IMG/VR virus record: IMGVR_UViG_3300002131_000090
Location: 62,001-126,000 of that record
Strand: one strand, 5' to 3'
Source of the DNA: a virus
DNA length: 64,000 nucleotides
Position numbers and translations under genes: made by a program
In this document: positions 1 to 64,000 of the stretch, one piece after another
Position numbering within the stretch: the stretch's first letter is position 1
Layout of the letters: the number at the start of each line of letters is the position of its first letter
The notes under the pieces: generated by a model
Databases searched by the model: none
Told to the model about the DNA's origin: nothing
Seen by the model: only the letters and a program-made list of their open reading frames with translations

Positions 1-785
1 TGTACTGTACTTTTATAAAAATGTTGGCTTTTTATTTTGTGAAAATACTCAGGTAATTCTTTTGTTTTAGCTTGAATGACGGTCCACTTTTTCATTGCCT
101 TAGGAATATGTTTTTTGTTATAGCACATGACTACACCAGGTTTAAGTAATGCTAGTTTACCATCAGCATGTCCTACTGCTGGAATTTCAACCCAATGAAC
201 ATCTCTATCAATGTTACGTTTAACCCAATCTAATCCAGCCTTTGTTCCTTTGCCCCAAGTTGTATCATCGTTGTATGGTCTTGTATGTAATAAAGTATCG
301 CCTGCTTTAAGAACACATGCAGCATGGAACATTATTTGACCTTCCATTTTTTTATATTTTCGATAGTAGGAGTTTAGCAAGGGCTTAGGCATATTGATAT
401 AGTTTCTTCCCTCTGCATATTTTTTAAGCATAATATCTAAGAAGTAATCGTGTTCTGTATAACGATTACAGTCGCCGCCGGCAGTGCCTAATATAGTATT
501 GCCATAAACAATGTGAAAGTCACGTGGGCAAATAGCAGGATAAGGATAAGCTGACTGCCAGGTTCTGTGCTGTTCTGCTATTAGAGGAAAATCTCGAGGC
601 CTATGCACTTTAACATCTGCACTTTTAAACAAATTAGATAATTTTTGGAAATCTTCTTCTGTTTCTTCTAATATTTTACCTAATCCATCAACAAATTCTT
701 GATCGTCAAATTGTTTTAAAACATCTATATTATATGCTTTACCTACAATAACTTCTTCTAGTTTATCCCATTCTGTATAAATCAT
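1..785 (-). CDS. Amidinotransferase-like protein, 3' end cut by window edge
   Basis: Translation of the minus strand from the ATG at 785-783 is open to the window edge (261 residues, C-terminus missing). It aligns along its length with the complete amidinotransferase at 10167-11225: both have a YTE(W/F)xxLxEVIVG start, a PRD motif (residues 87-89), FHAA (153-156), and GHADGK (205-210) followed by LALLKPGV. In the glycine/inosamine amidinotransferase family these correspond to the PRD Asp, the triad Asp region and the HxD triad His. Here the triad Asp position of FDAAD in human AGAT (recalled alignment) is a His. The catalytic Cys, expected near the C-terminus, lies outside the window. AGGA sits 7 bases before the ATG. 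It is the last gene seen in the leftward operon, after two radical-SAM genes. The acceptor amine is unknown; the amidino-group donor would be arginine by family. Confidence 0.82.
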   Translation of the reverse strand, partial: MIYTEWDKLEEVIVGKAYNIDVLKQFDDQEFVDGLGKILEETEEDFQKLSNLFKSADVKVHRPRDFPLIAEQHRTWQSAYPYPAICPRDFHIVYGNTILGTAGGDCNRYTEHDYFLDIMLKKYAEGRNYINMPKPLLNSYYRKYKKMEGQIMFHAACVLKAGDTLLHTRPYNDDTTWGKGTKAGLDWVKRNIDRDVHWVEIPAVGHADGKLALLKPGVVMCYNKKHIPKAMKKWTVIQAKTKELPEYFHKIKSQHFYKSTV

Positions 786-805
786 TTATGTTCCTATAAT
801 TAAAT

Positions 806-835
806 TTATAATAATTGTTAGGCTAATTATTATAA
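806..835. repeat. A/T-only 11-bp inverted repeat in leader
   Basis: TTATAATAATT (806-816) and its exact reverse complement (825-835) are separated by 8 bases, 20 bases upstream of the amidinotransferase start. As RNA it would be a stem of A-U pairs only, with no following U-run, so it is not a convincing terminator. It may affect translation of the next gene or simply reflect AT richness. Confidence 0.3.
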
Positions 836-850
836 TAATTTGTATTTTTT

Positions 851-922
851 TTAAATAAGTTTTATTGCAGGTTTACGTTTTGTTATTTTACTATCAAAAC
901 TGCTTACACAACTTTTAGTAAT
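851..922 (-). pseudogene. Remnant of a radical-SAM 3' end (tail copy 1)
   Basis: One frame of this gap reads ITKSCVSSFDSKITKRK, then PAIKLI and a TAA stop at 853-851. The last residues of the radical-SAM protein encoded just upstream (2352-3464) are ITDSCVSSADSKIPKRKV. Over 17 codons 14 residues and 38 of 51 bases agree, with stop codons near the same place. No start codon or complete domain accompanies it. It is a detached C-terminal tail, from a deleted paralogue or left by insertion of the 937-2352 gene between two tail copies. A frameshifted C-terminus of the 937-2352 gene is also conceivable, since the frame stays open for a few codons back into that gene. Confidence 0.7.
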
Positions 923-936
923 ATATAAAAATACCT

Positions 937-2352
937 TTATTCTAAATTTTTTGCTACATAGTTTTCTATAAACTGTTTTGTTTTATCTAACAATAATTCA
1001 TCCTTAAAATCTTTTTCGCGGAGTTCTAATAAATCTTTCATATTACAACGTAGTGTTGTACTAAATTCTCCCAGTTGAAATCCTGCAATTTTTCTATATT
1101 TGTAGGATCTATTATTATTATCTTTTGCTATCTTCATTAATTTAGTATGTACTAAGTCACCATTTGTCCAGTTAACAAAGTTATCATCAGTAAACTTGTA
1201 TCCGTATTTTTCATAGTTTTTTTCAAATTCACTTACCCATTGGTGTTTATTAATAACATTAATAGGATTTATATAAAGAGCCCAGTAATACCAACAACTC
1301 ATATCGTTGTCTATCATCCATTGTAAATCTATTTCTTCTTGTTCACCGGACCATCCCGGAAGTCCAACAATCATACCCATCCACCAGTTAGTTTTTCCTT
1401 TCCATCGGGTTTTTAACTCTAATAGAAATTCTTTAGCATACTGGCCGTTCCAACCTTTTCCTATTGCTTTTGAACCTTGTGCTTGAAAACTTTCAATACC
1501 AAAGAATGCGCTGCGTAAACCCGATTCGGGTAGTAAATCTATCATTTCTGGGTATGTTGCTAACAGATCAATTCTTATATAAGCAATGTACTCTAATTCA
1601 AAAGGTAACGATTTGCTAATACGATAAATCATTTGTACTTTATCCAAACTTTCATTAAGTGTATCATCACTAAAGTAATACTTTTTAATACCAAATCTTT
1701 CATAGTTTTGTATTAGTTCAGTTCTTATATCATTTTCACTTCGAATATTAGTTCCTTTTTTACGACCAGTTAACGGAAATTGACAAAACTTACATTTAAA
1801 AATACACCCTCTACTTATTTCAATACTTAGTGTTTCATAGGGTTGAATATAGTCGTCATTGCTATATACTTTTACAAAGTTTTGTATATCAAATTTTGGT
1901 CTTATTTCAATTTGCCTTGACAAACTATCAAGCATTGCTAATGTTTCGTCTTCGGCAAACTGATGTATACGTATCCAATCATTATCCATTATAGGAGACG
2001 TTGAATTTGATCCACCAAGAATCCATTTTATATTAGGATGAGTATTTCTAAAAACATCTCTTAAATGCTGTACCCACTTCGGATATACAATGCCGCCGAC
2101 TGTTACACTATTTAACTCAATTCCGGTTACTTCCCAAAAGGTAGTACTTACTCCAAAAGCAAGAGTGGTGTTATCGATATGTTTTTTAGCAATCTCTTCT
2201 ATTATATGAGGTTGTAGTTTAAAACAAAAGTCTATTACTTTTACAGTGTACCCAAACGTTCTTAGCCAAGAAGCAAGTTGATATTGGCCACCACTACGCA
2301 CAGCGTAATGCTCCGGTTCTTCCATTCCGGCAAAAATAATAAAATTTGTCAT
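937..2352 (-). CDS. Radical-SAM protein with B12-binding-like N-terminus
   Basis: 471 residues. The canonical radical-SAM motif is RGCIFKCKFC, with cysteines 183, 187 and 190 that would hold the 4Fe-4S cluster. The first ~150 residues have the alternating strand/helix look of a Rossmann-type cobalamin-binding domain (GGQYQLASWLRTFGY, ILGGSNST), as in B12-dependent radical-SAM enzymes, but no DxHxxG motif was found, so cofactor binding is uncertain. Conserved radical-SAM landmarks follow, such as YFSDDT and FFGIESFQ. Its start overlaps the stop of the upstream gene by one base (TAATG), implying translational coupling. The gene lies between two copies of the tail of that upstream gene. Substrate and reaction unknown; methyl transfer or ring chemistry would be typical for the family. 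Confidence 0.85.
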   Translation of the reverse strand: MTNFIIFAGMEEPEHYAVRSGGQYQLASWLRTFGYTVKVIDFCFKLQPHIIEEIAKKHIDNTTLAFGVSTTFWEVTGIELNSVTVGGIVYPKWVQHLRDVFRNTHPNIKWILGGSNSTSPIMDNDWIRIHQFAEDETLAMLDSLSRQIEIRPKFDIQNFVKVYSNDDYIQPYETLSIEISRGCIFKCKFCQFPLTGRKKGTNIRSENDIRTELIQNYERFGIKKYYFSDDTLNESLDKVQMIYRISKSLPFELEYIAYIRIDLLATYPEMIDLLPESGLRSAFFGIESFQAQGSKAIGKGWNGQYAKEFLLELKTRWKGKTNWWMGMIVGLPGWSGEQEEIDLQWMIDNDMSCWYYWALYINPINVINKHQWVSEFEKNYEKYGYKFTDDNFVNWTNGDLVHTKLMKIAKDNNNRSYKYRKIAGFQLGEFSTTLRCNMKDLLELREKDFKDELLLDKTKQFIENYVAKNLE

Positions 2353-3464
2353 TAAACTTTCCTTTTAGGTATTTTACTGTCTGCACTACTTACACAGCTA
2401 TCAGTTATACAAGGCATTGGTTTGTTAAATAGCGTAAAGCCTGTTTCGATATTACCAAGTGGAACATCGTGACAACTATAACTACGCTTTACGCTGCCGT
2501 CGGGTTCGCGTATGATAATACCTTGATACCCAGCATTACAATGCCATCCTTTAAACTTGTTAAAGTTAAAAGCGTTAAATCGTTCTGCTTGATCCATATA
2601 GTATTTATTACCGTTAGAATCCGCCATTTCAATTTGCATATGCCACGGCACACTAGAATCGTTCTTTTCGTTAATTTCTGTAGGTACTTGAAAATTAGGT
2701 GTAGGACGCTCCGCCCACTTACGCTTGCTTTCTGTGTACGCACGTTGCGGCATACCGTTGTGTAAACGCTTTAGGTTGTCGTCGGTGTAGCCATCTACCA
2801 CTCGACTAGCTGTAGGGTCGCTTTGAGGCTTCAGCGTGACGTTTATACCTTGCTCGTGAAAGAACAATGCATTGTCCCAATCCTTCTCAAACCACTCTGG
2901 TACCATAACCATGTTGATAGTTACTTGTACATCATGCTCTTGACAGAAAATTAACTTGTCTGCAAAATCCTGCATCTTCTCTGGTGTGCTAAGATGTTCA
3001 GTGTGCAAACTTGCTGTAATACTTGCACGGTGAAATGGCGTTACTGCTTCTACGTACTGCTCAAACCACGCCATATTGCGTGAGCAGTTTGATGTCATAT
3101 GAACACTAGTGTAATTAGTATTACCAACATCATTAGCAAGATGTTTGAGAATGTCCAAGTAACCAGGGTGAAAAGTAGGCTCGCCTCCACTAAGACTAAA
3201 ATGAAAGCTATTAAAACCGTTGTCACGTGCCTGCCTTTTTATTTCGTCAATTGTTGTAAGACATAGCTCTGTTGGTCTATGGTCTTTTCGATCAGATCTA
3301 GCGTACGGCCAACAGTAACTACATTTATAGTTACAGAAACGGCCCAATAGCCAACTAACAGTAAAAAGATCGCGGTAAAGAAGAGTCCTTTGCCCGACAC
3401 TAACAATGTCGTCAAACGGGATTTTTGTAAAATCATAATTACTCCATTTTAAATCTTCAGTCAT
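2352..3464 (-). CDS. Radical-SAM/SPASM-like protein
   Basis: 370 residues. RFCNYKCSYC carries cysteines 44, 48 and 51 for the radical-SAM cluster; SGGEP (92-96) is the SAM-contacting GGE motif. Several cysteines between about residues 305 and 357 (HCNAGYQG, SCHD, PCITDSC) suggest auxiliary iron-sulfur binding of the SPASM or twitch kind. It is the first minus-strand gene after the divergent intergenic region, and a consensus sigma70-like promoter ends only five bases before its ATG (3464-3462). It is therefore probably the head of a short operon running through the 937 gene to the amidinotransferase. The last codons recur as a detached fragment at 851-922. Peptide or small-molecule substrate not deducible. 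Confidence 0.87.
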   Translation of the reverse strand: MTEDLKWSNYDFTKIPFDDIVSVGQRTLLYRDLFTVSWLLGRFCNYKCSYCWPYARSDRKDHRPTELCLTTIDEIKRQARDNGFNSFHFSLSGGEPTFHPGYLDILKHLANDVGNTNYTSVHMTSNCSRNMAWFEQYVEAVTPFHRASITASLHTEHLSTPEKMQDFADKLIFCQEHDVQVTINMVMVPEWFEKDWDNALFFHEQGINVTLKPQSDPTASRVVDGYTDDNLKRLHNGMPQRAYTESKRKWAERPTPNFQVPTEINEKNDSSVPWHMQIEMADSNGNKYYMDQAERFNAFNFNKFKGWHCNAGYQGIIIREPDGSVKRSYSCHDVPLGNIETGFTLFNKPMPCITDSCVSSADSKIPKRKV

Positions 3465-3469
3465 AGTTT

Positions 3470-3498
3470 ATTATATTACATTCGAGCTGTTATGTCAA
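3470..3498 (-). promoter_or_regulatory. Consensus sigma70-type promoter (leftward)
   Basis: On the minus strand TTGACA (3498-3493), a 17-base spacer and TATAAT (3475-3470) match the bacterial housekeeping consensus at all 12 positions with ideal spacing. The expected start of transcription is about 3463, within the ATG of the 2352-3464 gene, so the mRNA would be leaderless or nearly so. Probably read by unmodified host RNA polymerase. Confidence 0.75.
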
Positions 3499-3506
3499 GT
3501 TTATTT

Positions 3507-3514
3507 AATAAATA
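3507..3514 (+). promoter_or_regulatory. Possible late promoter for nitroreductase-like gene
   Basis: AATAAATA fits the NATAAATA late-promoter box of T4-like phages. It lies 21 bases before the ATG at 3536, and AGGGG (3525-3529) serves as ribosome site. The box is short and A/T-only, so a chance match is possible. Confidence 0.4.
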
Positions 3515-3535
3515 ACTTTAGAACAGGGGTTCCGT

Positions 3536-4516
3536 ATGGATATTGATGAAATAATTGAACTATGTATATTGTATCAAAAAACAAATCATGGTGGAAGGAC
3601 AAGTAGTTATGACAAATGCAGAAGAGATCTAAAACATATTTTAGAAGCTGTTCAAAAAGACATACAGCACAACTCGACTGATTTTATTACAGGAATTGCA
3701 AATTATTTTTGGCAAAATCAAAAACGTATGGTGTTGCGTTATAAAGTCGAACTTGACATTTACCGTTACATGTTAACGTTGCTAAAATCAAAATTTACGG
3801 CAGCAGATTTTAAAAAAGCAGATGCTAGTATTGGTGTACTTTGCGAAATCGTAGAGCACGGCCCGAGGTTAAAATCAAAACAGCTACATACAAGACTCCA
3901 AGATGCTGCAAATCATGCTAATATTTGTCAACGAAACTGGGACTATTCAATAGAAATTCCAGAGAACGACATTAGTGCATTAGTTAATGTTGCTAAACAT
4001 ATGCCAACAAAACAAAACTTAGAATGTTATCAGTTAGTTGTTTCTAACAATAGAGAGTTTAATAAATATTTTTATGAACTATCGTACGACGGAATTAATG
4101 ATAATAATAAATGGCGTAATGGCCAAGTTAATGCACCGTTACTTTTTTTGTGGGTTTGGCCTAATGGAACATGGGAAAGAACTCATGAGATACAAAAAGA
4201 TTTTAATACTGCATGTGGCATTTCATCAGGTGCAGTAGCATTGTCTGCTAACATGTTAGGATATCGTACTGGATTTTGTAGATGTTTTCAAGGCGAAACT
4301 ATAACTAAAGAAATGAATAAATTACTCAATATTAATTCAGACGGAGTATTTCTTGCACTTGGAATCGGATATCCTAATACGAAATACCAAAGTAACGAAG
4401 TTGTTTACTACGAAGGAATATCTTATCTAGGTAGACCTAAACAAGTTAAAAAAGATAAAGGTATTGTAACAACTATTGCACGAGAAGTTAAAGATATAAA
4501 AGTATACAGAGTCTAA
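3536..4516 (+). CDS. Nitroreductase-like FMN protein
   Basis: 326 residues; the only convincing plus-strand gene. The second half resembles the nitroreductase fold: an RNW(D) start of the domain near residue 132, a helix ending in KHMPTKQNLECYQLVV (compare the P-S-x-x-N-x-Q segment of the family), then VNAPLLFLW, and a glycine/alanine helix GISSGAVALSANMLGYRTGF followed by LALGIGYPN, matching the FMN-binding C-terminal region. The first ~125 residues are a helical region I do not recognise. It converges on the 4513-5667 gene with a 4-base overlap of stop codons. Flavin-dependent reduction is inferred from fold only; it might supply electrons to, or act in the same pathway as, the surrounding radical-SAM enzymes. 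Confidence 0.6.
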   Translation: MDIDEIIELCILYQKTNHGGRTSSYDKCRRDLKHILEAVQKDIQHNSTDFITGIANYFWQNQKRMVLRYKVELDIYRYMLTLLKSKFTAADFKKADASIGVLCEIVEHGPRLKSKQLHTRLQDAANHANICQRNWDYSIEIPENDISALVNVAKHMPTKQNLECYQLVVSNNREFNKYFYELSYDGINDNNKWRNGQVNAPLLFLWVWPNGTWERTHEIQKDFNTACGISSGAVALSANMLGYRTGFCRCFQGETITKEMNKLLNINSDGVFLALGIGYPNTKYQSNEVVYYEGISYLGRPKQVKKDKGIVTTIAREVKDIKVYRV

Positions 4517-5667
4517 ATTTTAAATTCTTCTACAATATCAAACAGACTTTCATCTCTACTTTTATCTAATGCATCAGTATAATCTAAAAATTTATTGTAT
4601 TTGTTACTCCAGTCTTCTGAAAACATATAATCAATAATGCCTTGTACTCTATCTAAATATACATAGGGCTGCAAACGTTGTTGTGCAAGTGTTTTTAAGT
4701 GTTCGGGCAAAACTTTAATATTAAGCTCGTCGGGATGATTTAAAATATTAAAATAAATTTTGTGTCCATATGGTATAGCCCAATCAATAAATTTATAAAG
4801 ATGCAATATATTATACATCTGTACTGTACAGTGTATTTCAATATTAGCATTTTCTAAAGTTCTAATTGTTTCAAAGTTTTCAACAATCTTGTTCCAGTTG
4901 CTAGGGTGTCTTATATATCTATCTAATGCACCAGTTGCGTCAATTGAACAGTTCAACTGGATTTGTTTAAACTTCTTCCATTTTTCTAAAAGATGTTTTG
5001 GAACATTTGTTAAGTTGGTGTTGTATTTTAGTTTGATATTACGAGCAGTTCCGTTTTCAATAAAGTAGTCTAACAGTCTATGCTGTTCTTTAATGATAGT
5101 AGGTTCGCCGCCTGTTAAATATATTTCTTCAACAGTGTTTGCAATACTAAACAAATTCTCCCAAGTTTTTTCAAGCTCGGGCCAATCCATACTACTTAAT
5201 CTTTTGTACTCACTTTCACTTAGCGCATCGTTAATTAAGTTCCATTCTTTAACCCACATGTTACTTGCATATGGATTACACATGCGACATTTTAGATTAC
5301 ACAAGTTTCCTAAGCGTAAGTCAACATATTTTATATCAAACGTTGCATCTGTTGTATACGTTTTATCTTCTTCCCACTTGTTGTTCCATGCTTGTCTTGC
5401 ACTTTTAATACCAACATCTTCTTCTTGAAAGCAGCGTTGACACATTTCAGGACGTTCGTTTGAAAGCATCTGTTTACGAATAGTAGTATAAACTTCACTG
5501 TTCCATGCATCTTCTAAATTATCTTTGTATAACTTATATGGAACGCCGGCGGTGTTGGTTATAAAGTTTTTTCCTGGAGTCGAGTTGCAACATACTCTTA
5601 AATTGCCACTAGCATTAGTTGCAAGATGCATCCAAGGTAAGACACAGAATGTTTTAGAAGTTGACAT
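4513..5667 (-). CDS. Twitch-domain radical-SAM protein
   Basis: 384 residues. An N-terminal twitch-like segment holds Cys8 (TFCVLPW), Cys26-Cys27 (RVCC) and Cys76/Cys79 (CQRC), likely an auxiliary 4Fe-4S site. LGNLCNLKCRMC (Cys123, 127, 130) is the radical-SAM cluster, followed by TGGEP and by a CSIDATG strand typical of the barrel. The start was set at the ATG 5667-5665 because AGGA lies 9 bases before it and the paralogue at 5654-6727 starts at the same place relative to the FCxLPW motif; an earlier start at 5691 lacks a ribosome site. It overlaps the preceding gene by 14 bases. Substrate unknown. The nearest paralogue is the next gene upstream. Confidence 0.87.
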   Translation of the reverse strand: MSTSKTFCVLPWMHLATNASGNLRVCCNSTPGKNFITNTAGVPYKLYKDNLEDAWNSEVYTTIRKQMLSNERPEMCQRCFQEEDVGIKSARQAWNNKWEEDKTYTTDATFDIKYVDLRLGNLCNLKCRMCNPYASNMWVKEWNLINDALSESEYKRLSSMDWPELEKTWENLFSIANTVEEIYLTGGEPTIIKEQHRLLDYFIENGTARNIKLKYNTNLTNVPKHLLEKWKKFKQIQLNCSIDATGALDRYIRHPSNWNKIVENFETIRTLENANIEIHCTVQMYNILHLYKFIDWAIPYGHKIYFNILNHPDELNIKVLPEHLKTLAQQRLQPYVYLDRVQGIIDYMFSEDWSNKYNKFLDYTDALDKSRDESLFDIVEEFKI

Positions 5668-6727
5668 ATTGTTGTTTCCTAAGTGTATCACGCAACTGCG
5701 TTTGTTTTTTAAATGTAGCGTTTAGTTTATCGTCGTATTTATTTTCAAGTTCTAAAATGTCTTTTAGATATTCATTTAAGTTTGGATATTTATTATACTT
5801 ATTTTTTATTTTATCTCTATATTCGAGACGGTGTACCCACGGATGTAAATGAGTCGGTTCTTCGACAAATATTAGACTTATTTCCATTCCGCGATTTAGA
5901 AAATATTCTAGCGTTTCAGGAATATAAAACACATTATATGCACTTACAGTTACAAAAATCTTTAATTCAATGTCGCGTTCTAATATTAATTTGTTAAATC
6001 TATTCTCAAAGTTTTTCCATTTACCAGGCCAACGAATATATTCGTACAAGTCGCCTATTGCATCACAACTGATATATAATGTTTTCTTTTTAAATCTGTT
6101 AAGCACTTCTAACTTATCATCACTTATTAATAATGCATTAGTTATAAAAGAAATCTCTATATTTTCTGGGTTATGTAGTGATTTTAAAAATTTCATTATA
6201 TTAGGATTGGCAAACGGTTCTCCACCGGTAAATTTTAGATATTTTAAATTTTCTAATTTGCTAATTTTATCAAATGCAATGGTGACCCAGTCTTCATTGT
6301 AATGTTGGTTAGCAGTCCATAGGTCAGTGTCAGTCCATTCTAGTGCATTTTTTAAAACTTCTTGTTTTAATACAGAACTACTATGCGGTTCGCACATTCT
6401 GCAACCGAGATTACACAAATTACCTAATTTTAAATCAATACTTACAAGCTCGTACGGTTGTTTGTACATTTTTAAAGATTGTTCTCTAAGACTTTCAATA
6501 CCAACGGCTTCTTTTTTCCAGCATATATTACACTCTTTTGGTTTTTTATTATCCAGTAGTTGTGATTTTATATATGTTATTTTATCTGCCTTGGTTTGCC
6601 AACTATCTTGCCAGGAGACTGTTTTTTCATTTTGTTCCCACTTGAATTCGCAACACGGACGATAGTATCCATCCGTTGTACTTGCTGCTTGAGTCCAAGG
6701 TAGAGGACAAAAGGTTTTAGATTCCAT
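5654..6727 (-). CDS. Twitch-domain radical-SAM protein
   Basis: 357 residues, the same architecture as the 4513-5667 product: Cys7 in TFCPLPW, Cys25-Cys26 in YRPCCEF, Cys66/Cys69 in CNIC, then the radical-SAM triad Cys105, 109, 112 in LGNLCNLGCRMC and the TGGEP motif. YISCDAIGDLYEYIRWP is the conserved C-terminal barrel landmark shared by most twitch paralogues here (SIDxxxxxxxYIRxPxxW). The C-terminus is lysine- and asparagine-rich. The start overlaps the upstream 6717-7163 gene by 11 bases. Part of the tandem array of radical-SAM genes; reaction unknown. Confidence 0.87.
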   Translation of the reverse strand: MESKTFCPLPWTQAASTTDGYYRPCCEFKWEQNEKTVSWQDSWQTKADKITYIKSQLLDNKKPKECNICWKKEAVGIESLREQSLKMYKQPYELVSIDLKLGNLCNLGCRMCEPHSSSVLKQEVLKNALEWTDTDLWTANQHYNEDWVTIAFDKISKLENLKYLKFTGGEPFANPNIMKFLKSLHNPENIEISFITNALLISDDKLEVLNRFKKKTLYISCDAIGDLYEYIRWPGKWKNFENRFNKLILERDIELKIFVTVSAYNVFYIPETLEYFLNRGMEISLIFVEEPTHLHPWVHRLEYRDKIKNKYNKYPNLNEYLKDILELENKYDDKLNATFKKQTQLRDTLRKQQYVNF

Positions 6728-7163
6728 TTACAATTGTTTCGTAATAGTGCTGTGGCCAACTTTTATAATAATCAGTTGTGTGAAGATACTTGCGTTTTTC
6801 TAATATGTCACTTTTAGATTGTATAAAAATACAATTAGTAAAGTTCTGGGTAAAGAATCCAGAATCAGGAGAACTTATAAAATATAAAAGATTAGTATCT
6901 TTTTTATTATACTCTTCTATTATTTCTTTACAATTTGCAATATTGATATTTTCTCCTAACCAACAAATTCCAATATCGTATCTATTGCTATCAAACATAT
7001 TTAAATTGTCGTTGACTAATACGCTAGCATTAATAAACTGTATTTTATCAGTTAGTCTGGCACGTTTGGCATAAGGACACACAGGAAATCCATCATTCCT
7101 TACAGGTTCAATTTCTTCTTGTATCCACAATACAAACTTTATTTTAAATTCTTCAAATGTCAT
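6717..7163 (-). CDS. Small conserved-looking protein, CPYAK motif
   Basis: 148 residues, not recognised with confidence. Residues ~24-35 read DGFPVCPYAKRA, reminiscent of the CPFA signature of small DUF1415-like proteins, but this is a weak resemblance from memory. The rest alternates beta-strand and helix (YDIGICWLGENI, TNLLYFISSPDSGFF). No signal peptide or membrane segment. Its start overlaps the stop of the 2OG-oxygenase gene as ATGA and its end overlaps the next radical-SAM gene by 11 bases, so it belongs to the same translationally coupled operon. Function unknown; the single conserved-looking Cys could be a redox or metal site. Confidence 0.6.
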   Translation of the reverse strand: MTFEEFKIKFVLWIQEEIEPVRNDGFPVCPYAKRARLTDKIQFINASVLVNDNLNMFDSNRYDIGICWLGENINIANCKEIIEEYNKKDTNLLYFISSPDSGFFTQNFTNCIFIQSKSDILEKRKYLHTTDYYKSWPQHYYETIVNGI

Positions 7164-7930
7164 TTATGCTCTTTATAAAATTGTATATTAATTGCGTTCT
7201 TCATCCAAGTATAATTATCGCCGGTAAGATTGCAACTAGCATGTATTTGGCAAGAATCAAATACAATTAAGGATCTAATTTTTTGCTCAATAATAATTTC
7301 TTCACTAAATCCTTTAAAGTTGTTTTTAGTTATTTGTGGGTACTTAGTTTCAGTCCACTGATTAAGATCTAGGTTGTCGTCTGTTGGAGTTCCGTTTATG
7401 TCAATCAATCCGTTGTAAGATCTTAGAATTTCGTACATCGAACTTTCGTCTCCGGACAAATAATCTTTATCAAATATTACACTGTAACCAATTCGTCTTT
7501 GATTCATAAACGCAGTACATGCCTGAGAACCTTTTGTTAGAAATAAAGGAATAATAACACTTTTATAAGGTATTAAATTTTCTGTCCATTCATTATTAAC
7601 TTCTTCATCTTGTGAAATTAAATCAACATGAGCGTCATGTAGTTGACTTGTTATAAAATAGTTTCCAGTATGCTGTTCGGCAAAATCGCCTAATAGCTCT
7701 CTGAACCTTACAGATATCTCGGGCAAATCTTTCATCATTTTAGTTATAGATACCACAGGTTGAATATTAGACGAGCTTGGTTGCATCTTTACTCTTTTAG
7801 CGTTCTGAAATTGATACAATCTTAAAGTATCAATTTCTTCAATTGTAAAAAAGTTATCAATTGATTGTGCTTTTGAAAAACGATTAACTATATCATTGTT
7901 ATAGTGTTTGCAGCAATCTATATATTTCAT
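7160..7930 (-). CDS. 2OG-Fe(II) oxygenase-like protein
   Basis: 256 residues. The C-terminal two-thirds look like a double-stranded beta-helix oxygenase: HxD iron ligands at His101-Asp103 (HDAHVDL) and a distal His in VFDSCQIHASCN near residue 233, followed by a strand KNAINIQF typical of the last core strand. The usual 2OG-binding Arg is not obvious, so cosubstrate use is uncertain. An insertion of ~70 residues (GDESSMYEILRSYN region) separates the metal ligands. ATGA overlaps couple it to both neighbours, the PLP-protein gene and the 6717-7163 gene. It could hydroxylate or desaturate a product of the neighbouring tailoring enzymes (inference). Confidence 0.62.
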   Translation of the reverse strand: MKYIDCCKHYNNDIVNRFSKAQSIDNFFTIEEIDTLRLYQFQNAKRVKMQPSSSNIQPVVSITKMMKDLPEISVRFRELLGDFAEQHTGNYFITSQLHDAHVDLISQDEEVNNEWTENLIPYKSVIIPLFLTKGSQACTAFMNQRRIGYSVIFDKDYLSGDESSMYEILRSYNGLIDINGTPTDDNLDLNQWTETKYPQITKNNFKGFSEEIIIEQKIRSLIVFDSCQIHASCNLTGDNYTWMKNAINIQFYKEHK

Positions 7931-8856
7931 CCTAGCTTTTCTTTCATTTTTTGATAAAACACGCCGTTTCTTGAATCTAATAACGGAGTTCTAATATTAA
8001 TTCTATTTGTAGTTTTATCTCTATGGAACTCGTTCCATTCAAAGTCTCCTTGTGCAACATGTATAGTATGAGATGGGGTCAATCCAAAGTAATCACATAC
8101 TGTTGCTTGATGTTCTTTATATATGTTTGCACAATTATCTGGTGAAAATTCTTTCATTAATAGCAATCCTGCAAATATGTTAGTATGTATTCCGTGTCGC
8201 CATTCGTACTGTAGTGCTAACGGACCATGATTCCACTTACTAAAACATATTCCAGATCTCCATTGCCCAGTTTGCAATCCTTTTGTTGTACTAAATGTAA
8301 CTACCTTGATACAATCATGATCTAAAGACCAACTAAGATCGTAACATGTTCCAAACCATGCACAGTCAATTAAAACTGGAATATTTAACTTATTACAAGT
8401 TTCCATAATTTCTTCATATAGTGGATGTACTTCGCCTGTACCACTAAATGGTATACTAAGAATAACTGCATCGCCGAATTCTAACGGTCTGTCGTCAATA
8501 AAGTCATCCCAATTCCATGCATATGCATCTCTATTGTAAGGGTATTCACCTCTTAACATTCTCGGTGTCCAGTTATTTCTTGCACATTCGTAATGGAACC
8601 AATCTAAAGTTTGTGTTGCTCCTAGACTTACATATCGATGCGGAAAAGTTTCTAATCCAGTAATCTTAACAGTTTCTGAAGATTCTATCCATTTAGGATA
8701 AAATTCTAAAAATTCATCTTGTACATCGTAGTCGCCATTAAACCATCCGTTTTCCTTTATGTAGTTAGATAAAAATTTTGTACATTCGGAAACTTTAGCA
8801 GAGTTGCCAGTTTTTCCTAAATAGTCTCCATACAAGGATTCAAACTTTTTACTCAT
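7927..8856 (-). CDS. PLP-dependent aminotransferase-like protein
   Basis: 309 residues with fold-type I aminotransferase landmarks: SLGATQTL (77-84), the pyridine-nitrogen Asp164 in VLIDCAWFG, the probable Schiff-base Lys192 in TFSTTKGLQTG, and Arg200 in QWRSGICF. It is shorter than usual class I/II enzymes (about 380-400 residues) and seems to lack part of the C-terminal small domain. The start is the ATG at 8856-8854 (MSKKFESLYGDYLG) with AGGA 9 bases before it; an upstream TTG at 8883 has no ribosome site. Eight bases overlap the stop of the preceding radical-SAM gene. It may make an amino-sugar or amino-acid-derived group; the substrate is not predictable. Confidence 0.68.
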   Translation of the reverse strand: MSKKFESLYGDYLGKTGNSAKVSECTKFLSNYIKENGWFNGDYDVQDEFLEFYPKWIESSETVKITGLETFPHRYVSLGATQTLDWFHYECARNNWTPRMLRGEYPYNRDAYAWNWDDFIDDRPLEFGDAVILSIPFSGTGEVHPLYEEIMETCNKLNIPVLIDCAWFGTCYDLSWSLDHDCIKVVTFSTTKGLQTGQWRSGICFSKWNHGPLALQYEWRHGIHTNIFAGLLLMKEFSPDNCANIYKEHQATVCDYFGLTPSHTIHVAQGDFEWNEFHRDKTTNRINIRTPLLDSRNGVFYQKMKEKLG

Positions 8857-10174
8857 TCCAATATTTCCTATAATTTGGCACAATTTTTAGAAAATCTGTT
8901 TTTCTAATCTTGTCTAATGCATTCATGTAATTCTTAAACATGTTAAATAAGTATGGCTGGTTCTCTGAATCGCCTTCTTTAATAGTTTTAAGTAAAGTTT
9001 TTCTAAACTTGTATATACCTGCAGAATATGTATATGTACTCCCATCATAGGGATAAGGCATTTCATCGTCGATATCTTTTATCATATCGTATGCAGTTTG
9101 TTTCATTTCTTTAGTTAACACTTCGAGACTCAGATATTTTGGTGTTACTACTGTATTTGAAAATGTTATAGTAGCAGTATCTTTGTATTGTTGGAACCAG
9201 TTCCATGTTTGTGCAATATTAAATATATTTGGTGCCATTGTTGTATAAGCTATACACAATTCTATGTTATCAAAAGAAATAAAGTACTGAATCATTTTGT
9301 CTAAGTGATCTTGGTCATAATGTAGGCCGCCTCGACATAGTTGATACAGTTCTCCTATACCTTCAATACTAAGATAGAGTACAATCTTTTTAAATTTTGT
9401 AAGAAGTTCAAAAAATTCAGGATTTATAATTGTTGCATTAGTTGAAATGTCTAAGGTAATACGATCATTCCATCCAAATTCAATTAGCTTTTCTAATATC
9501 TTAATATTTTTATCTTCGTAAAACGGTTCGCCGCCTCTAAATGCAACAAACTGGAGATTTTTAAAATAATCCTTGTTAGAAAATAAGTTTTCTATAACTG
9601 CATCATCAATACTATAATATCCATAAGGATTTTGTTCATTTCTAAAAACTTCGCTGTGTTTCTTTTTTAACTTTTTTTCATCAGGTATCCACGCAGTGCT
9701 TACGTCTCCGTTGCAATGAATACATTTTAAATTACATTTATTTGAAGTGTTAATATCTAAATATATAAAGTCTGGTTTATCAAAGTTTTCAACCTTTGGT
9801 CTACGAATAGGATTATTAAGATTAGGATCACCACGTGTATCAGGGTAGTAGTACTTTTCTTCTAATGTATCTTGTGGTATTCTTGTAGTAAAAAATGTTT
9901 CAAAAAACTTACGTCTACTATGTCCTGCAAACTGTTCTTTTTTAACACAGTTTGAACAACCAATATTATCAGAAAAGTTAATGTGATCTTTTCTTAGGTT
10001 AGACCAGACTTCTCCGTCCCACATTTCGGATAGTGAAGATGTATTAAGATTTCCGAAGTACGGATCTCTAAATATACCGTCTGGCGCTACATTACCAAAA
10101 CTATCGATGCTTAATGCCTTCCACGGTGCAATACATAATGGCTTTGGTATAAGACCTTTCCATTTACTATCCAA
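8849..10174 (-). CDS. Twitch-type radical-SAM protein lacking CC pair
   Basis: 441 residues. The radical-SAM triad is Cys147, 151, 154 in NKCNLKCIHC, with RGGEP further on. The N-terminal domain keeps Cys14 (LCIAPWKAL) and Cys73/Cys76 (CSNC), but the region where paralogues have CC reads GNVAPDGIF, so one auxiliary-cluster ligand is missing. The barrel landmark is YLSIEGIGELYQLCRGG instead of the SIDxxxxxxxYIR form. The start is a TTG at 10174-10172, supported by a very strong Shine-Dalgarno 5 bases upstream and by an 8-base overlap with the amidinotransferase stop. It is adjacent to an amidinotransferase; a second amidinotransferase at the window edge also follows radical-SAM genes. Confidence 0.85.
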   Translation of the reverse strand: MDSKWKGLIPKPLCIAPWKALSIDSFGNVAPDGIFRDPYFGNLNTSSLSEMWDGEVWSNLRKDHINFSDNIGCSNCVKKEQFAGHSRRKFFETFFTTRIPQDTLEEKYYYPDTRGDPNLNNPIRRPKVENFDKPDFIYLDINTSNKCNLKCIHCNGDVSTAWIPDEKKLKKKHSEVFRNEQNPYGYYSIDDAVIENLFSNKDYFKNLQFVAFRGGEPFYEDKNIKILEKLIEFGWNDRITLDISTNATIINPEFFELLTKFKKIVLYLSIEGIGELYQLCRGGLHYDQDHLDKMIQYFISFDNIELCIAYTTMAPNIFNIAQTWNWFQQYKDTATITFSNTVVTPKYLSLEVLTKEMKQTAYDMIKDIDDEMPYPYDGSTYTYSAGIYKFRKTLLKTIKEGDSENQPYLFNMFKNYMNALDKIRKTDFLKIVPNYRKYWNE

Positions 10175-11225
10175 AGTAATCCTCCTTGGAACCTTCTCTA
10201 ACTAAGTCTTGGGTTACGCAATGTATACCACCGTCCCAGAAGTATTGATGTCTAAATTTCCAATAAATTGGTGTAATGCCGTGGTTTTCCATTCGACGAA
10301 ATGCGTCTTTATTAGTACCAGTACATATTACTGCTTCTTCTGATACACTTAAAACATTTACATCAAATACTGTTTCATCAACACAACCAATCCAATGTGA
10401 GAACCATTCTTCTATAAACCCTTTATAAAAACGTTGTTTACGTATTGATGTAAATTCTGTAGGAAGTTCTGTTTCGCTATCTACTTCAATAATATCCCAA
10501 TGTTTTAATTTTTCAGGGATCCATGATTTCTTCCATGTCATTAATACACCAGGTTTTAACAAGGCAATCTTACCATCGCAATGTCCGCCAACTTCAACTT
10601 GGTTAAATGTAAACTCTTCGCCTAATTCTCGTTTTAACCATTCCAAGCCTGCTGTAGTTCCTCTACCTTTTACTGTATCAACGTCACCCGGCAATGTATG
10701 AAACAAGTCCTTACCACATTTGATAATATTTGCAGCATGGAACAGTATTTGACTATTAGCTAGTGCTTCATAAGAAGTTTTTTTGTTTGGAACTTTTGCC
10801 ATTGGCATTGATAGCCAACGCATACCTCTATCATATAGTCCACGACTAATATCTTGATATGCTAAATTTTCAAACATTCTTCCCGAGTCGCCAGTGTAAT
10901 GCTCAACAATAGTTGATCCAAACACCCCTAGCACATCTCTGGGCATAAGTGGGTGATTAGGATATTCACATTGTAACCAAGGTAAGTCAATTGATTCAAT
11001 TTGAGAAAAGTTAAACAAATTGTTAGGTCTATGAACTTTAATACCCATTCCAGTTAACAATGTTACTAGGTTGTCAAGGTCTTCGGCAGTTTCTTCAAAT
11101 ACTCGTTTTAACAAATCACGGGCTTCTGGATCAGGGATGTTATCAAAGTTGTCAGGGCTAAATGCACTTCCGACAATAACTTCTTTTAAAGGCTGAAATT
11201 CTGTATATGTTGCAGGGCTATTCAA
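10167..11225 (-). CDS. Amidinotransferase (AGAT-like)
   Basis: 352 residues from the TTG at 11225-11223; an ATG at 11240 is also in frame but has no ribosome site, whereas GGAGAG lies 7 bases before the TTG and TTGA overlaps the upstream stop. Family landmarks: MPRDVLGVFG near 94-103, FHAANII (His163), GGHCDGKI (His215, HxD), and DGGIHCVTQD with the catalytic Cys336 near the C-terminus. In arginine:glycine amidinotransferases the triad is Cys-His-Asp; the Asp position (FDAAD in human AGAT, recalled) is His here, as in the paralogue at 1-785. The expected reaction is transfer of the amidino group from arginine to an amine through a Cys-amidino intermediate. Flanked on both sides by radical-SAM genes. 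Acceptor unknown. Confidence 0.84.
   Translation of the reverse strand: MNSPATYTEFQPLKEVIVGSAFSPDNFDNIPDPEARDLLKRVFEETAEDLDNLVTLLTGMGIKVHRPNNLFNFSQIESIDLPWLQCEYPNHPLMPRDVLGVFGSTIVEHYTGDSGRMFENLAYQDISRGLYDRGMRWLSMPMAKVPNKKTSYEALANSQILFHAANIIKCGKDLFHTLPGDVDTVKGRGTTAGLEWLKRELGEEFTFNQVEVGGHCDGKIALLKPGVLMTWKKSWIPEKLKHWDIIEVDSETELPTEFTSIRKQRFYKGFIEEWFSHWIGCVDETVFDVNVLSVSEEAVICTGTNKDAFRRMENHGITPIYWKFRHQYFWDGGIHCVTQDLVREGSKEDYFG
10180..10187 (-). promoter_or_regulatory. Strong Shine-Dalgarno for a TTG start
   Basis: AAGGAGGA on the minus strand, 5 bases before TTG at 10174-10172. It is the most complete anti-16S match noticed among the gene starts examined, and it decides for a non-ATG start. It lies inside the last codons of the amidinotransferase gene. 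Confidence 0.7.
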
Positions 11226-12307
11226 TTTATTTCTCTCCATCTGTAACCAAGTACGCTACTGTCTTGTTTTCTGTGCTTGTCTAGTATTTTAAAATAGTTA
11301 TAAACACTAGTAAGATTTTCTATATTTCCTGGTTTTTCTACTATGTTTTTAATTTTTCTTGCAGGTTGATAGGTTTCGCATAATTTGTAAAATATGTCTT
11401 TAGAATAACTATTGCAATGAGACGGATTCATAAACCCGGGCGTAATAGTAGTATTCATTAAATGATCAAGACTTTCTTCTTCGGCCCATCTGCACAAGTT
11501 AGGTAACGTATGTAAATTATAACACGAAACTGTAGTAAAGCAACTGATTTTTTTAGCTATTGTCTTGATTTCTTTAATATTTTTTTCTATCTTTGACCAT
11601 TTGCTAGGCCAGCGTATATATTCATTTATCTCTTTATAACCGTCAATACTTAAATCAACATTAACTTTAAAATTTGAAAGTTTCTCTGTTAGTTTTTTTG
11701 GCCAATTATTTGCATTAGTTGTTAAACGTATAGTAGCTTTACTATTGTTTTTTATCAATACGTCAAGAAAGTCAACAAGATAGTTAGAAACTGTTGGTTC
11801 TCCTCCAGTAAAACGTATTTCGTCTCTGTCGCTCATAAACTCAGCTACTTCGGATAATAATTTAGGATCGTCGTACCAATTGCTGTTGTTGCTGTTGCTG
11901 TTGAACAAGGATCTGTTGTTGATAAACTCGTGATCTGCTGTATTTTTTAATGTTCTAATTTCTAAATCAATTAAACTGCTATTAGTAGGACTACACATCA
12001 TACATGCAAGATTACATAAGTTACCAAACTTTACTTCTGCATCTCTTTTGTTAGAGTACTTGTTTATACCAGTGTAACGTAAACTTTCAACGTTGTTTTC
12101 TTCTTCAAATTTACAATCAGCACAGCCAGACGGCCATTCGTTATTATCTAACGTATCCTCTATGGTTTTTACCCATGCACTGTTTGTATATTGAGATATA
12201 TTATCAGTTACATTATATGAATTTCCAGTATTTCTCCAACTACAGCAAGGCCTTAAATCACCATTAACGTCCATACTTACATGATTTTTAAGCCAATTGC
12301 ATTTCAT
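11222..12307 (-). CDS. Twitch-domain radical-SAM protein
   Basis: 361 residues. N-terminal cysteines Cys3, Cys21-Cys22 (RPCCSW) and Cys62/Cys65 (CADC) form the presumed auxiliary site; the radical-SAM triad is Cys98, 102, 105 in FGNLCNLACMMC; TGGEP and DLSIDGYKEINEYIRWP follow. The N-terminus is shorter than in paralogues, with the first Cys at position 3 (MKCNW in place of xFCxLPW). A run of asparagine/serine codons (NSNSNNSNW, near 11880-11905) makes a small GTTGCT-like simple repeat in the DNA. The start overlaps the upstream stop as TAATG. Member of the four-gene radical-SAM run 11222-16308. Confidence 0.87.
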   Translation of the reverse strand: MKCNWLKNHVSMDVNGDLRPCCSWRNTGNSYNVTDNISQYTNSAWVKTIEDTLDNNEWPSGCADCKFEEENNVESLRYTGINKYSNKRDAEVKFGNLCNLACMMCSPTNSSLIDLEIRTLKNTADHEFINNRSLFNSNSNNSNWYDDPKLLSEVAEFMSDRDEIRFTGGEPTVSNYLVDFLDVLIKNNSKATIRLTTNANNWPKKLTEKLSNFKVNVDLSIDGYKEINEYIRWPSKWSKIEKNIKEIKTIAKKISCFTTVSCYNLHTLPNLCRWAEEESLDHLMNTTITPGFMNPSHCNSYSKDIFYKLCETYQPARKIKNIVEKPGNIENLTSVYNYFKILDKHRKQDSSVLGYRWREIN

Positions 12308-13515
12308 TAATACATCTCCACTGGTATAATTTTAGTTAAATCTTTTTTTGTAAACTTGTCTAAAGATTTCATTTTAATTAAAAATTCTTTCCAGAATTCA
12401 TTATTTGATTCTTCTGACAATATATGATCAATTATTCGTTTCTTTCCTTCGTTTGATAGTTGCATATTTTTAATCTTATCTATATATAAATCTTTTAAGT
12501 TTGCTGGCATATATGCTAAATTTAGATACTTAGGATATCTAACAAGATCTATGCTTTTTTGATTAAAGTTTTTAGTGTTTATATCGCTTGACATCCAGTT
12601 GGATAATTTATCAAAATGCCAAGTAGTTAATACATTTAAAACAGTATGTATTCCAAATATTAAGTTAGTATTATACAATAAGTTTAATGAATAATACCAT
12701 TCTATATTTTTTTCAATAGTTTTCCAATTACTAAGTGTTCTAGCATAATCATTAACTTCTCCGTAGCCGTCAATACTAAAAATTATATTAACTGTTCCAA
12801 TTTTTTTCCAAATTTCAATTACTTCCAACGGAGGACGTTTTGTAACGTTAGTATGATATATTATTTCTAAAGATTCTAAATTAGGATGTACTCGTTCGAG
12901 CTCTTTTAAAAATCCTACATGCTCTACAGACATCATAGGTTCGCCGCCAAGAATTTTTATTAATGTTAATTTTGATAAATCTATTTCTGTAAAATCGTAT
13001 TGATTCATGCTTATAACATTTGTCTTTGCTTTTCCATTAGCATTAATAGTTTCTCTTGGAACTATATGTTCGTCTCGTATGTTATCTACATAAAAAGTTT
13101 TATTATATAGATTTGCCCAACTAGAACTATCAACTATAGTACACATTCTACAAGCTAGATTGCAAAGATTACTAAAAACAATTTCTAAATACTCTAATTC
13201 AAATTTTTCAACATTAACTGTATTAGCAAACTGCTTATTAAATAGTTGACGCATACTTTCTTTACCGGCAGCTTCCTCGTTCCAACATTTAATGCATCCG
13301 GGAAGTTTTTCTCCATTTTGCATTTTTTGTTGTAGAAGTTTGATATAGTTTTCGTCTTTAATTGCCTCGTGCGGTGGTTGAAAGATGTTATACTCGTTAT
13401 TCTCGTCTTTTCCAATAAAGAATCTGCAACATGGAGTAACAATTGGACCGTCTGGATGAGTGCCTAGTGCAACGTGTTTCCACAATAAAGAACACGCATT
13501 TGGATGTAACGTCAA
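12307..13515 (-). CDS. Twitch-domain radical-SAM protein
   Basis: 402 residues. Cys8, Cys29-Cys30 (TPCCRFF) and Cys74/Cys77 (CIKC) in the twitch segment; Cys118, 122, 125 in FSNLCNLACRMC for the SAM cluster; LGGEP and FSIDGYGEVNDYAR in the barrel. Translation appears to begin with TTG at 13515-13513, sharing a TTGA overlap with the stop of the preceding gene, the same arrangement as at the amidinotransferase gene. Ends in EMY with TAATG into the next gene. Likely works on the same class of substrate as its neighbours; whether the array members act sequentially is unknown. Confidence 0.87.
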   Translation of the reverse strand: MTLHPNACSLLWKHVALGTHPDGPIVTPCCRFFIGKDENNEYNIFQPPHEAIKDENYIKLLQQKMQNGEKLPGCIKCWNEEAAGKESMRQLFNKQFANTVNVEKFELEYLEIVFSNLCNLACRMCTIVDSSSWANLYNKTFYVDNIRDEHIVPRETINANGKAKTNVISMNQYDFTEIDLSKLTLIKILGGEPMMSVEHVGFLKELERVHPNLESLEIIYHTNVTKRPPLEVIEIWKKIGTVNIIFSIDGYGEVNDYARTLSNWKTIEKNIEWYYSLNLLYNTNLIFGIHTVLNVLTTWHFDKLSNWMSSDINTKNFNQKSIDLVRYPKYLNLAYMPANLKDLYIDKIKNMQLSNEGKKRIIDHILSEESNNEFWKEFLIKMKSLDKFTKKDLTKIIPVEMY

Positions 13516-14915
13516 TTAAAAATTCCTTTCATTTCAGGAAATGTTTCAGCAAATGTAATTCCTCTTTGCTTATCGCACAACTCTAGAAATTCCTTCATCT
13601 CAGGTAAACGTACACTCCAGTCTTCTGATTCCATAAACTGTAACATACCCATTAACCTATCTACGCCGTAACTAGCAGCTCTCCATGTTTCAAAATCAAC
13701 CTTGCCTTTATGCCAGCTAGGAATTCCTTTTTCCCAATTAGCTTCCCACCACGGTATAAATTCTTCATACTTTTTACGGCATTCTTCTTTAAACCATTTA
13801 GGAAGTACTTTGACATTAAGATGTGGAGGATGGTAAACAAAGTGATAGTTTACCCCGCCTGCGCCAAAAGGCCACATATTAATTTTCTTAAAGCCTTGTT
13901 CTAATTTCCATTTAATAAGATCGGGTATGTAATATATGTTTAGTGCTTGTACTGCACATGCAATTGTGATTTCAGTATTGTTTGGAGTTTGCGTGTCTAG
14001 TATATGAAATACTTCTTCCATACGGTTCCATTTACTAGGATAACGAATGTAATCGTTCATTTGCTCAATGCTGTCTATTGAATAATGGAAACGTACTAAT
14101 TTAAAATGACTCCATAACTCGAATAAATCTTCTCTCCATTCAACACCGTTTGAGTTGTAACGTATTTCTAAGTCTTTTGCATAACCCATCTTAATGGCAT
14201 ATTCAAGTATTTCGTAATGTTCTTCAATAATAAGACTTTCACCGCCAGCAAAGTAAATTTGTTGCATACTGGGCATCTGTTCGTAAAATTGTTTCCAAAA
14301 TGTAGGATTTTGCTTATGCCAGTTGTAACTACTGCCGTTGTAACTGCCTTTGTTTTCCCATTGCATTGTTTCTTTAAGAGATTCATTTTTTACAGCAGGA
14401 AAGATTGATTTGTAATCTTTAATCCAACCGCTACTATCATGCGGTGAACACATTACACAAGCTAACTGACACTTTGTGCCAAAACGTAAATCAATGTATG
14501 CTAGTTGTGGCGGAACGCGGCCGTCTTCCTTTGTGTCTGCAAGTATTTTATCAACATCAACACGCTGACTCCAATATTCTGTTTCCCACATACGTTTACT
14601 ATTATGCCCTGCTGCTTCTTCTTTATAACATTTTATACAGCTAGGCGGCTTTTCTCCTGCAAGCATTTGCTTACGCACATTCCTCATATATGTGCTGTTC
14701 CATGCTGTTTCAAAGTCGCTAACATTTAAATTGCTAGGTTTACCATCTTCTGTTTTAAGAATACCAACTTGTCCTCCGTGTACTTTATCATTTGTTGCAC
14801 CAACACTGCTTGCATTAGCTGTACAACATACACGCATACTACCATCTGGGCGTGTACTTAGATGTACCCAAGGCAATAAGCAAAACGTATCAGATGGCAT
14901 CTTTTTATCAGTCAT
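13512..14915 (-). CDS. Twitch-domain radical-SAM protein
   Basis: 467 residues from the ATG at 14915-14913. This start was chosen because GAAGG lies 7 bases upstream and it puts FCLLPW at residue 11, as in paralogues. An in-frame extension back to 14999 (28 very basic residues, KRKKLKKRK) or 15035 is possible; the 14999 ATG would overlap the upstream stop. Motifs: Cys12, Cys30-Cys31 (RVCC), Cys93/Cys96 (CIKC), radical-SAM Cys149, 153, 156 in FGTKCQLACVMC, AGGES in place of GGEP, and YSIDSIEQMNDYIRYP. It is the longest of the CC-type group, with an aromatic-rich insertion (KINMWPFGAGGVNYHF). Confidence 0.86.
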   Translation of the reverse strand: MTDKKMPSDTFCLLPWVHLSTRPDGSMRVCCTANASSVGATNDKVHGGQVGILKTEDGKPSNLNVSDFETAWNSTYMRNVRKQMLAGEKPPSCIKCYKEEAAGHNSKRMWETEYWSQRVDVDKILADTKEDGRVPPQLAYIDLRFGTKCQLACVMCSPHDSSGWIKDYKSIFPAVKNESLKETMQWENKGSYNGSSYNWHKQNPTFWKQFYEQMPSMQQIYFAGGESLIIEEHYEILEYAIKMGYAKDLEIRYNSNGVEWREDLFELWSHFKLVRFHYSIDSIEQMNDYIRYPSKWNRMEEVFHILDTQTPNNTEITIACAVQALNIYYIPDLIKWKLEQGFKKINMWPFGAGGVNYHFVYHPPHLNVKVLPKWFKEECRKKYEEFIPWWEANWEKGIPSWHKGKVDFETWRAASYGVDRLMGMLQFMESEDWSVRLPEMKEFLELCDKQRGITFAETFPEMKGIFN

Positions 14916-14988
14916 TTGTCGGCCTTCTATCTTTCTTTTCTTTAATTTTTTTCTCTTGTATGCTTGCTTTGTTGCAACTTTAAACAAC

Positions 14989-16308
14989 TTATAATCCATC
15001 GTACCAGTAATCGGACAATTCTGGAAAATAGTCAAATATATTGTTATTGTTTATTCTATCGCACATATTGAAAAAATTACAAACGTTTTTTGTAAGTTTA
15101 GGATTGTTGTAATCTGAATTTTTTAAAAAGTTATAACAATTAGTTGCATGATGAAGATAGTCTTCAACAAAATAACGGTCAGTTGAATAATCACCAACAT
15201 GTGCTATTGTCCATTCGATATCAGCTAATGCCTTTAATTTTAAGTCATCAGGTAAATGGATTGACGAAGTAGGATTTTTAAGTACTAAACTTGAATGAAA
15301 ACCAAGATCGTTCTCTATCCAGTCAAACATTATGTCTTTCCATCGCAAGGCAGAAAACATATTAAATGTTACAGTTCCAACTATATATCTTCTACTTTTA
15401 CCTTTAAAATAATGACTAAATTTTTTAATATTATCTGTTAGAAGTTCTATGTTACCTTCGGCTCTAAAATAATTATATGTCAAAAAAGATGTATCAATAC
15501 TTACACGTACTATTAATTTATTAAACTTATCCCAGTATTCAAAATATTTTTCGATGTTGTTAATGTTGAAATTTGAATTATAATCAAGATCTTGTTTATA
15601 TGAAGTTTTAGATGTATTAACTAGATAGTCTAGCCATTCTGTATGTTCAGGGGCTAATAATGGCTCGCCACCGGAAAATTGTATTAACTTAGTTGAACTT
15701 AAAAGTTCTTTTATATCTTCTTTATATTTAGATTTACTAGTCAAACCGTTTTTAAAATGATTATTAAAATTGTCAAACGGCACATCAGTGTCACCGTTTT
15801 CAATTCCTACTACATGATCGTATATGTCAAAGTTTTCTTTGACTGATAGTTTTTCAATCCACTTAGTAGACGAATCAGGCCCGCAGTGCATACATCTTAG
15901 ATTACATAATAGACTCGGTCTCATTTCAATACGCACAAAATTTTCAATTTTAGCAGTCAATGGATCTTGTTTAATTCTTGAAATTAATGTATCTTTTTCT
16001 TTTTCATCAAGTCTAAGATTATAATCTTTAAAAAAATCCATTCTTGGAGATATAGCGTTATGCGATTCAGCATACCAACAAGACTGGCAGTTTTTATGCT
16101 GTTTTCCTGTATACAATGCATCTCTTATTTCTTTTGCTTTGTCACTATTAAACACATCAATAAATCGTTCTTCTTTCCAGTTACCTATGTTTTGTTGACC
16201 GCGATAACATGTTCTAACATCGCCTACTTGATCAAGGTCGGTTCCAATATACGGAGCAAAACAAAAGGTTTCAGGATTTAATCCAAGTTTTTTTAATTGT
16301 TGTTTCAT
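14989..16308 (-). CDS. Twitch-type radical-SAM protein (CY variant)
   Basis: 439 residues. N-terminal Cys16 (TFCFAPY), Cys34 followed by Tyr (RTCYRG) instead of a CC pair, and Cys74/Cys77 (CQSC) still give four possible auxiliary ligands. The radical-SAM triad is Cys135, 139, 142 in SLLCNLRCMHC; SGGEP follows; the barrel landmark is RVSIDTSFLTYNYFR. A NATAAATA box lies 7 bases before the ATG and a tail remnant of another radical-SAM gene just before that, so this gene starts a transcriptional or recombinational unit. No clear Shine-Dalgarno before the ATG. Confidence 0.85.
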   Translation of the reverse strand: MKQQLKKLGLNPETFCFAPYIGTDLDQVGDVRTCYRGQQNIGNWKEERFIDVFNSDKAKEIRDALYTGKQHKNCQSCWYAESHNAISPRMDFFKDYNLRLDEKEKDTLISRIKQDPLTAKIENFVRIEMRPSLLCNLRCMHCGPDSSTKWIEKLSVKENFDIYDHVVGIENGDTDVPFDNFNNHFKNGLTSKSKYKEDIKELLSSTKLIQFSGGEPLLAPEHTEWLDYLVNTSKTSYKQDLDYNSNFNINNIEKYFEYWDKFNKLIVRVSIDTSFLTYNYFRAEGNIELLTDNIKKFSHYFKGKSRRYIVGTVTFNMFSALRWKDIMFDWIENDLGFHSSLVLKNPTSSIHLPDDLKLKALADIEWTIAHVGDYSTDRYFVEDYLHHATNCYNFLKNSDYNNPKLTKNVCNFFNMCDRINNNNIFDYFPELSDYWYDGL

Positions 16309-16315
16309 TATTATG

Positions 16316-16323
16316 TATTTATT
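16316..16323 (-). promoter_or_regulatory. Possible late-type promoter box
   Basis: AATAAATA on the minus strand, 7 bases upstream of the ATG at 16308. It matches the NATAAATA box of T4-like late promoters, but the distance implies an almost leaderless transcript, so the assignment is tentative. Confidence 0.3.
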
Positions 16324-16329
16324 GACACT

Positions 16330-16362
16330 TTATATAAACTGCGCACTAAATGGATCAAACTC
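16330..16362 (-). pseudogene. Remnant of a SPASM radical-SAM 3' end (tail copy 3)
   Basis: Read in the frame ending at TAA 16332-16330, this gives EFDPFSAQFI and stop. The protein of 18843-19910 ends EFDPFGEQFK and stop at the same position; 25 of 33 bases agree including 15 consecutive ones (TTTGATCCATTT core). It overlaps the last codons of the FkbM methyltransferase gene in another frame. It is too short to be a gene; I read it as the leftover 3' tail of a paralogue. The match is shorter than in the other two cases, hence lower confidence. Confidence 0.5.
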
Positions 16363-17086
16363 GGTCCGAGTCTGACTTTCTGTAAATTACTTCAACCCAG
16401 TCAGTCCTTCCGTTTAGAGGATTTTTACTAATATGTGATATATCATATAGTTCAAAGTTATACGGTATAATAAGTTTTTCAAATTCTAAAAAACTAATAC
16501 GTGTTTCGTATAAATCGTATAAATTTAATTCGCTAACTATTATGTCAGTGTTATTTAAAATGGACGACGCACCTTCTAAAATTAAAAGTTCAGCGCCCTG
16601 TACATCCATTTTTAAAATATCGACCTTTGTAATATTTGAATCTTTTAAACAATTATCAAGCGTATCTACAGCAACCGTTTCAGTAGTATTATTAAAGAAA
16701 TTATGATGTCCTTCTTCGGGGCGATTGACTGCTATTGAATCAGTACTAAGTTTGTTAAGATTAAAAAAACTACTCAACATTATTTGATGATGATTAACAT
16801 TAAACTCACTAGTTCCTTGAAAATTTGATAATGCAATATTATATAATGTTACATCAGTATAGTGTTGTGTATTTTCTTTTAAATAATTAAACGACTGCAA
16901 TACAGGCTCAAAACTATGTATAATTGCCAAAGGCCATAGTGATTTAAAATAGTCAACACTTTGTCCTATATTTGCACCGGCATCAATAATAACAGGATTT
17001 TTAGTATGTACTAAACTTTTTAATAAATTACCTTTATTAAATTTTTCTTTAGAAATTTCACTACGAGTATGTTCCGGAGTATACAT
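16355..17086 (-). CDS. FkbM-family methyltransferase
   Basis: 243 residues. The class I SAM-binding motif is VIIDAGANIGQS (residues 32-43), the acidic end of strand 2 is HSFEPV, and DILKMDVQGAELLILEGA near residue 155 is the hallmark DVxGxE segment of FkbM enzymes. Family members usually O-methylate hydroxyls of sugars or polyketides, so a glycan methyl cap is likely. The start overlaps the upstream 2OG-oxygenase stop as TAATG. The 3' end runs into the tail remnant at 16330-16362, and a short palindrome (16359-16371) spans the stop. First of a block of four genes lying between two radical-SAM tail copies. Confidence 0.88.
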   Translation of the reverse strand: MYTPEHTRSEISKEKFNKGNLLKSLVHTKNPVIIDAGANIGQSVDYFKSLWPLAIIHSFEPVLQSFNYLKENTQHYTDVTLYNIALSNFQGTSEFNVNHHQIMLSSFFNLNKLSTDSIAVNRPEEGHHNFFNNTTETVAVDTLDNCLKDSNITKVDILKMDVQGAELLILEGASSILNNTDIIVSELNLYDLYETRISFLEFEKLIIPYNFELYDISHISKNPLNGRTDWVEVIYRKSDSDRV

Positions 17087-17607
17087 TAATAAAACTCCTT
17101 TTCTGAAAGCATCAACAACAGTGTACGTCTATTTTCTGTACATTCCAAACTATCAAAATCGTGCCACGTATGATCATTTCTAATAAATCCAGAGCCACGG
17201 TTTGGTAACCAATTGGTAGTTTTGACGTATGTAGTTGTGTCTTTTTCTTTAAATAATTGTGTGCCACTGCCTGTGTTAGATATAGCTAATACAAATGTCA
17301 TAACTTTTAATGGATTATCATTGTGTATTTTATTATATGCCCAGCCAGGCTTAATAACATCAAATTCTATAGCAGGATACAAATTTGTTATATCGTCAAT
17401 ACCTGCAATACTAGCAATTTTGTGTATATACGGAACTAATAGATTATACATTTCGGGGAAGTTATTTGAACGAACCTGTATGTTATTACGATCTCCAGTA
17501 ACTGATATATTTTTACTAAATTCATTAACCCGATCAAACGCATCAATATCTAATAAATTAGTAATTGTAAAATGCTTCCACGGATCATTGTAAAATTCTA
17601 TTTTCAT
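17086..17607 (-). CDS. 2OG-Fe(II) oxygenase-like protein
   Basis: 173 residues from the ATG at 17607, which forms a TAATG overlap with the upstream stop; an earlier TTG/GTG-type extension to 17634 is less likely. Iron ligands: His95-x-Asp97 in KIHNDN and distal His149 in TWHDF; Arg160 or 161 in NRRTLLLML is the likely 2OG-carboxylate ligand. A GSGTQLF strand lies between them. This is the compact form of the double-stranded beta-helix oxygenases found in phage and polysaccharide clusters. Next to a second, distinct oxygenase gene (17607-18149) and an FkbM methyltransferase, so hydroxylation followed by O-methylation is plausible (inference). Confidence 0.72.
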   Translation of the reverse strand: MKIEFYNDPWKHFTITNLLDIDAFDRVNEFSKNISVTGDRNNIQVRSNNFPEMYNLLVPYIHKIASIAGIDDITNLYPAIEFDVIKPGWAYNKIHNDNPLKVMTFVLAISNTGSGTQLFKEKDTTTYVKTTNWLPNRGSGFIRNDHTWHDFDSLECTENRRTLLLMLSEKEFY

Positions 17608-18149
17608 TATACTAGTACTTCCTTGTTTTTCCAATTTGAATTTACATAATTCACAATAACACTTGTTCTATCAGATGTTAATGGCGATAATGCATGTATT
17701 TCTGTGCCTGTATTATTAAAAAACCACCCACAGTTAACATGTGTATCAGTGTTAATATTATTAAAATTTGTACTAATATCACTATCACTTAAATAAATTT
17801 GTAATGTAAAAAGTTTAGCTGCATCATCTGTGTGTCCTTCTAGCCAACTTGCTTTGCTGTCTTTACACAATTCGATACGTGTTCTGCACGAACTATAATC
17901 AGTTCCTGTTATATTAGAAAATAACTGCTTTGTTTTGATACTATCAAAATAAGAAGAAAGTTCTTGATAACTACTGTTATTAATTTGATGTGTCCAAATT
18001 CGAGAAATTCTATCAGTTCTCTTACCTGACAATAATGCATACTCGTATTTTTCTGCACACGTAGTTAATTGTAACAGTTTCGCCTTATCAAAAAAATTAA
18101 CAAATTTAAAAATTTTAAATCCAACATCTGCTTCTGTATAATTAAACAT
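17607..18149 (-). CDS. 2OG-Fe(II) oxygenase
   Basis: 180 residues from the ATG at 18149, which overlaps the stop of the upstream gene (ATGTTTAA); a longer start at 18200 would overlap by 59 bases. HxD at His106-Asp108 (GHTDD), distal His152 (EIHAL) and Arg161 (DRTSVIVNYV) give the complete facial triad plus 2OG anchor, spaced as in Rps23/prolyl-hydroxylase-like proteins. FTLQIYLSD is the strand after the first His. Probable product: hydroxylated sugar, lipid or amino-acid side chain. Paired with the neighbouring oxygenase gene, with which it shares little sequence, suggesting different substrates. Confidence 0.75.
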   Translation of the reverse strand: MFNYTEADVGFKIFKFVNFFDKAKLLQLTTCAEKYEYALLSGKRTDRISRIWTHQINNSSYQELSSYFDSIKTKQLFSNITGTDYSSCRTRIELCKDSKASWLEGHTDDAAKLFTLQIYLSDSDISTNFNNINTDTHVNCGWFFNNTGTEIHALSPLTSDRTSVIVNYVNSNWKNKEVLV

Positions 18150-18846
18150 CAAACATCCATTTCGTTTTTCTTTTATATAATACGCAACTGTCATTAACAT
18201 ACACTGCTTTATTTTTTAATTCAAATTTAACTATAGGATCAAGTTCAAGAGGTAATGCCCACGAATTATTCTTAATGTTTATACACTCTTTATACACAAT
18301 TTCCTGTTCCGCAGCGTTTCTGATACTTCGAGGATGAGTAATTGCAGTACTTGATAGAAAATAAAGATCGTTGCAATTAAACTCTGCAGTTGATATATCA
18401 TTGAAAGATACATCATTAAAATCGGATATTACAGTGTTACTGTAATCAGTAATTATTACGTCTACCTTATCAGTATATTGCCCAAGAAAGGACAATCTAG
18501 TTTGTCCTGGGTGTAATGCAACTTTTTTATTCTTAAAGTAGTGAATATTTAAAGGATGCAGTAGTTTACATCCTTTTTTTAGATCATCTAATATTCGAAA
18601 AAATGAATATAATTTAACTATACTGTCAGTATCAATTGTAGCATTATTACTATAAACTAACGTACTATGTTTAAATACAGAATGTATATCACCAGCTATT
18701 TTCTTTTGAATATTTCTTTTTAAAAAAATATTATTAGTGTCTTCTAACGTTAATTTAGCAATATATGTATTTGTATTATGCATACTATCAAACTCGTTAG
18801 TTAGATTTACGAAATGCAAATAATCATTTAATTTAATTATGCTCAT
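18142..18846 (-). CDS. Uncharacterised protein
   Basis: 234 residues; not recognised. It contains a segment LLHPLNIHYFKNKKVALHPG followed by TRLSFLG and VDVIITDYS, which looks like two alternating strand-helix units and could belong to a nucleotide- or sugar-handling fold, and a histidine/proline pair (HPL, HPG) that is the most conspicuous feature. No signal peptide, no membrane helix, no metal-binding cysteines. The start overlaps the SPASM radical-SAM stop as ATGA and the stop overlaps the oxygenase start. Part of the four-gene block lying between the two radical-SAM tail copies. Confidence 0.7.
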   Translation of the reverse strand: MSIIKLNDYLHFVNLTNEFDSMHNTNTYIAKLTLEDTNNIFLKRNIQKKIAGDIHSVFKHSTLVYSNNATIDTDSIVKLYSFFRILDDLKKGCKLLHPLNIHYFKNKKVALHPGQTRLSFLGQYTDKVDVIITDYSNTVISDFNDVSFNDISTAEFNCNDLYFLSSTAITHPRSIRNAAEQEIVYKECINIKNNSWALPLELDPIVKFELKNKAVYVNDSCVLYKRKTKWMFDV

Positions 18847-19910
18847 TTAAATTGTTCCCCAAATGGATCAAATTCGGCGCCGCATTTCATTGAGCATACT
18901 TTTAATTTGCCAGAGGCACAACTTGGTTTACTCCAGCTATCTTGTATTCTATCAAATATACCAGTAGCAAATACTGACTCTAATCCGTTACGTGCATCTA
19001 ACACACTTTTATTAGGAATAAAATCCCATATCTGTTCTACTTTAGGATCTTTATGCCACCATTTATACATACGGCCCGCAGTCCAACAACACGGTAATGC
19101 CAGACCTTCTGCTGTAATAAACAAACTGTTGTCTTTTTTAACTTTACAAATAATAGGTGCAGCATCATAGTATGCATCCATACTTCCGTATTTGTTAATA
19201 ATAACGTCTTGTTTTTTAAGTGCAGCATTTTGATATTTTTCATCTGGCTTTTTAAGTTCTGTTGTTTCGTTGCCTTTACGATCAACTGCTTGATGCTTGT
19301 CTTTAGGCTCTACCTTTGATGTAACAAATCTACCAGTTTTTTTAGCAACAAATTTTTCAAATCCCCATTTACTAGCAAGTGCTTCTGCTTCTTCTACTTG
19401 ATGTTGATTGTGTTCAAATATTAAAAAGTCCCAACGTGCTCTGCCGCCTGCTTTAATAAACGCTTTTATGTTGCGCTCTACATTAGTCCAACTAACGCCT
19501 TGACGATATATATGATTGGTGTCTTTTAATCCGTCAACACTAAAAATAACTGCTCCATTGCTGCCGATAGTTTTAGCAAGTGCATGCCACCATATTGTGT
19601 TTTTAGCACCAGCATTAGTGTTCATGCTTAACCACATTTTAGGATTGTGATCTCTAAAATATGTAAAGATTTCTAAAGTATCTCGTGCAATAATAGGATC
19701 GCCTAAGTTTCCGCACATATACATAGTATCTAACTGTGAAATAAATTCTGGCAGGAATATCTTTTTACAATCTTCAATAGTAAGTTCATCTAAATTAATG
19801 TGCGGATTGACACCTTTACCGTTCATATTACGATCACACATAGGACAACTAGCTTGACAGTTTTGCGTAACTTCTAAGTGTATACTTCTAATATCTTCGT
19901 ACTTATACAT
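18843..19910 (-). CDS. Radical-SAM/SPASM protein
   Basis: 355 residues with the radical-SAM triad at the very N-terminus (VTQNCQASCPMC: Cys18, 22, 25), a glycine-rich CGNLGDP in place of GGEP, FSVDGL, and a C-terminal SPASM-like cysteine set (IICK, LPCCW, SCASGKLKVCSMKC). This is the classic layout of peptide- or small-molecule-modifying SPASM enzymes and differs from the twitch-first family that dominates the island. It overlaps the 19903-20172 gene by 8 bases; that small product lies immediately upstream as RiPP precursors often do, but has no clear core. The last ten codons recur at 16330-16362. Confidence 0.88.
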   Translation of the reverse strand: MYKYEDIRSIHLEVTQNCQASCPMCDRNMNGKGVNPHINLDELTIEDCKKIFLPEFISQLDTMYMCGNLGDPIIARDTLEIFTYFRDHNPKMWLSMNTNAGAKNTIWWHALAKTIGSNGAVIFSVDGLKDTNHIYRQGVSWTNVERNIKAFIKAGGRARWDFLIFEHNQHQVEEAEALASKWGFEKFVAKKTGRFVTSKVEPKDKHQAVDRKGNETTELKKPDEKYQNAALKKQDVIINKYGSMDAYYDAAPIICKVKKDNSLFITAEGLALPCCWTAGRMYKWWHKDPKVEQIWDFIPNKSVLDARNGLESVFATGIFDRIQDSWSKPSCASGKLKVCSMKCGAEFDPFGEQFK

Positions 19911-20172
19911 CCATTACCAACTTTATATCTTTGCCAGGGCCGCCAACACTTGGCAGGAAAAAGTATTCTGCCATATACCACTTGATTACTGCACGATACC
20001 ATTTTTGACTGTCGTGATGTGCTTGTTTATTAAACTGGTGTATATTATTATTAGTGGTCTGCATTGTAGCAAGTGCTCTTGCACTTTCAAGTTGCAATCT
20101 TCTAACTGAAAACTGATCTAACAATACTTCAATACTTTCGTCTCTAAGACGATCACTGTTATTTAAATCCAA
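19903..20172 (-). CDS. Small helical protein upstream of SPASM enzyme
   Basis: 89 residues if started at the TTG at 20172; no ATG start is available nearer than Met37. The sequence is mostly helical (ESIEVLLDQFSVRRLQLESARAL) and ends FLPSVGGPGKDIKLVMDV. Not recognised. It directly precedes and overlaps a SPASM radical-SAM gene, so a precursor-peptide or partner-protein role is conceivable but unsupported; the length and helical look also fit an ordinary small phage protein. Its presumed start lies inside the duplicated methyltransferase tail (20163-20253). Confidence 0.5.
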   Translation of the reverse strand: MDLNNSDRLRDESIEVLLDQFSVRRLQLESARALATMQTTNNNIHQFNKQAHHDSQKWYRAVIKWYMAEYFFLPSVGGPGKDIKLVMDV

Positions 20173-20266
20173 TTCTCATAAACCTTGTGTACTTTTCTAG
20201 TTCTAGACTTCCTTTATATAATACATTAGTTAGAGGAGTTTGTCTACTAAAATCTTCAAGATTCAT
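20159..20266 (-). pseudogene. 35-codon copy of methyltransferase C-terminus (tail copy 2)
   Basis: An ATG-started 35-codon frame reads FSRQTPLTNVLYKGSLELEK and then ends YTRFMRIGFK; over 34 residues 29 match the C-terminus of the methyltransferase encoded at 20958-21803. It begins with an ATGA overlap on the sulfotransferase stop, so it may be translated, but it lacks the SAM-binding domain and is best read as a 3' remnant. No Shine-Dalgarno. The DNA match (8 mismatches in 91 bases) shows the duplication is fairly recent. Confidence 0.75.
20163..20253. repeat. Direct repeat, copy A (flanks sulfotransferase gene)
   Basis: 91 bases that match 20962-21052 with 8 mismatches in the same orientation. 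The two copies lie on either side of the sulfotransferase gene (20263-20961). Recombination between them would delete that gene while leaving an intact methyltransferase 3' end. Confidence 0.85.
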
Positions 20267-20961
20267 TTTAGTTTTATACGACCGTTATTATTATTTAAAT
20301 ACGGGTGTGACAATACAGTTAACATTTTTTCACCCCCTATCTGCCTAAGTCTGTTATAATTAATTAAAATGCTATCTTTTGGCTGAGATTTTTTTATATT
20401 ATTTTTTTTAAATGTCATTGATTGAGTATTAGATAATTTTAAATTCTTATAATCTTTATCATAGTCAAATTTTAAATCTTCGTAATAAACAATTTCATTT
20501 AACAATTTATTTTTGTGATTCCATTCAGCAAGATCTATAATACTTTGGTATCGACTTTCTAATGTAGATAAAAAATAAGTTTCATCTATAACAAATTTTT
20601 CTAAATAAGGAGTATCCGATGCTTGCCATAAATTAGTTTTTTCTGCAATTAGATTACTTATAGTTGATTCAACTAAATCTTGTCTTAATATAGATATTAT
20701 ATACCAATTGTTATTTAAAAACGCAGTTTTGTCAGCATCCGATAATCTTTTGTTGATGTTAGAAAAATGGTCTTTACACACGTTATTAGGAGTTCTTTTA
20801 ATTGTTTTAATAATACGTTTTATATATTTTTGAGAATAGCTTTCCATATGTTCGTAATTAAACGGCTCGGGGTATTTTTTAAATTTTATATTAGAATTTA
20901 CAAACATATTTAGTAAATATGTGCTACCTGTTCTAGACTGAGAAACAATTAAAATATTCAC
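20263..20961 (-). CDS. PAPS-dependent sulfotransferase-like protein
   Basis: 232 residues. The 5'-phosphosulfate loop is at the N-terminus (SQSRTGSTYLLNMF, residues 7-20) and the 3'-phosphate segment is ILRQDLVESTISNLI near residue 90, the two diagnostic motifs of the sulfotransferase fold. Family members move sulfate from PAPS to a hydroxyl or amine of carbohydrates or small molecules, so this could sulfate the polymer assembled by the glycosyltransferases. It starts with GTG in a GTGA overlap with the methyltransferase stop. The gene is bracketed by ~91-bp direct repeats made of the methyltransferase 3' end, the clearest sign of recent acquisition in the window. Confidence 0.85.
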   Translation of the reverse strand: MNILIVSQSRTGSTYLLNMFVNSNIKFKKYPEPFNYEHMESYSQKYIKRIIKTIKRTPNNVCKDHFSNINKRLSDADKTAFLNNNWYIISILRQDLVESTISNLIAEKTNLWQASDTPYLEKFVIDETYFLSTLESRYQSIIDLAEWNHKNKLLNEIVYYEDLKFDYDKDYKNLKLSNTQSMTFKKNNIKKSQPKDSILINYNRLRQIGGEKMLTVLSHPYLNNNNGRIKLK

Positions 20962-21803
20962 TTAAATCCGATCCTCATAAATCTTGTATACTTCTCTAGT
21001 TCTAGACTTCCTTCATATAATACATTATTTAGAGGAGTTTGTCTACTGAAATTGTTAAGATCTGCACTGCAATTTACGTGTTCGTTAACTTCAAAGTAGT
21101 TATTACTTTGCAATACTATTAGTACGTTATAAGGAAGTTTGTCATACCATTCTGCAAAATTTGGAATGTGTTCACAACTTGTATTAATAATAGTATTAGG
21201 CTTGTCTGTTATCGGATAACTCATTCTGTTGTTAGCATTACTCCAATATTGCCAAGTATGTTCATTATAGTCTATATCCATAATGTCTTGAGTTAATGAT
21301 TTAAAACGCCATTGATCAGTAAACCACGGAGCATTAAATACTTCTGCAATATTAACACAAGTAGGATCAATATCAAAACTTCTAATTTTATCTATTCTAA
21401 GATTTTTTTCAAATAACATTGTAGCAAGTGTAGCATACCATCCTGCACAAAGAAATACTGTTCCTAAATAAGGATTAATTCTTTTAAGTTCTTTAACTAG
21501 CCATAGTTTACTTTGTAGCTGTCCTCTACTAAAACAGTCATTCCATATTTCTGTTTTATTTACAAAAAAGTTTTTAAATGCTGCGGTAAATTGTGTATCA
21601 ACATAGCGATCTAACATAGGCCATAGTTTCCAAGTATTATCTTCCATAATCAATTTGCGAAGATCATCTTTATTTTCATCTGTAATTATTCTAAAGATAC
21701 TATGTAAATCGTGATCAATATATGCTCTACGCAAATCAGTTAACTTACTATTAGTTGGATATAATAACTCAAATCTATCCAATAGTTCAAATGTTTGAAG
21801 CAT
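20958..21803 (-). CDS. Class I SAM methyltransferase-like protein
   Basis: 281 residues. GTVFLCAGWYATLATMLF (around residue 115) resembles motif I of Rossmann-type methyltransferases, with FDIDP at the end of strand 2 as the ribose-binding acidic residue; PNTIINTSCEHIP follows as strand 4 and VLIVLQSNNYF as strand 5. About 90 N-terminal helical residues are of unknown role. The C-terminus (FSRQTPLNNVLYEGSLELEK and ten further residues) is duplicated 800 bases downstream. The start overlaps the upstream glycosyltransferase-like gene by 17 bases. Substrate unknown; a small molecule or sugar is likely given the neighbours. Confidence 0.78.
   Translation of the reverse strand: MLQTFELLDRFELLYPTNSKLTDLRRAYIDHDLHSIFRIITDENKDDLRKLIMEDNTWKLWPMLDRYVDTQFTAAFKNFFVNKTEIWNDCFSRGQLQSKLWLVKELKRINPYLGTVFLCAGWYATLATMLFEKNLRIDKIRSFDIDPTCVNIAEVFNAPWFTDQWRFKSLTQDIMDIDYNEHTWQYWSNANNRMSYPITDKPNTIINTSCEHIPNFAEWYDKLPYNVLIVLQSNNYFEVNEHVNCSADLNNFSRQTPLNNVLYEGSLELEKYTRFMRIGFK
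20962..21052. repeat. Direct repeat, copy B (native methyltransferase 3' end)
   Basis: The coding 3' end of the 20958-21803 methyltransferase gene; partner of 20163-20253 (8 mismatches in 91 bases, same orientation). Confidence 0.85.
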
Positions 21804-23130
21804 AAAACTGTTCCTTTAACCAATCAAAATCATTTATTAATCGTAATGCGTCTGTATTGCCTTTATTAGATTCACCGTATTTTCTGCCAAAATTAGCACC
21901 ACTAATCGCTAAATCGCCAAACGTTCTGTCATTACCTAACGTACACCACGTGTTAAGTCTAATATAAGTTTCCTCTTGTTTTTGTCTATCAATAATATTA
22001 CTGCTTAACTTGACACACTCTCTAAAAGCACTCTTCCACGTATTAAATGGGTCTGTATTAAATGCTGTGATATTAGATACAACATCTACAGTTCTAAATC
22101 GGTTGCTTATGCTAGTTGTCATATCAGGTTTGGTAATATCCATGTTGATTGTTAAATCACGTGGAAATAATTTTATACCACCATATCCATAAACAAGATC
22201 ATTTATTGGATTTTGACTTCTCCATACATGAACAATGTCTTTTTCCCAACGGTGGACCTTGAAATCAAAATCAAAATCATCTACTATTTCGGCATCACCG
22301 TCAACAATCCAAAACATGTCAGTATCACACAACTTTGCAGCAGCAATATGTGCCTGATGTATACCCTTTACTCCATGTACTCGTTTGGCATCTGGTCTTT
22401 TTTCTAAAAGTCTATTATAGTTAACGTCTGCATTAGGTTCTTGATAACTGATAAACACTACATCATAAGGCTTAGGAATACTTCCTATAACATTAATTTC
22501 TTTTCTATTTACAAGATGCTTAAACTCTATTTCTTTTTGTGTCACAGGTTTGTGCTTACTTAATAACCAAAGTCCGTTGTAAAGATCCTCGTCATCTTCT
22601 CTATGTATAAATGCGTGATTTTCATTTCTGTCATAGTTATCGTGATGCGATATATAAAACTGTTCAAAGATTTCTTGACTGACTAGGACATTTTTACTTG
22701 CAGTCCAAAACATTTCAGTAGTAGTATTTTCTAACGCATCTAGATAGTCTTTATACGAATCAACTAGAAATAAGTCAAATGTCTTTGGAGTACTAGCAAG
22801 TATGTCTACTTGTTTCTTTTTTACAAAAAATCTATGATTTATTTCGTTGTCTGTTATTATTGCATGTTTAGGTACTAAACAAACACCGTCATACGAATCT
22901 TTATTTAAAAATATATGTATGTATTCTTTACTCCAGTCATCTGGAATATAATCAAAATCAAAAGATTGTAAAACTACAATGTCATCCCACACTGCCCAAA
23001 AGAAATCAGTTAGACAAACTTTTTGTGCTTGTCTAAATGTTTTTGCATGTTTAGAGATAGGGTAGCGTTTTTTAAATTCTTTGTAATTTGTATCTAAAGG
23101 ATTTGCAGAAATAAAAATAATATCATACAT
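21787..23130 (-). CDS. Triplicated GT-A-like glycosyltransferase
   Basis: 447 residues made of three related units, about 1-110, 117-215 and 221-447. Each has a T(D/E)xFW landmark (41-45, 138-142, 270-274) and the first two end in a K-H-x-x-x-T-x-x-E segment. Only the third has a canonical metal-binding DxD (VDGDAEI, DGD 277-279) and the full FISYQEPNAD start; it is homologous to the single-unit protein encoded at 33618-34541 (LSYDEPNAE, VDGDNI). The first two units have DD and SK where DGD is expected and are probably non-catalytic, for example acceptor-binding or structural. Follows a twitch radical-SAM gene, as in the second occurrence of this pair. Confidence 0.75.
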   Translation of the reverse strand: MYDIIFISANPLDTNYKEFKKRYPISKHAKTFRQAQKVCLTDFFWAVWDDIVVLQSFDFDYIPDDWSKEYIHIFLNKDSYDGVCLVPKHAIITDNEINHRFFVKKKQVDILASTPKTFDLFLVDSYKDYLDALENTTTEMFWTASKNVLVSQEIFEQFYISHHDNYDRNENHAFIHREDDEDLYNGLWLLSKHKPVTQKEIEFKHLVNRKEINVIGSIPKPYDVVFISYQEPNADVNYNRLLEKRPDAKRVHGVKGIHQAHIAAAKLCDTDMFWIVDGDAEIVDDFDFDFKVHRWEKDIVHVWRSQNPINDLVYGYGGIKLFPRDLTINMDITKPDMTTSISNRFRTVDVVSNITAFNTDPFNTWKSAFRECVKLSSNIIDRQKQEETYIRLNTWCTLGNDRTFGDLAISGANFGRKYGESNKGNTDALRLINDFDWLKEQFYASNI

Positions 23131-23132
23131 AA

Positions 23133-24653
23133 TTATTTTCCAATGCTTTTATATACATTGTACAACTCAGGAAACGTATTTCTAAAAGATGTGTTTCTTC
23201 TAAAATCGTGTTGATCTAAATACTTTACAAAATTCAATTCGTTTGTCTTTACTTCTTCGGTTGAGATAGTACTTCTATCTAAGAATATTTTTAAATTGCG
23301 TTCTGCTTTTTCAATTTCAAAATCATAAAATCCAACAAAATTATCAGTGTCAATATTTTCTTTCATAAAGTCTATTGCGCTCTGAATGTACGTAGCATAC
23401 TCAACAGGCAGCACATGTATATTTTGCCACTCTGGTTTACGCATAATTGGAATATCAAACCATATGCGCTGACGAGGATGTATCTCATAATCGGGATGAG
23501 TATTGTAAGGATCTACAATAGGAATATGTTTTATACCTTGGTTTGATCTGCTGTATTGATTTCTAAGATTTAAAATATTTTGTAGATATTCTTTAAACTT
23601 TGGTATGCTTAATGCATTAAATGTATTAATAAATGTTACAGTTGTATTTGCAGTTTCATCTAGCACTCTTTGTACATTCTTTTGCATAAGATTGTAATTC
23701 AATCCTGTACGTATGTATTCTGCTTGTTCTCCAACACTGTCTACACTTACAAACAACGCAAAATTCTTTAATGCCATGTTTACATACCAGTTGTTTCCAG
23801 ACCCAGGATTAAATCGTTTCTTATCTTCCCATATCTGAATTTGTTCTAGTTTTTTAAGTTTTTCTATAAACTTATCCATAAGTTCCTCACGCGGAGGACA
23901 CATATTTGTAGTAACACTAAGTTCTAACCAAGTGTTTGGATTTTCGTAAATGTAATCTAATACTTTAAATGTGTTTACATCCATCAACGGTTCGCCGCCG
24001 GTAATTCTAAACACTTCTAATTTTGTGTACAAAGTAGGCCACCAACGCCAGAACGCATCAAGATAAGGATTGTCACTTTGTTTAGTTTTTAAAGGCATTA
24101 ACCCTTGTGCTTCTAATGCAGCAATATTGTTATGTCCGATTGTATTTCCGTATGTATCAAGAATCTTAAAATCGCCATATTGCTTTATTTCATCTTCCCA
24201 AGCTGTACTAAGATGAGGACTGCAATACATACATTTTAAATTACACGCTTGGTTAAAGTTGACTTCCATGTATCGAGGAATGATATTTCCTGTATCAAGT
24301 GCATCAATAATATCGCCGCGACTGTTTTGCGCCCAGTATTCTCCAGATCTATAAATTCTATCACTACGATTTTTGTTATCTTCAATCTTCCAACAATAAC
24401 TGCAACCGTCTGGTCTTACACCAGCAAGCATTTGTTTTCTTTCTGCTTTCTTTTGCTGTGTATTATGCAATGCACTTGGGTTTGTTTTAATTTCTGCTAA
24501 GTCTACTTTGTGCAACGGCGGATGATAACAACTATGTGTCATTCCATTAGTTAAGTGCATTGACACTTGACTCCATTTAGCATAACACATAGTTGGACTA
24601 ATTCTTTTTAATTGAGTTTCTGCAATATCTGCAGAATTTTTATAAATGCTCAC
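23133..24653 (-). CDS. Twitch-type radical-SAM protein, HSCYHP subgroup
   Basis: 506 residues, GTG start at 24653 immediately after the upstream stop. Twitch cysteines at 23 (TMCYAKW), 42 (HSCYHP), 84 and 87 (CSYC); radical-SAM Cys137, 141, 144 in QACNLKCMYC; TGGEP follows; SVDSVGEQAEYIRTG in the barrel. It shares the unusual HSCYHP-DLAEIKxNPSALHNT signature and identical N-terminal Cys spacing with the 32257-33621 protein, separating these two from the CC-type paralogues. The SALHNT segment replaces the region that varies in the others. Directly upstream of a GT-A-like gene; its paralogue sits next to the homologous GT-A gene, so the pairing is probably functional. Confidence 0.88.
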   Translation of the reverse strand: MSIYKNSADIAETQLKRISPTMCYAKWSQVSMHLTNGMTHSCYHPPLHKVDLAEIKTNPSALHNTQQKKAERKQMLAGVRPDGCSYCWKIEDNKNRSDRIYRSGEYWAQNSRGDIIDALDTGNIIPRYMEVNFNQACNLKCMYCSPHLSTAWEDEIKQYGDFKILDTYGNTIGHNNIAALEAQGLMPLKTKQSDNPYLDAFWRWWPTLYTKLEVFRITGGEPLMDVNTFKVLDYIYENPNTWLELSVTTNMCPPREELMDKFIEKLKKLEQIQIWEDKKRFNPGSGNNWYVNMALKNFALFVSVDSVGEQAEYIRTGLNYNLMQKNVQRVLDETANTTVTFINTFNALSIPKFKEYLQNILNLRNQYSRSNQGIKHIPIVDPYNTHPDYEIHPRQRIWFDIPIMRKPEWQNIHVLPVEYATYIQSAIDFMKENIDTDNFVGFYDFEIEKAERNLKIFLDRSTISTEEVKTNELNFVKYLDQHDFRRNTSFRNTFPELYNVYKSIGK

Positions 24654-25877
24654 TTAGCTATACTCGCGTTCTAATTTATCGTGGTCAAATAATTTGTCGA
24701 CCCATAAAAAGTTATCTTTAAAAATTACATCATTGTGTTGTTGTATAAAGAGCTCGCGATTATGTTTTGTAATTACCGAAAGTCTAGTGTTTAAATTTGC
24801 AAATTTTAGCGGATTTAACATTGCTAATCTTTCAAACTCATTTGCAATTGCTTGTAGTCTTTTATCATCATCTTCTATTTCGTCATAGCTTTCATCAATT
24901 AACGGGCTAAATGTTTTATACCCTTGCTCTCTTAATTCTTTCATAAAATAAGGAGTTGTAAAGGCAATAAACGGTCTATTTGCTGACATTGCTTTCCACG
25001 TTTTCTCTGTAGGAAATGATGGAGCAAACTCTTGTATCGGTATTGACTGACGTAGTCCTTTGTATGTCCAAAAAGGATCATAATGTGATTCAATTAAAAG
25101 GTGAATATTTCCGGACTGTATAAGGTTATAAGTTTGCATATCCATTTTGTTAGTAATACAATTTTCAGCTTTTACATCATTCACAAAGTAATCACTCATT
25201 GTATAAGGAATGTTACCTATCCATTTTTTTATCTTTTTAGAGTTACTATCATATCCTAGATCAGCTGCATCTTGAAGCATTTGTTCTTCTGATATAATTT
25301 TTAAACCGCCATATGGCAAGATATTGTTGAACGTATAATTAAACTGACTCACTATACTTCTATTAACTAATTCTAAATATATGTTAGTTCTATACAAATT
25401 GTAATTTCTTGATAGTGCAGTAAATCGATGCTTAGGTTTAATATTATCATCAATTATTGCTGTTCGTTTTAACAATAACGAAAATGCTTGTATATTTGGA
25501 ATATTAGGCATTCTTTCTAAGAACTTTTTTTCAGCCCAAGTTTTCCAAAATTCATTTAAAACTACTATGTATACTTGCTTTGGATTTATTTTTTGAGCTA
25601 ATATTGTACGAGCCCAATCAGTTAATTCACTCAAACTAAAATATTCATCGCCAAAGAACAATAGGATTTTTGCAGTTGAATCTGTTTTAATATGATCCCA
25701 ATGCGTGTCGTCAATAAAATTATTAAAAGATTGATTGTACAATACTCTGTCGTGCTGGTCGTACCAATAAACGGCATCTTTTTCATATGTTGCGTGATCA
25801 AGATGCTTCATGTTTTCATGTTTAAAGAGATGATGAAGCCCGGGCTTTTTTTCAAGTATTCTACTATATATTATCAT
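24654..25877 (-). CDS. Exostosin/GT10-like glycosyltransferase
   Basis: 407 residues from the ATG at 25877 (MIIYSRILEKK), which makes a TAATG overlap; an earlier start at 25928 would overlap by 52 bases. The C-terminal third carries FPTEKTWKAMSANRPFIAF and then a GYKTFSPLIDESYDEI block, matching the nucleotide-sugar-binding half of exostosin/fucosyltransferase-like GT-B enzymes (S/TEKxxK...PFI...G.KTF...YDEI). The N-terminal half (FFGDEYFSLSELTDW, TALSRNYNLYR) is consistent with the acceptor domain. A paralogue with the same C-terminal block is encoded at 28531-29877. Cytoplasmic, no signal sequence. Confidence 0.68.
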   Translation of the reverse strand: MIIYSRILEKKPGLHHLFKHENMKHLDHATYEKDAVYWYDQHDRVLYNQSFNNFIDDTHWDHIKTDSTAKILLFFGDEYFSLSELTDWARTILAQKINPKQVYIVVLNEFWKTWAEKKFLERMPNIPNIQAFSLLLKRTAIIDDNIKPKHRFTALSRNYNLYRTNIYLELVNRSIVSQFNYTFNNILPYGGLKIISEEQMLQDAADLGYDSNSKKIKKWIGNIPYTMSDYFVNDVKAENCITNKMDMQTYNLIQSGNIHLLIESHYDPFWTYKGLRQSIPIQEFAPSFPTEKTWKAMSANRPFIAFTTPYFMKELREQGYKTFSPLIDESYDEIEDDDKRLQAIANEFERLAMLNPLKFANLNTRLSVITKHNRELFIQQHNDVIFKDNFLWVDKLFDHDKLEREYS

Positions 25878-26584
25878 TATTTTTGATCTCTTTTGTCGTA
25901 CGGTTGGGTTGTTACAGGATCGACCCAATATAAACTTCTGTGCGGCATATCATCTGTTTTGTACTGAGAATCACTTGTATAATAAAATAATCTAAAAGTT
26001 GTACGTTGTAAGTCTTCCGGACAAGTCAACGGTTCTTTGTATCCGTGAAATCCTAATTTATGGTATTGCCAAATTACTGCTCTGTTGAATACACAATCAA
26101 TTGCGTTTACAAGATTGTTATTTTTAAAATCATAAAATCCTAGTGCGCCTCCCCAATCAGGATTCCATTCTGGAGTAAGATAAACAATAAACGATAATGC
26201 TCTGTGTAATTTTAATTTTTCATTCCAGTTAAAGTCAGTGTGAACTTTTAGAGAATCATTTTTAAAACTTTTGCTGTAACCTGCACCTGTTAAATACGGA
26301 TCCGGAATCAAGCTACCAATACCGGTTAGTTCTTCTAACCATAATAGCATTTTAGGACTATGCATATACTCTACAAACTTTGATGCAATTGGTAGTACTG
26401 TTAAGTCTTTACATTCCTTCATATAACTTTTATTTCTAGTAAATTCAGACCAGTGAGTATCATCAACTGTACGAGTTTCGTTGTACATACTTTTAGCAAA
26501 ATCTATATCTAAAAAGTTATCTACACAAGCTGTTGGTACAGGGTCGTTAAATTTTGTTATATTTAAATTATTTGATAAACTCAT
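25877..26584 (-). CDS. 2OG-Fe(II) oxygenase, prolyl-4-hydroxylase type
   Basis: 235 residues. Complete motif set: His115-x-Asp117 (KVHTDFNW), the GG turn DWGGALGFYD, distal His180 (GFHGY) and Arg198 (TTFRLFYYT). YSKSFKNDSLKVHTD and LSFIVYLTPEW are typical of the P4H-like group that hydroxylates peptides or sugars. It is the first gene after a consensus-like sigma70 promoter (26603-26630) and has a good Shine-Dalgarno (AAAGGA). That placement suggests it heads the sub-operon running from here through the radical-SAM genes. Confidence 0.84.
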   Translation of the reverse strand: MSLSNNLNITKFNDPVPTACVDNFLDIDFAKSMYNETRTVDDTHWSEFTRNKSYMKECKDLTVLPIASKFVEYMHSPKMLLWLEELTGIGSLIPDPYLTGAGYSKSFKNDSLKVHTDFNWNEKLKLHRALSFIVYLTPEWNPDWGGALGFYDFKNNNLVNAIDCVFNRAVIWQYHKLGFHGYKEPLTCPEDLQRTTFRLFYYTSDSQYKTDDMPHRSLYWVDPVTTQPYDKRDQK

Positions 26585-26602
26585 GATGCATCCTTTAAAT
26601 AG

Positions 26603-26630
26603 ATTATAACAGCTAGATATTATTTGTCAA
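26603..26630 (-). promoter_or_regulatory. Consensus sigma70-type promoter (leftward)
   Basis: TTGACA (26630-26625), 16-base spacer and TATAAT (26608-26603) on the minus strand. The expected start is near 26596, giving a ~12-base leader that contains the AAAGGA ribosome site of the oxygenase gene. The -35 box overlaps the last codons of the SGNH-hydrolase gene. Confidence 0.75.
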
Positions 26631-27543
26631 GCAGTTTCTTGTGTATATACTCTGCTACACGACAATGGTCTAAGTGTCCTGGATGTATTAAGTCTCGTGC
26701 ATCGCATGTAAATTTAAAATAAGTTGATCTTGCAAAACGTGCTGCTGCTGGAAAGTACGAAAACTCAACTAACGGTACTCTGTCTTTACACAGTTGTTTA
26801 AATGATTTTGCTGTATAGTATGTTAACATGTTTTCGTTGTATATGTCTGTGTTTCTATATTGATATAATTTTAATAGTGTTTCTTCTCGTTTACCATTTA
26901 CATTAAAGGCATTCCATAATCCAATTTGCCAATATCCTTCAAATTCAAAATAACGAAAACGATCGCAAGCTGTCCAATTAACTGCAATTGCATGTGGACG
27001 ATCAAATCTTTCTAATAACAATGCTGCTGTATGAAGTAGTAATTCGTTTGATGCACTAGGTATGCCCAAGTTTACAACCTGGCGACCTGTTAATTGTTCT
27101 AATTCATATGCTATTGTTTCGTCATCCGAAACTCCAACACCAAATGTATTCGAGCATCCAATTAGAACAATAGCATCCTTCCAATTTACATCTTTCCACT
27201 CATAAGTTCTAAAACCGTTAGAGTTTAACTTATATGTTACTTTCTTATTTCTATACTTCCAATCCGGAGGCATTTTTTTTAGACTTTCTTGTAATGATGT
27301 AATTGAATCAGTATTACTATACTCGTCTGGGTTGATTCCATTCTCAGGAGTAAATCTCCATAATTTAAAATCAAAAGGCAGTAACGGATCCATTGCATAC
27401 TCAGGAAACGTCGATTGATCTTTAACTAGTTCAATTATGTCACCGTCAAGAATTCTTTGTAGTCGTTGTTCTTGACGTACTTGAGCTTTTGCTTCGAGTC
27501 GTTGTGTTTTTGCTTCGAGTTCAGATAATCTTGATTTTTTCAT
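26620..27543 (-). CDS. SGNH/GDSL hydrolase-like protein with coiled coil
   Basis: 307 residues. Residues 1-35 are a charged heptad-like helix (LSELEAKTQRLEAKAQ), probably a short coiled coil. Block I is VLIGCSNTFGVG with nucleophile Ser131; VNLGIPSASNEL provides the Gly/Asn oxyanion region; DLIHPGHLDH near residue 290 is block V with the Asp and His of the triad. SGNH enzymes in polysaccharide clusters add or remove O-acetyl or other acyl groups. ATGA overlap with the next SGNH gene upstream. Its 3' end carries the -35 box of the 26603-26630 promoter. Confidence 0.75.
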   Translation of the reverse strand: MKKSRLSELEAKTQRLEAKAQVRQEQRLQRILDGDIIELVKDQSTFPEYAMDPLLPFDFKLWRFTPENGINPDEYSNTDSITSLQESLKKMPPDWKYRNKKVTYKLNSNGFRTYEWKDVNWKDAIVLIGCSNTFGVGVSDDETIAYELEQLTGRQVVNLGIPSASNELLLHTAALLLERFDRPHAIAVNWTACDRFRYFEFEGYWQIGLWNAFNVNGKREETLLKLYQYRNTDIYNENMLTYYTAKSFKQLCKDRVPLVEFSYFPAAARFARSTYFKFTCDARDLIHPGHLDHCRVAEYIHKKLLDK

Positions 27544-28565
27544 TGTAGACTTAATATGTGATTATGTAAATATTTAGCAAACAAATCATGTGCTTTTTCT
27601 CCAGGGTGAGCACACGGTGTAATCCATCCATTTGGAGACCTGTTTCCTAAAAATTGGAAATAGTAATCAGTCCTATCTTCTACATCAGGTTCTTGCGATA
27701 ATGCTAATTCTGCAAAAGTTTTCTTGTTAGCAGGAGAAAACATCAATCTCCAAGGAAACTGATTTAATAACTTTCTACTGTGCTTAGGATCCCACGACGG
27801 CTTTAACTCTACAGGTATTGTATTATTGTAGTCGTCTGCTCTTCTTACATCTTGTTTTAATATGTATTCAAAATAGTCTTTGTCGTACCTTTTATCAAAC
27901 CCAGGAGTGATAATTAACTTAGCATTATTGTGTGCTGTACACCACGATAATAATTCTTGAACATGTCCAATTTGTTCAAGAACTCCAAACTTTTCGCTCC
28001 ATAAATTTTTTCCGTAACCTTCCCAAAGAGTTCTTCTGTCAGACGGTTCCATACTTTCGTAATGAGGCCACATACAAACCCATCTAAAATGATCGTCGCA
28101 TGTATCGTTAATAAAGTCAAATCTTTCAAGGCCGCTTGGCATGTATACTACAATAACTTCTTTTGCAAGACTCCACCTAATATCAGGATGAAAATAAAGT
28201 TCTTTAATCGAGCCGCGATTGCCGCAGCCTCTAAGTCCGAGATTTATTGGAGTATATGTATGATTAAAGTATCTGTTACATAGTATATTTACAAATGAAT
28301 TTGCATATTCTAAAAAGGTAAAATCAATGCTGCCGTCTTTTGCCCTTTTTGTAGCGGGATATTGTTTTAATATTCGTTTAACGTCTTTATCCGTTAGCGT
28401 AGGTTTTAACGATGCTCCTTCGCCTTTGTATTCCCATTCAAAGTTATCATACAAGGTATCGTTAATTGCACCCTGTCCTTGTACAAAGGAACACCCGATT
28501 GATATTATTGCTTTACCTGTTTTTTTTAAACTATCGTTTATTTCTTCGACTTGAGAATTGTACAT
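27540..28565 (-). CDS. SGNH hydrolase-like protein
   Basis: 341 residues. SIGCSFVQGQG (nucleophile Ser26), NLGLRGCGNRGS (Gly/Asn block) and a C-terminal CAHPGEKAHDLF (catalytic His near 322 or 326) fit an SGNH-type esterase. The middle part contains tryptophan-rich stretches without recognisable domain. AAGGA stands before the ATG at 28565; the gene overlaps the end of the preceding glycosyltransferase-like gene by 35 bases. It is closest in block I to the 30864-31568 product ([11 protein letters not shown]), so these two probably diverged from one duplication. Confidence 0.7.
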   Translation of the reverse strand: MYNSQVEEINDSLKKTGKAIISIGCSFVQGQGAINDTLYDNFEWEYKGEGASLKPTLTDKDVKRILKQYPATKRAKDGSIDFTFLEYANSFVNILCNRYFNHTYTPINLGLRGCGNRGSIKELYFHPDIRWSLAKEVIVVYMPSGLERFDFINDTCDDHFRWVCMWPHYESMEPSDRRTLWEGYGKNLWSEKFGVLEQIGHVQELLSWCTAHNNAKLIITPGFDKRYDKDYFEYILKQDVRRADDYNNTIPVELKPSWDPKHSRKLLNQFPWRLMFSPANKKTFAELALSQEPDVEDRTDYYFQFLGNRSPNGWITPCAHPGEKAHDLFAKYLHNHILSLQ

Positions 28566-29877
28566 CGTTTTCCTTAAAATGATTTGTCAACATGTTAACT
28601 GCAGGACTGACAGTTACTCTAGTATTTAACAAGGTATTACTATTGTGAATTAATATTGATTTTAGTCCTTTAAATAACTCAAACTTTTCATCGTTGTTCA
28701 TAGCGTTCAAACGTTTTAATTCTGTAATTATTGCATACAAACGATCCCATGTTTCTAGTTCATCATATGCTTCGTTTATAAAAGGATGAAATGTTTTGTA
28801 ACCAAGTTCCTTAAGGTGTTTTAACGAATGTCGATTTCCAAACATAATAAAAGGATGATTACATGCTATTGTTTTAAATGTTTTTTCACTTAAAAAACAA
28901 GTATTTGTATTGTCACTGTAGTGTGCTTCGCTGATTACACTTAACCAAGTGTCTAGTGTAATTTGTTCGTTAAAGTTAGTTAAGTAATTTCCACAATCGC
29001 TGTCTGCAAACCCTTCTACATTTTCTGCATTAGGAGGGGTCATAGGCATCAATGGCAACAACTTTTTATAAAGATCGTGCCCAACTTCTTTTCCGTCCAT
29101 ATGAGAATAAAGTTGTGCAAAATGATTCATACTATTAATATTGTTGTTTAGCAAGTCTGCATTATATAGACAACTAAAGAGATGCGCCCTGTGATTTCTT
29201 GGTCTTTTTTGTAAACAATTAAAAGTTTTAATATTTGCTAAGTTGCTTTCTTTATATCTTTTTTGCTGTTTAAAAGAAGGCACCCCTTGACGATATGCTA
29301 TTTCAGCCATTGATGATTCAAAGTGCGGATATGGTATAACTAAGATACGGCTACTGTGTACATGTATAGTTGCCCATTCGTCATATTGCTCTTTACTTGC
29401 CATGTTTCCAGTGACATATATTACTTGCTTAGGATCAATTTTATATTCTGTACACTGATCATGAAACCATTGCCATTGCCATGTTTCTTGATAACCTTCA
29501 TGTGATTGATCTAATAATAAAAATGCCTTTCCAGATTGTAAGTCTTCTAAATAGATTGGATTTAACCAATAAAACACCGACTGCTGGTTCATTGAAAATG
29601 CTTTGCTGTTTGAATAATTTTTAAAGCCGCCGGACCAGTTATCCGGAGAATGTGCAACTCCTGATGAAAGAATATAGTTAAATCCTTTAGACGGTCTATT
29701 TTTTGAAACTACTATATCATCTAGCAACCCATCTACGTCTTGCCCTAATCTTATAAGATGTAATAATAAAGGAGTGGCTGTAAATCTTTTTATGCCAGAG
29801 CTATTAGTATCACCGCATTTTACAAAATTTAAAAATACGTTTGTTTTTTCTTCTATTTCTTCAAACATAAAATACAT
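28531..29877 (-). CDS. Exostosin/GT10-like glycosyltransferase
   Basis: 448 residues, paralogue of the 24654-25877 protein. The C-terminal block SEKTFKTIACNHPFIMFG, then a GYKTFHPFINEAYDEL segment (around 345-395), is the shared signature; upstream FNCLQKRPRNHRAHLFSCL corresponds to the strand leading into the second Rossmann half. The N-terminal ~200 residues include VIYVTGNMASKEQYDEW, consistent with the first GT-B domain. No membrane segment. Starts just after the epimerase stop (TAAATG) with GGAAAG upstream. Confidence 0.68.
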   Translation of the reverse strand: MYFMFEEIEEKTNVFLNFVKCGDTNSSGIKRFTATPLLLHLIRLGQDVDGLLDDIVVSKNRPSKGFNYILSSGVAHSPDNWSGGFKNYSNSKAFSMNQQSVFYWLNPIYLEDLQSGKAFLLLDQSHEGYQETWQWQWFHDQCTEYKIDPKQVIYVTGNMASKEQYDEWATIHVHSSRILVIPYPHFESSMAEIAYRQGVPSFKQQKRYKESNLANIKTFNCLQKRPRNHRAHLFSCLYNADLLNNNINSMNHFAQLYSHMDGKEVGHDLYKKLLPLMPMTPPNAENVEGFADSDCGNYLTNFNEQITLDTWLSVISEAHYSDNTNTCFLSEKTFKTIACNHPFIMFGNRHSLKHLKELGYKTFHPFINEAYDELETWDRLYAIITELKRLNAMNNDEKFELFKGLKSILIHNSNTLLNTRVTVSPAVNMLTNHFKENDVQFSSRRNKR

Positions 29878-30879
29878 TTAAATTAATCTTTCCTTCCAGG
29901 TTCTTGGAGTTTTAGAGTTTACTATTTCTAAAGGAAACGTATAATCAAACGGTTTGGTGCCGCGCTTTTTGATATAATCGATTGTACGTTCAACTGCTGT
30001 TTCTAAATCTGTTGTTGTTTTATAGTTTAATACTTGTCTTGCTTTGTCTGCACTACATGTTGCATGTTTAACTTCTTGTGGTCTGTCATCTACATGTATC
30101 GGTTGTAAGTTACAACCGGTTTTGTTAGCTATTAAATTTGCCAAATCTTTAACTGTAATTGTTCCTTCATCTGGTCCGATGTTTATTATTTGTCCTACAA
30201 TATCGTTGTCTAATATAAGTTTTTCAAGACACTGTATACAATCGTCTACATAACTAAAGCATCGTGTTTGTAAACCATCGCCATATATAATAGCAGGCTT
30301 ACCTTGTAAATTTCTGTTTATCATAATGCTCATTACGTTTCTAAACGGATCGTCATAGCGTTGTCTTGGCCCTACAATGTTGTGAGGTACTGCTATATTC
30401 CATTCCATTCCGTGCGTATCACTTAGCATACGCAATGTATCTTCGCCTGCTACTTTTGCAATGCCATATGGATCTACAGGCATAGGCTTCATATCTTCGG
30501 TAAACGGAGTTTGTTGATTTCCATAACGTGCCATACTAGAGCAATATACAAAGCGTCTTACTTTATTTTCTAATGCTGCACTAATTGTAGAGACTGTTGC
30601 TTGAAACACGTTTTTAGTAATAAAGTCGGGGCTTACTACACTTAGACCTTCGTGTGCTGTTGCAGCAGTATGTATTACAACATCGACATTTTTCATTATG
30701 TCTGCCATACGTTCTCTGTTGCAGCAATCTACTTTGTAAAGTGTTGCTTTATGATTTACGTTATCTTCATACCCACCAATTAAGGTATCATTACCTAATA
30801 CGTCGTGTCCTAAATTAATCATTCGATCGGCTAAATGGCTTCCTAGAAAGCCTGCTATACCTGTTATAAAAATTCGCAT
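29878..30879 (-). CDS. NAD-dependent epimerase/dehydratase (extended SDR)
   Basis: 333 residues. Rossmann GxxGxxG at [10 protein letters not shown] (6-15), VIHTAATAH (68-76), catalytic Ser near 114-115 (YCSSMARYG) and the YxxxK pair Tyr138/Lys142 (PYGIAK), followed by [10 protein letters not shown] and [15 protein letters not shown], all typical of UDP-glucose 4-epimerase / dTDP-glucose 4,6-dehydratase relatives. It would supply a modified nucleotide sugar to the adjacent glycosyltransferases. GGAGAG stands 3 bases before the ATG. The exact sugar cannot be assigned. Confidence 0.92.
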
Positions 30880-31568
30880 ATTCTCTCCGCAAAATAACTA
30901 TGTGCTGTTTCTGAAGGATGGAATCTAGGCATAATCCATCCGTTAAGTTCAGGAAACTTTTTATCTGTAAAATGCATTTCCATCATGGAAAGCTCTGCTG
31001 TTGAGCCTGCTTGTTTTACTGTCCAATCAAAGAAGTTAGAACATCCGTCAATAGTTAAAAATCTATCCCATTCAACTGAATTAACAAAGTTACTATTAAT
31101 AATTTTATAGAAATATTCTTTATTATATTCTCGTGTAAATGCAGGAAACATAATAAGGTTATGTCCATTAGCTTTACAAAAATTTTGAATATTAACAATG
31201 CTTACAATTGCATTTAAAACTTCTGTTTTTGCCGAAACAAAAAAAGACAAAGCCTTTTCAAGATTTACAAGTTCAACAGAACCAATGTTAACAGGTGAAG
31301 TATGCGGAAAGACATGCTCAAAGCCGTTGCCGTCGCGTCTAAATAAGTCAACTCTGTTCATACCAGTCGGCATAAAAATTACTGTAGAATTACTAGGAAT
31401 GTCTGCCATTAGTACTCGCGTTACTGCACCTGCATTACCGGATGATTCTTCTCCCAAGTTAATACCGCCAAGGCAATCTATAAAGGACTTGCCTTTTTCA
31501 ATTTCTGCACCTTGCACAAAAGAACACCCAGTGCCGATAATTATTTTATTAAGTTTACGTTTTTTCAT
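30864..31568 (-). CDS. SGNH hydrolase-like protein
   Basis: 234 residues. [11 protein letters not shown] (Ser16), [14 protein letters not shown] (oxyanion Gly/Asn), and [12 protein letters not shown] (His near 218) give a compact SGNH domain. [14 protein letters not shown] after block II is a further shared segment with the 27540-28565 product (VVYMPSGLERFDF), making the paralogy clear. Probably an O-acyl esterase or transferase on sugars. Overlaps the epimerase gene by 16 bases; no Shine-Dalgarno before its own ATG. Confidence 0.72.
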
Positions 31569-31577
31569 ATTGCGTTT

Positions 31578-32264
31578 TTAATGTATATCTAAAAATTCTT
31601 TTAACTGCGGATACATATAATTATTACAATATCTCATGTATGCTTCAAGTCTTGGGTGGTTGCCGTCTTTAAAAAACGGTAATTTATTTTTACGACACCA
31701 ATCAACAATAGGGTTGTTAAAGATGTTAACATTATGTTTAGATAAATGTTCTTCAAATATTATTTTTTGATCGGTTGTAATTACAGTATCCCAGCCATAC
31801 ACTACAAATGTATTAGGTGTCATCTTTTTAGCAGAGATTATGTAAAATAAAAGATCCTCAAGATGCTGTTCAACATCCATTAGATCTCCGCCGGTTTCTT
31901 TTTGAGAAAAATATGAATGAGATAAGAAATCAATTCTTTCTTTTTTATCAAAAATATTTATAGACTTTATAACAGTTGAAGCAAGAGCATTTTTATTTTC
32001 ATTTTTTTGCTGTTTAATAAAAAAAGGAGTCATTGGTTTTCTTAAATAACTACGTTCTGACCCAGTTATTTGCCATATAACTATATCGTTAGTAGTAATA
32101 GGAGTATTAAACATTAGTTCTTGAAATCGACGTTGCTGTAAACCATTGGAACTTGAAGATTGGGCAAGATTTATTAATGGAATTTTCATAGATTCCGAAA
32201 GACACCTTGCCCATCCCACGTGATGTGTAATACTGCAACCTAATGTTATTAATCTATCATACAT
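31578..32264 (-). CDS. SGNH hydrolase-like protein
   Basis: 228 residues. LGCSITHH (Ser11), NLAQSSSSNGLQ (oxyanion block with Asn) and FKDGNHPRLEAY (Asp/His near 200-203) support an SGNH-type fold; the middle (DIVIWQITGSERSYL) matches block III. More diverged from the other three SGNH products. ATG overlaps the end of the radical-SAM gene by 8 bases. Confidence 0.7.
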   Translation of the reverse strand: MYDRLITLGCSITHHVGWARCLSESMKIPLINLAQSSSSNGLQQRRFQELMFNTPITTNDIVIWQITGSERSYLRKPMTPFFIKQQKNENKNALASTVIKSINIFDKKERIDFLSHSYFSQKETGGDLMDVEQHLEDLLFYIISAKKMTPNTFVVYGWDTVITTDQKIIFEEHLSKHNVNIFNNPIVDWCRKNKLPFFKDGNHPRLEAYMRYCNNYMYPQLKEFLDIH

Positions 32265-33621
32265 AACTTTTGCATAAATTCCAAAATTCTGTCATTTCAG
32301 GAAATGTTTCTAATAAGTTTGTATTCCTTCTACGATCATATTCAGTAAACCAATTGTAAAAATCTTTTCTACCTTCGGTTATTTTATGGTCATCGTATTT
32401 TACAGTGGCAAAATAATTTCTTACTCTGCGAAATCTTTCATATTCTAGGTCACTAAACTTAGTTGTATCGTTGTCATCTTTGTTATCTTTGATAAATTGT
32501 AAGATGTTATCAAAGTAAGGAAGGAATTCTTCCTTAGGAAGTATGTGCATATCGTACTGCAAGGGTTCTTTAAGATAAGGAGTGTCAAATCTAATTCTAC
32601 GTCTCTTTGGATCGTGATACTGTTTTCTCCATTCAAGAACTTTTTCTAAAAAGTCAGTAAAACTAGTGACACTTAAAATGTTAAATGTACACATTACTGT
32701 CAGGTCGGCGCCAGTAATATCGAGGTAATTCTTCATATTACTTTCCCACAACTCTACGTTTAAACCAGTACGCAGGTATTCTGCACGTTTGCTGAATGTA
32801 TCTATACTGGTATACAATTTAAACTTGTTGATTGTATTCGTATCTAGAAGTTCTTTTACGTTGTTAGATAATTTTGTAACTAATCGCGGAGTTACTCCGA
32901 GGTTGCTGTTTAAGTTAAGTTCAAGATTAGGTCTTGGCTCTTCTCTGAGTCTATCAAACAAATTCCAAGTGCTTTTGTGCATAAGTGGCTCGCCGCCGGT
33001 AATGCGTAAAATGTTTAATGTTTTACTTAGCTCGGGCCACCATTCCCACCATGCTTTAATATAAGGATTGTCATCTTCGGGAATTGGAGTAAACCAATCT
33101 ACGTCAAGTGCGTGATTTTTTACAGTAGTATAAGGTCCAAACTTTTTAATTTCAGCATGAAAACTACTACTTGCCATTGGGTGACAATATCCACATTTGA
33201 AATTACATTCATTACTAAATGCAATTTCAACGTATTCAGGATTAACATTAAAATCCCAAGGGTTATCAAGAATTTCTTTTATACGTTCTGGCTTATAGAT
33301 ACTTTCATTACGAATCATTCTATCTGATATATGATCAGTACCTAGCGATTCGACATTCCAACAGTACTTACACCCTGCAGGCTTTTCTCCAATTAACATT
33401 TTTGCACGTTCTTTTTTCTTAATAAGCGTATTATGCAATGCACTTGGATTGTTTTTTATTTCAGCTAAATCAATTGCATGTGGAGCAGGATGATAACAAC
33501 TGTGCGTTTGCCCGGTATGCAAATATATTGTAGTATGATGCCACTTTGCCAAACAGAATGTTGGGCTTATTTCGTCCATTTCAAATGTACGATTTTTTAT
33601 GTTTTCTGTTTCAGATGTCAT
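32257..33621 (-). CDS. Twitch-type radical-SAM protein, HSCYHP subgroup
   Basis: 454 residues; paralogue of the 23133-24653 protein with identical N-terminal Cys positions (23, 42, 84, 87) and the same HSCYHP and DLAEIKNNPSALHNT landmarks. Radical-SAM Cys139, 143, 146 in SNECNFKCGYC, TGGEP, and TSIDTFSKRAEYLRTG. Start overlaps the upstream GT-A gene as ATGA. The pair rSAM + GT-A is found twice in the window, but here the GT-A gene precedes the radical-SAM gene. Substrate unknown. Confidence 0.88.
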   Translation of the reverse strand: MTSETENIKNRTFEMDEISPTFCLAKWHHTTIYLHTGQTHSCYHPAPHAIDLAEIKNNPSALHNTLIKKKERAKMLIGEKPAGCKYCWNVESLGTDHISDRMIRNESIYKPERIKEILDNPWDFNVNPEYVEIAFSNECNFKCGYCHPMASSSFHAEIKKFGPYTTVKNHALDVDWFTPIPEDDNPYIKAWWEWWPELSKTLNILRITGGEPLMHKSTWNLFDRLREEPRPNLELNLNSNLGVTPRLVTKLSNNVKELLDTNTINKFKLYTSIDTFSKRAEYLRTGLNVELWESNMKNYLDITGADLTVMCTFNILSVTSFTDFLEKVLEWRKQYHDPKRRRIRFDTPYLKEPLQYDMHILPKEEFLPYFDNILQFIKDNKDDNDTTKFSDLEYERFRRVRNYFATVKYDDHKITEGRKDFYNWFTEYDRRRNTNLLETFPEMTEFWNLCKSYV

Positions 33622-34541
33622 GTTTCGATATCAATGAATTGCTGCTCAGAGTTTCTTGCTGGATTTTGATAAACTGTTTTAAAGAATTTACTGCCGCCGG
33701 CGTCTAACGGCATAACACCTATTGGGAGATCGAGTTCGTGTTTAAGAGTTTCACCAATTGATTCTATTTCGTCAATAAGATTTTCCTCGGTTACTTCCAT
33801 ATTATTCCACATGTTGTTAAGATACTCAAAGTCACGAACGTTGATATAATCCCAATCTGTACACATAGTTTTATACAAACCTTCACGAGCTCCGTAGATA
33901 GCCCATAATCCATTTTCAACATCGGCACCAATCATAAGCCAAATATATAAACGATGCAAGTTTTTCCAATGATTCTTTTTAAATTCATCATAGGATACCT
34001 TTACTCCACGATCAAGTGCCATTTTAACACCTTCGCGAAAGCCGGCACGCCACGCTTGTTGTGCTGTAGCATTGTTTATAATTTCACTATAGCAACTGTT
34101 CATTTGAATATATTTAATATCCCAACAAAAATCTACTTGTGCATGTGGATTGTTTGGATCGGCATTTTCATGCGTTTTCATATTTAACACATATTCTTTA
34201 GGCCAACATTTAAGTCCGCCATTACCATACATAAGTCCGTTGATAGTATTTTTAGCAGTCCAACTCATTACACACTTTTCAAGATCTTCGTTCTCGCCGA
34301 AGTCAAACTCTTTAGACAAGAATTCGCTGTTGATAATGTTGTCACCATCAACAGTAATAAATCTATCAGTTTCGCTAAGCCTTGCACATGCTTTATGTGC
34401 AGCATCACTGCCTTCTACGCCGTGTACACGCTTTGCCCACGGAATCTTTTTACAAAGATCTGCATAATTTTTTTCTGCATTAGGCTCGTCGTAGCTAAGA
34501 TAAATGATATCATAGTCTAGCACTCTAAATTTATTACTCAT
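33618..34541 (-). CDS. GT-A-like glycosyltransferase
   Basis: 307 residues. YDIIYLSYDEPNAEKNY opens the Rossmann-like nucleotide-sugar domain, RVHGVEGSDAAHKACARL follows, and ITVDGDNII (DGD 65-67) is the metal-binding DxD. GLMYGNGGLKCWPKE is a further segment shared with the third unit of the 21787-23130 protein (YGYGGIKLFPRD). The single-unit form probably represents the ancestral enzyme. ATGA overlaps join it to both neighbours. Donor and acceptor unknown. Confidence 0.75.
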   Translation of the reverse strand: MSNKFRVLDYDIIYLSYDEPNAEKNYADLCKKIPWAKRVHGVEGSDAAHKACARLSETDRFITVDGDNIINSEFLSKEFDFGENEDLEKCVMSWTAKNTINGLMYGNGGLKCWPKEYVLNMKTHENADPNNPHAQVDFCWDIKYIQMNSCYSEIINNATAQQAWRAGFREGVKMALDRGVKVSYDEFKKNHWKNLHRLYIWLMIGADVENGLWAIYGAREGLYKTMCTDWDYINVRDFEYLNNMWNNMEVTEENLIDEIESIGETLKHELDLPIGVMPLDAGGSKFFKTVYQNPARNSEQQFIDIET

Positions 34542-35116
34542 TGTATAACCTCATGATAGTATGTCTCAAGTCTCTTTACAGTATATACACTCAATGCATC
34601 AGAGTCAAGTTCAATCTGACTCTTAAATGGAATTTTAACATCTTCTTTAATTAATTGCTCCATTGACAAATTTAAAAAATTTTCTAATCGATGTGGATCA
34701 TTATATCTTGTAATACTAAAACTTAAATTCTTGTTAAAGGATATTTTGTTATTTTTGAAATTATCTTTTATACCTTGATCTAACATAAATTGCCATTCTT
34801 TGTCTTTAATGTTTTGTATAATTAACAAGTCTGGTCTGCTTATAACACGCTTTGATATAAGATAAATTTGATTATTAATATCAAACATAATATCTTCTTC
34901 GTTAAATCTGTGTTTTAATATATAAGACTTTTTAATTGTATCAAACAATACAACATAATGGCTAAACTGTTCTTTACCACTGATTAAATTTTTAACTTCG
35001 TCGTAAGTTGTTTCAAAATAGCTGCCTTCTTCTAAGTTATTATTTGAAACAGATAACAAGTTACCGTCTTCATCAAAGTAAACATATTTTAAAATTGGAA
35101 TATAAAAATCATTCAT
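34538..35116 (-). CDS. Uncharacterised protein
   Basis: 192 residues, not recognised. Starts MNDFYIPILKYVYFDEDGN and consists of predicted strands rich in Asp/Asn/Lys (DEDGNLLSVSNNN, VISRPDLLIIQNIKD), ending in an amphipathic helix. No cysteine cluster, no signal peptide. Overlaps the two glycosyltransferase genes by 4 and 8 bases, so it is expressed with them and may be an accessory subunit. Confidence 0.65.
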   Translation of the reverse strand: MNDFYIPILKYVYFDEDGNLLSVSNNNLEEGSYFETTYDEVKNLISGKEQFSHYVVLFDTIKKSYILKHRFNEEDIMFDINNQIYLISKRVISRPDLLIIQNIKDKEWQFMLDQGIKDNFKNNKISFNKNLSFSITRYNDPHRLENFLNLSMEQLIKEDVKIPFKSQIELDSDALSVYTVKRLETYYHEVIQ

Positions 35117-35954
35117 TGTTTAAGTAGCTTTCGTATATCTCAATTATATCATCTGTAACAAAGTCTTTTTCAGTATAATGAAAAATTCCATTTTGTTTGT
35201 AATTACCAATTTTGAGATTTAGTTCCTTATCTAAATACACTCCAACTCGGTCTTGCCATCTTTCAGAAAAAGTAGATTTCCATTCTTGATTGCGAGTCTT
35301 CATATGTACAAAATTTGGGTAACTAATATTTTTGTTTGTAATCTTATCTTCGCAGTTGAGTATTTTAGTAACGATAGCTGCACTAACATCAACACTGGGA
35401 AATTTTTGAAAATGTTTGCCGCCGGCATATTGTCCGTAAAATAATTCCCAATTATTCATTACAAACTCTAGCCATTTGTAAAAAGTATGCGCTTCGTCTG
35501 AACGCTCAAAATAATTAAAGCCAGCATACACATTTGGTAGCATATGATTTCTAAATGCTTTCCTATAGTATACACTAGTTACCGGATTGCCTCTATAAGT
35601 TAGTACGTTTGTAGTAAAAAATACTTTGTGATTTTTTAAATAATTCCACCAAAGTTCAATGTTGTCTAGTACTAATACATCTGTATCTAATATAATAGTG
35701 CGATCGTACGGGCAGGCATGATAAATTTTCCAACGATTTTCTATTTTCCAATTGCTGTCTTCTGCCGAATCCTCCCACGGAATTTCAACAATGTCGTCAA
35801 ATACACTAACTGTTTTTTCATCTAACGTATTATTAGTTATAAGACATATTTTACTGTCTGGATTAGTTGCACGTATGCTTAATGCACACAAGTATGCTTG
35901 TTTTACATAATCGTGTGTACTGTTTTGTGCTAGCATTGTAAAATTAATTGTCAT
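35109..35954 (-). CDS. Glycosyltransferase-like protein (DxD, GT-A)
   Basis: 281 residues. AYLCALSIRATNPDSKICLIT followed by RTIILDTDVLVLDN (DTD 90-92) matches GT8-like retaining glycosyltransferases, which bind Mn2+ and UDP-sugar with this DxD. VYAGFNYFERSDEA and a late FVHMK segment correspond to later active-site strands of that family. Paralogue of the adjacent 35944-36786 product. No signal sequence. Overlaps neighbours by 8 and 11 bases. Confidence 0.75.
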   Translation of the reverse strand: MTINFTMLAQNSTHDYVKQAYLCALSIRATNPDSKICLITNNTLDEKTVSVFDDIVEIPWEDSAEDSNWKIENRWKIYHACPYDRTIILDTDVLVLDNIELWWNYLKNHKVFFTTNVLTYRGNPVTSVYYRKAFRNHMLPNVYAGFNYFERSDEAHTFYKWLEFVMNNWELFYGQYAGGKHFQKFPSVDVSAAIVTKILNCEDKITNKNISYPNFVHMKTRNQEWKSTFSERWQDRVGVYLDKELNLKIGNYKQNGIFHYTEKDFVTDDIIEIYESYLNNE

Positions 35955-36786
35955 TATCTATTACTCTAGTTAAGCTAAATTTATTCATTATATGAATGTT
36001 ACTATCTTTTATCTTTGCTGGAAAGTATTGATTAGACTGTGTTTCTTTTTCAATTAAAAAAAGGAATTCGTTGCCATTTATTTTTAATACTAAATCTTTA
36101 TCAGTTGTATAAAACAATGTTCCTGGCATTTCTTTGGCAAAGTCACCCGACTTGTATCCGTTCATTGTGTGTATTGCTATACTAAATGCATGATCGTTTC
36201 TAAAAACACCGGTTGAGATTTGATATAGATTTTTATAATGTGCCCAATTGTCTTGCACATGTTTTAATAAATCAAAAAATAACTTGTTGACTTCTGTTTT
36301 TCTAAAAAATACAACAGTTGCCCAATAAAAGTCTGGACCGGTTTCGCTAATGTAATTAAATTCTGATAAATCTCTCCACCCGCTTAACTCAAACCCATTT
36401 CTATACAATAAGAAGTCGTGCTGTTGTAAAAAGCATTGGCTAAACAAGTCATTTGATATTATAAAATCGGTATCCAATAGCAAAGTTTCGTCATAAGGAG
36501 TTAAATCAAATACACTACTACGACTAGAATTTTTAAACTCTAAACGCTTTCTTGTAAAAGTACCGTCATTGTATTTTCTAAAAGTATAATTAGAGTCGTT
36601 TGAAACTTCAATTATTTGATCAAACACTGCATAGTCATAATTGTTTATTAGATAATTTTTATTATCTGTAATTAAACTAACTGGTATATTTAGAAATTCT
36701 TTAATTCGTTTAGCAGAATATACAGCTTGCTTAATGTAGTCAATTTCACTATTATTTCTTGCTATTAATAAAGCGCCTTGACTCAT
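35944..36786 (-). CDS. Glycosyltransferase-like protein (DxD, GT-A)
   Basis: 280 residues, related to the 35109-35954 product: IDYIKQAVYSAKRIKEFL, VSLITDN, and ETLLLDTDFIISND (DTD 105-107), then FYWATVVFFRKTE corresponding to the acceptor-side strand and INGNEFLFLIE near the end. Second gene of the operon after the 37152-37180 promoter, joined to the 36783-37130 gene by ATGA. Confidence 0.72.
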   Translation of the reverse strand: MSQGALLIARNNSEIDYIKQAVYSAKRIKEFLNIPVSLITDNKNYLINNYDYAVFDQIIEVSNDSNYTFRKYNDGTFTRKRLEFKNSSRSSVFDLTPYDETLLLDTDFIISNDLFSQCFLQQHDFLLYRNGFELSGWRDLSEFNYISETGPDFYWATVVFFRKTEVNKLFFDLLKHVQDNWAHYKNLYQISTGVFRNDHAFSIAIHTMNGYKSGDFAKEMPGTLFYTTDKDLVLKINGNEFLFLIEKETQSNQYFPAKIKDSNIHIMNKFSLTRVIDNDN

Positions 36787-37130
36787 AAGTCAACAATACC
36801 TTCGACTGTTCTATTAGATTTTAACTTGTTATATTCTGTCATATAACGATTAGCAGCTTTCCAGTATACACTTACTAATGTATCTGCAAATTTTTGTAAA
36901 TCGTCAATCTCGATAGGAATATCATTATCATCAATTAAAATTGTACTAGTTTGTTCAAGTGCTAACAAACTCTGACAGAAACTTACCAATTGTTGTGTAA
37001 CTGTAAACTGCCCGCCATTATAATAATGAACAACATCGTTTTGATATTGTTCTCTTAAAATACGTTTTTGATTATTTAAAGTAATCATATAATTACTAAA
37101 ATCTAACGCAGATACTAATCGTTCGTCCAT
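36783..37130 (-). CDS. Small conserved phage-type protein
   Basis: 115 residues: a helical N-terminus (DFSNYMITLNNQKRILREQY), YYNGGQFTVTQQLVSFC, an acidic strand STILIDDNDIPIEI, and a C-terminal helix with YWKAANRYMTEYNKL. I have a general memory of similar small proteins beside tail genes of marine T4-like phages, but cannot name a function. First gene after a sigma70-type promoter, with a strong AGGAGA ribosome site, so it may be made early and in quantity. No enzymatic motif. Confidence 0.7.
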   Translation of the reverse strand: MDERLVSALDFSNYMITLNNQKRILREQYQNDVVHYYNGGQFTVTQQLVSFCQSLLALEQTSTILIDDNDIPIEIDDLQKFADTLVSVYWKAANRYMTEYNKLKSNRTVEGIVDL

Positions 37131-37151
37131 AGAATTCTCCTATCAAATACT

Positions 37152-37180
37152 ATTGTATATTTTTTTTATCTATTTGTCAA
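37152..37180 (-). promoter_or_regulatory. Sigma70-type promoter (leftward), start of island
   Basis: TTGACA (37180-37175), 17-base spacer and TACAAT (37157-37152) on the minus strand, one mismatch to consensus. The predicted start near 37145 gives a ~15-base leader containing AGGAGA. It shares the extended CTTGACAAATA start with the promoter at 26603-26630, so one recogniser probably serves both. Confidence 0.72.
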
Positions 37181-37185
37181 GTAAT

Positions 37186-38208
37186 TTATGCAGGAGGAGT
37201 TACATTATCTGAAGTAAGTTGGACTACTGTTGCAATTGTAGGCGCTGAAATACTAACAGCTTGATAGGAAGTAGCAGCGTAAGTAAACGTACTATCTGGT
37301 CTAAATGTGTTAATCGAACTGTTGGTTGAGCCGCCAACTGATTCATCTTGAGGATCTAGAGGGACGCCGGCTTGATCGCCTGTGTCGCCGTCATTAAAGC
37401 TAATTCTAAATCTTATAACTGATCCGGTAACGTAACCTTCAATCGTATAATCATTATCGGCATACACTCCTGATCCTGTTTTTATATATAACTGTGCATA
37501 ACTACCAGTGAGACCATCATACCCTGTACCAGATCCGCTATCCGAAGTAATTCCATACTTGTCAAACTTAATAGTTCCCATGTTTGTTAACATAGTTGCC
37601 CAATCAGTATCTTTAGCACCTGCTCCACTAGTAAGTGATGCTGCAAAACGGATTTCTCCGCCGGCGTTAAAATAGTAATTCATTTGATTGACACTGGCAA
37701 ACGTTACTGTTACAACGTGGTATATCGACTTAGCAACATCTACAGAACCGCCCCAACTAGTAGTTCGCGGAGTACTTGATACAGCTGATCCTAATGTAAA
37801 CGAACTGTCTGGCCAACCTGATACTGATCCGTTGAAATTACTTATAGCAACAATTAACGTATCATAATCGTTATGTCCTTGATTACCGCCATCAGTAGGA
37901 GTAGCAGTTGCACCAGTTGTTTGATTAAAAGTTTGACTTACATCGGCACCAACAGTTTGTCCTGTTGGTGGTACTGCAACGCTAGTACTTGTTGCACCTT
38001 GCTGATGTATATATACACTCTGCGCATCTAGGAATAACAAACGCATCTGATCTGAAGTAACTGAATTACTTACTCCAAAAGTGCTGCCGCCTGTAACTGC
38101 TACAGCTCTCATAGTTTGTCCGTACTCAGTTGAATATACTCCACTTAATGTAGTTCTAATATTGTTATAATTTGCGGCTGTAATAGAACCGCCGGTGACT
38201 ACGGCCAT
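37186..38208 (-). CDS. Virion structural protein (fibre-associated)
   Basis: 340 residues, Thr/Ser/Gly-rich and without enzymatic motifs. Begins MAVVTGGSITAANYNNIR and contains YYFNAGGEIRFAASL and ATMLTNMGTIKFDKYG, segments shared with the neighbouring 38263-39180 product (FFNSGGEIRLVASL, LLSSMGTIKF). The rest is strand-rich with a sequence of small aliphatic residues (TGATATPTDGG). Such paired proteins follow tail fibres in marine T4-like phages, so a tip or adhesin role is likely. Preceded by AGGAGA and a NATAAATA box at 38231-38238. Last gene of the virion module. Confidence 0.72.
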   Translation of the reverse strand: MAVVTGGSITAANYNNIRTTLSGVYSTEYGQTMRAVAVTGGSTFGVSNSVTSDQMRLLFLDAQSVYIHQQGATSTSVAVPPTGQTVGADVSQTFNQTTGATATPTDGGNQGHNDYDTLIVAISNFNGSVSGWPDSSFTLGSAVSSTPRTTSWGGSVDVAKSIYHVVTVTFASVNQMNYYFNAGGEIRFAASLTSGAGAKDTDWATMLTNMGTIKFDKYGITSDSGSGTGYDGLTGSYAQLYIKTGSGVYADNDYTIEGYVTGSVIRFRISFNDGDTGDQAGVPLDPQDESVGGSTNSSINTFRPDSTFTYAATSYQAVSISAPTIATVVQLTSDNVTPPA

Positions 38209-38230
38209 ACAAAATCTCCTATGTTACTAG

Positions 38231-38238
38231 TATTTATT
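38231..38238 (-). promoter_or_regulatory. Possible late promoter
   Basis: AATAAATA on the minus strand 22 bases before the ATG of 37186-38208, between the two paralogous structural genes and followed by an AGGAGA ribosome site; fits the NATAAATA late-promoter form. Confidence 0.5.
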
Positions 38239-38262
38239 AAAATATGTTCTATCAAAAAAATA

Positions 38263-39180
38263 TTATTCTAACGGTGTTGTAGTAAGATAGCTAGGAGTTG
38301 TAACATCTACATAACTGCCTGTTGCTCTTAACTGAGATACCGAACTAGTCAATGTACCGTTGATTGTTTCGTCAATAATGCCGGCGTCTCTATCTACAAA
38401 TGTTACTTGGAATTCAATTGTAGAACTATTAATTGTTCGTGCTTTAACAATATATTCTGCATTGATGCCTGCATATATCCCAGTAGATTGTTTGCTATAT
38501 AATGTCTGAAATGTACCAGTTAAACTGTTGTTACCAATACTAGTTCCGGTTCCGGAACTAGCAGTAACTCCGTTATAAGTAAATTTAATTGTGCCCATCG
38601 AAGACAATAAATCTCTCCAATATGTACTCTTATCTCCAGAAGAACCTGCTAACGATGCAACTAATCTTATTTCGCCGCCGCTATTAAAAAAATGTCTTCT
38701 ATGATTTGCACCAGTTGCACTGACTGTTGTACCATCAGTTTTGCCTACAGTATAGCCGCCTGCAAATATTACTTTAAATGTATGAGTTAATATATTTACA
38801 GGATCACCCCATGTACTCGACCTAGTACTTGATAGTTTATTTTCTGTTGACACTTGATTTGCAAGATAAACATCTTGTTTACTGTTATATAATGTTGTAG
38901 CAAGTGTTTCGTACGATAACCATTCTGCATCTTCAACATCAGCGTTTGCTATTATTGTAGCTAATGATACAGAGTTTCCGGTCTGATGAACGTTTACTTT
39001 ATTGATGTCTTCTTTTAAAAAATTTAAATGATTTGCAGAAACAGTATTAGTCAACGAAACTGGACTACTGCTTAATAGCTGTCCGTATCCAAACGTTAAT
39101 TGTCCTTGTCCTAATACTTCTGCAATTCGGTTTTGCATTAAGTTAAAACGTGATACTGATATTATTTCGCCTACGGCCAT
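38263..39180 (-). CDS. Virion structural protein (fibre-associated)
   Basis: 305 residues, paralogue of the 37186-38208 product; see shared GGEIR and MGTIKF segments. Starts MAVGEIISVSRFNLMQNRI and includes ANHLNFLKEDINKVNVHQTG, aligned with QMRLLFLDAQSVYIHQQG of the paralogue, so the whole N-terminal 60 residues are homologous. Two short C-terminal strand repeats (ASSGTGTSIGNNSLTGTF) follow. Probable minor tail or fibre-tip protein. AGGA before the ATG. Confidence 0.72.
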   Translation of the reverse strand: MAVGEIISVSRFNLMQNRIAEVLGQGQLTFGYGQLLSSSPVSLTNTVSANHLNFLKEDINKVNVHQTGNSVSLATIIANADVEDAEWLSYETLATTLYNSKQDVYLANQVSTENKLSSTRSSTWGDPVNILTHTFKVIFAGGYTVGKTDGTTVSATGANHRRHFFNSGGEIRLVASLAGSSGDKSTYWRDLLSSMGTIKFTYNGVTASSGTGTSIGNNSLTGTFQTLYSKQSTGIYAGINAEYIVKARTINSSTIEFQVTFVDRDAGIIDETINGTLTSSVSQLRATGSYVDVTTPSYLTTTPLE

Positions 39181-39197
39181 TGTGTATTCCTAAAATA

Positions 39198-40652
39198 TTA
39201 TACTTTTAAAACGCATTCGACTAATTTCTCATCTGCACTATCGTTTGATTCAAGTGCAATACCTACTAAAGCAGTTGTTGCTAGTGTTGTACATACGCCG
39301 TCTGCCATTGCATAAACTGCTTGACCCTTTTTAACAGCACCTTTAACACGTACAGGAAGACGCCCCTTTAAACCAATGTACTGCCCAGTTGCTTCGCTGT
39401 TCATCATGTAAGCAGGATCAGTTGAAACAACACCAATACAATGATTACTTGCATTTGCTGGTTCTACATCGTGATCTTCACAAGCGCATACTGCTACTGC
39501 AGTACCTGGTGCTAGTTCTTCTTTAGTTGAATATTTTTCTGCTAAGTCAGCATAACGTGCTTTTGTTGCAGTACCTTGGAACAGGTTGGCATATAAGTCA
39601 CCGCTTGCATCTCTTGCTGCAATAGTATTTGCTGTAGCAGCAGTGCTGGCAGCTCTTCCTGTTGCGCCAACAGTAAGTAACCCTGCTTGTGTTGCTATAC
39701 CGCTAAATGTGTCAGCATACACAGTTTGCCATTTGGTACCAGCTTTACCTAAATCATACGCACTACCTGCATTTGGATGTATACCAGTAGCATCAAGATA
39801 ATATATGATTGTGCCAGATGAGTTCTTAACTCTTAATAAATTTCTCACCAGTTGAATCATTGGTGTTTCGTTGTCGGTATCAATTTTTACAATTAAGTCG
39901 GCACCTAGTCCTAACGTATAACCAAGATCACTAAATACCACTGTTGATGTAAATGCACTCGAATCAGAAGTTACATAATTAGATGCTGCAATTCCGTTTA
40001 GTTTTATAGCATTGCTTGCTGTTCCCCAAAAACGATGTGCAGTACTTGTAATACCGTCTGTAGATGCAACAGTATTAACTAATGTAATACCCTTCCTAAT
40101 TACATCAAATCCAGTAACTGAAGTACCAGCAGAATTAGTAAATTCGTCTTTACTAATTATGTATACTACTTCATCGCCGATTACTGCTTCTTGTACATCG
40201 TGTGTTGTATTAAGAGTATCAGTTAGTGTAGTTGATACCATTCTAGTTATTGTACTAGCAGAGCCACCTTGCGGGCCTACAAGAATCCATTCTGATGATG
40301 CATTTTTAACATAAAGTTGTCCAGTTGTACTGTTCCACCAAAGGTCACCTTCTACTAGTCCAGAAGGCGCTGATGTTGACACTTCAGTTGATCCAGTATT
40401 TTTAAATGAAGTTCCATTATATACTTTAATTTTTTGTGTACTATTATCGTACCAAATCATTCCTGCAACTGGTTTTGAAGGCGCGGTAGATCCGGCAAAA
40501 TGTTCTAATAAAAACATAAAGTTTTCATTTTGTGCTTCACCATAACCGGCATAATTTTTACCGATAAACTTTACTTCTGTACTTTGATTTATAGTACCGT
40601 CTTGGACTGTTGCTTGTACAGCGCCGTTGTATCTATTAATAGTATATGCCAT
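39198..40652 (-). CDS. Tail-fibre protein (paralogue 1)
   Basis: 484 residues. First ~130 residues (MAYTINRYNGAVQATVQDGT, GKNYAGYGEAQNENFMFLLE, GMIWYDNSTQKIKVYNG, EGDLWWNSTTGQLYVKN) form the N-terminal attachment region shared with the two following fibre proteins. The middle is beta-helical in composition (AGLLTVGATGRAAST, YADTFSGIAT), and the C-terminus carries YADLAEKYSTKEELAPGTAV and VVSTDPAYMMNSEATGQYIG, a globular tip that I recall from marine phage fibres; it contains two adjacent cysteines in AVCACEDHD. Likely trimeric. Short gap of 39 bases to the next gene. Confidence 0.82.
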   Translation of the reverse strand: MAYTINRYNGAVQATVQDGTINQSTEVKFIGKNYAGYGEAQNENFMFLLEHFAGSTAPSKPVAGMIWYDNSTQKIKVYNGTSFKNTGSTEVSTSAPSGLVEGDLWWNSTTGQLYVKNASSEWILVGPQGGSASTITRMVSTTLTDTLNTTHDVQEAVIGDEVVYIISKDEFTNSAGTSVTGFDVIRKGITLVNTVASTDGITSTAHRFWGTASNAIKLNGIAASNYVTSDSSAFTSTVVFSDLGYTLGLGADLIVKIDTDNETPMIQLVRNLLRVKNSSGTIIYYLDATGIHPNAGSAYDLGKAGTKWQTVYADTFSGIATQAGLLTVGATGRAASTAATANTIAARDASGDLYANLFQGTATKARYADLAEKYSTKEELAPGTAVAVCACEDHDVEPANASNHCIGVVSTDPAYMMNSEATGQYIGLKGRLPVRVKGAVKKGQAVYAMADGVCTTLATTALVGIALESNDSADEKLVECVLKV

Positions 40653-40691
40653 TTATGGACAACCCTTCTTTTAACATTAATATTTAGCTAT

Positions 40692-42497
40692 TTAAACACT
40701 AGAAACTAATTCTTGATCATATAGCCAAACATTTGCTCCATTTATAATAAATCTTTTTAGAGATCTTGTTGGTACAAAGGATACAGATTCACTTACATTA
40801 CTAAAACTAACGTCTTGTATAACACTTTGATTTTCTGTACCATTTTTATCAACTGCAACAGTAGTTTTTGCAAGTCCATCGCCTGCATTATACAAAATTG
40901 TTCCGCTGTAACTTACGCAATGAACGTATGCATAAACACCAGTATTTCGTGCTGCTGCTGGATATAAATCTTCTAATACTAAAGCAACATCGCCGTTAGT
41001 TAATCCAGTAATATCTAAATACAAAGATACATCTTGATTTAACGTTGTTTCGTCTACATACTCTTTTGTTGCAACAGTGTTAGGATCGTCACTTACATCT
41101 GGTGTAGCAACTCCTAGTATTTTTCTAAATCCGCTGATTGTAATATCACCTGAGCTTGTAATAGTTAACGGATTGGTTGTTGTTATTGTTGTCCCATTTA
41201 AATTTATGTTATCAACGTCTAAACTTGTAAGTGTACCAATTGAAGTTAATCCAGAAGCAGTTGTTACTCCTGCTCCTAATGCAGTTGAACTTAATACAAT
41301 AGCATTGTTAATCTTATAACTATGCCCAACTGGTAAATCAAAGTTAGCAGAACTTGTCCAGTTACCAGTACCGCCTGTGTTTAACCATGTAATACTTTTG
41401 TCATCACCGGTTGCTCTAACAACTATACCAGCACCATTAACACCTACGTCATCTAAAAGTACACTATCAGAAGTAATTGCTAATTCAATTAGCTTGTCTT
41501 CAACACGCAATGTACTTACATCAATACTGGTTGTGTCACCTTCAACAATAAAGTTTCCAGTAACTCTTAGGTCACCTGTAACATCTAAACTGTATTGAGG
41601 ATTACTTTGCCAAATACCAACTTTAGTTTCGCTGTTATCCACTGTTATAACATCAACCGGAAACAACCCTTGCTTTATTTGAATTTTCAAATCTGCTGCA
41701 GAGTTTTGTGTTTGCATAAACACAGTATTGCCAGATACACTTACTTTAAAATCACTGTCGTCACCTACTACAAATCCAGTGTCGTTTTTTACATGCAGTG
41801 TTCCTGTAGTAGTATTATTCGTTGAGGTCTTTAAAAAGTTATCAGGTGTATACGGATTACTGGCTCCATCTAATAACGAAAGTGCAGTTGAGGCAGTTCC
41901 GTAATATCTAAAATTAGCATAAGCAGTACTTATATTAATACCTGCATTAATAGTTGTACCAAAATTTGTAATTGTAGTCGCTGCTGTAAATTCTACTTTA
42001 CTAATGATTGCAATTGCTGTGCCGCCGATCATTAGTCTAGCAACTGTTCTTTCATTACCACTTATATCAATTATAGTTTGTACATCAAATCCAGTAACAC
42101 CTTGTCCGTATGTATAAATTGGACCTGCTAGAATAGTTTGAGTGCCATCACTAAAACTAACTTGTTTATTTGTAGAATCAACCCATATGTCACCTGCTAA
42201 CAATGCCGGTGCTGTTGCACTAACTATAGTAGTATCCGCAGAACGAAATACTAATCCGTTATATACTTTTAATCTACCTTCGCTAGAATCGTACCATAGT
42301 TGTCCTGTGATAGGATATAATGGTTCGGATGTACTAGCAAAATTTTCTAATAATTTAACAAAGTTTTCGTTAAAATCTTCACCATATCCTGTATAGTTTT
42401 TTCCTACTAATGTTAAATCGGTACTAGCTTGATCAATTCTTCCATCGATTAATTCGACTAACAACGTCCCGTCTGTTTTATTAATTGTATAGCTCAT
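40692..42497 (-). CDS. Tail-fibre protein (paralogue 2)
   Basis: 601 residues. Shares the N-terminal attachment region with its neighbours (MSYTINKTDGTLLVELIDGR, GKNYTGYGEDFNENFVKLLE, GQLWYDSSEGRLKVYNG, GDIWVDSTNKQVSF). Central part: YSLDVTGDLRVTGNFIVEGD and VDVSTLRVEDKLIEL-type repeats typical of triple-stranded beta-helical shafts. The C-terminal ~100 residues (PNTVATKEYVDETTLNQDVS and on) form a distinct strand-rich head domain ending VWLYDQELVSSV. Start overlaps the preceding stop by one base. Receptor-binding role inferred from module position. Confidence 0.82.
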   Translation of the reverse strand: MSYTINKTDGTLLVELIDGRIDQASTDLTLVGKNYTGYGEDFNENFVKLLENFASTSEPLYPITGQLWYDSSEGRLKVYNGLVFRSADTTIVSATAPALLAGDIWVDSTNKQVSFSDGTQTILAGPIYTYGQGVTGFDVQTIIDISGNERTVARLMIGGTAIAIISKVEFTAATTITNFGTTINAGINISTAYANFRYYGTASTALSLLDGASNPYTPDNFLKTSTNNTTTGTLHVKNDTGFVVGDDSDFKVSVSGNTVFMQTQNSAADLKIQIKQGLFPVDVITVDNSETKVGIWQSNPQYSLDVTGDLRVTGNFIVEGDTTSIDVSTLRVEDKLIELAITSDSVLLDDVGVNGAGIVVRATGDDKSITWLNTGGTGNWTSSANFDLPVGHSYKINNAIVLSSTALGAGVTTASGLTSIGTLTSLDVDNINLNGTTITTTNPLTITSSGDITISGFRKILGVATPDVSDDPNTVATKEYVDETTLNQDVSLYLDITGLTNGDVALVLEDLYPAAARNTGVYAYVHCVSYSGTILYNAGDGLAKTTVAVDKNGTENQSVIQDVSFSNVSESVSFVPTRSLKRFIINGANVWLYDQELVSSV

Positions 42498-44503
42498 TAA
42501 AAGACTCCATGAAAGATGATATAATTGACAGTTGTAAACGGTGGCACGGTAGTAAATTCATCTTGAGAACTGAATCCTTCGATGCTACCTGTTCTTATAA
42601 TACCAGTGCCTGGATCTCCGCCAACTGCATTTGTAGTAGTAGTAGCAGAATCAGTCACCGAAGTTAATCCTGATGTTGCAAGGAACGGAGTTCCGGCATC
42701 GCCTTCTAAAGTATGATAGTGGTCTGGTAGTTGATCAGGTGTAATTAATGCACTCTCATCGCCGCCTACGTTACCAATAGTGTTAACACCTACATCGTTT
42801 AAAACGCGAGTTCCAGCTGACGCTGCGCCAATCCAACCTAATGGAAATCTTCCTCGCATATCAGGAGCTTTAAATAATAATGACGGTGACGATGACGTAC
42901 CAAACGAAGCACCTATGACAGTATATAATGCATTATATGTTGCTATAGTATATTCTGCTCCATCACATAAGAACCAACCTGCCGGTGCAGTTGTTCCGCC
43001 CCACATAGATATCATTCCTACTGGCGTTACAGGACCTACTGCAGAGTTTGGTATTTTACTAACTAGATTAGTTTGTGTAATTCTTTTAAGTGTGCCGGCA
43101 TTATTAATTAATACTTCGTCAGTTGTTAGAACTGTTGTAGCTAATGTCTTTCCAGTAAAGAAGCTATCGTTTAATGATGTAGTAAAAGTTTTTGTAGTTC
43201 CACCAGTCTGTCCATCAAATGTGAAGCTACTAGCACTTACATCGCCAGTTAATGCAAATGTAGTCGGACTCGAAAGTTTTCCTGCAGTAGCAGCAGCACC
43301 TGTTATACTCCCTGCTAATGACCCAACAAATGATCCGTAAAAGTTGTTTGCATAGACATTGTTAAATTTAAGTAAGTTAGTTCCTATACTTGTAGTTTGA
43401 GTTGTTTCTGGTAAAATATTACCAGACACCGTAGTTGTTCCAGTTATATCAATTGCACCGCCAACTACAATATCTTGAGCAACGCCAATGCCGCCTTTAA
43501 CAACTAATGATCCAGTGCCAATGCTAGAGCTATTAGTAGTGCTATTAGCTGTGATAGTGCCAGATGCATATATATTTCCAACAACGTCAAGTGCTTCGGT
43601 TGGGATTTTAGTAGGCGAGCCTATTGCTACTTTAGTGTCATTAAATATTCTTAATGCAGTAGTTGCAGTTCCACTATTGTTTACTTTAAAGTCAATGTTG
43701 CCATCGCTGGTTGTATTTCTAATTTCTGCAGTACTTCCGGAAACAGACAGCGATAGAGTTGAATTTTCGCCAATTGAAACTCCACTATTAGTTGATACTT
43801 TTAACAGTTGAGTTAATACGTTTGCTGCGTCTAATCTAGCAAAAGCTGCTCCGTTATAGGCAGTACCTGATACTAGTAATTGTTCAGATTTTTGAGATGT
43901 ACCGTAGTACTTATAACTGCTACTAACGTTAACACCTGCACTAATTGTAGCAAAGCCACTTATAGCAGCTTTTGGCGTAAAGCTAGTTGAACTTATAATT
44001 GATACTGGAGTACCGTCTGAATAATTTATAATTATAGGAATGTTTACGTTTTCTGTACTTGCTATAGTTTCAAATTGCGCTCCTGTAGTATTGCCTTCTG
44101 AGTATTCTGGTCCTACTAAAACCCAGCCACTTCCGCTGTATAGATATAATTGTTGAGAACTTGTATTAACCCATAGGTCGCCTACAACACTTAATGATGC
44201 ATCTGGCGCCGATGTTGCTTTTTTTAATCCACCTGCACTTATCCATTGTGCCCCTGTGTATATTTTAAGTTGATCAACACCGTCGGTGTTATCATACCAT
44301 AGTTGACCTTCTACTGGATTAATTGGGCTATTATTATTAGCAAAATTTTCCAATAGATGCAAAAAGTTTTCTAAAACCACAGTTCCGTAATCAGTAAAAT
44401 TACGTCCAGGTAGTCCTAGACTAGTCTCTACATTTAGAGTAGTATCTTCTACTGTAATAGATCCTTTATTAACACTGTCGGTAAAATTTACTGTATATGC
44501 CAT
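42497..44503 (-). CDS. Tail-fibre protein with phage collar domain
   Basis: 668 residues. N-terminal ~130 residues are the third copy of the attachment region (PGRNFTDYGTVVLENFLHLLE, GQLWYDNTDGV, GDLWVNTSSQQLYLYSG). The shaft contains ALDVVGNIYASGTIT-type repeats and an inter-shaft SSIGTGSLVVKGGIGVAQDI. The last ~180 residues carry a Phage_Collar domain (VGMISMWGGTTAPAGWFLCD, APDMRGRFPLGW) and a metal-site-like LPDHYHTLEGD as in T4 gp12-type short fibres, ending NYIIFHGVF. Probable receptor-binding fibre. Confidence 0.88.
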   Translation of the reverse strand: MAYTVNFTDSVNKGSITVEDTTLNVETSLGLPGRNFTDYGTVVLENFLHLLENFANNNSPINPVEGQLWYDNTDGVDQLKIYTGAQWISAGGLKKATSAPDASLSVVGDLWVNTSSQQLYLYSGSGWVLVGPEYSEGNTTGAQFETIASTENVNIPIIINYSDGTPVSIISSTSFTPKAAISGFATISAGVNVSSSYKYYGTSQKSEQLLVSGTAYNGAAFARLDAANVLTQLLKVSTNSGVSIGENSTLSLSVSGSTAEIRNTTSDGNIDFKVNNSGTATTALRIFNDTKVAIGSPTKIPTEALDVVGNIYASGTITANSTTNSSSIGTGSLVVKGGIGVAQDIVVGGAIDITGTTTVSGNILPETTQTTSIGTNLLKFNNVYANNFYGSFVGSLAGSITGAAATAGKLSSPTTFALTGDVSASSFTFDGQTGGTTKTFTTSLNDSFFTGKTLATTVLTTDEVLINNAGTLKRITQTNLVSKIPNSAVGPVTPVGMISMWGGTTAPAGWFLCDGAEYTIATYNALYTVIGASFGTSSSPSLLFKAPDMRGRFPLGWIGAASAGTRVLNDVGVNTIGNVGGDESALITPDQLPDHYHTLEGDAGTPFLATSGLTSVTDSATTTTNAVGGDPGTGIIRTGSIEGFSSQDEFTTVPPFTTVNYIIFHGVF

Positions 44504-44507
44504 TTAA

Positions 44508-45119
44508 TTATACTCCATTTAGTCCGCTAAGACTTTGTATTCTTACAGTATAATCAATTTGAATTAATCTATTCAAACTCTTTTGTACTGGGTGGAAAAT
44601 AACATGAGTGATCAATCTGCCATCGCCGGATGCATTATAACTTCTTAAACCTAGTTCATCAAATACAAACTCCGAGTCTGTATTAGCCGAAGTATCAAAC
44701 GCTTGTTGGCCGTTTGGTTCGCTATAATCTAGTAAACAACTTACTACAATGTCGGTATAATTTGTACCAGGTACGTGTCTTATTTCCGTTTTATTTCTAT
44801 ACGGATCTGTGTTGTTTACACTTCTATCATCAACAATCTTTGCATATGTTTGGTTATAAAGACTACTGTTTGTTCCAGTAGTATTTGGAGTTAAGTACGT
44901 AATTATACCAGTAGGATCGACACTAGTACCTCCGTTGCCAAACGACATCTGATATATGAACCCTTGACCTGCGTTGCTTAAACTCTCAGCTAGGGCCACA
45001 CTCATATTTTCGTAATGAATTGCATTACGTTTGTTAATGAATATCTGTTTGCTCAAAGGGTCATATATTTTAATATGCCCTTCAATATGTATTCCGTTGT
45101 AATCTTTAAAGTCTGTCAT
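44508..45119 (-). CDS. Virion structural protein, fibre-module
   Basis: 203 residues, strand-rich: GIHIEGHIKIYDPLSKQIFI, FIYQMSFGNGGTSVDPTG, TDIVVSCLLDYSEPNG, FVFDELGLRSYN, LITHVIFHPVQKSLN. No enzymatic motif. I cannot name it, but its position between the giant wedge protein and the fibres, and the GNGGTSVDP stretch, are in line with phage tail proteins of marine T4-like viruses. Preceded by a NATAAATA box at 45138-45145, so transcription of the fibre block may restart here. Confidence 0.7.
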   Translation of the reverse strand: MTDFKDYNGIHIEGHIKIYDPLSKQIFINKRNAIHYENMSVALAESLSNAGQGFIYQMSFGNGGTSVDPTGIITYLTPNTTGTNSSLYNQTYAKIVDDRSVNNTDPYRNKTEIRHVPGTNYTDIVVSCLLDYSEPNGQQAFDTSANTDSEFVFDELGLRSYNASGDGRLITHVIFHPVQKSLNRLIQIDYTVRIQSLSGLNGV

Positions 45120-45137
45120 GTTTTATACCTTATACTG

Positions 45138-45145
45138 TATTTATT
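45138..45145 (-). promoter_or_regulatory. Possible late promoter
   Basis: AATAAATA on the minus strand, overlapping the stop codon of the giant gene and 18 bases before the ATG of 44508-45119. Matches NATAAATA. Would start the fibre genes independently of the giant gene. Confidence 0.5.
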
Positions 45146-48100
45146 TAGGTAAGCTGATTGTTGCGCCGCGTAAGAATCTGCTTATTGCATTATCCGATTG
45201 TGCTAAACTATTATTACCATTGTTCCATATTTTTCCTGTTTTTCTAACAATTTTAACGTCTATTCCTGCATCTGGTGTAGTACTTAACAATACATCGTTC
45301 CCTGATATTGTAAATTCGGGTTCTAATGTAACTGTTCCTTTGTTACTGTTGTATCTATCAATATCTAATGATGGATTGTGTACGGTTAATGCAGTTTTTC
45401 TTAAACGTATACCTCCAACAAACACATCGATTTCATTTACATTAGTAGAAGCCATGTAATCTCTAAATGCTATCTGATAGCTGCCAGAACTACCATCAGA
45501 AATAGTTGTTTGCGATAAAATTACATCCGAATAGTTTATTGTTTCGTCAAGTCCTTGTCCGTATGCAACTGTTCCAACTGCATATACATTTCTAACACCA
45601 GTTCCGAGTGTACCTCTTCTTAACTGTGTTAAATCTCTTCCAGAAATTCCAAAGTACTCTATTCTTTCACCTTCAATGAATATAACTCCAGGAATATTTT
45701 TACTTGTGTTTGGTTGGAAAAGTCCGTCTGCACTTTCAAGACTTATTTTATGATCGTAGTAATTAAGAGATGATATTAATGCATAACCTTTATCTTGATT
45801 TAATCTCTTGTAATGAGTTCTGTCTAACATATCTTTAAATATTCTAAATCCAAACTTAGCAGTAGTTGGTGCGTTAGCAAATTGTAATACATCAATTATA
45901 TCGTTCTCTAAAGGCTTGTTTACTAGTTGTATAGCATCGCCTGCTGGTAATAGATAATAATCAATGTGCGGAGTTAGCAAGGTACCGTTTACCGAAACCC
46001 ATGCATACTCGGCACTGCTTATTGTACCGCGAAGTCTTACATAACCGCCAACTATAAGATTTCTTTGAATATAAGAGAACGTATCAATTGGCAGTGGAGC
46101 ATACCCTGTACTATCTTCTGGATTAGTAATACCAACTGTTCTGACTTTATAAGTAATTCTTTCAAACTGATTTACATCGTGATTACTGAAAGTATATATC
46201 TCAACTTCTTCTCCGCTTGAAGGAGCAATTGCAAATGTAACACTATCGCTAAGAACATATGATACATCTGTAATATAAGCATCGTGATTGACTTCTGAAT
46301 TACTCAAAAGAAGAATATTAAATTCTGTACTGTTGTATTGTGTAAACAACGCATGTATATCTTTACGATAACTTCTTACTACAACTGATGATTGACTAAT
46401 TGATTTAATTATTGCATTAACAGATGTTGCACTGCTGTCTATTGATTGTATAACAATTTCGTCACCTACATTAAATGTAGATGATATATTAATTTCAGAA
46501 CTGTCTATTGATTGTAAGTCTATTTGCGTATCAACAAAGTAGTATTCTGCATCGCCAATTACAAAAATATCAAGTTTTGTTCCTTGAGGTGCAACATCGT
46601 TTCTTAATAGAGTTATTCTTCCATTAATAGGATCCCATGTAAACTCTGTTCTTGTTAAACGTACACCGTCAGCAAATACTAAAACTTCAGCTTCGTCAAT
46701 TAAACTTATATCTTCAAATTGCCATTCCTCAATGTCATATGTTCTATGACTTTGTGTTGTGTAAGAAGTACTATAACCAGGATTAAGAATTGTATCGTTA
46801 ACTTTAACTAGAATTTTATGAGAGAACGGTTGACTTTCAAACGGAGCAGGATTAACTGTATGATAATCAGTTGTACCATTAGATTCAAACGTTCTATCAA
46901 TAACTACTTGACTATAAGTCTTAACTGTTGTACTATAGATACTATACTGGAAAAAGTCACCTTCTGCTAGGATACCTGGTTCAAAAACAATTTTAAGTCT
47001 GTTTGAAGCATTGTCTTCTGTTGTTGTAACTAGATAGTTGTAATCCACCCCACTTGTTTTTACAATTCCGTTTACTGTTAAAAATACAGATAAGCTGTCT
47101 GTCCATATTGCGCCAGTAATAAATGTTGTAGTGCTACCGTCTGACGTAAAGTAGTTTGTTTCAATTAGATTATTACCATTTGTACCTATTGTTGTAATAG
47201 CTAAACTGGATCCAATAGAAATACTACTGTCTGCAAACTCAAGTGTGTTATTCTCAAAATTCAAGTTATATCTGCTTGGATCTTGAATTACATTGTCAAG
47301 TTTTACAATTACAGATTCTGTTGTTTGTGCAATTCCAGGTAACCCAAATATTACAGTAGATCCATCTAAAAGAACGTAATTTGTAGTACTGATTACACCT
47401 ACGCCGTCGGAATCTCTATGATAAACTTTTATATCAAGGGTATCTACTATTTCTCCCGGAACAAGTTCTTCAGGACCTTTGCTTGTAGTTGGAGTAACAA
47501 ACCCATCGCCGTCAACTGTAATATCTTCAGTTAACAGTCCTGTAGCAGTTGTGTATGCTAGGTTGCCGCCGCCTAATGCAGTATCATAACTTGTGCTTGA
47601 TGGAGTATAACTTCCATCGCTTGTACTTTTTCTAATGATTACTATATCGCCGGCAAATGTTGGAACAAGGTCTTCGTCAATTGTAATTGTATCTGTTACC
47701 CCATCACCGACTATTGTTTCCAATACTGCATTTGGATTAGATAGCACAGTTGTTAAGTCATACTCTGGATCGTCAAGTCTAACTCCGTTTAGATAGAAGT
47801 TATATTCAACTCCGTCTTCTAATGCTTTAGATAGTTGGAATACTGTTGTACTGCCGTCAAGTACAAAGATTTCGTCTTCGTATGTGTTATCAAATGTATC
47901 CCACGGTGCAGCACCAAATAATCCGCCAAATCCTTGTTCGTTTCCAAATCCAATGCTATCAAATTTTACACCTGAATATTCAACGCCGTCCATCAGCTGT
48001 GCTAAATCTTTACCAGCCATTCCAGTTGTAGGATTATAGAAGAAGTTTATTCTGTCTGCAGCACTTAAGAAGCTAACATCTTTCATGTAGTAAACTTTAA

Positions 48101-51100
48101 TAACTGCTCCTACTGCAGGTGCTTTTACAAATCTAATACGACCGCGTTGCACATTATAACCAAGTGTTAAATGTGATGTGCCCGGACCTGCTGCAGTGTT
48201 TTGCAACGTGTCATAGTTAAATGATTCATCATCATATAACTTCTCTTGGTCAGTTGTAAAAGAATTAGAAACAGTATATGTACTACTTAATTGTAGAGTA
48301 TTATTAATGTAAACACTGTACTGATCAGTTCTAATATCAAGTGGCCACTTAGTATTAAAAGTGCGCTGGGAGCCAGTGCCGACAAATGTTTCGTATCCAT
48401 CTACATTTGGTTTAAGGTCAGTAACATAATAATTGCCACTAACTCTGTCAAACTTAATTGTAATATGTGCAGATCTAACCAGTGGATTTCCAAGTACCGG
48501 AGATACTTTAGCAGTATATCCGTTTGTATCAGGATCGGCAACAGTTACAGTTGGCGGAGTAATAAAACGCTCACCTCTTGTTATTAATTCAACTTGATAA
48601 ACAGCACCTTTTCTAACATAAGCTCTAGCAGTTGCACCATTACTTGGTGTTACTGTTACAGCTGGTGATGAAGTATAACCAGACCCGCCTTCAACTACTT
48701 CATATGATACAACATGATAACCGTTGTTATCTACCCAATTATCATAAGGAGAGTAAAGATATTTGTCAAGTATATTAGTTACAACACCATCCTGCACTGT
48801 TGCAATACTTGTTTCGATAATGTTAGTTTCTTCGTTGTAACTTGGAGGTAAATCAAAGTCAGTTGTTAATGAACCAGTTGGTTCAACATAAGTGTAACTA
48901 CTAATATATTCTCTCACCTTAGTACTGTAAGGTTTTACTTCGTTAACATAGTCTTGATAATTTTCTAAATTATCATTCTGGAATGTAAGTTCTTGACGGA
49001 AATCTCCAAGGTTATGTTTTGCTCTTACAAAACTTGTTTTGAATATCCAATCAATATTTGACTGTTCTGCAAATGCGTATCGTACACCTGCAAAGAATAG
49101 CTTGTTGTATTCTACTGCTAAGTCGCTTATAAAGATATCGTCACGTAGTGCTATAATTATATTTCTTAGTTCATATATTGGTTCTCTATCATAAAATGAT
49201 GTATCGTATATTCCGTTGTCAAATCCAGTAGAAACAGTATACAAATACGGACTAAGTTGTAAAGTTCCGTTTTGTCGTCCTACAGTACGATAATTAATTG
49301 TATAATCTTCTGTTAGCTGATCGTCAACTTTTTCTAATAATAGCCAGCCGCCGCTGCCTACGTTTTCAATTTTAACTATGTCACCAATAATATCATTTAA
49401 AGGATATAGTTTATAGCTCGAGTCTATTAAATGTTTAATTTCAGTTGAACTAGCGTATCCTTCGGCATACCAATCTGTATAACTCCAATAACGTGTAGTA
49501 TCATATGCTTGATTGCTAGTTCTGAACCATACTTGCTGTGCAGAATCCCAACTATAAATTGCCCAACGGTTTCCAATTTCAGAATCTGAACTTACTAATA
49601 CCGAGAATGGGCGAACTTCTAAAGCGGTATCTGGTGAATAGTTTTTACCTTGAGAACGTATATTAACACTGGTAACTTGCCCTAAATTGTTTATAGTTGT
49701 TTTAATAATAGCCCTAGAACCATAAGTGTCTGTTACAGTAACAACCGGAGAAACTTTATATCCTCTACCAGCATTCAGAATAGTAACATTTGTTATTTTT
49801 CCATTAACAACAGTAGGTTGCAACACTGCTTGAGAAAGTTTTGCAACTCCAAGAAATTGAAGTTGACTTACTGTATCTGCTGTAGTGTCATATTTTCCTA
49901 CGTTGATATTAGGAACTTCGTCTTTAAGTAACATACCTGTTAAGTTGTAGTTGTCAACAATTTGGTTTTCTGCAAATACAATATTAACTCTTTCAACAAA
50001 CTGTTTAAGTGCTTCTATTCTATTAACAAACATACTTTGTCTTGGAACATTTAAAATTCCATATTTTTGTTTTACAGTTAATCTAGTATCGGGCACTGGT
50101 TTATTATTAGAGTCGTAACCTATTAAACTGTCAAACCACTTTGTTTCTATTTCACTGTTTACACGACTTGTATCCAGTCCTTCTGTAATTAGCTGATATT
50201 CGTTGTGTGTATTTGATTGTAGTTCGTTATCTTTATAAAATCCAAAGTGTAGTATTGTGTTAGTACCTTCGACTAACCCTTTAGAGTTATATAATGCAAA
50301 CTTGTCTTTATCAAGTGGTGCAATAAATCTATATCCAAAGCCTGCAGGGTCTTCTATCAGTGCTGCAACTTGCTGCGCTGATAGTCTTCTGTTATTATTG
50401 TTTTGTGGTAATATTCTATTATTTTTAACCCAGAAGTAGTATTTTAAAACAGTTGTATTTTTTTCAACATCGTATGTATTTTTAAAACTAAAAATTGTAT
50501 CATCGTATAGCGGAAGCCCGCTGATTCCTCTTGAAATGCCTGCAGTTGTATCAGCTAATGCAGCCCATTCAGTTGGAGATACATCTGACCTTACCCATTC
50601 GTATACATCAACAGTTGACCCAACTGTTAGTTTATTCCATACAGAAGATCTATATTGTATATCGCCTTGGTACGGATTGTACCAACTAGCAGTACTCATA
50701 TCCCACCATAACATTCCAACGTATTTGTCTGTCCAATTAATCGAACTATCAACAGTAATGTCAGTAATGGTTCCTGATGCATTAACAGAATATGTTGCTG
50801 GATCGTAATGAGTTTTGAAACTTAATTCTTGTTCTGCCGGTCCTGCAAATTTTCCTTGACGTGGATCAATAATATCTAAGTTTAAAATTAAATCGCTTGT
50901 ATCGTTTGCATATAAGAAACAACGTTGTATTGCTGGTATGCTAACTTTGCCAGACTGTTGTGCAATATTCACCCAAGCATTGGCATTTTGTTCTGATCTT
51001 AAGTCTGCAAGAATACCAACAGAAGAGTTGTCAGTTATATTATATCCGTCTTCTAACGAAGAATCACCAACTAAGTTAAGATCAACTTTTGGTAAGCCTA

Positions 51101-54100
51101 TATATAAATGATTGTTTACTAATTTAAAATTACTTACATCATTAAATTTAATATTTCTATTATACGCTGCATCTTCTCCGTATATATAATAGTCATCAAT
51201 TTCTTGCCATATAGAAACTCGTCCTGAGTCCTTTATAGTAGTAATTAACTTAGTAGAATTACCATCAAACGTAGTAGGTGCTGCACTTTCTGCAGAAGTA
51301 TTATCAAATACATAAACAGAATATATATTAGCACCGTCTTCGTCTTTACCAACAACTACATTATAATTTAATTCAGTGTATCTGTCAAGTGTTGTATGAA
51401 TCTTTGTATCTGTGTTTTTTCCACTGATAGCAAGTTTATTTCCGTAAAAATCTAAACCAGTGCCAAATGCTTCGTTTGGTTCGTCAAACGGACTTTTTAA
51501 TGTTTGATTAAGTGTATATGTAGATACGTTATCTGTTGTAACTTGCTTATAAACATATACTACACCTTGATCAATGCCAGCATCGTCGTTAAGAGGAGCA
51601 CCAATAGCAATTTTTTCTCCTACTTCGTCAATAGCAACAACATAGCCAAAATCTTCTAGCGAATCGTCAGTGTCAATACTTTGGCTATAAGTCCATCTGT
51701 TATCAGTATGTCTGTATATTGTAACACGTTCGTGTGCTGCTGCATTATTTTGATCAGTTGAAGCTGGCATAACAAAAATGTCAGCAAGTTTGTTAACATC
51801 AAATATTTTACCTATGTTTGTTGCAGTAGAAAATAATGAGGCTTCCGAAGCTTCGATTGATAAATCGCCATGCGGTACATATCCAGTATGCTCTACATCT
51901 GTAACTACTTGCCAATCAGTGTTAATTGACGTTGGAGGCGAAACTCCTGCATCGATGTTTGTTAGTGCTTTATACAAAACATTAGACTCAAATACAATAT
52001 CATTAATATCGTATTTTGCATAATCACTGTAACTTCCTTTGAACTTTCTGTCTTTAGTATATGTCCATGCATCATCTGTATTGTCTAAAAAGTAAATTCT
52101 TCCTTGGTCAACAGCATCTTCGCCTGGAGCTCCAACAAACAACTTTGTTAAGCCAGTTGAAGTTTTTCTTAATTCAACCTTGTATCCAAATCTTTCATCT
52201 GTAGTCGGATTTGGACTTACAATACAATGCGATAGTTCGTATGTATTATCATCTATTCTGCGTTCATATAAAAATACTGCACCCTGATTTGTATAACCAA
52301 AGTCCGTATTTCCAAATTCTGATGTTTCATTTAAATATGCAGGGGCCCAGTCTTGATCATTTATATCAATAGTACTACTATCGCCCGATCCCCAACTAGC
52401 TATGTCAGTTAATGCTCTCCATAGAGTTCCTCTATCGTTTACAATGTCACCTATGTTATAAGATTTATCTGGTTCAACATAGCCTGCATAATAAGTTTTT
52501 GCATTACTTGCATTTGGTGCGCCAACAGCAATATACTTACCGTCTTCACTTATTGCAACGTCAAATCCATATTTGCTATCAACATCAATGGTTGAATTAA
52601 CTAACAACGTCTGGAATAAAGTTTTTTCTTGTGCTTCAACATTTCTAGTATAAATTCTTACACTATTGTCTATTGACCCAACAACAACCACAGCATTAGA
52701 ATCGTTAATGTCAAAACTGGTAGAGAACCCAGTGCTTGTTACATCTGGATTTACAATTTCTTGTTGTACTGAGAATACAGGATTATTAGTAAACACAGCA
52801 AACGATTCTTCGCCACTGTCTATCCATACAGTATCATCAAATTCTGAAGCAACTTGTTTTATATTTTGATTTAAGTCGTTTATATCAGTAAAGCGTCTTT
52901 TTACAAAACGTGAAACGTTTATTACTGTACTATCGTCACCTTCATCTGGTTCTGTAATCTCAGCTTGTGTAATGAATACAACTTCATTACCAACTACACT
53001 TTTAACTTTGTGGAACCCGTTAACACCATCTAGCCTGCTTCTAAGTCCTACAAGTTCATCTTCAACAAAATCTACAGTTGTATCAAAGTAAACTGTAAAC
53101 CCTATAAGATCTGTTGCATCAAACGTAGTTTCGTCTGGTAGTCTAGCAATAATGCTTTCAACATTATAGCCTGTGCTCACATGTCTAATTGCATTCCAGT
53201 TTTGTTTTTGATTTTTGATCCATACAAAATCGCCAATTTGTATGTCATCAATATTAAGATTTACTAATTGTTCTTCACTTTCAGAAACAAACGTAACGTC
53301 TTCGTTACGGCAGTATCCTGAATTTTTAGTAAAAATTGATTTATTAACTGTAGTTGAAAATAGTGCAGAATGGTCGTAATCAGTTGGTAACAAAACTGCA
53401 TCACTTTGTAAAAGTTCGTAAGTTAAATCTGTTCTGTTTACATTTGTATTATTAACTAATTCAAATAACTGAGGCTCAAGCCTATATTTTGACTCGTCAA
53501 GTTTAAATTCTACTTCTATATTGTTTTCTACAGAACCATACTGGCCTAATCGTATAGCCCATTCTTCGTAAAATTCTAAACTATCAGTGTTTGCACTACT
53601 TAAAGCATCAAACAATTTAGTCAAACTATTTTTTGTACCTTTGTCTTGAATAAATCCTTGATAGAACTTATATTGGCTTACACTATCTGTAATAATATTA
53701 CTTAGATAATTACGTTTTTGATATCCAATTAAATGCTGGCCTAGTCTTTGTTGCTCGGAATCAAAGTTGTCAGTATCTAGACTATAGAAATCTGTAAACT
53801 GATTTACTCTATAATCCCAGTTTGGCAATAGCTCAGGCTCTGGTCTGTCATTTAATATAGACCAGTGGTTTGCATCAAAGTATTCATTACTAGTATGTTT
53901 TACAGTTGATACATAATAGAATTCTTTATATTTTACTAGATCGCCTAATGAGTAATCAGTCCATATGCTCCATACTGTAACTTTTGCATCATCATATATA
54001 AATCCAGGAATGTTAAGACTACCGTTCCAGTTGTCAGTTCTATAACCCACAAGTTTTATTCTATCTTGTCTGTATCCAGTAATTTTATCAAATATTACAT

Positions 54101-57100
54101 CATTAAACACAGTTTCGTTGTCAATAAGAATAACATGCTCTTTTTGAACCAATGGTAGTTTTACAAGAAAAATGCCTTCTGACATTCCGATAGGTTTTAA
54201 TCCAAACTCGTTTTGACTATTTCTAAATATATTAGAAAACTCTTTACTTACACTTTGACCATTTCCTGCTAACAAGCTATAGTCATAAAATCCATCAAAC
54301 AAGTTATCAACTACATGATAAGGTCTTTCAAATGAAACTTGATTAGCTACAGGACTTACTGTTAATATAGTACCGTTGTCCCAGTTTTGTGTAGTCCAGA
54401 ATAAGAATTCCTTGACACAAAGTTGCATGTTTTCTACTGCTTCGGTTTCGGTATTAAAGTATTCAAACTTAAATCCTTGATTTTTTAAATAGTATTCATA
54501 CCCTAACATAAAGTCAACTAGATCTTGCTTACTTGATAGCAGTGTGCCGTATGATAAACGAGAAACTTGAACATCGAAGTTTCTTTTTAATACTGCGCTT
54601 GCACCACCAACAATAGGAATACTTGCTATTTGTGCAAATTTATTTGAATCAAATTCTGTTGTACTTTGATGTGTTGTTTTTGTTCTATAATACTTACTGT
54701 TGTATTCGACAATTGTACCAATAGGATATGTTTTATTTTCAGCCCAAGTCACAAACTTTTCAGAAATACCGCCAACTGTTATTGCAGGATCTGAATTTGT
54801 TAATGCCGGAACATTGTATAAGAAAACAGGATCTTCTTTATCGTACCCAGATATAAGATAACCGTTTGCGGTTTTTTCTATTATAATACCACTTAACACT
54901 GCAATTTCTAATGCAGAACTTGTAATGAATGCAATTTGATAATTTTCATCTGGTACAAATACACTGGTTTTATTCAGTGGGCTTCTACTATCTAATAATA
55001 GTTTTAACTTAGTCTTATCAGCAAACCCGCCTAGCTTTATTGCAAGTTGGTTGTTTAACCCTTTTAAATTAGTAATGTAATTTGTGTATCTTGATGCATT
55101 TTTACCTGACATGTAACTAGCAATATAGTTAACCAATCCAGATGTTAGGATAACATTTGTATCTATACCTATTGTTGGAAATTTTAAACTACTAAGAGAA
55201 ATTCTTTTATCAGTTTCTGTATAAACTAAATTTCCAGCAGCATCTCTTTTAATCCTACTTAGGTCAAACCCTAGGCCTAATAACTTAGCCGGTTGTAATA
55301 GTACCCATGAAGTAATTAAGGAGAACGGGTATTCACTACTACGTCTCCATGCAGTTTCAACAGGCGAAGAATCACCAAACTTAAATGCTGCTTGTCCATT
55401 TGAAATACTAAAGTTTTTTGCTAATCCACACTCTAATGGGCTTAATAATTTACCATATTCGTCTACAGGAATAAAGGTTAATAATCCAGGTCTTATATAT
55501 TTTGGATCTCTTATTATAGCTGCATTTGGTACTTTTATAATACCGTCTTGTAGGTCGTTCCATAATATTAAGTTGTCGCTAGTATACGGAGCAGGGCCGT
55601 ATTGAGCTTCCCACCATGTTGGTTTAATTGTAAACCCTAACATTTCCCAAGGATGGGTATGAGGTCTATCTGTGTCAAAGTATTTTTTAAAAATACTTCT
55701 CCAATAACCTGATATTTCATTATCGTTGTAATCTGTCATTGAATAATAGTTATAAGTAAAACTATCTTGACTATCGTAAAACGTATTTGAGGAATAGTCA
55801 GGCGATCCTGCTATCTCTATCCATTGTGCAAAATCGGCCAGCATTGCATTGTTAATATCTACTGTGTCAAAATTAGTATTTCTAAATGCGCCACCGACAA
55901 AACTGTGTACATCTAGCAATGACGTATTGTACTCTATTTTGATATTGTTATAAATTCTAGTTTCTAGTTCTAATATTAAGTCATCTCTATAGTCATCAAA
56001 GGCAAGTATAATACTACCATCGTGTCCTTGAATTACATTTTTAGGAGTACTATAAGAGTTGTCAGTAAACTTCATAGGAAGATATTTTGGATATAATCCT
56101 AATTTAGTAGGTGTTGGAGGAATATACGTCCCGTTTGTTGACTGGTATTCGTAAACTGTAACAGTATCGCCATATACTAAATCTAACACATAAACAAATC
56201 TATCTGTAAAATTATAATCATCTCCGTGAACTAGTTGCACATCGTTTTTATAAACAAGAACAGATTTTGTTGAAAGGGTTAACAGGTCAAAGTCTAATGA
56301 AAGTGCAAAATACGACGGGCCGTCATATTCAACTGTATGTATAGTTTTAGTATTTGCGCCAACTCCCAGCATATCACTGAAGTAGAAAGGCATAGATGAT
56401 GTTTTGTCTTTTGTAATAGTAGATAAAATTAAATCAACATGCTCTTTTGTACCGCCATGAAATCCAGTGTACTCAAATTCATTAATAAACTGTCTTTTAA
56501 ATTTTGCATATTCCTTTCTAGCAAATTTTAAAGATTTAATAATGTTAGCATCTTTATCGGTAACATGGTATAGTGCAAGATTTAAAGGACCACTGTGTTG
56601 TACAAAACGCTTGCCGTGTTCGGTTACATTTCCAAGATCACGCAGGTTGTTAACACCTAAAATATCTCCAGAAAATCCTGGAACATCTTGTACTATACTG
56701 CTAACATGATCATTTACTTCGCCAAGTGTAAAGGTTAACAGATTTTCGTTTAACGGATTTTTTTCAAAGTTAATAGGCATTTCGTAAAACCCATTGCTGT
56801 TTTTATTTGCGTTACTATAGCATTTTAAAACAACACTTGAATTAGCAGTTGATATTGTAGGTAAGAAAGTAACAATTTTTATATTGTTTCTAGTTGAAAG
56901 TGTATAGTGAACGTTTTCTTCTTTCTTTACACCATCGAGATATACTCTAACAACAAGATCTGTTAACAATCCGCTGGAGACGGTAAAAACGTCAACTTTG
57001 TAAGGACCGGGTTCACTTACGTACTGTCTTATAACAGGTTGTTTACTATTAGCAATTGCTTTTTTCCAACCGTTTACATATATAGATTGATCTCCTATAT

Positions 57101-59060
57101 TATTATAAGATTTTAAAAATCCAGTATCGGTGTAGACAGTAATTGATTCCTGTGCAGTGTCTTGGTATATAAATGAACTGTCTAGTATATTAAAATCAAA
57201 AAGGATATCGCCAATATTGTTAATATTTCTATAAGATAATGAAAATCCTAATTCGCTATCAGCTGTGCTAGTTCCAACTTGGTAGCTAAAAAGTTTATTT
57301 CCTGCAAAAGTACTATAAGGATATATTATAGAATCGTTAAAAGAATTTCCATCTTTATCAAACATATCAAATAACGGTGCTTGGTTTACTGCTGTTTTTT
57401 CTTGTGATGGATTCCACAAAGTTCCGTTATAGTAGAACATCTTTCCTTTGTATTCAGTTCCTTGCAGTACTAATACTGTTTCGTTAATAACAGGAGAAGA
57501 ATCGGTTGTAGCAATTAAACTGATCTGTCTACGACCGTTATGAGTTATAAAGTTTACTTCGTAAATGTTATTAGCTACTAGTATGTCTTTATCAGCAGTA
57601 AATAAGATACGCATACCATCAACTAAATTGATTCCGTCAACGTTGTATCCAATACTACCTTCAATGTTGCTAAAAACATCTGTAGTGTAAGTATCAACTA
57701 AGTCAACATTTACTTTACATTTTGTACCGTGCTGAAACAGTTTTAACCCTGCTTCAAATTCAATAATAGGACGTTTAGCTCGTTGGGTTTGATCAAGAAC
57801 AACAGGTTGATTGTTAATATAAGCAACTTGTTCGATAATTGAACGATGGCACCATCTGTTATATCTACTCCACGGGTTTCTGTCTGCACTTGCTCTATTA
57901 ATTACAATGTAATCTTTAGTGCCAGGAAAACTAGTACCATCTTCAAAGGGATATTGATCAAATGCTTCGTCGCCGCCATCAAACGGAATTTTATATTCGC
58001 TTGTAAAAATTGATGGTACTTCTAGATTCTTTTCTGATACTAGTACTATAGAATTACCAACACCTTCAACATACCAATAACCTTCGGCATATGTATCAGG
58101 AATAACTGTTCCAATAAACTTTAGTTTCATTCCATTACTTAATTCAGTACCGTTGCTAGTTTTATAAGTTTTCTTTCCTAGTATATCCGAGTTTATATCG
58201 AGTTCTGTATTTTCAGTTATATCATTAATTGAAAAAATACCACTAACGTTAATATCATTCTGACTAACGTAGTATAATGTATCAGGCGCATTATCAGGAA
58301 CTGTAAATTCAATAACTCCGTCTTCTACATAAACAGTTTCTTTTGAAACGCCTGTGTTATAGAAATTAGTTGTATTAAATTCTCTATTACTTGTAATAGC
58401 TATTGGATGCCCAACAGTATTGATTTCAAATTTATAACGTTGTCCTCTATACAACTTAATGATAGGGTTTCTTTCAATTCCTGTAGTAGGATAATCTGTT
58501 TCTGTGAATATATAAGACGGAGTAGCAATATCATAAACTAGACTTATCGAATATGTACTTACTACACTTCTTGATGTTCCGTATACAGTTATAGAATCCG
58601 GGCCCATAGGTAGCCAATAGTATTCTCTAAAGTTTGTAAACTTATCCCAATCGATATGAGGGTTCCATGTATAAAATTCTTGACTGTTTGTTAAACTATG
58701 ATTACTAGTTGTACCTTTAAAGTTTTTAATTTGAGATATATAATCATTGTAATTCTTTAAAAAGTTTACATTGTTTAATTCATCTTTATAAACTGCAACT
58801 GGCTCAAACTGATAGTTTGATCTATCTGCTGATACGTCCTCAAGGTAGCTATCATCAACTGATCTAGTTTTTGAATGTCTTCTTCCTGCAAAAACATTAA
58901 GTTTTTCAACAACACCTGGTGCAAGCATTTGATCAATAGTACTACTGATAAACTTTTTATTAATGTCTGTTCTAAAGTATTTTGGTAGAAAGTTTGATGA
59001 ACTTCTGTCAGTGTTATTGCCTGCAGGAAGATTAAATTCGTCTTGATTACTGTTAGCCAT
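45141..59060 (-). CDS. Giant virion structural protein, 4,639 residues
   Basis: About 500 kDa; follows gp6-like as gene 7 follows gene 6 in T4, so a baseplate wedge or adhesin role is inferred, but T4 gp7 is about 1,000 residues. Visible units: four short modules with a W/Y...Y-x-x-G/N-D-x-V...Y/L-x-A/S...W pattern resembling carbohydrate-binding module 5/12 (about 1435-1473, 1695-1737, 2190-2237, 2343-2385); beta-propeller-like FG-GAP blades between about 2130 and 2550 (KYIAVGAPN, KLFVGAPGED, KIAIGAPLND, KLAISGKN); G-x-GY-x-x-x-P-x-V-T-V repeats near 3100 and 3480; and at least four DGSTxxF beta-sandwich repeats between about 3555 and 4100. The C-terminus holds IFIEGERIEYFGI. Starts with TAATG on the gp6-like gene. 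Confidence 0.85.
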   Translation of the reverse strand: MANSNQDEFNLPAGNNTDRSSSNFLPKYFRTDINKKFISSTIDQMLAPGVVEKLNVFAGRRHSKTRSVDDSYLEDVSADRSNYQFEPVAVYKDELNNVNFLKNYNDYISQIKNFKGTTSNHSLTNSQEFYTWNPHIDWDKFTNFREYYWLPMGPDSITVYGTSRSVVSTYSISLVYDIATPSYIFTETDYPTTGIERNPIIKLYRGQRYKFEINTVGHPIAITSNREFNTTNFYNTGVSKETVYVEDGVIEFTVPDNAPDTLYYVSQNDINVSGIFSINDITENTELDINSDILGKKTYKTSNGTELSNGMKLKFIGTVIPDTYAEGYWYVEGVGNSIVLVSEKNLEVPSIFTSEYKIPFDGGDEAFDQYPFEDGTSFPGTKDYIVINRASADRNPWSRYNRWCHRSIIEQVAYINNQPVVLDQTQRAKRPIIEFEAGLKLFQHGTKCKVNVDLVDTYTTDVFSNIEGSIGYNVDGINLVDGMRILFTADKDILVANNIYEVNFITHNGRRQISLIATTDSSPVINETVLVLQGTEYKGKMFYYNGTLWNPSQEKTAVNQAPLFDMFDKDGNSFNDSIIYPYSTFAGNKLFSYQVGTSTADSELGFSLSYRNINNIGDILFDFNILDSSFIYQDTAQESITVYTDTGFLKSYNNIGDQSIYVNGWKKAIANSKQPVIRQYVSEPGPYKVDVFTVSSGLLTDLVVRVYLDGVKKEENVHYTLSTRNNIKIVTFLPTISTANSSVVLKCYSNANKNSNGFYEMPINFEKNPLNENLLTFTLGEVNDHVSSIVQDVPGFSGDILGVNNLRDLGNVTEHGKRFVQHSGPLNLALYHVTDKDANIIKSLKFARKEYAKFKRQFINEFEYTGFHGGTKEHVDLILSTITKDKTSSMPFYFSDMLGVGANTKTIHTVEYDGPSYFALSLDFDLLTLSTKSVLVYKNDVQLVHGDDYNFTDRFVYVLDLVYGDTVTVYEYQSTNGTYIPPTPTKLGLYPKYLPMKFTDNSYSTPKNVIQGHDGSIILAFDDYRDDLILELETRIYNNIKIEYNTSLLDVHSFVGGAFRNTNFDTVDINNAMLADFAQWIEIAGSPDYSSNTFYDSQDSFTYNYYSMTDYNDNEISGYWRSIFKKYFDTDRPHTHPWEMLGFTIKPTWWEAQYGPAPYTSDNLILWNDLQDGIIKVPNAAIIRDPKYIRPGLLTFIPVDEYGKLLSPLECGLAKNFSISNGQAAFKFGDSSPVETAWRRSSEYPFSLITSWVLLQPAKLLGLGFDLSRIKRDAAGNLVYTETDKRISLSSLKFPTIGIDTNVILTSGLVNYIASYMSGKNASRYTNYITNLKGLNNQLAIKLGGFADKTKLKLLLDSRSPLNKTSVFVPDENYQIAFITSSALEIAVLSGIIIEKTANGYLISGYDKEDPVFLYNVPALTNSDPAITVGGISEKFVTWAENKTYPIGTIVEYNSKYYRTKTTHQSTTEFDSNKFAQIASIPIVGGASAVLKRNFDVQVSRLSYGTLLSSKQDLVDFMLGYEYYLKNQGFKFEYFNTETEAVENMQLCVKEFLFWTTQNWDNGTILTVSPVANQVSFERPYHVVDNLFDGFYDYSLLAGNGQSVSKEFSNIFRNSQNEFGLKPIGMSEGIFLVKLPLVQKEHVILIDNETVFNDVIFDKITGYRQDRIKLVGYRTDNWNGSLNIPGFIYDDAKVTVWSIWTDYSLGDLVKYKEFYYVSTVKHTSNEYFDANHWSILNDRPEPELLPNWDYRVNQFTDFYSLDTDNFDSEQQRLGQHLIGYQKRNYLSNIITDSVSQYKFYQGFIQDKGTKNSLTKLFDALSSANTDSLEFYEEWAIRLGQYGSVENNIEVEFKLDESKYRLEPQLFELVNNTNVNRTDLTYELLQSDAVLLPTDYDHSALFSTTVNKSIFTKNSGYCRNEDVTFVSESEEQLVNLNIDDIQIGDFVWIKNQKQNWNAIRHVSTGYNVESIIARLPDETTFDATDLIGFTVYFDTTVDFVEDELVGLRSRLDGVNGFHKVKSVVGNEVVFITQAEITEPDEGDDSTVINVSRFVKRRFTDINDLNQNIKQVASEFDDTVWIDSGEESFAVFTNNPVFSVQQEIVNPDVTSTGFSTSFDINDSNAVVVVGSIDNSVRIYTRNVEAQEKTLFQTLLVNSTIDVDSKYGFDVAISEDGKYIAVGAPNASNAKTYYAGYVEPDKSYNIGDIVNDRGTLWRALTDIASWGSGDSSTIDINDQDWAPAYLNETSEFGNTDFGYTNQGAVFLYERRIDDNTYELSHCIVSPNPTTDERFGYKVELRKTSTGLTKLFVGAPGEDAVDQGRIYFLDNTDDAWTYTKDRKFKGSYSDYAKYDINDIVFESNVLYKALTNIDAGVSPPTSINTDWQVVTDVEHTGYVPHGDLSIEASEASLFSTATNIGKIFDVNKLADIFVMPASTDQNNAAAHERVTIYRHTDNRWTYSQSIDTDDSLEDFGYVVAIDEVGEKIAIGAPLNDDAGIDQGVVYVYKQVTTDNVSTYTLNQTLKSPFDEPNEAFGTGLDFYGNKLAISGKNTDTKIHTTLDRYTELNYNVVVGKDEDGANIYSVYVFDNTSAESAAPTTFDGNSTKLITTIKDSGRVSIWQEIDDYYIYGEDAAYNRNIKFNDVSNFKLVNNHLYIGLPKVDLNLVGDSSLEDGYNITDNSSVGILADLRSEQNANAWVNIAQQSGKVSIPAIQRCFLYANDTSDLILNLDIIDPRQGKFAGPAEQELSFKTHYDPATYSVNASGTITDITVDSSINWTDKYVGMLWWDMSTASWYNPYQGDIQYRSSVWNKLTVGSTVDVYEWVRSDVSPTEWAALADTTAGISRGISGLPLYDDTIFSFKNTYDVEKNTTVLKYYFWVKNNRILPQNNNNRRLSAQQVAALIEDPAGFGYRFIAPLDKDKFALYNSKGLVEGTNTILHFGFYKDNELQSNTHNEYQLITEGLDTSRVNSEIETKWFDSLIGYDSNNKPVPDTRLTVKQKYGILNVPRQSMFVNRIEALKQFVERVNIVFAENQIVDNYNLTGMLLKDEVPNINVGKYDTTADTVSQLQFLGVAKLSQAVLQPTVVNGKITNVTILNAGRGYKVSPVVTVTDTYGSRAIIKTTINNLGQVTSVNIRSQGKNYSPDTALEVRPFSVLVSSDSEIGNRWAIYSWDSAQQVWFRTSNQAYDTTRYWSYTDWYAEGYASSTEIKHLIDSSYKLYPLNDIIGDIVKIENVGSGGWLLLEKVDDQLTEDYTINYRTVGRQNGTLQLSPYLYTVSTGFDNGIYDTSFYDREPIYELRNIIIALRDDIFISDLAVEYNKLFFAGVRYAFAEQSNIDWIFKTSFVRAKHNLGDFRQELTFQNDNLENYQDYVNEVKPYSTKVREYISSYTYVEPTGSLTTDFDLPPSYNEETNIIETSIATVQDGVVTNILDKYLYSPYDNWVDNNGYHVVSYEVVEGGSGYTSSPAVTVTPSNGATARAYVRKGAVYQVELITRGERFITPPTVTVADPDTNGYTAKVSPVLGNPLVRSAHITIKFDRVSGNYYVTDLKPNVDGYETFVGTGSQRTFNTKWPLDIRTDQYSVYINNTLQLSSTYTVSNSFTTDQEKLYDDESFNYDTLQNTAAGPGTSHLTLGYNVQRGRIRFVKAPAVGAVIKVYYMKDVSFLSAADRINFFYNPTTGMAGKDLAQLMDGVEYSGVKFDSIGFGNEQGFGGLFGAAPWDTFDNTYEDEIFVLDGSTTVFQLSKALEDGVEYNFYLNGVRLDDPEYDLTTVLSNPNAVLETIVGDGVTDTITIDEDLVPTFAGDIVIIRKSTSDGSYTPSSTSYDTALGGGNLAYTTATGLLTEDITVDGDGFVTPTTSKGPEELVPGEIVDTLDIKVYHRDSDGVGVISTTNYVLLDGSTVIFGLPGIAQTTESVIVKLDNVIQDPSRYNLNFENNTLEFADSSISIGSSLAITTIGTNGNNLIETNYFTSDGSTTTFITGAIWTDSLSVFLTVNGIVKTSGVDYNYLVTTTEDNASNRLKIVFEPGILAEGDFFQYSIYSTTVKTYSQVVIDRTFESNGTTDYHTVNPAPFESQPFSHKILVKVNDTILNPGYSTSYTTQSHRTYDIEEWQFEDISLIDEAEVLVFADGVRLTRTEFTWDPINGRITLLRNDVAPQGTKLDIFVIGDAEYYFVDTQIDLQSIDSSEINISSTFNVGDEIVIQSIDSSATSVNAIIKSISQSSVVVRSYRKDIHALFTQYNSTEFNILLLSNSEVNHDAYITDVSYVLSDSVTFAIAPSSGEEVEIYTFSNHDVNQFERITYKVRTVGITNPEDSTGYAPLPIDTFSYIQRNLIVGGYVRLRGTISSAEYAWVSVNGTLLTPHIDYYLLPAGDAIQLVNKPLENDIIDVLQFANAPTTAKFGFRIFKDMLDRTHYKRLNQDKGYALISSLNYYDHKISLESADGLFQPNTSKNIPGVIFIEGERIEYFGISGRDLTQLRRGTLGTGVRNVYAVGTVAYGQGLDETINYSDVILSQTTISDGSSGSYQIAFRDYMASTNVNEIDVFVGGIRLRKTALTVHNPSLDIDRYNSNKGTVTLEPEFTISGNDVLLSTTPDAGIDVKIVRKTGKIWNNGNNSLAQSDNAISRFLRGATISLPK

Positions 59061-62000
59061 TAGTAAATAAAGCCCCCGGTTGTTGTTGTTGCAGTACTAA
59101 TGCCACTAGTAACTGTATTTGGTGTGGTAGCAGTTGTTGATGTTACTATGCTACCACTTGCTTTTAATCTCTCAGCAGTTATTGAAGAAATAATTTCTAC
59201 ATCTTTAACTGTTGCAGCACTTATGAAGATTTCATCTGATTCTGCTTTTATTTCAAATAAACTACCAAAACTACTAGTAGCATCTCTCGGAACAAGAACA
59301 ATACTGCTTATATCTGGTGCTAAATCTTGCATAATATAAGTAGACAATTCACTCCAATAAAAAGTTTCTCCAAAGTCCCAATTGTCTAATGCAAAAAACT
59401 TGTTAATAGCACCAATTGTTCTAGATTTTAAATCATTGTCATCAGTTACACGCCCGGCATTTTTTACTATTTTAAATGTAGCTTGCATATTTGTATCGCT
59501 CTTACTTCCAAATAATATTTTATATTTTACAGGATGATAAATTACTTCATCGCTTATACTTTTAATTTTATTAATTGCAGTACCGTAACTTCTATAAAGT
59601 TGGTCACTACTTTGTGCCAACGGTTTAACAGCTAATACTCCATTAAGATAATATCTAAAGTTTGTATCATATTGCTTTGTTAAAATATATGTGTCTATGA
59701 TATTAGTACTACTTGGATCAATACGACTATTTTCATCTGCTGCATGAAGATATTGGAATTTTATATTATCTCTTCCAATGTATGCTGTATAATCGTACAA
59801 TTGAGTTAACGCTCTTGTTGAGCTGTTTAGTTGTTTAAACACATTGTCGTCAACTATGTAATATATAGGATTGCCTTCAGCTAACAAGTTTGGCGATGAG
59901 CCAGTTGCTACTGTTACTATGTTCTCTGTAGTTGCGTTAACATATACATTAAAAACATTATTGTTTATAAGAATATTTTTAGTAAAGACAAAGTTAGTTG
60001 GACTTACAATAATAGCAAAAGTATCAGGATCATCAACTACTCCATCATCATCGAGATCTGCAAATGTTACTTCAATTTTTTTACTATCGATGTACCCTGC
60101 TGTATCACGATATTCGCTAACTATTTTCCATTCTAAATCTCTACTAAAAGGACGTCCAACATATGTGTTTACGTCACTGTTAATACTTAAAACAGATACA
60201 GTGTCTTTAATAATGCCGCCGGTCTTACTATCGTATATTTTTTTACTGCTATCATAATAAAATCTACATTCAGTGTCGCTTTCAAAAATATATCTTAATG
60301 TTTTGTAAGTCATTTCGTAATCAAAGCCGTTTGTTTCAAACAATATAATCCAACTACTATCAAGTTGTTGACCTGTTGTGTCTCCTGCTAACCCAAGGCT
60401 AAAATCGTCTATTAAATTAAGATCTGTAGGAAGAATAACTGTCCAACTTCTAGTTTCTCTATCATATCTTATTCCAAATGTTCTGTATGAAAACATATTA
60501 TCAATAATTTGTATTTTTGTATCGTCATTTAAGTCTCTTACAAATTTTGGTTTTGCAAAACTTAATAATGCACCGTTTGGTATTATATCGTTAAAAACGA
60601 TAGGTCCAAGTCCAGTTGTACTACTAACTTCTGTACCTGTTTCAAATACACTTACAACTTTTGTCCAAATATAACTTACCATGCCGGTATCATACAGATT
60701 AGTTGGTGTTACTAGTTTATTGTTATTTTTAGTATCAAACATTTGAGAACCCGGTGCAATAAATTTCACCATAGCATTTGGTTCAACAAAACGTAAAGGG
60801 CCTTCAGTAGAACTTCCTACTGTATAAGTTATTCCGGCTGCATCAACTAATTTACCAGTTGAAAGATTAACTGTACTAGTAATAGCGTTCCACGTTAATC
60901 CTAAGTCAATATAATTTTGATCTGGGTATTGATCTAGATAAAAACTTCTTACATTTTTATCTTCTAATATTTCAGTTATTTGATTATCAATTATACTTTC
61001 GATATCGGTTCTTGTTAAGAAAGAAAAGTTAGTTTTTTTATCTAGGAATTCTTTATAAAGTATGCCGTCTGTGCCAAAAATATTTGTTGTACTATATTTT
61101 CCAGTTGCATCTAATATATCATAGTATCTACTGATACCACTTGCTGTTCTATTAACTGCTTTAACTTTAATAATATCTTGACTTACTCCTAGCGGACCTA
61201 TGTTATAGTCTTCGCCAGTAATTAAACGATTTTGTGTATAATAAGTTGCAGGAGCATTACTTTTAATACTGTCAGTAGATTCTGAACTACTAGCATTATC
61301 TACTGTAGTTTTTAGATCTAACATAACTGTTAAAGTTTCTTGTCTTCCAATTTTACTTACATAAGGCAATTTTAACGTAATGTTACTCATACCTTGTGGA
61401 AGTATAGTGTAATCTGTATTTGCACTAGTTCTATAATATGTTCTAAATGTTCCTTTAGGAAGATTTCCAAATATACCATCAGAGAATATTAAACTAATTC
61501 TGTCGCTTACTCTAGTTAACACACTATAAATATTTCTAAGTTTTTTATTCAAACTATTGTAAACAACATTGTTGCCTTCTACTGCGTCAACTTTTGACCA
61601 CAGTTCAGATTCATTGCCGTTTGCATCTAGTGAATAAAGCCATACATCGTCATGGTTTATGTTTTCTGCATCAATGTCAACTGTTTGACTAGGAACGGGA
61701 GAATCGATTGCAAAGTCTCCTCTTTGCAATGTTCCTTGTCTAAAGTGTGCAAAGAATCCAGTTGTGTTACTGCCTGCACCTTGGCCGTTATCTCTGTATA
61801 AGAATCCAAATTGTTGTCCAGGAAGAGGTGCTTCTTCAACTACATTACCGTCTGACATACCGGTACTAACAACTTCAAAGTCTAATGATCTACTATTAAC
61901 AGACTTGTTAAAAGAAAATACAGAAACACTATTAGTTATGTTGTTAATACGATATTGCTCAGTTGGTATTCCGCTTATGTTTTCAAACTTTAACGGTCTT

Positions 62001-62512
62001 CCAAACGTGTTTTGTACAGGCAATGCTGCATTTAGAATTTTTGTAAAATGATCAAACCAGTCTGGATTAGTAGTATCGTTCCATACTGCTGATCTATTAC
62101 TTAAATTAAGGCCGTTACTGTCTAATACAGATTCAGATGTTTTAACACTGGTGAATTTTAATAGACCATTTGCTGATTTGTTTCTAGTAGGATTATAACT
62201 TAATAGTCTTGCTAAACGCAATACGCTTTCTCTGCGTTCTGCTAATTCAATAAAGTTTTCTCTAGCATTTAGATCAATACGGAAACTTATGTTTTGCCCG
62301 AGGAAAGCAATCATGTCAATTAATGCAAGGTACTCTGAACTTTCAATGTAATCATTGAAGTCTTCAGGGTAGTTTGTACGAAGATATTCAATCATTGTTC
62401 TTCGTAGATTGTCAAAGTCATAGCTTTTGAAATCGGCATATTTAAAACTTTGATAGACTTTTTTCCAGTCTTCTGCAAGCAATAATCTGTTTTGTCTGTC
62501 AGTTGATGACAT
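59060..62512 (-). CDS. 6: Baseplate wedge protein, gp6-like
   Basis: 1,150 residues from the ATG at 62512 (AGGA 9 bases upstream); a GTG at 62518 is also in frame but leaves only 4 bases after GAGG. The N-terminal 120 residues (DFDNLRRTMIEYLRTNYPED, FNDYIESSEYLALIDMIAFL, NARENFIELAERRESVLRLA, RLLSYNPTRNKSANG) match the conserved wedge domain of T4 gp6 and other baseplate J-like proteins. It is nearly twice the T4 length, with extra strand-rich middle. Position between gp25-like and the giant protein agrees with baseplate gene order. A NATAAATA box at 62538-62545 precedes it. Confidence 0.84.
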   Translation of the reverse strand: MSSTDRQNRLLLAEDWKKVYQSFKYADFKSYDFDNLRRTMIEYLRTNYPEDFNDYIESSEYLALIDMIAFLGQNISFRIDLNARENFIELAERRESVLRLARLLSYNPTRNKSANGLLKFTSVKTSESVLDSNGLNLSNRSAVWNDTTNPDWFDHFTKILNAALPVQNTFGRPLKFENISGIPTEQYRINNITNSVSVFSFNKSVNSRSLDFEVVSTGMSDGNVVEEAPLPGQQFGFLYRDNGQGAGSNTTGFFAHFRQGTLQRGDFAIDSPVPSQTVDIDAENINHDDVWLYSLDANGNESELWSKVDAVEGNNVVYNSLNKKLRNIYSVLTRVSDRISLIFSDGIFGNLPKGTFRTYYRTSANTDYTILPQGMSNITLKLPYVSKIGRQETLTVMLDLKTTVDNASSSESTDSIKSNAPATYYTQNRLITGEDYNIGPLGVSQDIIKVKAVNRTASGISRYYDILDATGKYSTTNIFGTDGILYKEFLDKKTNFSFLTRTDIESIIDNQITEILEDKNVRSFYLDQYPDQNYIDLGLTWNAITSTVNLSTGKLVDAAGITYTVGSSTEGPLRFVEPNAMVKFIAPGSQMFDTKNNNKLVTPTNLYDTGMVSYIWTKVVSVFETGTEVSSTTGLGPIVFNDIIPNGALLSFAKPKFVRDLNDDTKIQIIDNMFSYRTFGIRYDRETRSWTVILPTDLNLIDDFSLGLAGDTTGQQLDSSWIILFETNGFDYEMTYKTLRYIFESDTECRFYYDSSKKIYDSKTGGIIKDTVSVLSINSDVNTYVGRPFSRDLEWKIVSEYRDTAGYIDSKKIEVTFADLDDDGVVDDPDTFAIIVSPTNFVFTKNILINNNVFNVYVNATTENIVTVATGSSPNLLAEGNPIYYIVDDNVFKQLNSSTRALTQLYDYTAYIGRDNIKFQYLHAADENSRIDPSSTNIIDTYILTKQYDTNFRYYLNGVLAVKPLAQSSDQLYRSYGTAINKIKSISDEVIYHPVKYKILFGSKSDTNMQATFKIVKNAGRVTDDNDLKSRTIGAINKFFALDNWDFGETFYWSELSTYIMQDLAPDISSIVLVPRDATSSFGSLFEIKAESDEIFISAATVKDVEIISSITAERLKASGSIVTSTTATTPNTVTSGISTATTTTGGFIY

Positions 62513-62537
62513 GGGCACGTTTCCTCATTATATCTTA

Positions 62538-62545
62538 TATTTATG
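62538..62545 (-). promoter_or_regulatory. Possible late promoter
   Basis: CATAAATA on the minus strand 25 bases upstream of the gp6-like ATG, with GAGGAAA ribosome site between; fits NATAAATA. Confidence 0.5.
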
Positions 62546-62566
62546 AGATTTATAAAGTGCGTAGAT

Positions 62567-63013
62567 TTAATTCAATCCATTATTTTGATCAAATGTAAAA
62601 CGTAATTTTTCACTAATGTTGTATTCTAAGTACGTTAATTCACATTCAATTTGTATTCCTGATTCGTAGCTATCTACAACTACTCTGTCTACTTTAACTC
62701 TTGGTTCATGCACTGACACTATTTCGGTAACATTTTGAACTATTATATCTTTAAGAGAATCAGTTAATGGTTCATATAATATATCCCATATTATAGTACC
62801 AAACCCAGGGTTTTCTAACTTTTCACCTAATCGAATATGAAAATGATTTACAATGTCTTGTTTTATTAATGCAAGGTCATATAATTTAAATTCTTTACTG
62901 TTTGAATTAACTGTGCTAATTCCACGATAAGCACCTGCAGTAACTAAAGGAAGTTCTTTCTTTGGCAATTGCAATCTTAAATTTTTATAAAGATTTTTTT
63001 CTAATGTACTCAT
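62567..63013 (-). CDS. 25: Baseplate wedge protein, gp25-like
   Basis: 148 residues, close to T4 gp25 length. LKQDIVNHFHIRLGEKLENP-type core in the form IKQDIVNHFHIRLGEKLENP, followed by GFGTIIWDILYEPLTD and by the HEPRV motif near residue 109 (the conserved EPR of the gp25/lysozyme-like sheath-initiator fold) and IECELTYLEYNISEKL. In contractile tails this protein nucleates sheath assembly at the baseplate. AAGG 10 bases before the ATG; seven bases separate it from the upstream gene. Confidence 0.9.
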   Translation of the reverse strand: MSTLEKNLYKNLRLQLPKKELPLVTAGAYRGISTVNSNSKEFKLYDLALIKQDIVNHFHIRLGEKLENPGFGTIIWDILYEPLTDSLKDIIVQNVTEIVSVHEPRVKVDRVVVDSYESGIQIECELTYLEYNISEKLRFTFDQNNGLN

Positions 63014-63020
63014 ACTATAT

Positions 63021-64000
63021 TTACCTTAAATATGACGGTGGCTTCCATCCACCGGTATTTGCTTCTGTATTGTCACTGTAATTTACTGTTTGATCAGGAC
63101 CTTTTCCAATAGACGCGGTTTTTGCATTATTTACTGTAGCACTACGATATGTTGTTGCTCTATCTATTGCTGCTTGAGTTTGCTGTATTAATCTGTCGTT
63201 AGCGAAGTTTCCTGTTATTCTGTTTATACCACTATCTGTATTATCGTTATTTAAATAAGTTACTGTAATAGGAGATGTTGCTGTATTTGTTGGTCTTGAC
63301 GAAACTGTAATTGTTTTAGCATTAGTTTTAGGAGAAGATTGTCTGCCTGTAGATAATTTAACTGGTTGAGCGTTTAATAAGTCAGTAGAAACACGCCCAC
63401 CTAACGCACCCGCTAAAACACTGTTTAAACTTCCGTTACCTCCTATTATGGCGCCGATTGCACCGCCGATAGTTCCGCCAAACAGTTTACCAGCAATAGC
63501 ACCGCCAATAGCTCCCTTTAAACCGCCGCCGGATAATAATCCTCCAAGTGCTCCGCTGACAGCGCCGCCACCTCCTAACACGCTTCCAAGTGCTCCGCCT
63601 AATGCACCATTTGCTAAGTTAGATTCTAATCCACCTAATGCTTTAGAAAGATTAGCACCTAGCACGCCTGTGCCTTTTGCAAGGTCTAAAGTTCCTACTG
63701 ATATGCCTTTAGCTGAACTAGCAGTTGTAGCAGTTTTTGGTAATGGAGTGTTTGGTGAAACCCAACTTCTTCTTACTGTACTAATTCTTAATCTTGGATC
63801 ACCGACACTGAATGGTATTTTCATAATTTTCACAGTTCCGGCTTGATTACCACCTAATATTTCTATAGTTTTAGTATCAGGATTAAATGCTCTTACAAAG
63901 CCTATATGTGAAGACCCAAACAAACTATCAAGTATTATAATATCGTTTAATCTAATTTCGGCACCGGAATGGAACTTTATAGCATCTCCGTATTTTAAAT
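63021..64000 (-). CDS. Peptidoglycan-hydrolase-like protein, 5' end cut by window edge
   Basis: Open to the window edge; 326 codons visible with the N-terminus missing. The visible start, AIKFHSGAEIRLNDIIILDS then LFGSSHIGFVRAF and IEILGGNQAG, matches the second half of the TIGR02594/CHAP-like NlpC-type peptidase domain (D-I-x-x-L ... GHxGF ... LGGNQ), with the catalytic His in SHIGF; the nucleophile Cys would be beyond the edge. A Gly/Ala-rich segment of about 90 residues (ALGGALGSVLGGGG) follows, then a Thr/Asn-rich tail ending GGWKPPSYLR. Upstream of gp25-like, the place of tail-associated lysozymes in T4-like phages, so a cell-wall-penetrating baseplate-hub role is likely. A TTG at 63923 is an internal codon, not the start. 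Confidence 0.75.
   Translation of the reverse strand, partial: LKYGDAIKFHSGAEIRLNDIIILDSLFGSSHIGFVRAFNPDTKTIEILGGNQAGTVKIMKIPFSVGDPRLRISTVRRSWVSPNTPLPKTATTASSAKGISVGTLDLAKGTGVLGANLSKALGGLESNLANGALGGALGSVLGGGGAVSGALGGLLSGGGLKGAIGGAIAGKLFGGTIGGAIGAIIGGNGSLNSVLAGALGGRVSTDLLNAQPVKLSTGRQSSPKTNAKTITVSSRPTNTATSPITVTYLNNDNTDSGINRITGNFANDRLIQQTQAAIDRATTYRSATVNNAKTASIGKGPDQTVNYSDNTEANTGGWKPPSYLR

Follow-up and report, generated by a model that had tools for sequence, protein, structure and literature searches.

A radical-SAM gene island in an uncultured phage, its conserved core and its relatives in Bdellovibrionota chromosomes

The DNA analysed here, a window of 64,000 nt (positions 62001-126000 of the IMG/VR record IMGVR_UViG_3300002131_000090, of 146,632 bases and called G000 below), contains an island of radical-SAM (rSAM) genes with a backbone, GT447, MT281, hyp89, rSAM10, rSAM8, rSAM3 and rSAM2. 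The order of these backbone genes recurs in related viral contigs, whereas the cassettes between them vary. The rSAM10-rSAM8-rSAM2 triple, often together with glycosyltransferase (GT) and methyltransferase (MT) genes, is also chromosomal in Bdellovibrionota. We tentatively favour the view that the island is a phage biosynthetic and tailoring cluster, read early by the host sigma-70 polymerase, which may build and remodel a cell-surface glycoconjugate. On this reading, an odd gene count becomes a testable pathway: its radical enzymes, as yet uncharacterised, have a defined core, and it may represent new surface chemistry that phages use in competition.

The island and its record

An earlier note had counted twelve CxxxCxxC radical-SAM proteins in 33 kb, nine of them with an N-terminal twitch cysteine pattern, and both counts held. 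Twelve open reading frames with an intact motif lie at 937-33621 (Table 1), and all match PF04055 (seven above the Pfam cut-off, five more weakly). The curated 170-bit threshold of NF033640 ('twitch domain-containing radical SAM', N-terminal twitch) is exceeded by exactly nine, with scores of 215-417 bits; the model defines a family only and assigns it no function. Members of this family would bind one auxiliary [4Fe-4S] cluster. Outside it are rSAM2 and rSAM10, both with a C-terminal Cys motif, and rSAM1, whose B12-type similarity is below all cut-offs. An alignment of 98 relatives shows no variation at C16, C84, C87, C131, C135, C138 and G194-G195-E196, and very little at C34, which is moved or absent in a few (for example, rSAM5). 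The backbone genes are under strong purifying selection (dN/dS 0.035-0.13), which excludes chance. Three further radical-SAM genes in G000 bring the total for the record to 15, and non-coding gaps take up only about 310 of the 36,000 bases of the island. As for the neighbouring enzymes that had been proposed, one 2OG oxygenase, the FkbM methyltransferase and the epimerase were recognised by Pfam, and one amidinotransferase is of the StrB/HsvA/SxtG type; the other three 2OG oxygenases, the sulfotransferase, the aminotransferase and most glycosyltransferases are motif-only calls.

Table 1. Features of the island and additional radical-SAM genes of the record (window coordinates unless marked G000)
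Feature	Position	Strand	Basis
Second amidinotransferase	3..785, continuing beyond window to G000:61760	-	similarity to first amidinotransferase, by eye
rSAM1, B12-type (class B) similarity	937..2352	-	CxxxCxxC; PF04055 6e-14; PhpK/HpnJ-type NCBIfam similarity below cut-off
rSAM2, core, C-terminal Cys motif, no N-terminal twitch	2352..3464	-	PF04055 7e-13
Sigma-70 promoter TTGACA-N17-TATAAT (12/12), 5' of rSAM2	3470..3498	-	consensus score
Nitroreductase-like protein, strand opposite to neighbours	3536..4516	+	PF00881 9e-6
rSAM3, N-terminal twitch, backbone	4513..5691	-	NF033640 397 bits; AF2 pLDDT 95.6; orthologues 54-79%
rSAM4, N-terminal twitch	5654..6727	-	NF033640 251 bits
Putative 2OG oxygenase	7160..7930	-	HxD...H by eye; no Pfam match
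Putative PLP aminotransferase	7927..8883	-	motif only; no match in Pfam or the PDB; moves together with amidinotransferase and rSAM5
rSAM5, N-terminal twitch	8849..10174	-	NF033640 235 bits
Amidinotransferase, StrB/HsvA/SxtG type	10167..11240	-	PDB 1bwd 9.6e-24
rSAM6, N-terminal twitch	11222..12307	-	NF033640 215 bits
rSAM7, N-terminal twitch	12307..13515	-	NF033640 254 bits
rSAM8, N-terminal twitch, core	13512..15035	-	NF033640 417 bits
rSAM9, N-terminal twitch	14989..16308	-	NF033640 219 bits
FkbM-type methyltransferase	16355..17086	-	PF05050 1.4e-18
Putative 2OG oxygenase	17086..17634	-	HxD...H by eye; no Pfam match
Putative 2OG oxygenase	17607..18200	-	HxD...H by eye; no Pfam match
rSAM10, core, C-terminal Cys motif	18843..19910	-	PF04055 1.4e-5
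hyp89, conserved small protein, backbone	19903..20172	-	15 loci; conserved along length; no Pfam match
Putative sulfotransferase	20263..20961	-	RTGST motif only; no Pfam match
MT281, putative methyltransferase, backbone	20958..21803	-	no Pfam match; next to core in phages and in part of the Bdellovibrionota
GT447, putative GT-A glycosyltransferase (tandem), backbone	21787..23130	-	invariant DxD family, GT307 included
rSAM11, N-terminal twitch	23133..24653	-	NF033640 301 bits
Putative glycosyltransferase	24654..25928	-	TEK motif only; no Pfam match
2OG-Fe(II) oxygenase	25877..26584	-	PF13640 1e-12
Sigma-70 promoter TTGACA-N16-TATAAT (12/12)	26603..26630	-	consensus score
Putative SGNH hydrolase	26620..27543	-	GCSNTFG...HPG by eye; PF20078 below cut-off
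Putative SGNH hydrolase	27540..28565	-	GCSFVQG...HPG by eye
Putative glycosyltransferase	28531..29877	-	SEK motif only; no Pfam match
NAD-dependent sugar epimerase/dehydratase	29878..30879	-	PF01370 9e-48
Putative SGNH hydrolase	30864..31568	-	GCSFVQG...HPS by eye; no Pfam match
Putative SGNH hydrolase	31578..32264	-	GCSIT...HPR by eye; no significant Pfam match
rSAM12, N-terminal twitch	32257..33621	-	NF033640 316 bits
GT307, putative GT-A glycosyltransferase	33618..34541	-	invariant DxD; AF2 pLDDT 88.9; weak fold match
Putative GT8-like glycosyltransferase	35109..35954	-	DxD motif only; no Pfam match
Putative GT8-like glycosyltransferase	35944..36786	-	DxD motif only; no significant Pfam match
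Sigma-70 promoter TTGACA-N17-TACAAT (11/12), island start after fibre genes	37152..37180	-	consensus score
Tenth twitch-type radical SAM	G000 7429-8733	+	
B12-type radical SAM	G000 55569-57335	-	
B12-type radical SAM	G000 57328-58866	-	

By DNA polymerase and gp6 baseplate wedge, the closest isolates are the jumbo phages Phosso and Atu_ph07 (48%/46% and 36%/34% identity), and the description 'marine T4-like' proved too narrow. Jumbo phages have genomes of more than 200 kb; the record is 146.6 kb in size, relatives reach 330-382 kb, and G000 is probably a fragment of a larger genome.

The suggestion that no phage system of this size had been described fails in part. The marine TARA_ERS488813_N000010, with a 183-kb genome, is a T4-like virus that has, as the window does, 12 radical-SAM genes, but these were reported as Fe-S genes, together with an A-type carrier, rather than as a cluster (PMC5332604); by motif search only, no CGCG-type ORF was found in our record to indicate such Fe-S assembly genes. 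Pelagimyophages have rSAM cassettes and glycosyltransferases in a hypervariable region beside the tail fibres, a host recognition cluster that resembles the island in gene order, and the available part of the article mentions neither a conserved core nor promoters nor a link to Bdellovibrionota for it (PMC7029224). That cluster belongs to the SAR11 myophage lineage; among isolates, G000 matches Phosso and Atu_ph07 best. The conserved core and the link to predators appear to be new.

Backbone, cassettes and promoters

Homologues of rSAM2 are carried by at least 594 IMG/VR stretches, and a search of 50,697 isolated-phage records gave zero matches. Identity of rSAM2 is 75-93% in many viral contigs; its conservation exceeds that of the phage DNA polymerase, and its dN/dS is 0.035-0.06. 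For rSAM8, identity is 73-88% in related phage loci, and for rSAM10 it is 47-82% in phage loci. The cassette amidinotransferase-rSAM5-PLP-rSAM4 moves as a unit (L023, L026), as does the block hyp115-GT-GT-GT307-rSAM11/12 (L047, L049). For several cassettes, the loci compared contain few relatives or none, which would suit a loose set of horizontally gained auxiliary genes serving no single pathway; such a set is very unlikely, given that the backbone keeps its order and identity in viral contigs as well as in chromosomes and is under purifying selection. Rather than being unrelated singletons, the twelve have a syntenic backbone and common cassettes in related viral contigs, and the genes act as a linked system. 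To that extent the proposal of one tailoring pathway stands, and a surface-polymer pathway fits the neighbours; a single pathway using all twelve is unproven, as conservation extends to no more than part of the set and the remaining genes come in swappable cassettes.

Sigma-70 promoters scoring 11-12/12 are located in intergenic gaps at 37152, 26603 and 3470 of the window and at G000:60306. Upstream of viral rSAM2, this score was reached in 32 of 64 distinct sequences versus 1 of 52 controls, and the rSAM2 promoter is kept across viral contigs although the spacers differ. The rSAM2 mRNA is predicted to be leaderless. The predicted promoters favour early expression, separately from the tail genes. 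Late expression by read-through is also possible, since the island directly follows the tail-fibre genes. The T4-type late promoter TATAAATA gave 2 matches versus 15 expected and was not used, and the five sites of a late-promoter variant, AATAAATAC, are too few for a claim.

The glycan made by the pathway might instead decorate the tail fibres or other virion proteins of the phage itself. Fibre and baseplate genes immediately precede the island and share its strand, and an analogous region has been described as a host-recognition cluster (PMC7029224). However, its own sigma-70 promoters set the island apart from the tail genes, and chromosomes, with no phage virion to decorate, carry homologous modules, so that a virion target seems unlikely.

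Relatives in Bdellovibrionota chromosomes

rSAM2 is present in 17 of 291 Bdellovibrionota genomes versus 0 of 398 genomes of Pseudomonadota, the single comparison phylum sampled. The Bdellovibrionota homologues show 57-70% identity for rSAM2, mostly 53-63% for rSAM8 and 38-48% for rSAM10. Up to 37 twitch-model matches occur per genome, and these tens of twitch paralogues are otherwise without explanation. The Bdellovibrionota radical-SAM arrays share with the island the core and the GT and MT homologues, and differ from it in being chromosomal and having other neighbours; our literature search found no paper on them. Since the rSAM2 tree has a midpoint root only and one long partial branch (PH_L031), the direction of transfer is not firmly claimed.

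The genome scan used a closer alignment, A1 being too diverse, and the cellular relatives are thus biased to an rSAM3-like motif. Two such twitch relatives lie in polysaccharide clusters, one with an ABC-2 exporter, a Wzt C-terminal domain, a sulfotransferase, a GT and an epimerase (L103), the other with a UDP-sugar dehydrogenase, GTs and an epimerase (L101). The core in Bdellovibrionota is usually found outside obvious polysaccharide clusters.

Taken together, a surface-chemistry pathway common to virus and cell appears to exist. A bolder proposal, to which we give little credence at present, is that rSAM10-rSAM8-rSAM2 with the GT and MT could form the core of a biosynthetic pathway, so far undescribed, in Bdellovibrionota predators, and that these widespread uncultured jumbo phages could have such predators as hosts and bring the pathway along to rebuild the predator surface. 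The core in predator chromosomes hints at the host of an abundant group of uncultured phages, for which a contig from IMG genome 2747842453 is a further lead.

GTs, 2OG oxygenases, radical-SAM enzymes, an aminotransferase and early-type promoters would also be a plausible toolkit for hypermodifying phage DNA, and G000 has a gene of the thymidylate-synthase family. Nevertheless, such a role is highly improbable: relatives of 344 kb and 330 kb, with 14 twitch-model matches each, have no member of that family (the sequences are possibly incomplete), and the module is chromosomal in bacteria.

Candidate chemistry and substrate

For the glycoconjugate pathway that we tentatively favour, we infer the substrate, reaction order, timing and benefit as follows. 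The host sigma-70 polymerase would read the island early in infection, a timing suggested by promoter sequence alone. Glycosyltransferases, the epimerase and the aminotransferase would supply a sugar scaffold, on which the rSAM10-rSAM8-rSAM2 core would carry out the first, obligatory radical modification. Swappable cassettes, with other twitch radical-SAM enzymes, the amidinotransferase, the sulfotransferase, methyltransferases, 2OG oxygenases and SGNH esterases, would afterwards decorate the product in a lineage-specific way. Most likely, the phage would benefit from a surface of the infected cell that is altered against competing phages.

Counting for a glycoconjugate are the backbone with its cassettes, the purifying selection, the promoters, the twitch relatives in polysaccharide clusters and the BtrN and StrB matches; counting against it are the peptide-enzyme folds, the motif-only GT, SGNH and 2OG calls, the position of the Bdellovibrionota core mostly outside polysaccharide clusters, and PqqD nearby in two loci. 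Unlike in an O-antigen or capsule cluster, no flippase, polymerase or ABC exporter was recognised among the island proteins scanned with Pfam; the cellular relative L103 does have an ABC exporter.

A peptide is also a possible substrate of the pathway. In a RiPP-like maturation, the twitch enzymes would act on ribosomal peptides or on surface proteins, and glycosylation would be an additional step. Foldseek found no close solved structure for these enzymes (TM normalised by query at most 0.40), and the nearest folds include anSME and the peptide-modifying enzymes SkfB, SuiB and CteB. The best match of GT307 is SunS, a peptide S-glycosyltransferase, followed by RmlT (E about 1e-4, TM about 0.3, a weak GT-A fold match). 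Moreover, a PqqD protein lies near two Bdellovibrionota twitch loci (L133, L134), and a Tad pilus-like gene is near the core in L149. Against these points, a single-sequence search met PqqD relatives only in those two loci and in no phage locus, unlike in a RiPP biosynthetic cluster, where the radical-SAM enzyme has a precursor peptide and an RRE (PqqD) next to it, and homologues occur in polysaccharide clusters. As a candidate precursor, hyp89 was rejected, being conserved along its whole length and not leader/core-like. We regard peptide maturation as conceivable, though rather doubtful. The PDB matches of rSAM10 to ubiquitin were set aside, as they cover a single stretch of 39 residues in which no domain passes.

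The N-terminal domain of the twitch enzymes matches the twitch domain of BtrN, an aminocyclitol enzyme. With the amidinotransferase similarity, this recalls aminoglycoside-type tailoring by BtrN and StrB, although the twitch domain is N-terminal in the island enzymes and no antibiotic pathway is implied. In one Bdellovibrionia chromosome, a homologue of the amidinotransferase with 50% identity adjoins homologues of rSAM5 and of the PLP protein.

The radical-SAM complement and its setting

Six-frame ORFs and motif reading recover the twelve CxxxCxxC proteins that the earlier note had placed at window positions 937-33621, and all twelve match the radical-SAM domain, seven of them over the Pfam cut-off. 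The claim that nine carry an N-terminal twitch also holds, since exactly nine score over the curated cut-off (170 bits) of the NCBIfam twitch model NF033640. Three further radical-SAM genes lie outside the window (bases 62001-126000 of the 146,632-base record), and a peptide deformylase (G000:8730-9263) adjoins the tenth twitch gene. The window paralogs share only ~20-33% identity with rSAM3, whereas orthologs in other loci reach up to 55-93%, so the divergence of the paralogs predates this phage.

Radical-SAM genes outside the nine twitch members, and near-consensus sigma-70 promoters (window positions; G000, whole-record positions)
Feature	Position	Remark
rSAM1	937-2352	similarity to B12-dependent enzymes, under every cut-off
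rSAM2	2352-3464	Cys motif at C-terminus
rSAM10	18843-19910	Cys motif at C-terminus
promoter	37180-37152	intergenic gap
promoter	26630-26603	intergenic gap
promoter	3498-3470	intergenic gap, upstream of rSAM2
promoter	G000:60334-60306	

The enzymes previously named around these genes fared unevenly. Pfam matches bear out one 2OG oxygenase, the FkbM methyltransferase and the NAD epimerase, and one amidinotransferase is similar to inosamine-phosphate amidinotransferase StrB, HsvA and SxtG; for the remaining 2OG proteins, the sulfotransferase, the aminotransferase, the SGNH hydrolases and most glycosyltransferases the assignment comes from a motif, with no family match. In the putative GT-A glycosyltransferase GT307, the DxD is invariant in the alignment, and the top fold matches of its model (pLDDT 88.9) are GT-A enzymes, at a weak level (E ~1e-4, TM ~0.3). 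Outside the window, the same strand encodes a class-III aminotransferase, an acetyltransferase, an Asp/Arg-hydroxylase-type protein and the remainder of the second amidinotransferase. A SET-domain protein (G000:53402-53938) adjoins the far end of the island.

The assertion that such an island has no precedent fails for size and kind, because a 183-kb T4-like marine genome carries 12 radical-SAM genes (PMC5332604) and, in pelagimyophages, rSAM cassettes sit with glycosyltransferases in the hypervariable region for host recognition, with O-chain modification proposed as their role (PMC7029224). A literature search, with subscription journals and preprints outside its scope, returned no account of the conserved core (rSAM10-rSAM8-rSAM2), its promoters or the Bdellovibrionota link.

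A conserved backbone among viral relatives

In 52 viral loci collected with rSAM3 as query, the glycosyltransferase GT447, the putative methyltransferase MT281, the small protein hyp89, rSAM10, rSAM8, rSAM3 and rSAM2 keep a constant order, many at 60-93% identity. The other genes form blocks common to subsets of loci, such as amidinotransferase-rSAM5-PLP-rSAM4, present in L023 and L026. Backbone dN/dS is 0.035-0.13, with several pairs near dS saturation.

When the viral collection was surveyed separately with rSAM2 as anchor, at least 594 relatives came up. Among 50,697 isolated-phage records rSAM2 has no match. A twitch gene over the cut-off occurs in 23 of 24 rSAM2-bearing records, most with 7-22 model matches. 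Where at least 9 kb lies upstream of rSAM2, rSAM8 (>=45% identity) is found in 38 of 70 loci and rSAM3 in 14, in records that are fragments and make absences weak; rSAM3 is thus less universal than the rSAM3-anchored survey suggested. Backbone order is kept in all seven loci with both (7/7). The conservation of rSAM2 (72% to the related record G046, 80% to G023) exceeds that of the core phage genes DNA polymerase (60% and 57%) and baseplate wedge gp6 (~38% and 37%). The 146-kb record L242 (IMGVR_UViG_2747842453_000003) has rSAM2 at 84% and a single weak twitch match only; it may point to a host, given that its IMG number lies outside the metagenome series.

The nearest isolates are Sinorhizobium phage Phosso (DNA polymerase 48%, gp6 36%) and Agrobacterium phage Atu_ph07 (46%, 34%). 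Since their genomes measure 470-490 kb, and contigs of twitch-rich relatives reach up to 330-382 kb, the record probably represents only part of a jumbo genome. A single 4,639-aa ORF (window 45141-59060), immediately before the fibre genes, probably encodes a giant protein of the tail or baseplate.

Transcription of the island

Most genes between 37130 and 4513 overlap their neighbour or directly adjoin it. Sigma-70-like sites occur at about twice expectation across the record (~22 observed vs 10.4), with a few within genes of the structural region, so that single sites prove little, and the promoter case, as read from sequence, is carried by gap position and conservation. Among 64 distinct viral sequences upstream of rSAM2, 32 score 11-12/12 for sigma-70, and in 28 of these 32 the -10 box stops 5-6 bases short of the start codon, vs 1 of 52 scoring 11-12/12 in controls upstream of rSAM3, rSAM8 and rSAM10. 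Spacers vary between phages, as would be expected of a working promoter. These features suggest that the host polymerase transcribes the island, as is typical of early genes, and predict a leaderless rSAM2 message.

Bacterial relatives and the candidate product

When bacterial and archaeal genomes were scanned, the matches lay mostly in Bdellovibrionota (phylum names being those in the database records of seed loci; cellular set collected with one motif pair). Of 144 Bdellovibrionota genomes sampled, 40 have the twitch family over the cut-off, vs 3 of 200 Pseudomonadota, the sole comparison phylum sampled, where at least two of the three positives were query-selected, as were some genomes of the Bdellovibrionota sample. 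rSAM2 proper occurs in 17/291 Bdellovibrionota vs 0/398 Pseudomonadota, profile-search counts including weak matches wherever no cut-off is given, and single genomes hold up to 37 twitch-model matches, some under the curated cut-off. In twelve Bdellovibrionota loci, mostly picked by a strong rSAM8 match, rSAM8 is grouped with rSAM2 or rSAM10; most have all three, contiguous or with few genes between, but in L146 and L145 the rSAM10 relatives close by are all distant ones, and L150 ends without rSAM2. GT307/GT447 or MT281 homologs adjoin the core in L139, L141, L144, L145, L146, L148 and L149. Locus L060, on a 916-kb contig, brings together rSAM5-, amidinotransferase-, PLP- and rSAM3-like genes, adjoining primase-like and sigma-factor-like genes.

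In the rSAM2 tree, 18 of 20 phage sequences form one clade (100/100), Halobacteriovoraceae are among the nearest bacterial lineages, and L024 falls with bacteria. Phage acquisition of rSAM2 from Bdellovibrionota seems likely, a direction that is not firm because the root is unsure.

Peptides, sugars and cyclitols are established substrates of twitch and SPASM radical-SAM enzymes. The N-terminal domain of the twitch family matches the BtrN twitch (E 1.6e-7), and the solved folds nearest the rSAM3 model (pLDDT 95.6) are viperin, CteB, SuiB, SkfB and BlsE; with TM <=0.40 by query length, structure gives no reading of substrate. Cellular twitch copies in L103 and L101 sit within polysaccharide clusters, that of L103 including an ABC-2 exporter and a Wzt C-terminal domain, and for this reason we tentatively favour the reading that the island would make a surface glycoconjugate early in infection. 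A peptide substrate is less probable, while PqqD proteins near twitch genes in two Bdellovibrionota loci (L133 17913-18755, L134 14642-14929), a Peptidase_S74 chaperone-domain protein in L133 and a Tad/Flp pilus-like gene few genes from the core in the Bdellovibrionota locus L149 (2-1942) point towards it. A virion glycan is slightly less probable still. DNA hypermodification is unlikely, as a thymidylate-synthase family gene was not found in the 330-344 kb relatives, although absences from fragmentary viral records carry little weight.

Read by eye, L144 18802-19998 is also Tad/Flp pilus-like, few genes from the core. The Vibrio phages KVP40 and nt-1 and their relatives encode distant twitch-family proteins (~20-26% identity), some genomes with several; these phages, being cultivated, offer a laboratory model for the family.

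Follow-up and report, generated by a model that had tools for sequence, protein, structure and literature searches.

The copies of gene 3' ends that stand behind accessory genes in the phage DNA studied here are probably scars left when related phages infecting the same cell recombined unequally and illegitimately, with selection as the filter. The window, i.e., the whole stretch of 64,000 nt that was analysed, is part of a 146.6-kb virus record. The closest named relatives by protein, Pelagibacter phage Mosig among them, gave weak matches, which places the window among marine phages with few sequenced relatives.

Three pairs of repeated gene tails, described earlier in a sequence-only reading of the window, were reproduced at the same coordinates, all on the minus strand (as are all genes and copies listed below) and all in the order full gene, cargo, tail copy. 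At site A (20962–21052/20163–20253; 83 of 91 bases identical) the full upstream gene, here called donA (20958–21803, 281 aa, 33 relatives found), has a distant relative in Pelagibacter phage Mosig that is annotated as a putative methyltransferase. The donA stop is overlapped by the GTG start of the cargo, a sulfotransferase-like ORF (20263–20961, 232 aa), and the stop of the latter is overlapped by the ATG of a 35-codon mini-ORF with its own stop (20159–20266), homologous to donA residues 248–281. The sequence of this mini-ORF, running from 20266 to 20159 including the stop, is MNLEDFSRQTPLTNVLYKGSLELEKYTRFMRIGFK; the tail copy is positioned as previously read and is slightly longer than had been stated. 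The conserved next gene, p89 (19903–20172), starts with a TTG (20172–20170) lying within tail copy A. At site B (2358–2408/872–922; 38 of 51 nt and 14 of 17 residues identical) the full upstream gene is rSAM_B (2352–3464), a conserved radical-SAM gene recognized by its ORF and Pfam match, the cargo is a radical-SAM ORF of 471 aa (937–2352), and the tail copy (ITKSCVSSFDSKITKRK, 872–922), detected by repeat comparison and a tblastn scan, continues in frame beyond the homology to another stop. At site C (18843–18875/16330–16362; 25 of 33 nt identical) another conserved radical-SAM gene, rSAM_C (18843–19910, ORF and Pfam), is followed by a cargo of four ORFs (16355–18846), located at 18142–18846, 17607–18200, 17086–17634 and, for an FkbM methyltransferase, 16355–17086. 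Tail copy C (16330–16362, EFDPFSAQFI with its stop) is fused into the FkbM gene at its 3' end, with the FkbM stop falling within the copy, and abuts another accessory gene (14989–16308). Two of the earlier functional labels were not borne out: the site A cargo named a sulfotransferase matched no Pfam family, and Radical_SAM was the sole Pfam match of the 937–2352 ORF that had been called B12-type.

An unbiased tblastn scan detected the copies at A (E = 3e-17) and B (E = 6e-6) within their own loci. In the chance test for the shorter copy C, 17,225 tail-by-6-kb trials gave about one stop-anchored score of at least 37 against non-homologous DNA; three further matches reached this threshold and were the real copies at C and in locus L249. 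Given the tens of gene tails that the region contains, the expected number of chance matches like C is well below 0.01.

Relatives of the window were collected by IMG/VR scans, which gave about 350 loci. The conserved cluster order is the 21787–23130 gene, donA, p89, rSAM_C, variable genes and the 13512–15035 radical-SAM gene. In a first count donA directly abutted p89 in 101 of 115 loci, and in a second count this arrangement was present in 95 distinct sequences. Cargo-less relatives, the check proposed in the sequence-only reading, do exist at site A, with a single continuous donA 3' end in those examined, the empty sites coming only from more distant relatives of the window. Among the same 115 loci, 14 had cargo between donA and p89 and no detectable tail copy, so the copy is not obligatory. 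The empty state of site C, with a homologue of the 13512–15035 gene directly after rSAM_C, was present in 14 of 69 loci. An empty site B with the window's own downstream gene was not found among the relatives' loci, and the same cargo was located directly behind rSAM_B in L141, L143, L146 and L147 (identity 74–75%) with no tail copy detected. Cargo of the other two sites also has counterparts beside the same core genes: a distant homologue of the site A cargo stands directly behind donA in L107 and L249 (28%) and a homologue of the site C ORF 17607–18200 directly after rSAM_C in L266. A close donor of the window cargo was not found among sequenced phages, the site A homologues being at 28–36%, and two of the site C cargo genes had no homologue outside the window. 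The collection scan for relatives of the site A cargo gave none, and neither did a pattern search for near-identical relatives of the window, which are possibly hidden from it.

The occupied and the empty state of one site were found side by side in two close relatives, L187 (occupied) and L188 (empty), which share 98.9% of bases in the 2.2 kb leading up to the rSAM_B end and 99.9% in the 717 bases that follow the joint. Only L187 has a nitroreductase-like gene at this place, followed by a 63-nt copy of the rSAM_B end and then by the same downstream ORF as in L188. The direct repeat (7049–7111 versus 7761–7823, covering the last 63 nt shared at the rSAM_B end) is identical at 61 of 63 positions, both of its copies are recipient-like, and the rSAM_B genes of the two phages differ by three bases before the joint. 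No recipient sequence was lost at the insertion and both flanks are intact. The sequence switches at or near AAAGAGGAAA; the cargo occurs behind the same core gene elsewhere, in donors too distant for crossover mapping. The L187 nitroreductase is 85% identical to the gene directly behind rSAM_B in L144, with weaker homologues at the same place in several other phages. The pair thus reflects either the recent gain of a gene, with duplication of its target at a conserved 3' end, or a loss by recombination between the repeats. Since rSAM_B followed by this downstream ORF occurs only in L187 and L188 among the phages compared, insertion and precise excision cannot be ordered by outgroups, but insertion is favoured because the arrangement of the cargo exists in L144. 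Together with the cargo-less relatives having a single donA 3' end, this pair supports the earlier proposal that conserved gene 3' ends are places of gain or loss of accessory genes.

A readable joint was present in the L025 lineage (also L026 and L092), where the order is donA, a radical-SAM gene, the tail copy, a second radical-SAM gene and rSAM_C. In L025 the 62-nt tail copy of donA (87% identical) is fused to 77 nt of internal rSAM_C sequence, which matches the resident gene at 95%; a 6-nt match, TATATC, is common to both parts at this ILLEGITIMATE joint. In this single case the joint is illegitimate, of the microhomology type; the joints at A–C are too old to be read for microhomology. 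The second radical-SAM gene of L025 starts with a TTG inside the tail copy, and the first one likewise inside the full donA.

A possible reason for the persistence of the donA tail came from the start of p89: in 81 of the 95 cargo-less sequences it is a TTG located among the final donA codons, and in the remaining 14 an ATG overlapping or adjoining the donA stop. In all 12 cargo-bearing loci without a tail (a 13th cargo row, L107, is without donA there) p89 has an ATG or GTG of its own; these loci are related to each other and hence no formal P value is given for the counts. In the simplest reading, cargo enters the donA–p89 pair only through duplication of the donA end or with a new p89 start. 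With the p89 start placed within the donA 3' end, the copied tail would be functional at this junction. In L187, a Shine-Dalgarno-like stretch (AGAGGAAA), predicted from the letters for the downstream ORF, lies within the copied rSAM_B end. The copies at B and C do not contain the start of the next gene and look like relics.

For a wider survey, 2,880 ORFs were each represented by 45-residue windows (tail, middle and head) in a plus-strand scan for orphan copies outside long ORFs, which gave five tails, no middles and no convincing heads. Of the four head matches, inspection showed one to be probably a full paralogue with a broken frame and another the L187 repeat read out of frame; the other two were weak. 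After subtraction of the window's own two cases the excess of tails is three versus zero, which is suggestive rather than strong. Apart from A, B and L187, the last on the same contig as L277, the minus-strand scan yielded only likely antisense artefacts. A stop-anchored peptide scan found A, C, L025 and L249 and was rejected as proof of direction, being symmetric up- and downstream when full-length paralogues were included. Over six cases the tail lengths ranged from about 33 to 105 nt, and different genes had no common core. In L249 and L107 an rSAM_C tail stands right behind p89, i.e., at the ancestral place of rSAM_C, with the full rSAM_C several kb downstream. The order donor, cargo, tail noted originally is therefore valid for A, B and C, but not as a rule, being reversed in L249/L107, while most cargo between donA and p89 is tail-less.

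Synonymous differences between full gene and copy exceeded those expected from neutral decay at all three window sites (A, P = 0.014; B, P = 0.006; C, P = 0.033), indicating that the copies diverged mostly within working genes, as alleles from two phages would. The p89 of the window is 92% identical in nucleotides to that of L197, while the tail just upstream is only 55% identical, and rSAM_B is a mosaic with its first quarter 97% identical to L150; both observations point to frequent exchange among these phages that can end at gene borders. A single donor for site B, sought by regional similarity, was rejected, the top relatives changing along the gene.

In the proposed course of events, one of two genomes presumably sharing a host cell would be broken just behind an accessory gene located downstream of a shared core gene, and the other slightly upstream, within the 3' end of that core gene. 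If these ends were joined at little or no homology, by enzymes that are presumed here, the product would be the full core gene, the accessory gene, a leftover core-gene tail and the original downstream gene. Selection, the presumed filter, would retain an arrangement in which the core gene is whole on the left and the translation start of the downstream gene is kept on the right, so that the copied tail would be functional at donA–p89 as the carrier of the p89 start and a decaying relic elsewhere. Later homologous exchange in and around the core genes would blend the flanks. RecA (PF00154) was not found in the record by profile search.

Two of the cases fit such unequal exchange less well: L249, with its reversed order, needs a different history, and in L187 both copies are recipient-like, which is better matched by a two-sided local event. 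A close rival, possible albeit on balance unlikely, is an insertion facilitated by homology, in which a donor fragment consisting of a core-gene 3' end with its cargo, either linear or circularised by end joining, duplicates part of the target gene. This might proceed by homologous recombination in the core gene with an illegitimate far end, or from a circle via one crossover, and would yield exactly the observed core gene, cargo and partial core gene. Events of this design in E. coli mostly produced target duplications of 109–950 bp (PMC3240628), the cargo's own donors have the same core gene upstream of it, and the intact flanks and recipient-like copies of L187 fit a local insertion better than a genome-wide chimera. 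On the other hand, the L025 joint, with its piece of another gene, resembles an unequal genome-to-genome joint, neither circle nor fragment was observed, and most of the predictions are common to both explanations. Unequal exchange and homology-facilitated insertion are indistinguishable for A–C, while L025 favours the former and L187 the latter.

The simpler alternative according to the sequence-only reading, replacement of a paralogue that leaves its tail, implies that the cargo was once followed by a second full core gene, of which deletion spared only the end. This fits L249/L107, with the rSAM_C tail at its ancestral place, and tandem donA-like genes do exist in L009, L015 and L023. These paralogues, however, are only 29–40% identical in protein, while tail A is 85% identical to its own donor, and a full-length second copy at the position of tail A, which would have spoken for decay, was not seen in any of the relatives examined. 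Furthermore, L188 is without a second rSAM_B, yet the L187 tail is a nearly exact match to its single gene; decay is accordingly disfavoured for A and L187 and improbable overall. Site-specific integration restoring gene 3' ends, with an integrase, resolvase or homing endonuclease acting in trans, would give a similar order at a similar location, but the variable tail lengths and the lack of a common core between genes leave no constant att core, and no recombinase was seen in the cargo. As stated previously, no integrase is visible: Phage_integrase, Resolvase, GIY-YIG, HNH and HNH_3 had no match in the 146.6-kb record, itself possibly incomplete, in searches with positive controls, and this explanation is very improbable.

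Promoter-stem-loop cassettes (PeSLs) are intergenic regulatory elements involved in modular shuffling in T4-type phages and, as here, they represent short shared sequences at gene borders tied to the shuffling of accessory genes. In contrast to PeSLs, the repeats described here belong to the coding 3' ends of genes that overlap or abut, and at site A and in L187 the genes overlap or nearly abut, with little room for an intergenic promoter and stem-loop. Illegitimate exchanges are expected of T4-related phages, whose recombination enzymes are able to join dissimilar sequence and whose accessory genes, as in the present case, are added to a core genome at junctions without signatures of mobile elements (PMC2993671). 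A word search of this review gave no matches for duplications or remnants, while the scars in the present phages are visible and of differing age. Events of the one-sided or single-crossover kind, leaving part of the target gene duplicated, are known from E. coli, most of those recovered being ascribed to single crossover of a circularised molecule (PMC3240628). That system has in common with the present one the partial target duplication and a joint that is illegitimate or end-joined, and may also share the homologous core-gene flank on the other side. It concerns, however, the entry of a laboratory plasmid into a bacterial chromosome, in contrast to scars at gene 3' ends in natural phage genomes, which are partly kept for the start codon of the downstream gene. 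Insertion with long target duplication (Nobusato et al., 2000, cited in PMC3031569), as summarized in the citing paper, places genes between long variable direct repeats and was recognized by comparing two close genomes. The L187/L188 pair has this form, with a direct repeat of 61/63 nt and its flanks kept, and the duplication length is likewise variable (about 33 to 105 nt in six cases). In the same summary that system involves restriction-modification genes in bacterial chromosomes, in contrast to metabolic-type accessory genes at core-gene 3' ends in phages. Each of the elements is already known, namely illegitimate gene addition in T4-related phages (PMC2993671), long target duplication (cited in PMC3031569) and one-sided homologous insertion (PMC3240628), while no account linking such gene-tail scars with embedded start codons came up in the part of the literature searched.

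How phages acquire accessory genes in the absence of integrases has mostly been deduced from mosaic patterns. In the present phages the step itself is visible in the form of an empty site, an occupied site, an illegitimate joint and, in the start of the next gene, a plausible cause of scar persistence. It may tentatively be suggested that start codons embedded in core-gene 3' ends set a general rule for gene addition in phages, by duplication of the overlap, in which case the tail scars would be a readable and datable record of acquisition. With the step itself visible, gene gain at core-gene 3' ends can be counted in phage genomes from metagenomes and put to the test in the laboratory.

The conserved small gene p89 (window 19903-20172, minus strand) shared 92% DNA identity with its counterpart in the related locus L197, while the identity of its flanking neighbours was far lower (55% and 75%); p89 appears to be a single small gene swapped between phage lineages. 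In two further relatives, L249 and L107, the cluster was rearranged: donA, the full upstream gene (20958-21803, minus strand, in the window), was missing ahead of p89, only the tail of the radical-SAM gene rSAM_C (18843-19910, minus strand, in the window) remained behind it, and a block further downstream comprised donA, a sulfotransferase-like gene and rSAM_C.

The first quarter of another conserved radical-SAM gene, rSAM_B (window 2352-3464, minus strand), was 97% identical to L150 at the DNA level, compared to at most 90% for its remainder with any relative seen, a shift indicating a probable intragenic recombination breakpoint. In L187, where a nitroreductase gene is inserted behind rSAM_B, the left joint of the insertion carried a 20-bp tandem repeat (CAAAGAGGAAAGTATTATGA, two copies; L187 7100-7140), doubling the apparent ribosome-binding site and start of the nitroreductase gene.

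By ORF names assigned partly by eye, window 1-26000 and L194 11569-18785 carried over ten ORFs of radical-SAM type. Alongside these were two amidinotransferase-like ORFs (window 10167-11240; L194 17760-18785), one nitroreductase-like ORF (window 3536-4516, plus strand), one FkbM methyltransferase, and oxygenase-like and aldehyde-dehydrogenase-like ORFs, this set of marine phage genes resembling a modification or natural-product-type cluster.
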